Shown: positions 1-64,000 of the stretch, piece by piece
Position numbering within the stretch: the stretch's first letter is position 1
How the letters are laid out: each line of letters starts with the position of its first letter
From: Siphonodentalium dalli
Lineage: Eukaryota; Mollusca; Scaphopoda; Gadilida; Siphonodentaliidae
Assembly (NCBI GenBank): GCA_032622095.1
Contig: CP136067.1
Coordinates: 124,531,030 to 124,595,029 of the forward strand
Reading direction: 5' to 3'
Length of the DNA stretch: 64,000 bases
The notes under the pieces: model-generated
What the model was told of the DNA's origin: nothing
Database searches by the model: none
What the model saw: only the letters and a program-made list of their open reading frames with translations
Program-made: the position numbers and the translations under genes

Positions 1-480
1 CTATGAAGTGATAATTTCATACAAATGTTTTTGCTTTAGCCGGTGAATAAACAATGGTGTTTGTAGAATAAACATGATGTGAGTGGTACTCATATAGAAT
101 GCGCCAGTTGTTTGAGTCAGTGTTTCAGCGATTCTCCATCGCACAAACATTATTAGGTTGTAGTTTAGCATCTCTCATTCTGCAAGTTTAATTTTAAGAA
201 TAACATTTGTGATTGTTGGGTGTTTTTGTTGGGTTTAAAATATAGATTTCTAAATATCACAGTAACTAGTGTTTCCAATGAATGGTTTAAAGATGTGGTT
301 TTAGGAAGAATGCGAAGCCCCTCTGTAAACAAATCAGCGGGTTCTGTTATTCAAGGCTTAAAGGTCTCTCTGGGGCAACCAATTCTCAGATGGTGTGCAC
401 CTTTCCTAAACTTTCCTTATCGGATCAGATGTATAAAATAATAATTTTTTGAGTCGCGAGATCAGTTATTCAAGGCTTAA
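1..480. other. No recognisable feature
   Basis: AT-rich unique sequence. The phrase gttattcaaggcttaa occurs twice (about 349 and 465), the second directly at the TTAA of the next element. No exon-like or RNA-gene signal seen. Confidence 0.5.
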
Positions 481-600
481 CCCTTTCATGATTGGAGCTT
501 CCAGAATTTTTGTGAACACCCTGTGCCAATGCATTCACTTCTCAATTTGAATCTCCCATGTGGAGCCTCGCATATATAAGAGAATGCATTGGCCCAACAG
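481..600 (+). mobile_element. Family C palindrome, right-truncated
   Basis: Starts with CCCTTTCATGATTGGAGCTT right after TTAA, then the core arm around aatgcattc and its inverted copy tataagagaatgcattgg. The second half is lost and the sequence continues into family B. Confidence 0.7.
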
Positions 601-1068
601 TAATAAATTCAACATACAGACCAGGTCATTTGTTGAACTTATTATCTGAACATCTTCCTTAAATAAATTGATTCTCCCACCCAGTTATAAAAGTATATAA
701 TGGATTGGTCTATTATTCACTTGGAGGGGTGTTCAGGTAATAAAAGCAGAAAACAGGCAGACTAAAAGCTGATAAAAGTGCAGAAGGATTCATATTCTTC
801 AGTGGTAAATGTTTAGATAATAAGTTCAAGTTGACCTTAGTTATTTATTAATCCAAACATGTCATTAAAATGAGTTTCATAATTTTCGTTATCGTGGGTC
901 TTGTCCAGGAAGCGAGAACCCATCTTTAAAAAATTGGTTGGGAGAACTTTTTAACCCTTGAATAAATAAAAACTCACTGGCGAGTAGTTCCCTTAGGAAA
1001 TGTTCAGATAATATTTCCGAAAAATATGTTGGAAACATATCACTTAATATATGACTTATCCCTTTCAT
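601..1068 (+). mobile_element. Family B fragments
   Basis: Segments 601-730 (cattTgttgaacttattatctgaac then ggtctattattcac) and 948-1050 (aaaaactcactggcgagtag then gaaatgttcagataat) match parts of intact family B copies. The order is broken. 731-947 is unremarkable. Confidence 0.6.
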
Positions 1069-1480
1069 GACTGGAGCTTCCTGAATTTTTGCGAAACCCA
1101 TTGCCAATGCATTCTCTTATATATGCGAGTCTGCCATAGGTTGCCTCGCATATATAAGAGAATGCATTGGCCTAACAAACTTTATAATATTTTTTATAAT
1201 TGCTCAAAAATGTAAGAAAAAAATGAGAAAAAAAAAATGTTGAAGAATGTAAGAAATAATGATAGAAAAAACTATAAAAATTGTTAAAGAATGTAAGAAA
1301 AAATGATACAAAATGAGAAAAATTGTAATGTAAGAAAAAATGAGAAAATATTATAAAAATTGTTAAAGAATGTAAGAAAAATTTATAAAAAATTGTTAGG
1401 CCAACTATTATTTATACGAGGCGACCTATGGTCAACTCGCATATATAAGGGAATGCATTGGCACAGGGACTTTAATGTTG
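1069..1480 (+). mobile_element. Family C double palindrome with AT-rich spacer
   Basis: Starts ccctttcatgactggagctt; two hairpins with aatgcattctcttatatatg arms flank a spacer of repeated aatgtaagaaaaaatgataa units (1200-1395). Ends in gcattggcacaggg and a variant tail. No coding capacity. Confidence 0.8.
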
Positions 1481-2109
1481 AGCCATTACTTTAATACCTC
1501 TAAAGACTCAACTATGGACACCTGGAACAGTAAAAACACTGGCAACTTGTACACCATTCCCCTGTGACCACTCCATAAATATCTACAGGTGAAACATATC
1601 ATGAATTCTACACCCTCATGTCTGGCCCTTCTCCCCCAACACATCACCAGATGATTGTTATCACAGATAACTTGATATCCACACTTAATGTCTCAGCTCT
1701 GATTTCTGCCCCTCCCCCACACATCAGCAGCTGATGTCTATCATCACATATAACCTGATACTATCCACACCATCCCTTTGATCTATCCATGTTTGCCCTT
1801 TAGCATTTGTTCCTTCCTTTTGTAGTTTGGAGATATCTCTAATTCCTTTTGTTTTGAACCAATAGCCTTTAGCCATATTTGACCATCTCAGAAACATGGT
1901 CATATTGGTCCATAAGTGTTTTATTGGCCTTCACAAAGCATAAGCATCTCAATACATCAGTTTTATGCCTGTGGTCTTTTCTATCTTTGCAGTTGATTAT
2001 AATACTGGAAAAAAAATCCTAAAAACCACTGTAATAACTAAGATTTTATATTCTTGCAAGACTTGATGTCTCACTTTTGATGAAATTGGAGAAAGTATCT
2101 TTTGGAATC
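1481..2109. other. Unique sequence with a short imperfect duplication
   Basis: An approximately 75-bp imperfect duplication (about 1620-1695 and 1704-1770) shares the phrases cccccacacatca, tatcacagataac/catcacatataac and gatatccacac/ctatccacacc. Nothing else recognised. Confidence 0.4.
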
Positions 2110-2193
2110 TGTATCACTTCCATGACTGGAGCTTCATGAAATTTTGTGAAAACCCTGTGCCTATGCATATATAAGAAAATACATTGGCCTAAC
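2110..2193 (+). mobile_element. Family C remnant
   Basis: cttccatgactggagcttca, then ccctgtgcc and a damaged core hairpin ending cattggcctaacaata. The right half is missing. Confidence 0.6.
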
Positions 2194-2489
2194 AATATAT
2201 ACCTGGACCGTGTAAGCCTGATTATCCCAATGTCAAAGAATATTTTTCATGGTCCTGTGGCTATTAAATAAAGTTTGAAAAATGAAAATCAACATGTGGA
2301 ATTTTTCTAGAACTTTTGACACCAACTGGATAATATTTTTTAAAATTTGTACTGGACTGGCCGCTCCTGATAAACTATTCATAAAATCTAACAAATAGTG
2401 ATTCCATGTTGACCGCCTTCCAAAGATATTGAAGCAATGGTCACCAATCCTTTCAAATTGTTTTACATTTAATAACATATTATATTTAT

Positions 2490-3070
2490 TTATATTTTAT
2501 TTATTTCCAAATATACAAAAAAACAAAACAATTATATATCACAGTATTGTATCATGGCATAAGCACATAGGTATGGCAAGCTCCCACTCCTCAGCCAGGA
2601 AAAATACATTTCCTCAACAGATGACCTCACAATATGACTCATTGATGATTCAGGGGAAAAAAGAGAAACAAGTTTAGTAAACGATGGGTCTCGACTCTCG
2701 AAGCCAACATTGCTCATAATGTCTTCCCAACTATTAAATGTGAATAATGATGATTAAAAAAAGAAGAGAAAACGTAAAAATACTTGACTCTCAAAACCAA
2801 CATTGCACGTGGCAATAAGCAAAAAACAAAAGAAAAATTAGTGATGATCCTTAGGTCCTGAGGGCGAATCGCCGGACTTCAAATGACCGAGTTGTAGATC
2901 ATAGTGTTACGAGGTATCTACCTACAATAAAAACGTATCCCGCTCTCTCATGCAGTCATAAGTCAGGGGATGATTAACATTTTTTTTATTTCCAAGTGAC
3001 CACAAAACACCAAACAGTTGTATCACACAATTATATTGAAGCATAAATACATAGGTGTGGCATATGTACA
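2490..3070 (+). repeat. Duplicated segment pair (with a third copy at 4140-4380)
   Basis: 2497-2580 and 2986-3065 share tatttccaa..cacagt/ttgtatcac and cataggtgtggca phrases. 2640-2720 and 2775-2985 share tctcgactctcgaagccaac/actctcaaaaccaacattgc. 2810-2980 also matches 4180-4380, with gtcctgagggc, tagatcatagtgtta and cagtcataagtcagggg. Probably a decayed transposon amplified locally. Confidence 0.65.
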
Positions 3071-3229
3071 GTTAAAAGGGCATATTAACTACTATACTAA
3101 ATACTCATTGACAAGAAGTTTATCCCTTAAGAAATGTTCAGATAATAAGTTCAACATACGACCATGTTGAACTTATTCGAGGAATGATCTCACCAAGGAC
3201 CAGCCTGAGGGTGATTTAGTGAGAAGTGG

Positions 3230-4085
3230 GAGATTTTAGGGAGAAAATGTCTCCTATTCGTATCTCAGGGAGAAGTGACTTCTCTCTCATATAAGAGCAT
3301 GCATATGTCCCAACTGCGTATTTAAAGTATATTTCCTGATTATAATGGTGTTCTTACTCACTAGAACACTGACTAGAATGTGTTTTATAAGTGGGCTATT
3401 GTGTTGCATAATACATAGGATAATAATGTTGGGGTGTAAATTGAACTTCAGCCTTGTTACTTCTCCCTGATAACAGTCCACTTCTCCCTAATAACACCCC
3501 TGGTCAAGTGGTCCTGCTAATGTGCTATGATGCTGGTGGTCCTGCTGAATTGCTATGATGCGGGTAGGGCAAACAGATGCCGTTACGAAAAAGTACCGTT
3601 ATATTTTCTAAAGTTGCCATTTTTGCTGTGTTTGGCTAATCCGAGCGATTAGAGAAAAAACCAGTGTGTGTATGAAATATTCAAGAACATATATATTTCT
3701 GAAAAATATAACATCCTGCGCTGGTGTATCTAAAATGACGTGAATAACCATCTTAATTATAGTCGATTTTCAACAACTAATACACACAGTATTAAAAATA
3801 TTTCTCAATAAATATGTTTTTGAATGTTTGGTACGCATAATGGCTTTTCCTGGACATGCTTAGATTATCGGAACACCGCGAAAAAGACATATTAAAAAAA
3901 TATAACAAACATTTTTGTTAACAGCATCAGTTTGTCCTAACATCATCATAGCAATTCTGCAGGACCCATCGCATCATACATGCAGCACATTAGCAGGACC
4001 ACTTGACCAAGGGTTGAATAATCAGACAGGGAGAAGTGACTTCTCTAAATCTGAAACCTCTAGACTTATCCGTGAATCTCACTAT
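3230..4085 (+). mobile_element. Family H element interrupted by element I
   Basis: The left part (3300-3502) and right part (4015-4070) match the contiguous copy at 42480-42690 (ttgttacttctcc, cagtccacttctccctaata, gagaagtgacttctc). Between them lies a roughly 510-bp insert, element I. No ORF of note. Confidence 0.65.
3503..4014 (+). mobile_element. Element I: about 510 bp with ~65-75-bp terminal inverted repeats
   Basis: The left end ggtcaagtggtcctgctaat gtgctatgatg is mirrored at 3938-4013 by the reverse complement ending gcaggaccacttgacc. The interior is non-coding. Its absence from the family H copy at 42640 shows the empty site. Confidence 0.7.
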
Positions 4086-4139
4086 ATCTCACCCGCTATG
4101 TCAATGATGATTCAGAAAAAAAACACAGAAAAGTGTTAA

Positions 4140-4380
4140 ACACAGGGTCTCGACTCTCGAAACCAACATTGCTCGTGGCGAATTAGCAAAAGACAAAAGA
4201 AAAATTAGTGATGATAACTACAACAGAAATTAGAGACATTAATCCTTGGGTCCTGAGGGCAAATTTCAGGACATCAAAGGACGGAGTGGAAGATCATAGC
4301 GTTAAGAGTTATCTACCCACAATAAAAATGTATCCCGCTTTCTCAGGCAGCCATAAGTCAGGGATGATTGTATCTAGTGT
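4140..4380 (+). repeat. Third copy of the 2775-2985 repeat
   Basis: Shares gggtctcgactctcgaaacc, aaaagacaaaagaaaaatta, gtcctgagggcaaat and gccataagtcagggatgatt with the upstream copies, at roughly 85 percent similarity by eye. Confidence 0.7.
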
Positions 4381-4756
4381 TGGGGATTAGTTCCTCGATA
4401 GCCCGAGGCTGTGACAAATGTTTGTCAACATCATCGCCCATACATCAACCCAAACAGCGAACATTATCCATCAAAGGCGATCTTACCTGCACTAATTATT
4501 AATTGTTTGTGATAATCATCATTATAATGTAATTAAACATTACACCTTTGGTGGGTAAATTGTTTTAAGGAGTACCAAAGATTGTCACTCTTCATTTGTT
4601 GGGATTGGTTCGATAACAGGGCGTTGTTTCCTCCTTGTTTCTTCCTTGTTAATTCCTTGTTTCTTCGTGATCTTGTGTGATTTCATTCTCTTAACATGGA
4701 CAGGTTAGTTATTTTTTGTTTGTTTATTTTGGTTTTGTTTTATAAATCATGATTAT
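4381..4756. other. No recognisable feature
   Basis: Unique sequence. Contains gtttcttccttgttaattcc with repeated ccttgttt, too short to call a minisatellite. Confidence 0.4.
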
Positions 4757-4760
4757 TTAA

Positions 4761-5001
4761 CCCTGTCATGACAGGAGCTGCGCTGGTGCAGCATTAAATA
4801 TCATGTGCCAATGCATTCTATTATATACGCAAGTCTCGCATGTATAAGAGAATGCATTGGCTTACAATGTCTAAGTAAATACTGTTAGGCCAATGCATTC
4901 GCTTATATATATGAGGCTCCCAATGGGAGACTTGCATATATAAGAGAATCCATTGGCACAGGGTTTTCTTAAATTTTCATGAAGTTCCAGTCATTGAAGG
5001 G
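4761..5001 (+). mobile_element. Family C, intact, flanked by TTAA
   Basis: TTAA at 4757-4760 and 5002-5005. Ends CCCTGTCATGACAGGAGC and the inverse GTCATTGAAGGG. Contains two core hairpins separated by tgtctaagtaaatactgttagg. Confidence 0.85.
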
Positions 5002-5468
5002 TTAAAGAGGTATTCAGAGTTCTTGGCTAATTTAGATTCTAATATCAAATAACATGATCGAGAATTTCCACCTTGAAGAGACTAATCAGACAATGTTTAA
5101 TATAACATTTTGGACCTTTATTTTGAAAATTTATATAGATCCTAACATGACAACAAAATTACTTTAATATGTGGTATTTACAAGTTTAAGTTTAATGTTA
5201 ACTTTTCTCATTAGGTCAAATCCAGTAATAATGTTCAATTAGATTTGATGTTGTTGTTGTAACTGGAGGTCTAGAAACCTGAATACATCTTTAATAGGTT
5301 GTTGAGCTACTTAAAGATAATTCTTTGAAGTATTTCAACTTTTGCCAATATCTGGCTTTTATAAACCATCTTGAAAACTAAATTGGACTTTACTTGTTTG
5401 ATTTAAATATAAAAAAAAAAAATTAAATAATAAAATTTATAGTTGTTTATAGGTCTTCTGACAAAGTT
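5002..5468. other. AT-rich unique intergenic sequence
   Basis: No repeat family, exon-like stretch or RNA gene recognised. Confidence 0.4.
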
Positions 5469-5472
5469 ATTA

Positions 5473-5724
5473 ACACTTTCTATACTAAATACTCATTGAC
5501 GAGTAGTTACTTCAGGAAAAGTTCAGATAATATTATCTGCTTATTTTTCCTGAACATATCCCTCACAGTGGGCTAGCATCACCAAATTCATCTGCTATGG
5601 GAGACCTTGGATCAGATTGAAGTTCCCCAGTTGACGTTGGTGATGTTCTCCCATTGGGCACCTCGATTATGCATTTTATCTTCCACACATTAGGGGATAT
5701 AGAATCCATTTAGTATAGAAAAGT
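5473..5724 (+). mobile_element. Family B containing a family D fragment
   Basis: The left end actttctatactaaatactc and right end ccatttagtatagaaaa are family B. 5570-5702 (gtgggctagcatcaccaaat, then cccattgggcacctcgatta) is family D middle and replaces the B centre. Confidence 0.7.
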
Positions 5725-6656
5725 TTTAATTAGGGCTAAAACAGAAACTGAATTCTGGATTCATCTATGTTACTTTTATATGACTTTCAACATGTTTTCC
5801 AAATCGGTGATTTCAACAAAAAAAACTGGGTGTGCCACTTTTATGATTGGAGTTATGATGAACAGTGGCAACCAACCTTATTCAATTTCTGAACAATCAT
5901 CCAAAGTTAAGGAAATGTGAGTCATTATGTCCACTCTTTAGAATTAAATTAAGTCTATACAGATGTATGCTTGTCATGGAAGACAACAAGAGTATCATTT
6001 TCCATAAAAGATTATCTCAAAAGTTCTGGCATCTTTACCAAAACATTGCATATAATAATAAACAGGGATACACGCTTTACTGAAAATCAAATTCACAAGA
6101 AATTCATTCTTCGGCTCACTATGAAAACTAACACAAAGCGCGTTACTTATGTTTGAAGGCAATCAGGCCGCGCTTTGAAGTGTGTTTAACTTGATTGCCT
6201 CCCAGCATACGGTGTGGATAACTTTGAAGCCAAGTTTTCATAATATCCACATGAGCGTCATTGTGCAAAAGTGTTGTTATTATATTCAATGTTGCCGCCT
6301 GAGCTGATGAAAAACTGGAAGCTAATTAAGACGTCTTGTTTCAAAGAGAGTTATGTCCCTTTGAAGTGATCTTGTCAAAAGGAGTCGGACTTTTGTCCCA
6401 GTAAAGTGTCCATTAAGATGAGGTCTTTGATTTACATAATAGGAGTGTGTTGTGTGTGGGGTTTTGTGTTTAGATCAACATATTTTGCACACACTTGCAG
6501 GATTGTCTTTCTCTGTTACCAGGCTCATAGCAGCAGGGGTTCTGAGGGTATACACCCCCCTCACCAATGGCGGGCCAAAAATTTGAAGATTAGGAAATTT
6601 CAAGCTGAAATATATTGGTAGTTTATTTGGAAAGGCTATCATTTTTAACCAGAAAT
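5725..6656. other. Unique sequence; small inverted repeats at 6130-6205
   Basis: aaagcgcg at about 6134 pairs with cgcgcttt at 6169, and gaaggcaatcag pairs with ttgattgcct. Short ORFs here look random. Possible conserved element but no proof. Confidence 0.35.
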
Positions 6657-6660
6657 TTAA

Positions 6661-6867
6661 CCCTTTCAGTGCCAAGTCTGATTTTTGTATCAACCTATAT
6701 TTCCTTTGATCATTTTTCAAATTTATTGATTATAATAATGTGATACATTGATGGAAAGAGCTCTTAGAGTCTTTCCATCAATGTATCACATTATTATAAT
6801 CAATAAATTTGAAAAATGATCAAGGAAATATAGGTTGATACAAAAATTGGAATTGGCACTGAAAGGG
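6661..6867 (+). mobile_element. Family E palindrome (207 bp), TTAA-flanked
   Basis: TTAA at 6657-6660 and 6868-6871. Arms start CCCTTTCAGTGCCAAGTCTG and continue through a near-perfect palindrome of about 100 bp per arm centred near 6762. Same outer end as 26101-26203 but a longer stem. Confidence 0.9.
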
Positions 6868-6892
6868 TTAAGCATATTCAAGATTTTGAGAG

Positions 6893-6985
6893 GCCACAGT
6901 ATGCTAGCATCACTAAATTCAGCCTTCAGGGGACCTCGTTCTGCAAATGTTCAGCATCTTATTCTCAGTCCTGACTCAAACATAT
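6893..6985 (-). mobile_element. Family D relic
   Basis: Contains gctagcatcactaaattcag and ggacctcgttctgcaaatg, the right end of a family D element, decayed. Confidence 0.55.
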
Positions 6986-6999
6986 GGAAGAGTGTCCAC

Positions 7000-7474
7000 T
7001 AAAAAGTTTAGATGCTAAAATCGCAGACACAGGTTGTTTGTCCTGTTCTGTTGTCAAATAAAAGGTCACATTGTGGATCTGTTTTATGCATTAACATACT
7101 TCTAACGGAGATAAGTCAAAGAGAAAACAACGGTCTGTGTATCCCACACCCATGTGCTGTTTATACAACTTTTTATACATATGGAGACAAAAGAATATAT
7201 AATTATCAAAAACAAGGCAACTCTCGTAAACTTTTCTACATGAAACCATCGAGTGTTTTAGATGTGTTGGGAGTTTGACGTAGCGTGAAGTGCTCCCGGA
7301 GCCCAGTAATTATCCGTAGTCAATGAACGATCACGTAGAGTTGATTAACTTCTTATGTTTGCAGGAAATTGTGCTGTAATTGTTTTATTTGAATTGTCTC
7401 GTATTTTTTCATAATTGTTTTTCAATATGTGTATTGTTCTTTGTGTAAGGCCTTCTCAAGTAATTTCTCCGGAT
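7000..7474. other. Unique sequence upstream of family D
   Basis: An 88-codon frame (7012-7278) has no recognisable motif and no splice context. Treated as non-coding. Confidence 0.35.
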
Positions 7475-7895
7475 CACAAGCCTGCAAATAGCGTGTCTGT
7501 CATTTGTAGAATGAGGTTTCCTGAGGGTGAATTTAGTGATGCTATCCCACACAGTGGGCTAGCATCACCAAATTCACCCTCTGGAGACCTCATTCTGCTT
7601 AGGCTTCATCTTCTGGGAAGTATCTAAAGTATCAAATTAACATTGTTTTTAGTTACGTTTTTCCCTTCTGGGAAGTTTCTATATCCCCTAATTTGCGGAA
7701 GATAAAATGCATAATCGAAGTGCCCAATGGGTGAACATCACCAACTTCAACTGGGAAACTTCAATCTGATCCTAGGTTTACCATTGCAGTTGAGGGCCTA
7801 GGCAGAAGGTTTCCAAAAGGTGAATTTGGTGCTGCTAGCCCACTATGCGGGATAGCTTCACTAAATTCACCCTCTGGGGACCTAAACTCAGACTT
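7475..7895 (+). mobile_element. Family D element
   Basis: Left end caagcctgcaaatagcgtgt ctgtcattt, then the palindrome gaatttagtgatgctatccc / gggctagcatcaccaaattc, a middle with cttctgggaagtttctatat and ccaatgggtgaacatcacc, and a second palindrome to 7885. Non-coding; the translated fragments here are shadows. Confidence 0.75.
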
Positions 7896-8076
7896 AGTCA
7901 GTAATGTTAGACATCCATCTCAAGCCTCACTGAAAAAGTTTAATGTTGAACCCACAGGGAGCCTCACACAGATGGAAGCATGCACTATGGTGTGTCGTCT
8001 GCTCCAGTCTATGTGGGGCTCTCTAAGGGTTAGACACACTAAACTCAGGCTTATGTGAGTACCTTATGTCCCTTTA

Positions 8077-8546
8077 CCCCTTTCTATACTGAAAACTCAT
8101 TGCTGAGTACAGTAATGCCCTAAGTAATCGACTCTTTAACTACAGCAGAATTATGGGTAACTTTTCAGGATTTAGTCGGAAATATGGCTTGTTGCCATTC
8201 ATCGGAAAGCTCTCGGGGAGAGCTTTCCGATGAATGGCAACAAGCCATATTTCCGACTAAATCCTGAAAAGTTACCCATAATTCTGCTGTAGTTAAAGAG
8301 TCGATTACTTAGGCCGAGTAGTTACCCCTAAGGGAATGTTCACATAATAAGTTCAACAAACCATCAAAGGTCATTTGTTGAATTTTAAATTATCTGAACA
8401 TTTCCCTCCAATAAATAGGACTCCTTCTGCATTTATATTATCTATAATCTGATTGTTTCCCATAGAAATCCCTCCAGATGAATAATAGACCACTCCAATA
8501 TATACTATTATAGCTGAGTGGGAGAGTCCATTTAGTATAGTAAGGG
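8077..8546 (+). mobile_element. Family B with nested family A
   Basis: Left part ccctttctatactgaaaact is split by a family A palindrome from gttacccctaagggaatgtt; right end ccatttagtatagtaaggg precedes TTAA (8547-8550). B interior includes inverted ataagttcaacaaa / aacttattatctgaacattt. Confidence 0.8.
8110..8316 (+). mobile_element. Family A palindrome, nested in family B
   Basis: Begins CAGTAATGCCCTAAGTAATC. Stem from there to cggaaagctctc, then gagagctttccg mirrored back to gagtcgattacttagg. The last bases of the right end are lost. About 100 bp per arm. Confidence 0.88.
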
Positions 8547-8550
8547 TTAA

Positions 8551-8861
8551 TCTCTATGAATATCTGAGAAAAAATGAACATTTCGATGTACTTTTCTTCT
8601 TTGATAGTGGTACCACTTTGTCTGAACACGGCTTCTATTTGTATAAAAAGTTAGTGTTATTTTGAAGTAGCTGCAATACTATAATTGAATATTCTCCATG
8701 TACATTCCCAAAGGATATCGTGTAATTGCGACCTGACGGAAATATGTTATATTTGGTGTAGCCTTATGATTAAAACACAATAAGCATTGTTTGTTTGAAG
8801 TTAGCGGCGCCGGATTGTTTATCAATATCTCCATATTCGGTTCTAATGTACTTGCAGGAGT
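8551..8861 (+). promoter_or_regulatory. Region just upstream of SoxD coding exon a
   Basis: Mostly unique sequence between a family B element and the start codon. It contains cattgtttgtttg at 8787, which resembles Sox/Fox sites, and a splice-acceptor-like cttgcag just before the ATG. It may be the end of a 5' UTR intron or a proximal promoter; the sequence alone does not decide. Confidence 0.35.
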
Positions 8862-9371
8862 ATGTCCTCAAAGCGAAAGAACACACCCAACAAGCTATAT
8901 AAGGACGACAGTATAGAAGAAAACTCGGCTGAATCAAACAGCGACATCACTAGTGACATAGAAATTGACATTTCTGATCCTATCAGCTCGTATCCGTACT
9001 CAAGGAACTTTATATCTGAGAATAACTCCGATATTGGACTCAATACGCAAGCACAAAAAGGACAGTGCATATCAGGAAGTGAAGCTGATAGCGAATCGGA
9101 ATATCACGCAAGTAATTTGTCGGCAAAATCAGGTTCTCAGAAAAAGTCAATGGAGACTGTTTTGCAGAGGCTCAGTTCTCGACCAATGGAAATGCAGGAT
9201 TCTGATATACATAACAATAACATCGCACCCACGAAAGACAATGGGTCTCAAGTCGTGGACAGTATTCAAAATATCCTGAGTGAGGTTGGTTCTAATCATG
9301 ATAAAGAACAGAGGCTATCAGAGATGATTAACCAACTGCAGAGTCTGAAGGAAAAGCTCACAACCGAGAAG
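8862..9371 (+). CDS. SoxD: SoxD exon a: start codon and N-terminal domain (residues 1-170)
   Basis: The ATG lies 4 nt after a cttgcag acceptor (AG at 8856-8857), so a non-coding upstream exon is likely. Donor AAG|GTTAGT at 9372, phase 0. The product is acidic and Ser/Asn-rich (residues 17-85), then [12 protein letters not shown] (95-106), resembling the conserved SoxD SLADVVDTL stretch. Residues 147-170 contain [20 protein letters not shown], which aligns with the first heptads of the SOX5/6 leucine zipper. MSSKR matches the SOX5 internal start. The only other long reading frame here (8965-9279) is a shadow. Confidence 0.92.
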
Positions 9372-12300
9372 GTTAGTCTCCCCCACCCCCCCAAAATAAT
9401 CTATTTAACCCGTTCATGACAGATGCTTCATGAAATTTGTGAAAACCCTGTGCCAATGCATTATCTTATATATACGATTCTCCCTTTGTGAGCCTCACAT
9501 ATATAAGAGAATACATTGGTCTAACAATATTTCCCTTGACCTTGTTATCCAGTGTATTCTCTTAAAAATGTGAGGCTCCCTATAGGAGACTCACATATTT
9601 AAGAGAACGCACTGGCACAGGATCTTTAATGCTGAATCAGCAGAAAGGGTTAAATAGAAATTGTCATCCTCAAGTCAATATGTGAAAATCACATTTCACA
9701 TTTTTAGTTCAAATTATTTTTACCAAAGACATTGATGGACAGTTGGAAAGTTTCAACTGAAGGAGATACCCCACAGTGGTCAATATCAGTCTCTCAGGAG
9801 CTATGATAAGTGCATCCCCCCTAAAAGGGGTGTAGTGATGATGAGTGTCTTACAATGTGATCTTAACATTTTTTAATTTATAGCGTAAATCATGAAGGAA
9901 ATGCTAGAGATATGTGGTAATAAGTACTTTTATTATGAAAAAAATTCATTTAATTCCGAGTCAAAAATTCGTAAATTTCCAATTTTCGACTTGGGAGTCA
10001 AATTAAGAATTATTCTTACAATACTGATGGTTTTGAATGTGTTCTATCGAAAAGTCTGATAACTTTGTGATATAGTTGAAAAGCTTCAAATTCATGGCGG
10101 GGTGAAATCAGGTTCTAGCATGTTTTATGAGAAAACAAAAAGAATATTTGTGTAAAATTCTTTAATTCACATTTCTTATTCTTAGTGAAAACTGTTTGAA
10201 ATATAATGATAGTAATTCACAAAGAATTCTGTTTATCATTCTTTAACATGTAACTTTGAAAAAGGTTTCCCCCCTTGAGGCGTAACAATTCGAAACCGAA
10301 AGAAAAGAATCCCACACACAGTTATTCTTATTGATCAAATGTAACTCTTAAAAAATAAAAAATGAGTCAGATAGATCTTCCTTTACGGAAAGCCAATTTG
10401 AAGCCTTTCTGTCAAATATGAATCATTTCTAAATTAGCTGTGTTGACCTCCGAGTATTTTTCCTTTAATGATTGCCAGCTAGAAAATATAGATCGTAATC
10501 AATGGGCTTTTGTACAACGAATGTCTATGTATTCTTTATTTCTGATTTGACATTTATTGACTAAATTACAATTGGGGAACCGATAATTAACGAAACTTAA
10601 AATTGAAATATACAACTATTTTAATTTAGGGAGAAGCCAAATTCACACAGCGTCACGAGACAATGTTACTGAATATAATGACATTGTAGTATGATTTAAA
10701 CTTATGTTAGGTTTTCACTATTGAGTTGGAACATAATAGAAGTCAGCATGTGCTGGAATTTCTACTGGACGGGGTACAGTTTAAAGAATAATGGACGTGA
10801 AATGACAATATTCAGCTGTCATATACCGGGCAGCGTCCCAAGAATAACACCTGCATTTTAAAGTGCTATTAATTGAATTATGAAAGGTAGATGTTGATAA
10901 TGGGGCATTGTGATTTGACGAGTCTTGGCCAGCGTTCATAAGCGCAGTGAGCGATTGCCAATGAGGGGATGCCACCAACATACAAGCCACTCGAAACCTC
11001 TTATTGTGAACAATCAGGCTTTATTGTGGGAAAAAGTGTGATTAGGCTTCAGGTATGAGCATCTAAATATGCAGGAATTCACCGATATTGTACTCAATCT
11101 CACGCTTCCGATGCGAATTTAACTGTGAATGCATCAAGTTTGAGCCATATCACAGAGGTCAATACCCAAATAAGTCTCTGCATTTTTCTAGTTTATAACT
11201 TGTATGACTACATGTATAATATTTTTTTTAATTATTTGTTATAGTACAAAATGATTCATTTAAAATCCACTCTGATACCTGAATGAATTTTCCGTATTCA
11301 AATATAAATGGAGAAAAATCTTGCTCAAAGTAGTTATTTTTACAAATATTATATCCAAATCGACAAAACACACCATCATTCTTATATATTAATTAAATAC
11401 AGTTACTCTTGATGGTGAAATAGTTTTTCAAATCGAGAAGTAAATATATACAATTGAATGTAGCTCAGATGATGTTTTTTATGGAGTGGTATGCTTGATT
11501 TGCTTGAGATATATTCAGCGATGTTAGTAGAATGCTACATTCCTCCAGTTGCCTGGATACTTTAAACTTATCAGTTTCGAGCACCTAAACAAGTCCACAA
11601 TATGTCTTTAATATGGAACATTAGCATGTATACTTCATTACATGTACAGGCAACTTGTACTTAAAATTTTAAGTTTAGCCTCAGAATAATAGGACGTAAA
11701 GACAGTCAATTTTAAAACAAGGAAACTTTTCTGAGAATTCAAGGCGGGAGGCTGTGAATGGAATGCTTTGCTGATAACACACCAACTGAGATCTATGGTA
11801 TTTTAACATTTAAAATTGGCAGACAGAATTCTATCATACGAACCTATGTTATAAACAACCAATGAATCTAAAGGGGAAGTTAGCCCGCTATTATTTTCAT
11901 AAAATGTTTTGTTTCGGGACAGATAAAGAAATCAGAAGACAGTATGATAAACAAAGAGGATAAATGTTTATTCAGGGAATCGGGAGCGGAGTGATTTTTC
12001 GACAATCGCTGCCGAATGATTCCATCCATATGTAATGCACGATAGGGATAGAAGCATAAGACATTATCTAATTTGATAATTCACCAGTGACATTTGAACA
12101 ACACTGATAGTGCGGCACTAATGATTGTTTTGCTAAGATGAAAGTTTTCCAGATTTTCTCTTGATTTCTTACCCAACACACATCATTGACCTTTCATTAA
12201 ATGCACACACTTTAATCAAGCCTGAGTTTAGTGTGCCTGTCATTTTCAGAATGAGGTCCCCAGAGGGTGAATTTAGTGACGCTATCCCACATAGCGGGCT

Positions 12301-15300
12301 AGCATCACTAAATTCACCCTCTGGGGACCTCATTCTGCTTAGGCCTCATCTTCTCTTTTCTTTATTATAAAATATCTATAGAAACTTCTTCACATAGATT
12401 CTATTTCTTTTTTAGTTTAGTTTCTCTATATTCCAAAATTGGCAGACGACACATTGCATAATCAAGGTTCCCAATGGGTGTACTTCACAATATTCACCAT
12501 TTGGGAACTTCAATCTGAGTCTCTGTCTCCCATAGCAGATCAGGCCATGCAGAATGAAGTTCACAGAGGGTGAATTTAGTGATGCTAGCCTGCTATGCAG
12601 GATAGCGTCACTAAATTCACCCTCTGGGGACCTCATTCTACAAATGACAGGCACACTAAACTCAGACTTGACTTTAACACATTATTTCTCTATGGGAACA
12701 ACTGTTGTCTAACTATAATAGCAGCGGACAAAATCATGTTATAGTTTCCTCTTACAAACTATATCCAGAAATTTAAAGACATATTATGCACTTGTTTGGT
12801 GCTTGAAACTGATAACTGGAGGAATATAGCATTCTACTAAACATCGCCGAAAATCTCAAGCAAATTGAAAATACCACTTAATAGAAAACATCATCTGAAC
12901 TATGCTCAATTGTAAATATTTACTTCTCCATGTTATTATCAGCGATAAACTAATGAAAACGATTTCACTATTGAGAGTCACTGCATTTAATTAATATATG
13001 AGAATGACAGTGTGTGTTGTCAATTTGGATAATATTTGTAAATATAACGATACTTTATGCAAGATTGTTCTCCATTTCTATTTGATCACCTTTTACCAGA
13101 GTGTTTCACATCACTTTAAGTGAATGTTTTTATACATTTTCCAAAAAGTATTTCCCCAGTGGGAAATATCATTTTCTTTCTTTCTTCTCAGTTTTGTGTA
13201 AATTTCTTACCTAGCAAATTAATTAGGAATATTCAGAGAAGCCTATTCTCAGAAAATATCGCATTTCTATCAACAAAATGAAATTTCAGACAAAAGTATA
13301 GGGAAATACTATAATGAAATTTCTTTAAAACCTCCACAAAATCATGAAACTAGAATAGAAATTTTGTTGAATTTTTCAGTGTTTACATTGTCTTATCAAT
13401 GGCTGTCACATTGAGGCTAACTAGGACATAAAACATGAGGAATAAGAAAAGAATTGCCGCTTGTTTGTTTTATTGTGTCTTTGTTATTCTATAGTGGGGA
13501 GCTAAAAAGACGAGAATTGGGGGCTAATTGTGCAGGCCTTATCTCCATGGGCAGATTTACTGGGAAGGGTGCTGTCAGCCTCCCCTAACAAATCATACTG
13601 TATTGGCTGCATATCTGGCCAGACTTTATCCAGATGTGCCTCATTATGATCTACATCATCTATTCATTTAGAGCAACAGCTTTTGATTTCTAGTTCATTA
13701 TTGCGAATCAATTTGCCCCTCCCCACATTCAGACCATTCCTATTGGAATCTGAAGTTACCTAAATGTTAAACATTTTCAAAGCAGTACCCTCTATAGGAC
13801 CAGAAATATGCCAACTGCAGCCATGTGAGTTGCAAATTAGATTGATCGCTGTTGAAACTATAACAAATATTCAATTCATTATCCGAAAACCCGACACTTT
13901 ACGCTAAATATTGGTCGAAAAATTTAAATATTAGAGCTATGTAGACCTATTTTTCAGTGTGTTCCTGTGTTTAATAGCCTTTCGCAAATTCTTACTATTA
14001 ATTGTAAAATAGCTGAAAATGAGAATTTTACAAACTTCTCAGATATTTTCTTTCTTTCCCTAGTTCACTAGGTTATGACAGATATTGAATAGTGTGAGCT
14101 TGGAACATTTTGTTTTTATTTTTGTACAAATTTCACAAAATTGAGTAATATTGCCCTAAAACATCAAACTAAAAATTATTACAAAATATTGTAGTTCGAG
14201 AATCTGAATTTTTATCAAATCTGTAGAATCTGTTTGCTAAATTTCTCCAATCTGCCAAATCATGATCCAAATTGAATGCCTGATGGGGAACATAACTTGT
14301 GATTTGGTTTATATTGGGAGTGAATTGATGAGAAACCATCAGGGAATGGGTGGAACAATAGACATTCCATCACATTCACTTGTTCCATTAAGTCGAGTGA
14401 CCAAACGACGGAATCGTGCTTGATTGGTTCTATAGACAACTCAACGTCAGCGCTCTCTCAAGCAGCAACTCGAACCTCAGAACAATCGTCTACGAAAATA
14501 ACGCTCGCGCTACGAGAATAAAAGCCAGAAATGCAGGGAATAAAAGCCAGGAATACGACAGGAAATAGAATGGAAAGCGCTCTGTTTAAAACTTCATAAA
14601 CAATATGGCCACATTTGCCTCTTAGGGAATGCCGGGCACAGCTTCCATTATTCCCACTAACAACAATAATAGATTCGTCAAAGAGAGCTCTGAAGCAGAC
14701 CTTAATTCTAATCTATCGGCCGATTCGACAACAAAAACTCATGCTTTTCTCTTAAGCACTACGATTGCTAATGGAAAGCGGAGCACTCTCCTCCACGAAG
14801 TTTCTATGATTGGTCCAAACAATGAACTTTGGAAGCTTTAGGCAAGCGGAAGTTAGGCTACTTTAACCCAAATTGGTGGAATTTTTCTCTGACAACGTAC
14901 AATATATGAAGTGTTAGAGAATTTTTTATAATCAGACATGTTAACCTTCCATCCAAAAATTGCTCTTTAATTGGTACAACCAATGAATTTTGGACTTTAG
15001 GCAGGCAGAAGTTAGGCTAATTTAACCCAATTTGGTGGGATTCTGTGTGACGTAGTCCAATAAATTAAATGCTAGAAACTTTTATTTGCTGCCATATTAA
15101 CCTTCCGTCCAAAAATTTCCATTTAATTGGTTCACACAATTAATTTTGGAAGCTTTTGGCAAAGTTGAATCTAGTATATCCCAATTTGGTAGAATTTTTC
15201 CCTGACACAATTTATGAACTATCAGAAACTATAATATGCAGATACAATTAGTTTTTAATGATTGGATACTCGTTGATGTGTAGTTACTTTATTCCCATTC

Positions 15301-18300
15301 ATTCATTTGTAGGTATGTTCGGATAATAAGACTGTACTTTGTTTGTTTAGCTTATTTGTTGAAGTTTTGACTAAACATTGTCAAATGAATGAATTAAAAA
15401 GCTTTATCCTTAACCCTTTACCCAACAAACCGGCCAAAACCGGCCAAATAAAGCTGCAACAGCCTAAATTATCTTGGGTCTGTCTCAATAAAACCATACA
15501 AATATGGATATCATTGGAACCGGCTCATTGACCACATTGTGATAGTTACAGTTATGCCCTGTGCCAATGCATTCTCTTATATATGCGAGTCGACCATAGG
15601 TCGCCTCGTATATATAAGAGAATGCATTGGCCTAAAAAAAATCTTTTTTTACCATTTTTTCTTACATTCTTTAACAATTTTATAATTTTTAATGTGTTAA
15701 GCCAATGCATTCTCTTATATATGCGAGGCGACCTATGGTCGACTCGCATATATAAGAGAATGCATTGGCACAGGGCCCTTCTGTTGGGTAAAGGGTTAAG
15801 GTGTATTATCAAATGTTCATTGTAGCTAACATTAAATGAGGACATTTTTTGCTATAAAATTACCATTTTACTTATCAATTAGATATTAAAACATTTTTTA
15901 AATTTCAGACAAGAACTGATGAAATTCAATCAAGCAATTCTGGTGAGTTATTAAATAAATTTATATTAAATCCCCCCCTCCACCTGTAGCCATGGCTTGA
16001 TGGTCTACACTTACTCACACTTTACATGTAGTCATTTGCTTAGATAGCATATGATTTTATTTTTTGTTTTGGCAAAAGTAGGATAATTTGTTAAGTAAAC
16101 TATTAAATTAAATTGGTCTGGCCGATTAAACATTTAGATTTGCCCTATTAAAAGAAAAAAAAACTGTTTTCAGGCTATTAAGATTGTTTTGTTCAGATGA
16201 CTTATCCAGATCATTTAGAAATCTCTTTTAATGAAATTTAAACAAAGGGTATCATTTTTCTTACGCTAAAAGAATCGCAACCCTAATCTGTCTTTGACAC
16301 GATTCTTGAAAGAATTCCGTTTTGTGCACACATGTCTTTGAAATAAATTTTTAAACAACCGCTTTCTGATTGTATCAGTGAAAAAAATACGGCAACACAC
16401 CTAACACTCAATTACTAATAGAGGGTTCAGTCTTTGTTTCCCGTCTTTGAACATGTTTCATAAGTAATTCTTTCATAAAATGTGGAAGATGCAAAGGACT
16501 CATGCTAGGACAATTTAATAAGAAAACGTATTACATCATTATGAAGTTTATGTGCAAACTTTAATTTTCGTTTTGGTGCCTCACAGATTAAGCATTAAAA
16601 TGGTGCACACAGATGTGATCGGCAGTATTTTAATTAAGCGCTTTATGTTAATTGAGCTTGGTCCACTTAAGAATTTCTTTGATAAACTTATTTACAAGTA
16701 TGCTCTCTTTCTTCTCCGCTAATACGATCATAAAAGAAAATTGATGAAGAATTGTGATAGTGACTGCCACTGGAGAAATATCTTTGAAATAATTTGTTTC
16801 AAATGTACGACAAGTGAGAATAGATTTAACCGAGATTTTATTATATACGATAACCAACATGTTCCCATTATCTTATAATCTATTGTAGCCCGTCCTCTCT
16901 CCACATTATGCTTCCCTCTTATATTATCTCTGATGAGGCCCCATAAAACAATCATATACCAAATCTCTCAATCTTGTTGTTCAAAGAAAATCAAGCAATT
17001 TATCGATAGACTCCTGTATCTACACCCCTATAAACAGAAGAGTTTTCAGCAGAGGAATGTCATCCCGGATGTTCGGTGCTTAGGTGTGTGGGTGTTAACA
17101 ATGTAGTCGGAGTTCGTACCGCGTTGCAATGGGAGTGACGTTCTACACGAACGTCTGACGGCAAGATTTTGTCTAGCAAATAATCTATAAATTAGTGTTT
17201 TTTGACCTACAGTCAATTTCTCTTAATTGAATATCCCTTAATTGCATATATTGAATATTTGCATAAAATTTGCTTGTATGTGTGATTTTTGGGGTGAATA
17301 ACAACCTGTAATTAATAATCGGGCAAGATTGTTAAAATTGGCTTTAAATTCACCAAAAGACCTCTATATGGTTACAAATTTAAAAAATGGGGATCATGTG
17401 TGTCTAAATTTTTAATTGAAAGCAGCTAGTTAGAATTGTAAAAAATTCAACTCTTGGGTCTAAAATCACCCAATTGGGATGAGTACAGATAATGTCATAG
17501 TGACATCTGAGAACATGTCTTAGGATTAAGCGCTGTTTTAGCTAATCATAATAGATCTTTTGCTTAAGCTACAGTATATAAACATGGTTTATTCATATGA
17601 TAACCATTTTGGTATGATTTCACTGATAATGGTGTGTAACTTATCGGTTGTTTAGTACCATATCTAGTTGAATTTAGTGAATGTCATTGAATGACATGGC
17701 ATTTGTTCATTACAAAACATGGGCGCAGGCCAACTATTCAGAGTCTGACACTGATATATGTTGCCCTGAACATTAATTGAAGTTTCATGGTGATCGGTCA
17801 AGAGACATTGTCTATCAGTTTTGACGGGAAATTATATGTGCCATAAATTATTTTTTTTAAATAACAAAAGTCACGTCATGAAATTCTTTTATAGACGATT
17901 ATAGGGGAACTTTCTTGCACGGTTAAGGAGTCGATTACTTAGAGCATTACTGTAGTTCCCTTAGGAAATGTTCAGATAATAAGTTCAAAGGTTATTTGTT
18001 GATTATATTATCTGAACATTTCCCTCCAATTAATAATAGACCATTCTGATGTATACTTTTACAACTGAGTGGGAGAATCCATTTAGTAAAGAAAGGGTTA
18101 ATAGATTGCTAGAGGAACTTAAAGCAATGAAATAGTAAGCTATTGTCTCGATTGGAAACAAAGAAGCAAATAAGTCATGGAAACAGTAAACTATTGTCCC
18201 AAAAATAATGAAAATATAGAAAATATAGAAAATTGTGTTTGTAGCATTCTAAAGAGTTACATTCCTGATCATATCTCAATGAGCTGTTTGTGTTCAACAC

Positions 18301-21300
18301 ATTACATTTAATACATCCCAGAATTCCTGCAAACAATCAAACTATTATCAACGAAAACACAGAGCAGAGGTTTAATGTCCAGCAAAAGGAAATGGAAAAC
18401 ATATGCAAATCCGTTACTAAGAGTCTTCCATGGGAGGCTCGAAAGTCTCTTGTTAATGAACTACAGAAGCCCCTGTTTGATGAAACTATGGACAATTTCT
18501 CCTCACACTGGGGTTCCTGGTCCATATAATACTGGGCTCTTTGTAAGTCACATTATCAGTAGATTAGAACTCAGATAATGGGCAAGCATGCTTGTGAAAT
18601 ATTGTTCTGGGTAGATAAGAAACCCTGGGTTTTATAAGAAGGGCCTTTCTATCTTCCATAAAGTACTCCCCTTTGTCATGGGTGCCTGTGAATATTTTAC
18701 TGTTGCTATCAAGCATTCATCTTGTCTGCTTCGTATCTTTGGTGCTTCCCCGGACAAGAGTTTGGGAGAAGAATCGGTCGACTTCAAAGGACGTCTCTAT
18801 AGGAAAGATACAATAAATCTGGCACGTTTGTTCCCCGTTCCGTTATAATCACTGATTAATAATACTAAGGACTGTTTCAGTCTCTTTATTATGTAGATTA
18901 TTAATACGCCTTATGATTCAAAGGAGAATTAAACACTTAGGAATACAAACATAATGATCAGGAAACCAGCAGCATGTGGTTTACAATCTATTAATCAAGG
19001 CGATCCTCACAAAACGCTGAGTTAAGTTTCAGTAAACACCGTCTCAGGAGTCAGAACAAACACTAGCGAATATACATGTTTCGTCCAACCTTCTGAGAAA
19101 ACTAAATATATAATTTCAAACGTAAAAGGAAATCAGACTGGATTTCAGGTGTTAATTAGAAATGTATTATTTTTAAGGTGATTCTCAGAAAATGCTGGGT
19201 AAAGTTGAGTGAACATAGCCCAGTCTGAGCACACCTACTACCCGAATGTTTCATCCCAATTATTTAGCATAATTTCAATTTATTATTATACTTTTACACC
19301 AAATATGGTCAAGTGTATACATACATAATATGGAAACATAATTTATAACAATGTAGTGATAGGACATGTATTCATAAGTTCATTTGTGGTCTTGACACAA
19401 TATGTCGCACATAATATTGTAGTGATATATATTTGTAAGGAGTTTGGTTTTATTCGTCTTATTGGGAATTTGCATTCGTCTGGTTGCGTATTCTGTCTAG
19501 TAGTTGGTCGCTAGGTGCCATTTTCCCTTTTTGGCAAGTCCGTGGTAGAAAAATGGGCAATTGCTTTTAGTACGTTCGGTTGTGAGCATGTCATTATTTG
19601 TTTAAATTGAGCTATTCCATCTAATTCTTGGGTGTCTTTCGGTAGTTGTTTGAAGAGAGATTGACATTCGATTGATAGTAGTGAGCAACTTAGAAACTTA
19701 GCAAGCTGAATATTTTTTAAATAAAGAAGATATTAAGAAAATCAATCGCACATCATATTTCAGGCAAGCATCGATTTTAAGGTTATTTTCATAAAATGCT
19801 GAATAAAACTCAGGTACTAAACTGAAAACTCCCACATAGCGGGCTAGCATCACTATATTCACCCTCTGGGGACCTCATTCATCTTCTCTGGAAAGTTTCT
19901 TTATTAACACATTTCTATAGAAACTTCTTCACATAGATTCTATTTTTTTTTTTGGTTTAGTTTCTCTATATCCCCAAATTGGCAGATGACACATTGCATA
20001 ATCGAGGTTCCCAAAGGGTGTACATCACAATATTCACCATTTGGGAACTTCAATCTGAGTCTGTGTCTCCCATAGCAGATGAGGCCATGCAGAATGAGGT
20101 CCCTAGAGGGTGAATTTGGTGATGCTAGCATGCTATGCGGGATAGCATCACTAAATTCACCATCTGTGGGACCTCATTCTGCAATTGACAGGCACACTAA
20201 ACTATGGCTTGACTTCAAGGCTTGTCTGAACCTGTTTTCCAGTATGAAATTTTCAACTTCCTGTGAAATTATTAAATGGAATTCAATAACAGCTCTTTGA
20301 AAATATTTTACTCATGACAGTACTACTCCAAGCTTTGTGCTTTGGATGTGAAAATAGTACAAAATGCAACAATGTCATTGTTATAATTTATTGTTGTACC
20401 TGGTGTTTTGGTTCTAGTCAACTGTCAACATGGTAGTATGACAATAAAGCCGACAAAAATCATTTAGCTGTCAGGCTTTTTTTTTGGCGGCAGACGTCAA
20501 AACATACCATTAATGATGGACAATAGGACACACATACCATAGATGCTTCCATGTCATATACGCTCGAACCCTATTGGTGCACACACACCTCTATAGGTGC
20601 CGTTTTCTGGCAATTACTATCATTTCTCAATTTTATTTCTGATCAAATTCTGGATGCGGATGTTTCGTAAAACCCAGTTGTTTGTTGCATTAGGAAAGGA
20701 ATGTTCACAGAAACTAGGTTCTGTTTCAACACTGCTATTAAAGCTATTAAGGTTTAGTGAATCACTGAATATTTTAGATTGCTATGCAAGGTAAGTTTTA
20801 CAGGGGCATGGACAGCTGCTGCTCTTTCTCTCCTTGGGGGGTGGGGGAGTACAGTAATGCTCTAATTAATCGACCCTTAACCACAGCAGAATTATGGGTA
20901 ACTTTTCAGGATTTAGTCGGAAATATGGCTTGTTGCCATTCATCGGAAAGCTCTCCCTGAGAGCTTTCCGATGAATGGCAACAAGCCATATATCCGACTA
21001 AATCCTGAAAAGTTACCCATAATTCTGCTGTGGTTAAGGGGTCGATTAATTAGGGCATTACTGTAAGTCTTGAAATAGTGTGTTTGTCATTTGCGGACTG
21101 AGGTCCCCAGAGGGTGAATTTAGTGATGCTACCCTGCACAGTGGACTAGCATAACCAAATTCACCTTCTGGGGACCTCATTCTGCTTAGGCCTCATCTTC
21201 TGGGAAGTATCTGTAGTCTCAAATTAACATTGATTTTAGTAACTTTTTCCATTCTGTTCAGTTTCTATATCACTAATAGCTGAACATCACAAACTGGGGA

Positions 21301-24300
21301 ACTGAATTAATCGATCCTAGGTCTCTTATAACAGTTGAGGCCTAAGCAGAATTAGGTTTCAAGAGGGTGAATTTGGTGACAGCATTACAGGATAGTGTCA
21401 CTAAACTCCCCCTCTGGGGACCTCGTGTCAGACACATGATCAGGGGAAACAAAGATGTTTTTTATTAATGTAAAAAAAAAAAACGACCATAGGTCTCGTC
21501 AATGAGGATATTGTATAGTACAGAAAGGGTTATGGCATGTATGTTCAATGAATATTTAGTATAGTATAGAAAGGTTTAAGATATGTTTGTTCAATGAGTA
21601 ATTAGTATAGTATAGAAAGGGTTCTGATATGTATGTTCAATGAGTATCTAGTATAGAAAGGGTTCTGATATGTATGTTCAATGAGTATCTAGTGTAGAAA
21701 GGGTTCTGATATGTATGTGCAATGAGTATTTAGTATAGTATAGAAAGGGTTCTGAATCTTCTGATATGTATGTTCAATGAGTATCTAGTGTAGAATGGGT
21801 TCTGATATGTATGTTCAATGAGTATCTAGTATAGAAAGGGTTCTGATATGTATGTTCAATGAGTATCTAGTGTAGAAAGGGTTCTGATATGTATGTTCAA
21901 TTAGTATAGTATTGAAAAGGTTAAGTTATGTATGTTCTACCAATAAAAAGGACGTTTGACTTTCAAGGGGAAAAAGTGAGGTTTTGATGACACTGTATCA
22001 TACTGCAAGTCGATCTACAAGCTTCGTAGTAAAAGTACGGCCAGATAGCTGAGACAGAAGTTGACTGATAAATTAAAAGACGTCAAGAAAACTCTTTACC
22101 CATAGTCGTGTCTCAGCTGATTGATTACGTTGTTGTCAAACAAAAGACGCAAGATTCCATTAAAATCTTTGTTCTCAAAAACTTCAAACACGCCCTAAAC
22201 ACAAGACAAAATTCTGTACAACAGCCACAAACGATTATTTGATCGAGATTTGTTGTTTCACTGTCAAGAGATCCCGACTTATTATCTTTATGAGAGCGAC
22301 TGTTTTTTCTTTGTACGAATAAAACAATCGCTCTCTTACTGTAATGATTCCTATATTCCTCTCAGATGTATGACATTACCGATAATATTTGTGGTTATTT
22401 GAACAAAAGGTTTGGAAGAAAAGACATTTAGTCTGACGTTTGCTGGTACAGACATATAATGACATTAAGATATAGAACCTTGGTGGTTGATTTATATATG
22501 ACTGACTGTAACTCAAGATAAATTTCTTGATGTCTGTTATGAAGAACTTTTATTACATTTGGTACAACAGTCCACTTGTCCCTAATAACATAACATTGAG
22601 AAGTGACTTAAAGGGGTACCCTAAATCCAGCCATTTATGGGACCATCTCCTTTTATAATCATTAGAATATATGCAGAAAATGAATACATTTGAGCCTTGG
22701 ATTAGTGCAAAATACACTTGTATGCTCTACGAATGATGCAAACAACATGGTAATTACAATGACTCCAGTCATTTATTCATTTTCATCATAATTACCATGT
22801 TGTTTGCATCGTTCATAGAGCACATATTTGTATTGTGCACTAATTCATGGTTCAAATTCATTTATTTGTTGCATATATTCTGTTGAGTATAAAAGGAGAT
22901 GGTCCCAAAATTGGTCGGATTTAGTGTACAGCACCCCTTTAATTCTCCCAATTTGATCCATCTAGGCTACTAAGGCTAGTGTCTGCTACTTTTGCAAATG
23001 TCATTGAAGAGCATTTGTATAAATTTGTATGTATTTATTTGTATGGTCAAAACCTGTTTGTATTGTTATGTATGGGATGCATGGGTGCACTGTCACAGGG
23101 TATTCAATTTATCTATTTTAACCCTTCCACGACGAGAGCCTCCTGAAAACACCCTGTGCCAATTCATTCTCTTATATATCCAAGTCTCCCATAGGGAGCC
23201 TCGTATATATAAGAGAATACATTAACCTAACAATATTTAATGGACATTTTATAAGCCAGTGCATTATCATTCTCTTATATAAGCGAGGCTCCCTATGTAA
23301 AATCTTGCTCACGTCATGAAAGTGTTAAACTTAATCCATCTGGGACTCAAAGGAGTTACAACTGCAGAAACAATGGACTATGACCCTCCGGACTACGACC
23401 TCTGGACTACGACCCTCCGAAGTTTGAACATATAATTTGTTTGAAGTATTAAACAGTAACATGGAATGTATGGAAACCCAGAATAGTTTTTTGTATGAGA
23501 TGATTCTCATGGCTTCAGTTGATTATTTAGGGAATTACTGTATAGTGTTCAAAGGTTCCAGTCCCTCAGTGCTTAGACTGACAGAAACTAATCAATTCCG
23601 ACTCTTTGACCACAGCAGAATTATGGGTAACTTTTCAGGATTTAGTCGGAATATGGCTTGTTGCCATTCATTGGAAAGCTCTCAACAAGCCATATATTTC
23701 CGACTAAATTCTGAAAAAGTTACCCATAATTCTGCTGTGGTTAAGGAGTCGATTATTTAGGGCATTACTGTAAGTAACAGTAACATGGAATGTATGGAAA
23801 CCCAGAATTGTTTTTTGTATGAGCCGATTCTCATGGCTTCAGTTGGAATTGATTAGTTTCTGTCAGTCTAAGCACTGAGGGACTGGAACCTTTGAACACT
23901 ATATGATATTTGTTACATAAATCCTACATATTGTTTATTAAACAAATACCCCCTGAGCTTCTCCGTTTTAAAACAGATGGCTTTCTAGTAGCTGGGAAAA
24001 TATTGAACTTGAAACCTGATTATCCTGCAGATGAAATGCTAGACATTTAACTGTATTGTGGTTTCCTTTATCATTCCGATGTATTCTGAGGTGTGGAACA
24101 TGCTTTGTAAAAAATAATACTCATTCTAATAACACAGGTATTAAAAAAAGCCATCATTGGGTTTACATGAAGGGAGATACTCGTCTTAAAGATTGTGAAA
24201 AGGCATATCTAATGCCTGGGGTATGAAAATCTTGGAAGTGCAAGAGATTTAAAGCACTGGTTTGGTATATTCATCATTTGCTGAACATCATGTGCAAGCC

Positions 24301-27300
24301 TTGAAATAGTGTGTCTGTCAATTGCAGAATGAAGTGTAAGCAGAATAAGGTCCCCAGAGGGTGAATTTGGTGATGCTAGCCCACTAAGCGGGGTAGCATA
24401 ACTAAATTCACCCTCTGGGGACCTCATTCTGCAAATGACAGACACACTATTTCAAGGCTTGATCACGTGATACAAATCAATGAATTTTAATCAAGTAACT
24501 ACCCATTTCTAGGCTTAGAATCCCGTGCAAATTGCAAACTTAAATATAGGGTTACTTTTCATAAGGATATCTGAATGAAATGGTATGCTTCAGAACTAAA
24601 ATATAAAATAACACTGGTCTGTTCTGTTGAGAAGAATTTTCTCACAAATGTCAGTGAATGAGCTAATCCCATGCTGCCATGAACACTGTTGCTTTGTAGG
24701 AAACGTCCCAGTGATTTGACTGGCATTTACATGACGCCGCAGTGAGAAGTACAACATAACACTGCATGTCCAGTCTGCGAGCCTCCCTGCCAAATGCTTC
24801 TGTTGCATGTGTGTGTTATTATTATGGTCTGAGCTCATTATTAAACTGTTAAATAGGGTTCTCACTGCAGTGGTCTGTGGGCCAATTTTCAAACAGCTTC
24901 TAGTTTTAGAGTTGGTTGATCCTTAGTCCCATTGGGACAGTCACGCCTCTAATTAATGGTTATTTATACATAACAATCAAATGTTAATACTTATTGTCTA
25001 CCCAAAAAGGTTGCCAAAAATTTTATCTCTGAATACAGAAACCATTAATATTAGTTTCCATTTGTTTATACCGTCTTCCCATTGTCCTTAGCCCCATTGG
25101 GACAGTCACACCTCTAGTTAATGGTTATTTATACGTAACAATCAAATTTTTTAATACTTGTTGTCTACCCAAAAAGGTTGCCAAAATTTTGACCTCTGTA
25201 TACAAAACCATTAATATAAACAGTTTGGGGAGACAAAACAAAACAAAATTTGTCGCATACATAGACCACAGTGCAAGCTAGATTCTGGAAAATTTCTGGA
25301 AGATATTATAAGATTGAAACTTCAGGGGTTACAAAAAAATAGGAACTTTTCAGTCAAAAACATGAAAGTTTGACTTTTTGTCGGAAACATGACACAACTT
25401 CTCTTTAATAAAAGAATAAAACATTTCAATGAAAAATTAGATGACCATTTGCTTCTGTATTAAAAGTCAATAATAATCCTGTTAAAAGAGGAATACAATG
25501 ATTTGCGGGATGCCGTGGTGATTTATTGTTTCTGGAGTCGGGACCCTCCGGCAGCAGGAAGGCTCGCAGTCGGTGTTTGTGTGTGTAGTGACATTACCCT
25601 ACCAGCATTTGGCACTGAAGCCAGCAGATATGAGGATGTGGTTTCTAGAGTTTCCATTTGTTTCTACCCTCTTCCCATTGTTCTCATAACAAACAGTGAA
25701 ATGTTTGACAGGAGAAAATCATAAGACTGCATCCAGGGGATCATAAAATGCCAGAGGTCCGTCTGTCTGTTGTCTGTATGTTTGTCTGTCTGTCCATCCA
25801 GGCATATATCCCAGCCATGGGTTATCTCGGATCTCAATCACATTTGTTATGGAGGTTCGCTAGATCATGTCATGAATCTCTACTATAGCTACACATACAG
25901 TAATGCTCTAAGTAATTGACCCCTTTGACTCAGGGAGAGCTTTCCGATGAATGGCAACAATCCATATTTCCGACTAAATCCTGAAAAGTTACCCATAATT
26001 CTGCTGTGGTTAAGGGGTCGATTAATTAGAGCATTACTGTAGCAGCTAAGAGGAGAGATCCATGCACTGATCTAAAGGTTCACCATCATGACTGCTTTAA
26101 CCCTTTCAGTGCCAAGTCCGATTTTTGTATCAACCCATATTTCCTTGAAAAATAATCAAGGAAATATGGGTTGATACAAAAATCGGACTTGGCACTGAAA
26201 GGGTTAAGCATGCTCAACTTGTAACATCATTACATAAAGTCATCATGAACAGCTAACTCTCGAAATTAACTATGGCAAAAGGTAATGCCATCGAAACGCC
26301 GTAGAAGCCAATATAGGATTTCATGCAATTCTAAAGCAATGCCATAGAAAAAAATGCAAATTTCAAGGGTTGAGTATATGAAATACTTATTATATGCTTT
26401 ATTCAGACCAATAAAACAACAGATATTTAAAGTGATGTGAAACATTCTGGTATGGGTGATCAAATAGAATAATCTTGCTCAAAGTAGTTATTTTGTACAA
26501 ATATTAATCCAAATTGACAACAGACCATCATTCTTAAATGTTTATTAACCCTTTGAGTGCCAGGGGCCGATCTCATCGGCCCTAAACCTACAAAATAAGT
26601 CTGTTAAAGAATATAAGAATAAATTATTAAAATTGTAAAAAATTGTAAAAAAACAAATTGTTAGGCCAATGCATTCTCTTATATATGCGAGGCGACCTAT
26701 GGTCGACTCGCATATATAAGAGAATGCATTGGCACAGGGTATATGGGTTGATAAAAAAATCGACCTGGCACTCAAAGGGTTAAATGCAATTACACTCGAT
26801 GGTGAAATCATTTGCGCATAGTTTTCGACAATAGTTGCATCCCGAATTGAGATGTAAATATTTACAATTGAGCGTAGTTCAGATGATGTTTTCTATGGAG
26901 TGGTATACGGTCGATTTCTTTGAAATTTTCAGCGTTGTTAGTGGAATGCTACATTCCCCCAGGTTCGGATAGCGCATGAGTACTAACTTATCAATTCCAC
27001 GCACTCGAACAAGCCCATAATATGTCTTTAACACAGGAAAAAAGTATTAGTTTTTTTCTTCAATAGATGGCCACAAGTTAATTGCAAGTAGGCAAATGAT
27101 ATTCAAGTACCAAATTGATTTTGACAAATTAAGATTGTTAAATTGGAGATGCACTTGGCACGGAGTCCAATATGACTAACCTCTTCAAAGTAATATGTCT
27201 CAGCATTGTCAATTAAACTGATCGATTCGGCGTAATTTCTGCCAGCGCCCAAACAAATACATTGCCACCCCTCTTGTCTTATAATGCAACTCTGCCAATT

Positions 27301-30300
27301 GAAGTATTGGATTTTTTTCTGTGTTAATTTGAGTATGTTCTTATATTGTGCTTGTTGCATTAAAATACATTTGAATTACAATGGCTCACAATTCCATCTT
27401 GATCTCTTGACAATGAACGATACGCGGAGATTTGATGTTCTAAGTGCATCATTAGATCGCTGTAGTTGGCGCTGTCACTTGACATTATTTCTCGGGCGTA
27501 GCTTCGGGCTTATATAACTCGGCTTTCGATCTCGATAGTGATTTTTTTCTTTGAGGAAAACAAGAAAATTTGTTGAAGATGAATTCAGGATCCCATCCAG
27601 TAGAATTACAACATCAACAATTATTTGCCTTGCATTAGGGTGATACATCAAGTATAAAACTTATGATGTTTGTTTTTATTCTTGGATTCAAATTGCTTAT
27701 ACAGTTTATTATAGACTGAACTTCAACTTATTAATTAAACATTTTCAAATACTGGCCATAGCTGCCCATGCCACTGAATTTTACTTAGTAATACCCCAAA
27801 TTTAAAATGCTGCCTAAAACTGAAAATTTGACAGTAGGGTTATTCTACTGAATTTTATCTTATCTTAGCATCCCCAAAAAAAAATCTGAAAATGCTTCTG
27901 CCCCTTGTAATCTTTGTTTGGAGACAGAGCATCATTGAGGTAATAGTGCTTCCTGTGGTTGTGAGATTTGCAATCAAATTACTGTTAAATTACCTTGGCA
28001 AATGATTGTGAAATCCTCTATCATGCTGCAAATGACCATAAAACAATAGTGCCCTGTAAAACACCCACCACACAGATTAGTGTCAATTAGTAGGGCATGA
28101 AATTTACAACATTATCCTCATAGCATCATTGTCACATGTATTACCTCATAGCCTCATTGTCATGTGTGTTGAACCACACTTTATTGTTTCCAAGTTTATT
28201 GCCATCGGGGTGTGGATTTTTCTTTGAGGAAAATAAGGAAATTTGTTGAAGATTTATTCAGGATCCCATCCTGTATATTGACAACAACAATTATTTGCCT
28301 TGCGTTAGGGTTAATTTATATGATGCTTTGATAATACACTATTCGACCAACATCCACCCCACCCCCATCACCTACGAAATCTAAATTTTCCATACGCATT
28401 GAGTATAAAAGTTTGGATGATTTGTTAATTGTTTCATTCATGTTGCTTATACAGTTAATTATGGACTAAACTTTAACTTATTAATTAAAAAAAAAATTAT
28501 TCTGCATGCTCATGTCACCAAATTTTGCATTTTTTTTTACTTGCCACTAAATTTGACTCAGTATTCTCAAAGTTTAAAATACTGCTCATGCCATTCATTT
28601 ATCATTATATATCACCTAAAACTGTTGAAAAATTAAAAACTGGGGTTATTTACTGAATTTTATCTTAGTGCCCCCTAAAAATAAACAAAATCTGAACATG
28701 CTTCTGGACCCTTGTAATCTTTGTTTGGAGACAGAACATCATTTGAGGAAATGATAGTTGTGAGGTTTGCAGTCAAATTACTGTTAAATTACCTTGGCAA
28801 TTGATTGTGAAATCCTCTTTCATGATCCAAATGACCATAAAACAATAGTGCCCTGTAAAACACACACCACACAGATTAGTGTCAATTAGTAGGGCATGAA
28901 ATTTACAACATTATCCTCATAGCATCATTGTCACATGTATTACCTCATAGCCTCATTGTCACGGGTGTTCAACAACACTTTATTGTTTCGGTGTTTATTG
29001 CCATCAGCGTGTGTAAGGGAATAACAAAGGTGATATGATACCTTTCAGGATGTTTACCAAAAAATAAAGGAATTTAATACAATGGTATACTCGTATGTGT
29101 TGAGGGTATAATGTCAAAAGAATCTGAGAACATTGTTGAATACTCTGTAATATACCCACGACTTTATAAAAAAAGTTAGTTAATTTCATTTGTAAATTTT
29201 TATTTAGATGGCCATTTTTTTTCAGCTATTTACCAGAAGAAGAACGAATTTAACATTTGATTATTGTAGACCTGTATGTTAAAGTTTACCATTTTTTAAG
29301 TTTTTTAAATTGTATATACTAAAATAGTTTATTTTGTTTAAAAAAAATAGAAGAAGATGCCAAGAAAATGGCCTATCTATTAATTACATGATTTTTGAAA
29401 AAAAATCCTCTCTAACATTGTGCTATATCATTGTTGAACTTGATGAATTATAAAATAGAAATGAAAATATAAAATAAAACAATAATAAAAAGAGGTATAT
29501 TTATAATAAGAGTTTAACTAACCCTGTAATCACAGACTCAGTTTATAGGAGGTTGAGTTGATTCCAGCCTGAGGCTGCAGGATCAGTAGGATCATGATCA
29601 GGCTTCAGTGTACAGTTCCCTTCACCCTAGACTCGTTTTATAGTATTTTTACTTTATAATACTTACATACAGAACTAGGTAAATAGATGATCCTTATGTG
29701 TTATATTAATAATAACATTTGTATTACATTTATGCCAGTTTTAAAGACATATTATGGACTTGTTTGGGTGCGTGAAATTGATAAGTTATTATGCCAACCT
29801 GGGGAATGTAGCATATTCTGCTAACATCGCCGCAAAATTTCAAAGAAATTGACCATACCGCTCCACAGAATATATCATATGAACTCCAAATTGTAAATAT
29901 TTACATCTCGATTCGGGACGCAACTATTGGCGATAATCTAACATAAATGATTACGCCATCGATAGTCATGGCATTTAATTAATATATGAGAATAATGGTG
30001 TGTATCGTCAATTTGGATTAATATTCGTAACAAATAACTACTTTGAGCAAGATTATTCTCAATTTCTATTTGATCACCCTACCAGAGTGTTTCACATAAC
30101 TTTAATAACACCAGAGAGGATATATTAAAAACGAGAAGAAAAAAATGTGAGATTAATTTAGCATTGTTAAGAGGGTAGATTTATATGAAAGACAAACATC
30201 CTGGTTGTTCCATATATCTTCCACAATACTTGGGACTATAAACCCCAGTCTCTGTTAACCAAGGGATAAACATACACAAGACATTAATACAGCTTATGCA

Positions 30301-33300
30301 TCCGGTAAATAATGGAAAATAAAAAAAACAAAATGGTACAAATCCAGGCTAATCACAGCCAGGAATCATAATAGAAACCAGGAACACTACAATGGAACCC
30401 ATCATAAAACCCTGAGCCCTCAACAATCGAATACAAACAATGCATTATACTCCTTACTTATCCCCCCTTTGTGCTACCTATGCCTTAATTACTATAACAA
30501 TGAATATCAGACTGTATCTTATCTAAAGACAAAACGCAAACCACATGTCTTCATTTAATACCTGATGGCTTTAAACTGCCATTTAGTCCCCTATGTTGTG
30601 TACAGAAGGGATTCACATATGTTTGTCATTATGCCTGTTAGCCAGTGTCATGCTGATTGGTCTATAAGAGATTTGTAAAGGCTCATTAATAGGGATGGGG
30701 CCCTGGTCCATTGTGGAGGTGTGATCTTTCTTGTTTGAGTTTTAACAGACTCTGTTACAATATATACCCCTCCTACTTGTCATCCCTCAGTTTGTCTACC
30801 TATCTGCTAGCATCAACACACTACATTGTTACTGCTGTATTGTTATATACACCCTGTTTGTATTGTGAAGAGATCGTTTTCTGATGCTCTTGACTTGATG
30901 CTGCTTGTTTAGTTTTAATAGAGTGATAATATAGGATAACTGGACATTCTGTGTTTCGTTATTTAGACGGGACGCTTTTATTCAATGATGGGTATGTATA
31001 AAAGTTATGTTTGAAGTTGATCTATAATCCAATTTAATATTAAAGTTAAATTATATTTTACTTTTATAGTTCAATTAATGCTAATAGTTAAAGGTTTTAG
31101 AATGTTTTTATTTATTTATTTTGTTGTACTTTTATTTATTGACGTATATGAAATAAATAATTTTTTTATGTACTAGTAAGATTTTGGAGAGAAAGTTTTC
31201 TTTTAAATTTGGAGCTGGAATATTTAATTTATAACACAGAAGATAGAAGAAAATGCTAATGCATCAACTATACAAGATGGATTAATATATTAAATGTGTT
31301 CTGAAATTTTGTTCCAATCACTGTATTTTATGTTCCCAAGAATTTGACATCAACTATAATAAAACTTTTTTAATAATAAAAACATGGTTTATGGTGTGAA
31401 CCTTGTAAACTTTGAAACCCTCCCATGTGATTGTGTGCTCATCAACTTTGTAAAACATAATTTCTTATAGTGAAAAAACATAATTTATGGTGTGAACCTT
31501 TTCATAAACTTTGAGAACTGTCCCTAGTGATTGTATGCTCATCAACTTTTGTTAAACTTTATTTCTGATGGTGAAGATTCTGAAGAAACATAATTTATGG
31601 TGTGAACCTTTTCATAAACTTTGATGCCCCCTCCCCAGTGATTGTATAGCGTGAGAGTATGACCCTATTATCACATGCCGGCTCTAAACATATGTTATTT
31701 TGGCACTATGTGAGTGTGTCTCCTGGGTCCTTGTGGTATAACCATCATCAAAAGAACAAAAGGTGTGCGAGAAACAGAGGAAACCATTTATTAGGGTCGT
31801 TTCAGGACAACATCTGTAAAGACACTCACAGGGCTGAGCACTTCTTCTGTCTCAAAAGAATGGTGGGCTAAGTCAGGTTACTTTATCCATGCAAAATTAA
31901 CCCTTCAGATCTTAATGGTGAGCTACAGTAATGCCCTAAATAATTGGCTCCTTAACCACAGCAGAATTATGGGTAATTTTTCAACAAAGTGTTCAACATT
32001 AGCTCGATCATGTTCTTATTATGAGATACACTGTACATCAACAAAGTGTTTATTCAAATTTTGTGTTTGATGTATGTTAACCCTTCCATGACTGGAGTTT
32101 CCGAATTTTTTGAAAACCCTGTGCCAATGCATTCTCTTATATATGCGAGGCTCCCATAGGGATCTTCGCATATATAATACAGTAATGCCATAATTAAATA
32201 TTGTTTGTTGCCATTCATAGGAAAGCTCTCAGTGAGAGCTTTCCAATGAATGGCAACAAGCCATATTTCCGACTAAATCCTGAAAAATTACCCATAATTC
32301 TGCTGTGGTCAAGGAGTCGATTAATTAGAGCATTACTGTATGTTCCCTATGTCGCATATATAACATGCTCCCTATGGAAGACTCGCATATATAAGAGAAT
32401 GCACTGGCACAGGATATTTAATGCTGCACCAGCGCAGTTCCCGTCATGAAAGAGTTAACCCTTCAGATCTTAATGGTGAGCTACATCAGCAAAGCGTTCA
32501 CCATTAGCTCGATCAAGTTTATATTATGAGATACATTAGCAAAGTGTTCTAACATAATGTTCAAACATAAACAAGTTGAAGTTCTTGAAGCAGTATTGAA
32601 CTCAATTAAATTGCCAATCGACACTATTGCTAGTTCAGATCATGTACTTTTTATAGCAGATATTCATGGTTGAGAACGCTGTTCCCTAAATTTCCCTTCT
32701 AAAACTATTCTTGTGGTCTTCTACTAGTATAGATTCCTTCATGTGGTGTACTAGCTTAACAGTTAAGAAGTTTTCTGTGTAAACTTTCCACCTCCTGATT
32801 TAGCTCAGGCGTGGAAACCCCTTAATTATAAACATAATTTTGTTATGTGTTTTAATGATATTAATTAATTGCCATCAATTCAGATTTGAGTTTGAGGTTA
32901 AAGTAGCATGATAATTATACACTGTACCATATTTGTCTATTCTACACTAATGCCCTAAATAAACGACAGCAGAATTATGGGTAACTTTTCAGGATTTAGT
33001 CGGAAATATGGCTTGTTGCCATTCATCGGAAAGCTCTCACTGAGAGCTTTCCGATGAATGGCAACAAGCCATATTTCTGATTAAATCCTGAAAAGTTACC
33101 CATAATTATGCTGTGGTTAAGGAGTCGATTATTTAGGGCATTAGTGCTACTCCATTGGTTGTATACATGTACTGAGAACCAAGCTATTAAAGTGTGGTCA
33201 CTTTCCCACAGTAAATCAAACCCCAACATGTTCTCCTTTCCTCATATTTTTTATAAGTCCCAGAGGACATTATATAAATTACTACAAACATATATTCAAA

Positions 33301-36300
33301 GCCACGTCTCACAAAAGAAACTGATACTCTATGAATTAGAGCACTTTTTATTCAATGTGTGAATCGGCGTTTTGAGGACTCTTCGTACATAATTACGAAA
33401 ACACTGATAATACCACTTGGCATTTGTGTTTGCCGGTAACGTGTCCGTAGTGACCAGAGTGCAATGTTCTGGTAAAGTGATTTAGTCACACAGCGTAGTG
33501 TAGGTGCAGTTCTGTCCCATATGTTTCCACTGATTGTTGTTTTGTTTGAACTCGCGATGTAGATATTTCCATGCAATATTACTACAATACACTCAATAGA
33601 CCACTGATCCGTGAAATTTAGAAAATCTACACTTGTTTTTAATGCAAAAAAGTTCAGAGACTTATGACGTTCAATAATGAATCACTGCCGATCCCACTCT
33701 CAATTTATTTTTCACTAGACAATGAATGCCGGGTTGTTGTTTGTGGTGAAAATGCCCTCCACCTTCTTGACAATATATTTTTTTCTCGTTGATTTATTAA
33801 CCCTTTCATGATGAAGCTTCCTGAATTTTTGCGAAAACCCTGTGCAATGCATTCTCTTATATATGCGAGTCGACCATAGGTCGCCTCGCATATATAAGAG
33901 AATGCATTGGCCTGACAACTTTTATATTATTTTTTATAATTATAAAAAATGTAAGTAAAAATGGAAAAAAATATTATAAAATTGTTAAAGAATGTAAGAA
34001 AAAATTATAAAAATTATGAAATCATTAAAGAATTTAAGAAAAAATTGTTATAGAATGTAAGACAAAATTAATAACAAATTGTTAGGCCAATGCATTCTCT
34101 TATATATGCGAGGCGACCTATGGTCGACTCGCAAAAATAAGAGAATGCATTGGCACAGGGTTTTCAATGTTGTGCCAGCGCAGCTCCCGTCATGAAAGGG
34201 TTACATGTATTATAATAAACAACCCATTTGAATATGAACTAGTCGTTAGTCAATGAACAAGCTTATCATTTGAGTGCCCCCTCTATATATACTTGATATA
34301 TTGGCATAATTAGATCAAGAACAGAAATGGAATTATTAACAAATAAGTAAATTCCGTATTATTGGTATGTATTCAGATGTGCACTAATGCTCTAAATAAT
34401 CGACTCCTTAAACACAGCAGAATTATGGGTAACTTTTCAGGATTTAGTCGGAAATATGGCTTGTTGCCATCTCCCCGAGAGCTTTCCGATGAATGGCAAC
34501 AAGCCATATTTCCGACTAAATCCTGAAAAGTTACCCATAATTCTGCTGTGTTTAAGGAGTCGATTAATTAGGGAATTACTGTATATTCATATTTGAACTT
34601 ATAGAATCACAGTCTTTTGCCAGCCTCTAATTTTGGAATTGTTTTTTGAAATTATAAAATATAATATGAATGTAGCGGGTCGTATATTCAGGGGCTTGAT
34701 TTGAAACCAGTTTACTGAGTATATTGGTAGAAATTATTGCTTAATAATTGGTCATGAATCAGAACAACTGAACCTTTCTCACATTTTCTTCCTTGGAGGT
34801 AAAGTATTCCCGTCTGTTAGAAGACAACAGAAATCTCAAACAACAAAGCATTCCTTGAGAAGAAAGCCTTCTCTGCAGGAGCGAAATTCTAGCTCTCTAT
34901 AGCTGTTAAAGAAAACACTCAAGTTAGATACAAATACCTCGAATAATGCAGCAAAAATGACACAAATTACTCTAAATACTCAGACCTCCCTTCCAAAATA
35001 ATAAACATACTTTATGTGATTTGGATTCTTGAAAACAAAAAGATTAAGCTACAAAGAAGAATAATGAAATGGCAGAAATTAGTAGCCCAGTGGCATAACA
35101 ATGCATGCTGTTGGGAAAACGACTCAAAAAACGGATTTGAAAATTTGGCTAATCAACAACATGTTGCCGTCAGTCAAATATTTTAAGGAAAGGAATTGTT
35201 GTTGGAAGAATTAGTGGGTGGTACCATACTGCCCTGTCTTGATGTAAAGCATTGGAAATGGAGAAGCGAAGTACAGTAATGCTCTAAGTAATCGACTCCT
35301 TAACCACAGTACTAGATCACATTATGAACTTTCAAAAAAAAAAAATTATTTTTATAAGGAGGATTCAACTACAATTCGCTTCATTTAGTTTTCCAAAAAA
35401 TATTTAGTAATTAATCAGAGCCAAATTTAAGACAACAAAGAATGTTTATTCTATGATTTAATATTATTTGAATAACTAATCTCGTAATTATGACAATTCT
35501 GAGAAATAGTCATCAAAATAACAAAAATACATTCATTCCTAAATTTAGATTAGTACAACAATACAGCATTGTCCCCAACAGAGATCTACATTATACATTT
35601 CCTGCCTAAATTCTCTCTTCCTATCTGTTCCTATTTCCACTACTAATGACCCATAATGAATCCAGCCTGGTTTTCTATGATGGCCATTTGGGTTAATGAT
35701 GAAGAATTAAGCAGGATCCAGGATCAAAGGCTGCCAAAATGATAATATATCTAAAAGCTCCCAGCAAACAATAGGAAGAGTCAAGGCTGACAAAATGTTA
35801 TCTCTGTTTCATCTGGGGCAGAGGGATCAAGCCAGCATTGTATCAGAAGCAGTAGCCAAAGTACTATATTATCACTGACAAAGGGGCATTTGTTGTGCAT
35901 AGTTCTGGTAGCTAATGACCAACAAAGAGAGTGATTAGCAGCCATTATAAAGCTATCTGTCTGTGCAGCCAGGATCATATGGTCAGTGTCAGCACCACTG
36001 GAACAAACCAACTCTTATTCTAATTTTGGTCAAAAGCCAAAAGGAGGAAGAATGCTATCAGAGACCAACTATTATTATTCTGGTATAAAATGAGTACCAA
36101 GGTTTAAGAAACAGTTATTGTTGCCAAAATGGACACCAACGCTATAAGGAATCAACTATTATTCTGGCCTGGGGTGGAAAGCGCCAAATCATGTCAGGTT
36201 ATATTTGGAAGGTTTTGAGGTGTAAACTTCAAATTTCCATCTGCAACCTCAACCCATGAAAAAATTCCAAATTTGGAATTTATTTGGAATGTTTTTTTGC

Positions 36301-39300
36301 GCCCATTCATAATCGTATTATCCATCTTAAGATTTTTAGATTATAATAATATACACTTTTGGGGAAACTTCAACCCAGCACCTAACATATAACAGAGAAA
36401 CAGCATGATTCCCAATTTATTCAGTTGCAGGAATGTTCATGTTCATCAAATGGGCGTTAACAACCAAAATGCTGTTGAATTTATAAGCCAAACATTGTTG
36501 CAAATGAATGAGTGCAACAGTAGCATATTTTTATATTTATGGTCAGTTGATAGCTATTTCGATGAATGGCAGTTGAGTTAATTTAACCAGACAATATTCA
36601 ACCACAACCTCTTTGATAGCGCTTGTCATGAAGGGTTCCGACAATATTCAACCACAACCTCTTTGATAGCGCAGGTCATGAAGGGTTCGGTAGCAGCTGG
36701 ATCACGTTCAACCATTCAGTTGGTATCTGTCTCAATGACTGGTGTTTGTCAGGAGATGGAGAGAATGTTAATTACCAGGAACCAGCAGGCAGGTCTTTGT
36801 AATAGTCGCTGTGTCTGAAGTGGCCATCTTAATATAAACTTTGCTGATGCATTGTTAGTCAAAGCCATTAGCTACAAACCATATTGTTTATTTCCGTAGG
36901 ATTTCTGCGATTGTTTGATAGAGAATGAGAAAGGTCTGTTCTTCCTTTGTCTACTGGCATTAGACATCATACAGGCCTTGTTCTGCTATACTAATGTTAG
37001 GGATTGTTTAGAAGCTATGGCATGGTGGTGTGGGGGAGGTTGTGGGTGCAGCCTGTCTGGACCCTTGATAAATTGTAACTCCAGAGTCGTATAATATGTA
37101 TTTATGAATTTCACCCCCCCCCCCCCCCCCACAAACACTTCCACCCCATTCTCAATTTAGATACAAGTACCTTGCATCCAGTGCATAACTCATGGACTCT
37201 TCTTCTGAAGTTTATGCCTTTTGGTTGAGATTGAAAATTTCCAGCTGGTGAAAAATTGACAGGTGTAAATAATGGACCTCATTTGATGCTTTGGTTTCAG
37301 ACCAGAGTTCTGTTAAATTTCCAGAACAGTGGAATTCCATTGAAACCATGTTACATCACACACTCCTGACAATCTAAATTGTTAATTAAACACTAATCAA
37401 TCAACTGTATGTTTGTAATTAGTTAAGGTAATTAGATCCTCATCTAACAATGCCACACTGGCTCCTGACACTGATTCCAGATGTGTGGCCATGTTAAACA
37501 ATGACTCCCCAAGTAGCCAGACCCTTATCTGTTCTCATATTCTAAGCATTTGTTGGTCCCCCCAGGAATTAATCCCATTCTGTAACACTATCTAGAGCTC
37601 TGTCAACTCAGCATGCAACAGTTGGTTTCAATAGTTCTATATCTTGGGTTCCTCCTTTTGGCCAGAATCACAGTAATATGTTTCTAGCATTACCTCTGAT
37701 AGTGATCAGATTCCCATGATATGAATTAAAAGCTTTTAACCCTTTCATGACGGGATCTGCACTGGTGCAGCATTAAAGACCCTGTTCCAGTTCACGCTCT
37801 TTATGAATATGGTGTAAAAACACCCTCTGCAGCATTGGGGCTATTACATGCCAATGTAATCGGGCTATTACATGCCGATGTAATCGATAACGATTACAAT
37901 TACTTTTGATTTACATTATTATGATTACTGATTATATTTTTCCAAATTACTTTAGTAAATGCAACTGATTACTTTTCGATTACATCTGATTACAATTGTT
38001 AGTTTCCAATCATTTTGATGCCATAGGAATAAATGATGAAAATAGATAAAATTAATTAAAATATAAAATTTGATTGAATAAAAACGTCACTATATAAAAT
38101 GTAAACAAGGAATGACCGTAAAATGGACCTCATTCTGCAAATGTCAGACAAACTATATCCAGGCTTCACAAATCCCATACAGTCGACCCCTTAACCACAG
38201 CAGAATTATAGGTAACTTTTCAGGATTTAGTCTGAAATATGGCTTGTTGCCATTCATCAGAAAGCTCTCGCTTTTCTCCAGCACTAATCTACCATTTCAA
38301 TGATTCAGTTTAATAATTTCCAGAAAGAATTAACTTTTAGAAAAATTATTTAATTATCAAGAATTCTCATTATCAATTTTGAAAAAAATTCATCTCATCA
38401 CTAATTTAACCCTTTACCCAACAGAACGGCCATGTGCCAATGCATTCTCTTATATATGCGAGTCGACCATAGGTCGCCTTGCATATATAAGAGAATGCAT
38501 TGGCTTTTAACATATTAAAAATGATAAAATTGTCAAAGAATGTAGAAAAATATTATGAAAATTGTTAAAAAATGTAAGAAAAAATTATAAAATTGTTAAA
38601 GAATGTAAGGCCAATGCATTCTCTTATATATGCGAGGCGACCTATGGTCGACTCGCATATATAAGAGAATGCATTGGCACAGGGCATAACTGTAACCATC
38701 ACAATGTGGTCAATGAACCGGTTCCAATGATATCCATATTTGTATGGTGTTATTGAGACAGACCGAAGATATTTTAGGCTGTTGAAGCTTTATTTGGGCG
38801 TTTTTGGCCGGTTTGTTGGGTAAAGGGTTAAAAGAATTTAGAAAAAACTAATGAAACTGAGCAAAAATATCATTGACATCTTCATCTGTTTATGCTCATA
38901 AAGGCTGTCAACTGCAGCCCAAAATGGGTTAAATAAACCACACAGTAACTGGTTTTAACTTTTAACAGGAGGCACATTATTCCTTTAGCAGTCAGTTGTC
39001 CAAAAATCGAAGCTCCTCCCACACAGAGTGGTCAATAATTGGTAACTTCTGCTCTCAAAGGTCCATAATTGTTACAGACTGATTAAATCACACAGTGACA
39101 AGACACCACACCAGTTTTAACTTATCCAGGCTTTCTTAGCCAATAAACCAACCCGAAATTCAATCTCATAGTTTCCATCCCTATTTATTGGTAGAAACAA
39201 TTATAATTAATCTGTTGAGGGGGATAATGAGAAACATTCTTTAATTAGCCGCCTGTTTGATAAAGGGCTGCTGTGTTTAGGTGCCACATCATTCTGAGAT

Positions 39301-42300
39301 TTTGTTACTTCATGTAACCAGCATCTTTTGTAACCACCACACCAGCTTCACATGTTAAACCAAGCCATCCCTGTGATTCTTCTGAAGCCTGATCTTATGA
39401 CCAGGGTCTCTCTAAAGTCTTCATCTGTGGAGTTTTAGTTGTTAAGTTCATTACACAGTCGATCTCCAACACTGTAAGTACCTCATTTATTAGCTCCTAT
39501 GTCTTCCTTGTGAAATATGTTAGATGCTACAGGGGAGAGAACTCTATTTTCTACTTATAGACCAGTTATGCTTTCTTCAGTCTGTCAGCTGTTCAGATTT
39601 TTTTTTTTATTTGTTTATTAAAAAGTCATAGTTTATGCAATTTATAGCAATGTTTAGAAAAGAATTGTTTGAAAAGCCATAAATTTTTCAAAGAAGCTGA
39701 ATTTCTTTAGAACTTAAATAATATAAATTTGAGAAATTTCAGCTTTTTAATGGATTAATAGATATAATTTATATCATGTTACTCATGAACAGCTTAAATG
39801 TACTCAATGCTTTCTTTTTCTTTCTTCTCTTTATTTTTTAGATGACTATTTTCTTTTCTTTTCTTATCTGTTTTATTTCTTTCTTTTTTCTTCGCTTTTG
39901 TCTTTCTTTCTTTTTTCCCTCTTTCTCACTGTTTCTAAAAATTCCTTAAATCCTCACCATAGGAAAGGCTTCATAATCTTCACTAGGGATTAACAATGCG
40001 TAAAATTTACGTAAATTGGACAAAGCCAAAACTTTCTCACAATATTATATTTATATCCCATGTGTGTAGAATAACTGTAACTGTGTCAGGATAAACTAAT
40101 ATAAGCAAAATGCCCAGTTTGTGTTTAAATTCAATGGAAGGTGATTAGCCTGGATGTCAAACAACAGGCTATGTTCCACATGTTGAACTCATGTCTGTAG
40201 TTGTGTGTAGGATGTGGGAGGCAGTGTGTAGGAAGAAGGGCTCTCTGAACAGATTATTTGATAGAGGAAATTCATCATGCCACTAGAAAATTCTAGGTTC
40301 ATCAATGCTTTGGATTACGCTTGAGATGATCTCTTAATCCGGCCAGACAAGTCATTGTGGTTCAACAATGACATCTCACTAGTATAAAAGAGTTATATTT
40401 GTCTGGCAGTCTGATGGTGTCTAGTCTCATGTTTTAACCCTTCCATGACTCGACCTTCCTGAAATATTATGAAAACCCTGTGCCAATGCATTCTCTTTTA
40501 TACAGTAATGCCCTAAATAATCGACCCCTTAATCACAGCAGAATTATGGGTAATTTTTCAGGATTTAGTCGGAAATATGGCTTGTTGCCATTCATCAGAA
40601 AGCTCTCACTGAGGATTTAGTCAGAAATATGGCTTGTTGCCATTCATCGGAAAGCTCTCAGTGAGAGCTTTCCGATGAATGGCAACAAGCCATATTTCCG
40701 ACTAAATCCTGAAAAATTACCCATAATTCTGCTGTGGTTAAGGGGTCAATTATTTAGGGCATTACTGTATGCTATTTTCCCATAGCCTCACATTTGGGAG
40801 AATGCACTGGCACAGGATCTTTAATGCTGCATCAGTGCATTTCCTGTCATGAAAGGGTTAATAACTTTGTTCCACAGAATGTTTTGTGCAGCAGAATTCA
40901 GCGGTGTATGAATATATGTATTTCATATATGATATACAATTTCTTTAAAAAAAAATTCAATATAAAAAAAAAATCCACCAATCTAAATGATGATGTATCA
41001 ACATAGTCACACACTCATGGATCATTTCGTAGATAATTAAATTAAATCTGACTTATTTTCTTGAATTTCAAGCTCAATTCCAATGAAATGATGTTTTAAC
41101 TGAACAAAAAAGTCACCATATCTACTTTTATATCTAATTCATTTATAAATACTTCTACTTCCTTGTTTAAAAATGCCTTGTTTGATTTTCAGCCTGGTAT
41201 TGTTTATATTCCCTATTTGAAAAAAATATTATATCTTCCCCTCCCTATTTTTTCTTCCTTTGTCTTAAATTACAAATGCCACATTTCAATTGACACTCAT
41301 AACCTCGGATGATTGCTGTATAAAGCATGATCCTCTGAATGAACTCACCGAGAAAATTGATTTGTCTATCAAATTACATACATACAATCACACGGAATAA
41401 AAACAAAGTTATTATATGCAGACGAGAAGTATATAGTATTGAAAAGAAAAATAAAGAATATTGTTTTTCATTAATAATGGTAGCCGAGAAAACAGAGAAC
41501 ACGATTCTAAAACTTGATAGATGAGTCTATTAAACTTCAATTTCAAATGCTGATAAACACAACAGCGAAAACGGAACAGAAGCATAAATTCTTCAAGAGT
41601 TTTTGCCGTCTTATGTTACTAATTGTTGTTGTTCCTATAGAAATAAGAGATCCAAAGTGTGTGTATTTGGCATTATTTTTCCCCTGGGAAGTGATAGGCA
41701 TTCTTGTTTCGTGCTCAGGAGCTTTTCTAAATATACAGCTCCGATATCCTATAGCAATTTATTGTGGTAAAAACTAATAATGAAGCATGTTTCGTTCTCC
41801 AGCATGAGAATTGACACTATCTTTACATGGCACGAGATGCAACAATCTTAACCTAGGTATTGTAATTATTTTCAAAAAACGCCCCCAACACGGGCCAACA
41901 GTTAGTTAATGCTCGTGATAAATTGTACATAGAATTGGCAATGAAACCCAAGGTGCTTTTGATACAAAAACCTTCTGACACAAATGGATTTACATTCAAA
42001 CTTATCTGACTAAATAGACTGTAGGATAATAGAAATAACTATTCTACAAATCCAAACCCAGTTTCTGCTAATATATATTACATGTATCTCACTTTGCAAT
42101 CAGACATCTTCATACCCAGGTTTTGCTGTTCTAAATTGCAGCCGGGCTACAAATAACCAGCCTAGATAGGATATAGGATAATTTTATTTACAATACACAT
42201 ACATGTATGAATAGTACAATGGAATTAACATATAAGATAATAATGCAGTATATTGCTGTGGGTAAAATAGCCCTGTCTTCCTACTACCCCCTAAAGAAAT

Positions 42301-45300
42301 ATCACTATATAAATAATTAATCGAATGGCGTGAACATTTTGATACAAAATTAGGAGGCCTAATGCCCCTCCTAGATTTAGCCCTCCTGGATTATCACTTT
42401 TGGATTGCCCTCTCTCATATGCCTGTATGTGCCGTAATGCTCTAAATAGAGCATTACTGTATGTGCCCCAAAGTATATTTTTTTATTATCATGTTGTTCT
42501 TGCTGACTATACTTGTTTTATAAATGGTCTATTGTGTTGCATAATAATTATTAGATCATAGAATGGTGATGTTGGGGTGTAAATTGAACATCAGCCATTG
42601 TTACTTCTCCTTGATTACAGTCCACTTCTCCCTAATAACCAAACAATGAGAAGTGACTTCTCCCAATTTGAAACCTCCAGGTCGGTCCCTGATACAGTAA
42701 TGCCCTTATATAATCGACACATTAACCACAGTAGAATTATGGGTAATTTTTCAGGATTTAGTCGGAAATATGGCTTGTTGCCATTCATCTGAAAGCTCTC
42801 ACTAAGAGCTTTCCGATGAATGGCAACAAGCTATATTTCCGACTAAATCCTGAAAAATTACCCATAACTCTGCTGTGGTTAAGGAGTCTATTACTATAGG
42901 GCATTACTGTAGTTTGTAATAAAATTTAGTCATTAAGTCAGCATTTATGATGATCTAGCTTGGAGAATATGTTCCCCAAATTTCTTCATATATATTCTAA
43001 AAAATTCCCCCTGAAGTATTAAGAGAATATAGGCAGGATTATATTTAAATCCAGGCAATGTTTGCTTCATTGAAAAGAATACCAATCGCCCCACCCCAGC
43101 CTTTTAAGTTATAAAACTACATTCTTATGATGATTTCATGTTTACTAAGATGAACTTTTTCTCTGATATTAAAATAAAACTGTCATCAATATAAGAGTTC
43201 AGAGAAGATTGTTTTGATGATTCTCCCACAATTAAATCTACAGAATTCCACTTTAGAATACCATGAAAAACCTCACTCAGGGGACGAGTCATTGCATAGA
43301 GAGAACCAGTCATCACAACATAGCAACCGCTGAATAAAGGGCTATCCATTTACAACATTTATTATCAATTTTTCTTAATATCAGGTGTTTCTTTAATAAG
43401 TTAAATATGTTGCGAGATTCTTCAAAAAGAATATGATCTTAAGAAGACAGTGTAGTATATTGACATCTGTGGGGGACTTTTATTCACAGCCTAATGGGTT
43501 TTGTTAATGACTTTGTGTGGAGGAATTCCTTAGCTTGAGAGATTACTGAGAAGTTTTAATGTCTTTGAGATTCCGAGAATGAGATCACAGATACGGGATG
43601 TCCATCCCAGCAGTGTGTTTAAGACACTACTTTCAAAGTTGAGCTTGAATCAAAGAATTAATTTGATTTTCAGATCATTTGTGAAGTTTTCGTTTCATCT
43701 TTGGAGGGGGTAGAAAGTTTAAGATTTTCTTCATTAATAATTTGTTCATCTTGTTGAATATCCACAATGAGTTTTTATATCAATGATAGCTATCAGATAG
43801 TAGTCTCTTGTATTGAATTTTTTTCTGTTTTATTTCATAGCATCAATATTAGAATGAAAAGATCCCTGTAATATAATGAATGACATTGGTATCCACAGGA
43901 TCTGTATGTGCCATTTAGGTATAGTTTTCTTTAACATATCTCTTTTTTTTGTGCATTTGACAACATTTCAGGATCCAGACCTTTAGTTACAACAACATAA
44001 TTTTATAAAATGAAATTTTACTGTACCGTTGTCATTATACATTTTATACCTGGAAAACTTTTTACAAACCACTAAATTATTGAAAACATGAAGTAGATAT
44101 GAACACTAATATCTAGCACAATGTTCAAGATTTTAATTCTCATCTCCAACATGTTATTTTAGACACTAGAACTTGAATATGATGGGAAAATTTCAACAAA
44201 AATAACCACAAAACACAGAGCTTTCCGATGAATGGCAACAAGCCATATTTCCGACTAAATCCTGAAAAATTACCCATAATTCTGCTGTGGTTAAAGAGTC
44301 GATTATTTAGGGTATTACTGTATGAACACTAATATCTAGCACAATATTCAAGATTGTAATTCTCAGCTCAAATGCATTATTTTTGACACTCAGAGGGAAA
44401 AATTTCACCATAAATACCCCAAAACCTGGATAATCTGCAAAATTAAATCAGCGAGTATCTGGTTATCAAAGTGTTAAAGTGGGATGATAAATGATCGATC
44501 TGCAGACCGGCCTCACCAGACCGAGGGTTAACAGACATAATTATAATGAGATGATCCGTTAATTAATCTGTTTCTCTGGTTCCTGTGCGGCCTTTATGGC
44601 AGTCGGATTCCCCGCTATAATACAGAGACTAACTCAGACCTACAAAGCCGCTTCATTCGGAGCCACATTGTACCCCGATAATACCTCTCCATAAAGCCCT
44701 GTTCTTCCCCCACATAAGAAATATTAGCAAATGTTTTGGCATTTGAATATATAAATAGTGCATCCGTGGAATCAGCATCTGTTATTTACTGGGCATTGAC
44801 AACTGTCAAACAGATGTTCTTGCTAAGACCCTTAATGATTTAATTCTCATTGAAAAGAAAAAACACCACTTGGCAAATTGTTTTAATAAGAGTCCGATTT
44901 TGTGAACATTACGGAAGGAAGCTTTTTCACTCGCAGGGAGCCCTCTGTAGGTATTTTTCTATCTTATGATATAGCTATTTAAAACAGTAGGTCGTCTGAG
45001 ATCTAGAATAAGAGACTATTATAAGCCATATTTCAACACCTGCTTTGTTCCTAGATCCTATTTCCTCAAATAATTTGTTTTCACAGTTTTGATTCCCTTT
45101 ATACGTTTTGAGACAAAGGTGCGGTTTTAAATTGTATCAATCAGACATTTGAATGGTATTAACACTTAAAGTGATGTGAAACACTCCGGCAGGGTGATCA
45201 AATAGATATTGAGAATAATCTTGCTCAAAATATACAAATATTAATCCAAATTAACAACACATACCATCATTCTTTTATATTAAATGATTTTGCCATCGAG

Positions 45301-48300
45301 TCATTGCATTTAATTGTGTTAGTTTATCGATGATAATTTCGTCCAAAAAGGAGATGTAAATATTTACAATTGAGCGTAGTTCAGCCTCTGTTTTTTATGG
45401 TCAATTTATTTGAAATTTTCAGCGATGTTAGTAGAATGCTACATTATCCAGGTTGGCATAGCACCTGAGTACTAACTTATCAATTTCATGCACCCGAATA
45501 AGTCAATAATATGTCTTTAAGTTATCCAAAAGATTGTTTAGTTCAACAATGATGGTCATAGCTATTTTTTTTTTTTTTTAGAAATGAAGTTATATCTTCA
45601 AAGATATAGAATTGACGAAATTCAACAAAACTTACATTAACTTAAGTGCCTCTTTAATTTTGTTCACACTTCCTTGTTTTTAGTTTTAACATTAAACACT
45701 TGTTCCGACAAAAATGAATCTATTTTTATCTTACAAAATAATAATATTATTTACCAGATCACAATTTGAGTTTTGTGTTCGGTGATTTTCAAGGTTAACA
45801 TTTATATGGGCCCTTAGAAATGATAGCCGTAATATTGCACTAAAAATAAATGTTTCCTGTTTTCTTTTTAAATTTAGTGCATCAAGGCCAAGGGTGGTGT
45901 AAAATTAGATTTTATTCAATCAAAACATGTTCCTATCTACTTCTACAGTAATGCTCTAAATAATCGACTCCTTAACCATAGCAGAATTATGGGTAACTTT
46001 TCAGGATTTAGTCGGAAATATGGCTTGTTGCCATTCATCGGAAAGCTCTCAGCTAAGGAATCCTGAGTTTAGTGTGCCTGTCATTTGCAGAATGAGGTCC
46101 CCAGAGGGTGAATTTAGTGATGCTATCCTGGGCTAGCATCACTAAATTCTCATTCTCCTTAGGAGACGGCAGGTAGACAACCTTCTTGGTTATGCTGTCC
46201 CCGATAGCTCATTGAATGTTATACTATTACACTGTGTATATAATTGTAAATATCATATGAATGAGTTATGAATAAATAATCATAGTCATAGTCATAGTCA
46301 TCTTCTCTGGAAAGTTTCTTTATTATAAAAATTCTACAGAAACTTCTTCACATAGATTCTATTTCATTTTTAGTTTAGTTTCTCTATATCCCCAAATTGG
46401 CAGATGACACATTGCATAATTGAGGTTCCCAATAGGTGCACATCACCATATTCACCATTTGGGAACTACAATATAGATGAGGCCTAAGCAGTATGAGGTC
46501 CCCAGAGGGTAAATTTGGTGATGCTATCCCATTATGCGGGTTAGCGTCACTAAATTCACCCTCTGGGGACCTCATTCTGCAATTGACACACTAAACTCAG
46601 TAAGTAATATAATAAACCTTTTAAAATGTCACAGAGGGAAAATAGATAGGTGTATAAGTGTTCATTGGTCCAATTGGATGATACATGGAATGTCGCTTTC
46701 ATTAAAAATCATAATAAAATAGAATGTGACAAGAAGCGTGGATTTTAAACTTTAAATTGTATCATTCTTCATCTGACATATTCAATCATAATACGTAGAC
46801 GTTTTTTCAGACAGGTACCTTAATCTGAACTAGCAACCATGACTTTGTTGAGTTTTGTGACAATGCAGGCTTTTGTTTCCTCGGGACTTAATGGTACTGA
46901 AAAACTAGACACTGCTCACGCTTGCGAGTAGAGCTTTTCTCATGTCACCCTCCCGCTGTGACGGGATTACAGGCATACTTTGATTGTTGAAGATAGATAT
47001 TAATTAAAATCCGCGTGACACATGTCTATTAAAATCGTCATTGTCCTACGATATTGAACCATTTGCTGTATGCTCGTTGTAAAGAAAGAGCTTATATGCA
47101 GCTGTTAAATTAATGCAAAGTGTACTTTAAGTTTATCTAATCATAATTTGTACTAGTTATGTGGTATCTAAAAAATTATTGTCACAAATTGAATCGGCTT
47201 AAAGTTTAAATGGATCTATATACATGCATTTTTGTTTGCGTAATTTTCGACATAGCTAAGGCCTTCGATTAGCAATTTGTCAAGTAAAATAAGTTGGAAT
47301 CTCTGAAAATTCTTTGCGAATTAGTACAGAATTATACTTGTGTGTTTTGTAATTACAATCTGTATCATGATTATTATAAGATAATATATAATGAAGATAT
47401 CTGGAAGATATTTATGTTGAAATTGAATCCGCTTTGTATTCAATTTGGACAATATGTACACAAGAATTTTAATTTATCATTTCTAACATAAGGCCTTTGA
47501 TTATCAATTTGTTAGATAAAACCAGTTCAAATCTCAGTATATCCCTCCAATTATTTCAGTTGAATATCTTTACCAGGACAAATCGTTTTTTCACTCTAAG
47601 TAGTTGGTTGTAAAATGACTAATACATTGTGTCCATCAAAACATAATTTAGGTCTTGTGTGAGTCATAAAAATTAAATGCTACTTTAAATTTCGGATGTT
47701 CATTATGGAGGTCTATGGTCCACATGATTTATGGGGGATAATAAAAGGTCAATACAACGGAGAATAGGAAGGCAGTACATTCTGTTTGCAATATTGTTAA
47801 AAAAATTAATGCCTCAGGGCTGTGTAGTTAATATTGTCCAAAAAAACATAATGATTATAAATTACATTGTTCATTTTTTGTTATTCCGGAAAAATATCCA
47901 CAATTCGACAATATTCCCGAACACCCTCAAGCATTTGGCTGCAATTTATTGAAATGATGAGAGAAACATTAGAATTTATCAGATGCCAAATCAGATTTTT
48001 TTCATGTTTCACAATAGTTTCGAACCTTAATTTGATTTTTTTTTAAATCATCACTTTATTATTGGCAGTTCCCTAAGTCATTTCGGTAACTGTTATATTT
48101 TACAAATTCCTTCAGGGGTAAAATTTATCATAGTCATCTATAATACTCTTGTCAGAACTGGTCAGGTGTTTCGTTCTATCGTCAGTCCTGTGGGTCCTGT
48201 CAGTATAAAGAATGAAGACATCATTATTAAAATGCACCTCAAAAAGCACAATTATGTTTAAATTGGGAGTTAAACTTATAAATTGTTGCTCTGTGATGTA

Positions 48301-51300
48301 TTGTGACGATGAAGCTGAAGATTGCGATAAGAGTAGAATCAGAAGCGCCCACAATAACACGCATTATTGTCCCGTGGTCGTTAAAATGTGGTTACAATGC
48401 CTCCACACAATGCGTTTGATCACATCTTTTTGATACCTCGTCCATGTCTCGATTGCTGTGTCATTAAATGAAATATTGAATTAAATTCATATTTTATCAT
48501 ATATTACAATTTATAACTTTTAGGATGGTGAGAACAGACTTCATTCTTCTCCGGTTGCATTGTTGTCATATCTCTGTTTATATTAACCCCAGCATGGCAA
48601 CATGATACCCTAAATAATCAACTCCTTAACCACAGCATTATTATGGGTAACTTTTCAGGATTTAGTCGGAAATATGGCTTGTTGCCATTCATCGGAAAGC
48701 TCTCAGTGAGAGCTCTCCGATGAATGGCAACAAGCCATATTTCCGACTAAATCCTGAAAAGTTACCCATAATAATGCTGTGGTTAAGGAGTCAATTATTT
48801 AGGACATTACTGCGGGCGTAGCATGATCGAGTCCAGGACCCAAATAACCTAAAACTTCAAATGCGTATATTGAAGCCCACCCATACCATTGTTACTCTAC
48901 AGCAAAATACTAAATTCATTATTATAGGGCAGTCTTGTGGGGGGGGGGGGGGGGGCAGACCTCCTCATTTGTAGATTAAAGGCAGTCAGCAATGAATTTG
49001 GGAATCTTTTTACCACAAATAAATGTTCAGTATATTTTCTGCCTCTTTTTTTTAAATTGACTAGAACTTTGGTCTGGAAATAGTGGCTGAAGTATCGGGG
49101 GGAGGGGGGTGGGGGTGGCACCAATCAGATATTACCTGATCTCAGTATCATCTCGCACCTCATAGAAAATCTTTCCAAAAACGTTTATTGTATGAAATTA
49201 CCTCTAATGATTTCATGAGACCAAATGTTACTTCTTTTCTCATGCAATACTTTTACAAGGGTTAAAAAAGAATGTCTCAGAACGACGGTTTGATTTCATT
49301 CTTATGTAAAGCGGACCCGTTTGTTCACTGCAAGACACTTTTGTACCCACGCAGTAGAATTGGCTATATATTGAGGCGAGGCTTCTATCGCACCGGGATG
49401 GCCCACTGACGACAATAGTCAGTACACATCTTTTTATCGGCAAACAATTATTACAACTTAATGTCGAGAAGTTTCTCATAGCGAGTCGCAACAATAAACA
49501 TGACCTGTTTAATATGTAGAGGTAATCAGCGCTTGAGTGGGCTCCAGCTTTGTCATCGACGACGCTGCAATTTGGGTGGATCTCGTTCCTCGCATTGTTG
49601 CCGCTCAATAAAAGGCTCCCTATACAGCCTTGAAATAGTGTGTCTGTCATTTGCAGAATGAGGTCCCCAGAGGGTGAATTTAGTGATGCTACCCCGCATA
49701 GCGGGCTAGCATCACCAAATTCACCCTCTGGGGACCTCATTCTGCTGACGTATAAGCAGAATGATGTCCCCAGAGGGTGAATTTGGTGATGCTAGCCCGC
49801 TATGCGGGGTAGCATCACTAAATTCACCCTCTGGGGACCTCATTCTGCAAATGACAGACTTGCTAATAAAAGGTTTGCTGTATAATAGACACTTGTATTG
49901 TCAGTTACGCTTTGTCATTTCACTGTGAAATGTACACTCAGTTTGATTGTGGTTTGAAATAAAAATTAAAACATTTTTATAGTCAGTGTAGGTGGAAAAA
50001 TCAGATTTCCGTCTCGTCTCCCCTTGTAAACTTATCATTTATAGGTGAAAGGATGCACATTTTAGATGACTAATATTGTCAATTAAAAAGGAGCTTCAGC
50101 TTTTATACTTGTGTGCGTGTGTGAATTCAGATTTGCCATACTGTGAAATTCTTTTAGATATTCCTATACTAAATATTCATTGATGATTAGTTCCATTAGG
50201 AAATATTCTGATAATAAGTTCAGTTCAACAAACGACCATATGTCATTTATTGAACTTATTATGTGAAAAATTCCCACCAATTAATATGGAACCTTTTACA
50301 ATTGTATGATCTTTACATTGGTCTGTCGTCTGCTTTTATTACCTGAACATCCCTCCAAATGAATAATAGACCATTCCAATGTGTAGTTTTATGACAGGGT
50401 GAGAGAATCCATTTAGTATAGAAAGGGAGATAATGCTAGTTGTTGCTTCTATCACCATCCAAAACCTTTGACATCATACAGTAATACCCTAAATAATCGA
50501 CTCCTTAACCACAGCAGAATTATGGGTAACTTTTCAGGATTTTGTTGGAAATATGGCTTGTTGCCATTCATCGGAAAGCTCTCATTGAGCTTGTAAACCA
50601 GTGCATTCTTTTATATATGGTACTCACATAAAAATATAAGAGAATGCACTGGCACAGGGTCTTTAATGCTCCACCAGCAGTAATTTCTCAGTGAGAGCTT
50701 TCCGATGAATGGCAACAAGCCATATTTCTGACTAAATCCTGAAAAGTTACCCATAATTCTGCTGTGGTTAAGGAGTCGATTATTTAGGACATTACTGTAT
50801 ATCAGCATGACATGCCCCAGACAAACTCATATTTAGAGGCCCCGGTTATTGACGCCTTCATTATCTATATATAGAACCATTTTTATAAATGATCCATGGA
50901 ATAAAATAGGAACTTAAGTTTCCACTAAAATGGTAAAAAATTACACACAACTGTTCCCCCTTTTTCTCCCATAAAACATTGTGCAGAACTGAAATGCAAA
51001 TTGCATTTTAACTATAGTTCTCTCATTTCATTAAAAAAAATATAGTTAATATTAACATGTATGATGTAATTTGGGGCTCCAGAAATGTAATATAAATCAT
51101 CCAGATTTTCTATAGTGTCTGTTGTCATGACAACAAACAGGTTACTGGTACAATATTACATTCTGAAGCTCTCTAATATTAACCTATTTGAAAAAAATAG
51201 TTAATATTAACATGTATGATGTAATTTGGGGCTCCATAAATTTAATATAAATCTTTCAGTTTTTAACACGTAAAAAATTTCAATAGTGTCTGTTGTCATG

Positions 51301-54300
51301 ACAAAAAACAGGTTACTGGTACAATATTACATTCTGAAGCTCTCTAATATTAACCTATTTGAAAAAAATAGTTAATATTAACATGTATGATGTAATTTGG
51401 GGCTCCATAAATTTAATATAAATCTTTCAGTTTTTAACACATAAAAAATTTCAATAGTGTCTGTTGTCATGACAAAAAACAGGTTACTAGTACAAGATTA
51501 CAAACTGAAGCTCTCTAATATTAACCTCAAATAAACTGAGGCCCCCATAAGATAACCTTGAGGCAAGTATGGTCATGGACCAATGAGAATTATATCGGAA
51601 TGCCGATGAGAGCCAAGTCTTGTATAAACGCAGTGTCTTTCAGCCCGCCGCATATCAAAACAGGGTGGAGATCCCCACTCGTGACCTTTTGTTGTATTGT
51701 AGTCGCGGGTCATTATATATTGCGACTACACCTCCCTGTTCTATCTCTATTGAAATACACTTTACTTGTATTGTTACGGGGAGTATACCACTGCTTTCTT
51801 ATTCTGCGCCGCCATGGATGGCTTCCTCGCACTCGAGATAATGCAGCCATAAAGATTCGCCGGGCCATGAAATTCTTTTCACAAAAATCAAGCTGCATTG
51901 AACCGAAGTCTTAACACTTCGGGGAAGATTCATTTCAATATACATATTTCTTGTTTATTAAAGAATAAAAAGCTACAATTCCCGTTTTTTAATAAAACTG
52001 AATAACTAAACAATACATGAGAAAACTTTTTGTTGAAATTCTCATAAGGTAGGCTTCCATTAAGAAGTATTTTTGTTCTTAAAGTCGTTGCTAGCATGAA
52101 AGGGGTTAAATGCTTTTAAATTTTCCTCCTAATAATGCTAATTGTATGTGGTTTCTCTGTGCGGAATATCTCTGTATGGGTGTTTCAACAATGGAGATAT
52201 ATAATATGCACAAGCCTTTCCTTTGTACTTTTTATGGCAATCACTGGACAGAAAACATATAGGGTCTGCCTATACAAAGTTATCCTACAGTCGTATTGTG
52301 TATTCTCCCATGTTATTATATTATGATAGGGCTCTTCGGGATATATTGCAATGCAGCAGGGTAAGTTGTGGTTCCAAATGTTGGCACATTGTGTGGTATT
52401 AGATTAATATTAGAAGGCTAATAGACTAATAGGCTTAAAAGGAGGTACTTTTTCACACTGAAATTCAGCACATTTTGAATCTCAAGTTGAATTCATGAAA
52501 TTTAGGTTGTTTCCCTTAAATTCATATCCATATTTTTTATTTTATTTTCCTCTTCCTGATTTTTGAAGTTCTTTTAACATAAGTTATTTGGGATTTCTGA
52601 TTTGTTGATCAACATTGAGAAATTTATAACAAATCTTAAACAGTTGTAATTATTTATTTATTTGTTTATTTATAAATTTAGTATTTTGTTTGAAAATATC
52701 TAAATGTAATATAAGAAAATTAAGAATGTCTTAATGAAACTGGAATGATTTTAGAAGATACTGAATTTAGAATTTCAAAAATAATCTGGAAAGCAATTCA
52801 CAGAAAGGATTACATTACTATACTGGCCGGTGTAATATTCAGAAGAATTATATTTAAAAAATCTAAATTCAAATCTTGAAACTTTATTACTGTTATAAAT
52901 AAATATTTTTCCATTCATCTTGTTAACTTTCATAACTTTTCCTAGAAATTAAGAAACATAACTTTTGGTATTTTAAATGTGCCAAAACAAAATGACTAAT
53001 AACAAGTGGTCTGAAATATTACTTTAAAGGTACTCAATCCGTAAAGAGGGTCCCCATCTCAACAGATTCCAACAACAACAATCCGATCAGAGGGTCCTAA
53101 ATTCAAATCTTGAAACTTTATTACTGTTATAAATAAATATTTTTCCATTCATCTTGTTAACTTTCATAACTTTTCCTAGAAATTAAGAAACATAACTTTT
53201 GGTATTTTAAATGTGCCAAAACAAAATGACTAATAACAAGTGGTCTGAAATATTACTTTAAAGGTACTCAATCCGTAAAGAGGGTCCCCATCTCAACAGA
53301 TTCCAACAACAACAATCCGATCAGATTTACTATTTCTTTGGCTTTGGGGGTAAAAAATATTTTATTCGAGTCGAGGAACCCATCAAACAAAGCTCAGAGT
53401 TATTAGATATTGATTTTTGAAATTTGTTATTAACTCGAGATGAGTACTAATAACTGCCGTAATCTGCTCTGGATGTGTACTCCAAATCTATTCAAACAGA
53501 CAAGGATGGATAACTCTAAAATCAAGTGGTAATTTTAACGCAATTTTGACTGAGTTCTGGGCCAGATAGTATTCCCGATAATGAAAAATAATAGATTTCT
53601 AAAATCGATATCTAACAAATCTGAGCTTTGATGGGTGACTTCCTCGACTCGAATCAAATATTTTTGACCACCGAAGCCATTGAAATAGTAATTGAGAGGA
53701 GTTTTATCGGATTGAGTACCTTTAAAGTCAAATATGTATGGAACCATACTGGGATTTTTTTAGCCAATGACTGCTGACGACTGGTGTTGAAAATGGGCCC
53801 CATTCCTAATGGGAAATAGTTAGATTTCCCAATTTCTCACCCGAAAATTCTGAATTAACAGAAACCAAAACGGGACTTTGACTTCTTTTTATAGGAGTAA
53901 AACAGGTAGAAATATCCCTGCCATATTTTTCTCATGTGTTTTTCAGGTGCCAGGTTTTTCAGGTGCATTATCGTAAATATGCGATCCTCACATAAATAAG
54001 AAAATACTCCTTATGGGAGACTTGCATATATTAGAGAATGCACAGGGTTTTATTAAACTTTCAGGAAGCCTCTGTTAACAGTGCTCATTAACCTGGTTAA
54101 TATAACTTTAATATAAATTCTTCCATTTCAGTCTCGCCATCCACACACAGTGCTCACATGTCCCCTCAAGCTCAGTCCCCCATCCTCTCTTCTAACTCAC
54201 GGAACACGCCTGTATCACCGCAGCCAGCCAGATCGCCATACAGCTCATATCCTCACTCATCGGCATCGCCCACGATGCGACAGAGCAGTCCCGTCATGCC

Positions 54301-57300
54301 CATGCTGCCGATCCCCATGTGGATGAACCCTCAGATGCCAATCATACCAACGAACCCGGATCAAGACACGCCTTTAAACCTAACGAAGCCCAGATCCATG
54401 ATGATAAAATCGGAGAGAGATCATTTACTTGACAACTCGTCTCTCGGAGGTGCGAGGCCAAAATTGGAGGTTGTTTTAACTCCACCCCCTGCTCATAGCA
54501 ACCATAAACGGGAATCACTGCAGTCGCAGTCATCACAACAACAGATAACGCCGACAGTCGTGCCACCACAGACAACGCCTCTCGCCATCCATCCACACTT
54601 CGGACTTCCAGCTCAATTCATGAACAATCCTTATTTGGGACTAGCAAGTCACCTTCAGGTTTCAACAGCTCTCGGAAATCTGGCGACACATCATGGATAT
54701 AATGGGAATCCCTCGCCGACTGATTCTGAAAAGGTAAATATACATGTATGTACCACTATTTATAACCATTTTCTGTCTTGTTTTACAGTAATGCCCTAAC
54801 TAATCGACTCCTTAACCACAGCAGAATTATGGGTAACTTTTCAGGATTTAGTCGAAAATATGGCTTGTTGCCATTCATCGGAAAGCTCTCACCAACAAGC
54901 CATATTTTCGACTAAATCCTGAAAAGTTACCCATAATTCTGCTGTGGTTAAGGAGTCGATTATTTAGGGCATTACTGTACCACTATTTATAACCATTTTC
55001 TGTCTTGTTTTAACTGGATATATCCACACCCTCCTCCGGAGTATCTACCCCATCCAAAAACCAGAGATTAAAAAAAAAATTCTCAGAACATTTAATTGAA
55101 ATATGGGACAGACAACTGAACCGAAAAATATTTTTCACTTGTGAATTTCTTTGGATATTTGGACAATTTTTTATACCTGTCTGTCTGTCTGTCAAGGCCA
55201 GTGAGTCATGGGTTATCAGATCTGAATGAAATTTTTTCATCTGGAAATATTGGTTTTATGTCCGTCCGGTCATATAATCTCAGCCATGGGTTATCTGATC
55301 TGAATGAGATTTGGTACGGAGGATCACCATCATGACTGCTTTCAAAAGAGGGCCAAATGACCGTGTTTTCTATTCTAGAGTTATCCTCTTTGCTTATCTG
55401 GAAATAGTGGTTTTCTATCCATCCTGGCATATATGAGCCATGGGTTATCTGATCTGAATGATATGGTTTGAACAATTACCATCATGACTGATTACAAATT
55501 ATGTTAGTGTTTCCCATTCTAGAGTTATTCTTCAGATATTTGGAAATATTTTTGTCCGTCATTACAGATATTTCAGCCATGGTTCTTTTTTTTGTTGACA
55601 GGAATCTATGGTGCAGGACTTATTGTCTCGACAACTTGCTCAATCTGTCAGCGGTCCCGTGTTCCCCGGATTGCCGCTGCCTATGTATGCGTCTCCGCAG
55701 ACGACAAGCATTTCCCAGCTGTCTCAGCTAAGTGCAGGCCTTACCAGCATGCAGAGTGCCAAGAACTCCCTCGGCGCGACCGACGACAAGAACGATAGCT
55801 ACGTGCAGCATCTTCAAAGTGAGTAATATTAAATCGGCCTGGTTTAGATGTCATAAGTTTAGTAGTATAATTATTGAAAGTGCGATTGCAATTGTATTCA
55901 GTATACAGTAATACGGGGAGAGCTTTCCGATGAATGGCAACAAGCCATATTTCCGACTAAATCCTGAAAAGTTACCCATAATTCTGCTGTGGTTAAGAAG
56001 TCGATTATTTCGGGCATTACTGTATATATCTTTCCTGAACTTTCTGTATAGATTTGGGGAGTATAAACTAATTAATTATTAAAAAAATTTATTGAGAGAC
56101 CAGTCAACAGTAGGTTCTATCACTTGGAAATAATTTTCTATGAATTTATAGGACAGAAAAAAAAGAAACAAAAAAAGAAACATCACACAATTTATACTTG
56201 GAAATCTTATTGAGTGAAATATGTGAAAAAATAGATGTTTTTCATGTGTTTGTTTTTTGCTAATACAAATTGAAATGTGCCTTGAAAAGAAGTTACATAG
56301 AAATTTTTTTGTTGTTGTTGTATGTACATGCTTGCTGAAAGAGATAGAGCATCTTTAAACTGCAGATAGAACTCAATCAAGTGCATAATTAGCAGTAAAA
56401 CTAACGAGAAAATCAATGTATATTTTTCAGCAAAACTAATGTGAATAATTGACTCCCTATTACTTGATAACACATAAAATACCAAAAGATTACAGGCAAA
56501 ATGATTCGCTAAAGCCTCTGGTGTCAATCATTTAACCTTTCCATGACTGGAGCTTCCTGAAATTTTACAAAAACCATTTGCCAATGCATTCTCTTATATA
56601 TGCGAGAATACATTGGCCTAACAATGTATACCTTGACATTGTAAACCAATGTATTCTATTATATATGCAAGGCTCCCTATCGCAGACTCGCATATATAAG
56701 AGAATGCATATGTGATGGTTGTCTAAACTTTTTCAGTGGTTTCAGGAAAAATGTTTGGTGCCAAAATAATCCGGTCTAACAAAGAGAAGAACGACCCAGA
56801 GAAGCCACATATAAAACGACCAATGAACGCCTTCATGGTGTGGGCTCGTGAAGAACGACGAAAAATCCTCAAGGCGTGTCCAGACATGCATAACTCAAAT
56901 ATCAGCAAAATCTTAGGTGAGTTCACTTCCCACCTCATGAACTGAATAGATGGGCATTCACTGACAAAATATGACATGTGGAATATAAGCTTTGCATACA
57001 TTTAACCCTTTGAGTGCCAGGGGCCGATATTATCGGCCCTAAACCTACACAATAAGTCTGTTAAAGAATATAATAAAATATATTAAAATTGTAAAAAAAA
57101 AAAAAAAATTGTTAAGCCAATGCATTCTCTTATATATGCGAGGCGACCTATGGTCGACTTGCATATATAAGAGAATGCATTGGCACATGGTATCTGGGTT
57201 GATACAAAAATCGGACCTGGCACTCAAAGGGTTAACAAACAAAGTCATATACAAAGTAATTTTGTTATTGAAAATTTACTGTGTTAATTATGGGTGCCTC

Positions 57301-59802: not shown

Positions 59803-59869
59803 TTACCAGAAATTGTTGTTGAAATGTTTCACCATAGATTGTGTGCTGACTATTCCATGTGCTTCACTA

Positions 59870-60075
59870 AAACTCTCATGTGCTTCCGTTGTCTGGAGAG
59901 CGACTCGCGTGTGCTTCCAACGTCTGGATTCTGACCTACATGCTTCCTGTGTCTGGAGAGCGACTCATGCGTGCTTCCAACGTCTGGATTCTAAACTACA
60001 TGATTCTAGTGTCTGGATTGTGACTCGGGGTTCTTCCAACGTCTGGATTCTGGCTCAGGTGCTTCCAACAATTGG
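59870..60075 (+). repeat. Degenerate tandem repeat in SoxD 3' UTR
   Basis: Units of about 28-32 bp built on tgcttccaacgtctggattc alternate with variants reading gtctggagagcgactc; about six or seven units. Longer phrases such as tgtctggagagcgactc and tgcttccaacgtctggattct recur exactly. The repeat starts about 65 bp after the stop codon. Confidence 0.8.
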
Positions 60076-60186
60076 AAGTTTTGTGCCAATAACTGTCTTC
60101 TGTAGTCTTTCATGTACCGCATCAAGAACTAAATGATTTTAAATGTTGAGTTATCAGACAATTCTGTATCTCTGCTCATCCATTCT

Positions 60187-60253
60187 GTTATATACTGTCG
60201 CTTCCTATGTTTAATAGAAAATTACGAAGTGCTCAAACAGACTTCTATCATTC
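60187..60253 (+). repeat. Left arm of perfect 67-bp inverted repeat
   Basis: Begins gttatatactgtcgcttcct and ends cttctatcattc. Every base is matched by the reverse complement at 60510-60576, 256 bp away. It lies in the probable SoxD 3' UTR. Confidence 0.92.
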
Positions 60254-60509
60254 AGTAATGGAAGGATCAATAGCTGAAAATCCCTAGAAATGAATAAATA
60301 GGAATAACCATGGCATATTTGACTAAATTGTAACCACTACTGCAGAGAAATTTCAGACATAACTCAAGTTTTAAAACACACTTGACTAAAAATGTCAAGT
60401 CTTATTGGCACCCACTCCAAAAAAAAACAAAACAAAATATTTTCTATAGAATTTTTTTTCTTCTCAAAGTTTAATTACACAGCAGTAATATTCAATTAGA
60501 AAATGAGCA

Positions 60510-60576
60510 GAATGATAGAAGTCTGTTTGAGCACTTCGTAATTTTCTATTAAACATAGGAAGCGACAGTATATAAC
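60510..60576 (-). repeat. Right arm of perfect 67-bp inverted repeat
   Basis: Begins gaatgatagaagtctg and ends gacagtatataac, the exact reverse complement of 60187-60253. The spacer is ordinary AT-rich sequence and is not palindromic. Confidence 0.92.
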
Positions 60577-61964
60577 AATTTTTTCAATATTTTCTGTTAG
60601 AGATATTGGATATGAATTGAAAATGAATTTTTGTTTGTTTCTGGAGTATGTTTTCCAGATTTTGAGATAATAAATAATTACATAAATAATTTGTTCAATA
60701 TCCAATGAACTAAACTAAACATTAAGCATCTATCATTCTATCTAATTATTTCTTGAAACTATAACATAATAGAAGAATTGATAGAATGTGTTTTATTTTA
60801 CTGCCAAAGGAGCATTTTTTCTCTCCCTCTAATCCATGTTTCAGTTGTTCTATTTCTGAACGATTTGCATGATTCTGTTATTTATTTTGATATCTTGTTA
60901 TAAATAGTATGCCAGTAGTTTTTTGTCTGACACAGACCGGTGACCTTGCTCATCAGTCTTAGAGCCTTATATATGTACAGGGTACACATTACGAGGTAGC
61001 TATACAAAATGCTTCATCTACATTATGTATGTATATTCTGTATCACCAGTCCAGATTAACACAACAGTACTTAAAATCGAAGTTATATTCCTCCTAATAA
61101 CTGCCATCACAAATGAAAATTATTTTTAAAGTTTGAATTTCTTAACGACTGTATTCTTGGCTCATTTTATTCACTGGAACCTTAATAGGAAACTTCATTT
61201 AAATATAGTTTCTATGCAAATTTAGCCACGGAAAGAAACTTGAAATCTCGTGTTAATGTCTACTCGATGTGATCACTTGGTGACATGAACAAATTTGTCA
61301 AAACTCTAAAGTTTGGAAAACAATTTCCCAGCAGATTTCAGCCCAAATATGTGGAATAAAGGGTTTACAACTAATGAAAAATTGTAAATGCACCAAAAAA
61401 GATTCAGCGAATTTCCTATGCTCAATTTTTGCCCAAGTTTCATATGGATAAATATTCACAAATACATAACATTCACTTAATATGCATTTTCTTCCTTCTT
61501 GGGTTTTGCGTGCTAAAGCACTTGAATGCAAATCAAATTAAGTCATTAAATTCTTATCTTACCATATTTGGGACTGTCATATCAAGCTGACAAAATATTA
61601 ACTTCAGAATGATTTGATATGTGGTGAAAATTTCCTTATGTGCCATAGTCGTTGATAGAATTGTGATAGAAAATTAGGAAATATTTGAACCACTTCCATG
61701 AAATTAGTAACTAGAATTTTATTATAGTTACTAGATGTTTCAGAGAGCCATTTCTTCCAATACTTCTGATTCATATCAACATGTTATTTTTTCAAAATAA
61801 TTATGTTGGCAGGACTTTCACATATTTCCACAAAATCATATAAGTCAAACTTTACAATACTTCCATGTTGCATAATATTGACATCCACTGTATTCCAGAA
61901 CATTTTTACTAGAAATTAACTAGAATTTATCTAGATATTCATTGTAATTTTAGAACAACAGCTA
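60577..61964. other. Downstream AT-rich sequence
   Basis: AATAAA-like motifs (e.g. 60668) could serve as late polyadenylation signals. No gene recognised. Confidence 0.4.
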
Positions 61965-62112
61965 GTTATTTTTAACTAGACACATTTTACTTCCATGACC
62001 AAGCTAGTTATTATCTAGACACACAATGTACTTCCATGACCTAGCTAGTTATTATCTAGACACACAATGTACTTCCATGACCTAGCTAGATAATTATCTA
62101 GACACACACTGC
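61965..62112 (+). repeat. ~50-bp tandem repeat, three units
   Basis: acttccatgacctagctagt tattatctagacacacaatg repeated from about 61990; last unit has agataattatctag. Related phrases cttccatgac continue to about 62480. Confidence 0.85.
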
Positions 62113-62123
62113 TAGTTTCTTAA

Positions 62124-62377
62124 CCATTTCTATACTAAATACTCATTGACGAGTAGTTACCTTATGAACTTTTCAGATATTAAGTTTGACAAGCGATCAT
62201 GAACTTATTATCTGAACATTTCCCACCAATGAATATGAATTCTTCAGCACTTGAAGTATCTTTTTTGTCTAAACATCATCAGCTAATTTATCGTGACCAC
62301 CCCTAGCAATGAATAATAGATTATTCCAATGTATACCTTGACAATTAATTGGAAGAATCCATTTAGTATAGACCTGG
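62124..62377 (+). mobile_element. Family B, TTAA-flanked
   Basis: TTAA at 62120-62123 and 62378-62381. ccatttctatactaaatact cattgacgagtag to ccatttagtatagacctgg; inner attattccaatgtataccttg. Confidence 0.82.
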
Positions 62378-62672
62378 TTAACTAGACACTGTACATGTAC
62401 ATCCATGACATACAAAGCTGAATTTTTCAACACTTCCATGACCTAGCAGCTAGCCTTTCACATGACTTCCATGACATATCACCGCACGGTGGTACAAGCT
62501 TTGTGATGCTTTTAATCACCCTATATACTGAATCACTGCCCCTTATTGCTCATAAATCATGTATATATCACTCATTGAATTGCTCACGACAGCGTCCATG
62601 TACCGATTTATGCGATAGGGAAATTTTACTGTTTGTCGGCTTCTCATAAATGCAACTCATCGCCTTAAACTA

Positions 62673-63010
62673 CAGTAATGCCCTAAATAATTGACTCCTT
62701 AACCTCAGCAGAATTATGGGTAATTTTTCAGAATTTAGTCGGAAATATGTCTGGTTGCCATTCATCGGAAAGCTCTCACTGAGAAATTACTGCTGGTGGA
62801 GCATTAAAGACCCTGTGCCAGTGCATTCTCTTATATATGTGAGTACCATATATAAAAGAATGCACTGGTTTACAAGCTCAATGTAAATATTGTTAGGCCA
62901 ATGCATTCTCTTATATATGCGAGGCTTCCCAATTGGAGACTCGCATATATAAGAGAATGCATTGGCACAGGGTTTTCGCAAAATTTCAGGACGATCCAGT
63001 CACCGAAGGG
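62673..63010 (+). mobile_element. Chimeric A-C element running into a family C end
   Basis: Family A left arm (CAGTAATGCCCTAAATAATT to gctctcactgag), then the same A/C junction as at 50479 but inverted (aaattactgctggtggagca), C hairpin with ccagtgcattctcttatata, then a second C hairpin and right end cagtcaccgaaggg before TTAA 63011-63014. Confidence 0.85.
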
Positions 63011-63014
63011 TTAA

Positions 63015-64000
63015 TATCTGGCAGAGTTAATTAACACATTTGCTGTATAACAGCCATTTTTAGCAATATTATTTAACGTTGAACGGAGAGGAAAGAAAGG
63101 TGCACTCAATAGATACACTGGACAATCCTTTATAATTTCCGCAGCATATCTCGGTATTTGTGATCGCCCGTCTTGATTTCTCACATAATGTGCTTTGATT
63201 AATGTGATGTGCCATGAGTGTATGGTGTGGGTGAGAGGCCTCATCCTACGATCTCAAAACATTTGCCAAGTTACTCATTAGCATATTCATCACCCAGCAT
63301 GTCATTAGCATATTCATGAGAGGATGAAATATTCGTTGTAACACTAATTAGCATGTGCCATTTAGATTGAAGTTTTTAGCAATTGTCACATCAAAATAAG
63401 CAATGATCTATCATAATTTCCAACTTGAGGGAGTTTATCTCCATTATATCATATGTATATGTCTCCATTATAATATATATAATGAGTTTGTGTTCCAATG
63501 CCTAAGAAAAAATAACATAGATTCAAAATACACCACACTTTTTTTTACATTTTTGTATCACAATTTTTCCCAAATTTGAAAATATCTTAAATTTGGATAT
63601 AAATTGTGATATAAAATTGGTAATAACAGTGTGATTTTTTAATATGAATATTTTATTTTGAGTATTTTGATAGCGGCAAGGTAATATAAATCAGATCCCT
63701 GGTTTTGGTCTGACAATAGTTAATGACTATATACGACTGTTGTTTATGTACTTTTTACATTTTTTTGTGAATATTTGTTAAAATTATTTTTTAATTTAAA
63801 GTATCATCTATTAAGTTCCATTATATGTATGGTGCTAACAACATCATACAGTAGTTTGTTAAAATTATAAGTTGCTTTCTTAATAATAGGTATGAATTCA
63901 ATTAAAATTGATGTTAGTTAATGAATTTTTTTAATTAACTTTTTGTCTACGAAATTGAAGCTGAACTCTCCAGCCAAAAAAATAGTTATGAAATTGTAAG
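63015..64000. other. Downstream unique sequence
   Basis: 63015-63430 is more complex (catgagtgtatggtgtgggt, ttagcatattcatcacccag with a repeated ttagcatattcat). 63430-64000 is very AT-rich. No gene seen. Confidence 0.35.

Follow-up and report, generated by a model that had tools for sequence, protein, structure and literature searches.

Results

A SoxD-like gene and its repeats

The window analysed here, that is the whole stretch of 64 kb, is animal DNA, and all our results come from this single window. The elements described below lie in or near a SoxD-like gene, whose open frames, with approximate limits, are found on the + strand at 8847-9416, 54101-54796, 55599-55823, 56727-56942, 57640-57800, 58139-58432 and 59446-59799. 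The HMG box was recognised by match in the exon frame 56727-56942, for which SOX-5 is the best match among solved structures (E = 4.6e-19); the neighbouring frames are presumably SoxD-like exons. A scan of the window with Rfam at the gathering thresholds and a tRNA search both returned no matches, and the same was true of the exact patterns searched in a viral contig collection (three patterns) and a genome contig collection (two patterns), neither of them animal.

The window holds repeats of several other kinds. A 234-bp unit is tandemly duplicated at 52863-53325 with 100% matches. A tandem array of ~41-bp units occupies 21516-21937, and many of its units carry a terminus like that of the B elements described below (AACCCTTTCTATACT or near). 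A separate repeat family has copies at 49626-49877, 12215-12677, 19830-20218, 7477-7883, 46298-46600 and 57967-58224, the first of these being palindromic (GAATGAGGTCCCCAGAGGGTGAATTT...).

Families of TTAA-flanked elements with CCCTTT ends

With at most one mismatch, the terminus TTAACCCTTT occurs 50 times in the window against 9.0 expected, a count reached in none of 100 shuffles, and the hairpin arm AATGCATTCTCTTATATATG, with at most three mismatches, occurs 47 times against 0.04 expected; a chance origin of these repeats was therefore rejected. All 21 exact copies of TTAACCCTTT could be placed by eye at element ends, and 14 of them are both ends of seven complete elements. By pairing TTAA-flanked inverted ends, by module searches and by reading of the sequence we compiled 15 complete elements, plus several partial C copies, with element lengths of 111-428 bp. 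The families differ in the bases that follow CCCTTT: E continues with CAGTGCC (two complete elements), C' with ACCCAAC (three), C'' with GAGTGCC (two), C with CATGAC (six) and B with CTATAC (two). These families, as proposed in an earlier note on this DNA, are real, and the range of 6657-59399 given for them there is too narrow, with copies also at 477, 1056, 4757, 5470, 62120 and 62673-63014.

Exact TTAA stands on both sides of 14 of the 15 complete elements, a figure that is partly selected, as 10 of the 15 came from a search requiring TTAA; the one exception is the right flank of the C element 33797-34204 (+ strand), which reads TTAC. The terminal inverted repeats match at 13-16 of 16 positions in the 10 elements listed by the TTAA-flanked inverted-end search. 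Most ends begin CCCT; some C copies differ there by one base, and the starts of the B copies are degenerate. Having a TTAA target site, terminal CC[C/T]T and a small non-coding body, as piggyBac-superfamily MITEs do, these TTAA/CCCTTT elements are non-autonomous piggyBac-type MITEs.

Two of the families have simple bodies or weak ends. The E element at 6657-6871 is palindromic and without the hairpin core described below, and that at 26097-26207 is a 111-bp palindrome with a stem of 52 pairs; both have TTAA on either side. The B elements, likewise between two TTAA, lie at 62120-62381 and 5470-5729, the latter with the ends CACTTTCTATACT and AACTTTTCTATACT. Family B is present and weaker than had been claimed: exact TTAACCCTTTCTATACTAAATGGA is absent from the window, and the best two of its six matches have one mismatch.

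One hairpin core stands behind different ends

Family C is built around an inverted pair of subterminal hairpins (CCCTGTGCC followed by AATGCATTCTCTTATATATGCGAG...), its core running from CCCTGTGCC through a hairpin of ~69 bp (DNA fold z = -16.0), a spacer and a second hairpin to GGCACAGGG. The core comes in an alpha form, with a short spacer and a TCCC loop, and a beta form, with a long A/T spacer and a GTCGACCATAGGTCGC loop. Alpha cores are found in the C elements 4757-5005 (- strand), 9405-9653 (+) and 23118-23328 (+, right end degenerate), and alpha-like hairpins in the partial C element 56532-56709 (+); a further partial copy, 477-594 (+), consists of a left end and a hairpin. The beta core, full or half, was found in seven elements and behind three kinds of ends: C ends in 33797-34204 and in the degenerate 1056-1468 (+), which has a beta-type right loop, an intermediate left loop, a left target of TTAT and no right terminus that we could find; C' ends in 15410-15799 (-, short end on the right), 38406-38831 (+) and 58999-59399 (+, whole-element fold z = -22.8); and C'' ends in 26545-26783 and 57002-57235 (both +), each with half a core and an E-like right end. 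The long A/T spacer is present in C 33797, C 1056, C' and C'' and absent from the five other readable C cores (4757, 9405, 23118, 56532 and 62811).

We compared 10 beta-core junctions in 38 pairs, the degenerate C 1056 and all alpha cores being left out. Between families (28 pairs), identity averages 0.972 (minimum 0.946) over the 74 bp inside the core and 0.31 (maximum 0.46) over the 24 bp outside it; for the 10 pairs that set one side of a family against its other side, the values are 0.976 and 0.30. That the same hairpin core lies behind C, C' and C'' ends, as the earlier note had it, is borne out by this comparison, and so is its statement that E-type ends occur on a C core: the right end of C'' matches E at 95.1% over 41 bp in copy 57002 and at 90.9% over 44 columns in copy 26545, and both E copies are themselves without a beta-type core. 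Given the fall from inside to outside and the E-like right end of C'', the mosaicism of ends and cores is real and its boundary is sharp. Over its final 105 bp the C'' core agrees with four other beta cores at 0.83-0.85, which singles out none as the nearest, and the long end of C' (~150 bp) forms a module for which the search, at the E-value used, returned nothing but C' copies. The recurrence of each junction in several loci (three C', two C'' and two pogo-like) led us to reject, by inference, a chimera of the assembly.

Phylogeny and pairing of the hairpins

The hairpin tree has 24 rows and 76 columns, and its bootstrap had not settled; it leaves out the element at 40434, whose hairpins are destroyed by an insertion, and the fragments 2125, 54007, 56532 left and 23118 right. 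Separate trees of ends and cores had been suggested as a check, which does not decide the matter here: alpha hairpins (C and pogo-like) are split from beta hairpins (C33797, C1056, C' and C'') at 94/88, yet a single clade of all C hairpins is not rejected by the AU test (p = 0.10), so that the hairpin tree alone is no proof of discordance. No branch reaches the star threshold, and the right hairpin of the alpha C element 4757 is placed on the beta side. A clade of C33797, C' and C'' is not rejected either (p = 0.12, or 0.24 when C1056 right is added). C' as one clade is rejected (p = 0.011, one identical set being left free), which we take to stem from differences between left and right hairpins and not to prove exchange. 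Our argument rests on the sharp boundary and on the spacer more than on this tree.

Base pairing in the hairpin was counted over 22 rows (21 distinct), the two of 32077 being left out. Paired cells make up 92.9% against 90.2% in shuffles, and 16 cells show a double change against 6.7, neither value being reached in any of 500 shuffles; two of the five measures are not clearly above the shuffles, namely how many pairs show a double change (5 against 3.3; 66 of 500 shuffles as high) and how many further pair types there are (257 of 500 as high). Of the 16 double-change cells, 12 belong to two loop pairs and may go back to one inherited change. The kept pairing could result from selection, from self-templated correction or from one inherited loop change.

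A C hairpin inside a TA-flanked element

A family of TA-flanked palindromic MITEs with the ends CAGTAATGCCC is common in the window; its TA target and CAGT-starting inverted repeats resemble those of pogo/Tc1-mariner-like MITEs, and the family is putatively pogo-like. TA is also seen in the flanks of the copies 20852, 42695, 54786 and 40503. Members of this family interrupt the first hairpin of the C elements 32077-32458 (+) and 40434-40861 (+), the insertion in the latter being flanked by TA. The copy at 50477-50799 (both TA counted) has TA on both sides, as a TA target duplication would leave it, and carries a C-type right hairpin at the centre of its palindrome. This copy shares 215 bp at 94.4% with 62673-62883, within a locus (62673-63014) where one half of a pogo-like MITE (62673-62778) is fused to a C element ending in TTAA at 63014. 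The two loci have the junction in common, at which CATTGAG is, by eye, a possible microhomology of ~7 bp, and they may reflect one event. A C hairpin thus lies, at least once, inside an element of a different target-site type.

Probable founding exchanges and later spread

Among the three C' copies, identities are 0.93-0.96 for the short end, 0.91-0.98 for the core and 0.95-0.99 for the long end; in core and long end no two copies are closer than 15410 and 58999, which also tie for the highest short-end identity. Divergence is thus much the same in the ends as in the core, as though a single founding mosaic had later multiplied to give C', though three copies make this no more than suggestive.

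Joined flanks of every complete TTAA element but B 5470 (14 of 15), and of the pogo-like 50477, gave 15 queries for unoccupied sites, and spanning paralogues were found for one of them, the C'' element 26545, and for none of the other 14. This element sits at a TTAA within a repeat, four unoccupied paralogous copies of which span the site at 74-81% identity (E = 6e-79 to 7e-53); in three of the four, the alignment shows a single TTAA there. Because the paralogous repeats are unoccupied at TTAA, the C'' mosaic at 26545 probably moved there as one unit. We infer at least three founding exchanges, involving the C' ends, the C''/E-like ends and the TA-flanked pogo-like MITE. The repeated swapping that had been read from these elements is better described as a small number of founding exchanges with later spread, the ends and core of C' having diverged alike.

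Open reading frames and the question of the transposase

The window has 125 stop-to-stop ORFs of 68 aa or more, and among the 111 that were scanned, the search for a transposase gene that had been recommended found none, the only Pfam matches being to two HMG-box models, one ORF each; the other 14 overlap MITEs, and 60 of the 185 ORFs of at least 60 aa are shorter than 68 aa. In a Pfam scan of 10 ORFs, a single match to a DUF was weak (E = 0.082) and did not reach the cut-off of that model.

Over the 20 bp past CCCTTT, the C, C', E and B ends agree with one another at 0.25-0.40, and the C'' ends agree at 0.15-0.30 with C, C' and B and at 0.60-0.90 with E, the sole alike pair. CC[C/T]T within terminal inverted repeats of 12-19 bp is given as a hallmark of the whole piggyBac superfamily, and three different autonomous coral elements begin CCCTTT (PMC2872659); a piggyBac survey reports low conservation of the terminal repeats, the printed figures being 33-46% inside a clade and 45-83% from clade to clade (PMC10813416), so that CCCTTT alone cannot show a single transposase. 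The idea of one transposase serving all these elements is accordingly not sustained: apart from C''/E the families differ past CCCTTT, the motif is of superfamily type, and the ORFs scanned contain no transposase.

Discussion

Origin of the mosaics

Our preferred reading, to which we assign a probability of roughly 0.62, is that the C beta core was joined to other CCCTTT ends and to the pogo-like MITE through repair at palindromes, and that the resulting mosaics then transposed. DNA synthesis can stall where long inverted repeats are extruded, and template-switching repair at such places can join a core to foreign ends. On this view the ends of two further CCCTTT families, C' and C''/E, would have acquired the beta C core by copying or joining, and a C hairpin would have been copied into the centre of the unrelated TA-flanked MITE. 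The likely step would be a switch of template, or else ectopic conversion, while palindromes were being repaired, the parts being joined close to the base of the long inverted repeat; each mosaic would then have spread as a unit, its ends being used at TTAA by transposases. When C' 58999 is folded, its long-range core stem begins a single base to the outside of the shared boundary, as the template-switch view would predict. Against this reading stand the small sample, seven elements with a full or half beta core in one window of 64 kb, the AU result for the C hairpins, the placement of the 4757 right hairpin, and the microhomology at the junctions, which, judged by eye, is short. We infer the template switch, the acting transposases and the direction, with C as the donor, the last of these conditionally because the module search found no core-free C' donor in the window; the present data do not tell template switching apart from gene conversion or from a nested insertion that later suffered a deletion.

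Descent of all families from one ancestral MITE, the core of which was kept as an aid to transposition while the ends diverged, seems unlikely to us. It agrees with the hairpin pairing kept above the shuffled level, and the authors of the coral CMITE study suggest that the internal region may matter for transposition (PMC2872659); against this, identity falls abruptly, from 97% to 31%, at a single position, the ~150-bp long end of C' is a module matched by C' copies only, and the right end of C'', 95% like E, has separate relatives.

Two further readings were weighed. If one transposase served all ends and paired those of different elements, by composite transposition followed by internal deletion, the TTAA and CCCTTT-type ends common to all families would be accounted for, as would the divergence of the two C'' ends after ~20 bp. 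We consider this improbable, as agreement beyond CCCTTT is so low outside C''/E (0.15-0.40), CCCTTT is found in distinct autonomous coral elements (PMC2872659), the scanned ORFs yielded no such enzyme, and the C end modules have no match inside C' or C''. A core that was itself a transposable unit and inserted into different MITEs fits a shared unit that is an inverted repeat and begins at the same CCCTGTGCC in several contexts, and is in our judgement likewise improbable: by eye there is no target duplication at the core boundaries, C'' carries half a core only, and none of the copies inspected is a free-standing core outside MITE sequence.

Returning to joining through repair at palindromes, a broader form of it can be put forward only as a tentative and rather doubtful suggestion, namely that extrudable hairpin cores might be copyable modules that pass between TTAA/piggyBac-type and TA/pogo-like superfamilies by template switching at palindromes, making new MITE families behind the ends of an active transposase. 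The finding bears on how MITE families originate. If cores and ends recombine, MITEs are not classifiable by internal sequence alone, and a family could switch transposase and yet keep its body.

Relation to known elements

The earlier note knew of no description of such a pattern, which is wrong for the pattern in general, since the coral CMITEs (PMC2872659) and Galileo of Drosophila (PMC3573991) are of the same kind. In the CMITEs, reported in 2010, the ends vary more from family to family than the interior does, an arrangement whose origin the authors left open in the sections available (PMC2872659). Like the CMITEs of Acropora, as those sections describe them, the elements of our window have a TTAA target, are non-coding, have CCCTTT-type ends that differ between families and are more conserved inside than at the ends across families (here 0.972 against 0.31 in 28 pairs); the Acropora set likewise includes an element with mismatched end and core, AP824033492, and a composite made by insertion (PMC2872659). 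The CMITEs are ~100 bp long with a core of 75 bp, whereas here the elements measure 111-428 bp and the core consists of two hairpins and their spacer; and, unlike the CMITEs as there described, a piece of the core is here also found in a TA-flanked MITE (PMC2872659).

The internal sequence itself is not the same: the printed 60-bp CMITE core consensus, compared with the window by blast, gave as its best match an exact 12-mer (E = 0.15). This 12-mer, CATTGACGAGTA, lies at 5494 and 62144 (E = 0.15 each), 24 bp inside the TTAA of B-type ends, and a 10-base match is found at 21495 on the - strand; it is possibly a subterminal motif shared by TTAA elements across phyla, or chance.

In Galileo of Drosophila mojavensis, chimeras combine the ends of one subfamily with the interior of another, which its authors ascribe to ectopic recombination and conversion (PMC3573991). 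Our elements resemble it in having copies whose ends and internal region come from different groups; they differ in their TTAA flanks, Galileo being a member of the P superfamily with a 7-bp target duplication and long terminal inverted repeats, and the exchange there being among subfamilies of one element, as far as the available sections go (PMC3573991). The literature searched, in which precedents may be missed, yielded none for cores shared across superfamilies, and we do not claim the pogo-like capture as unprecedented. The coral CMITE pattern, unexplained there, recurs here with unrelated sequence, and the present elements add to it a hairpin captured by an element with another type of target site and, in the unoccupied paralogous site, an indication that a mosaic has moved.
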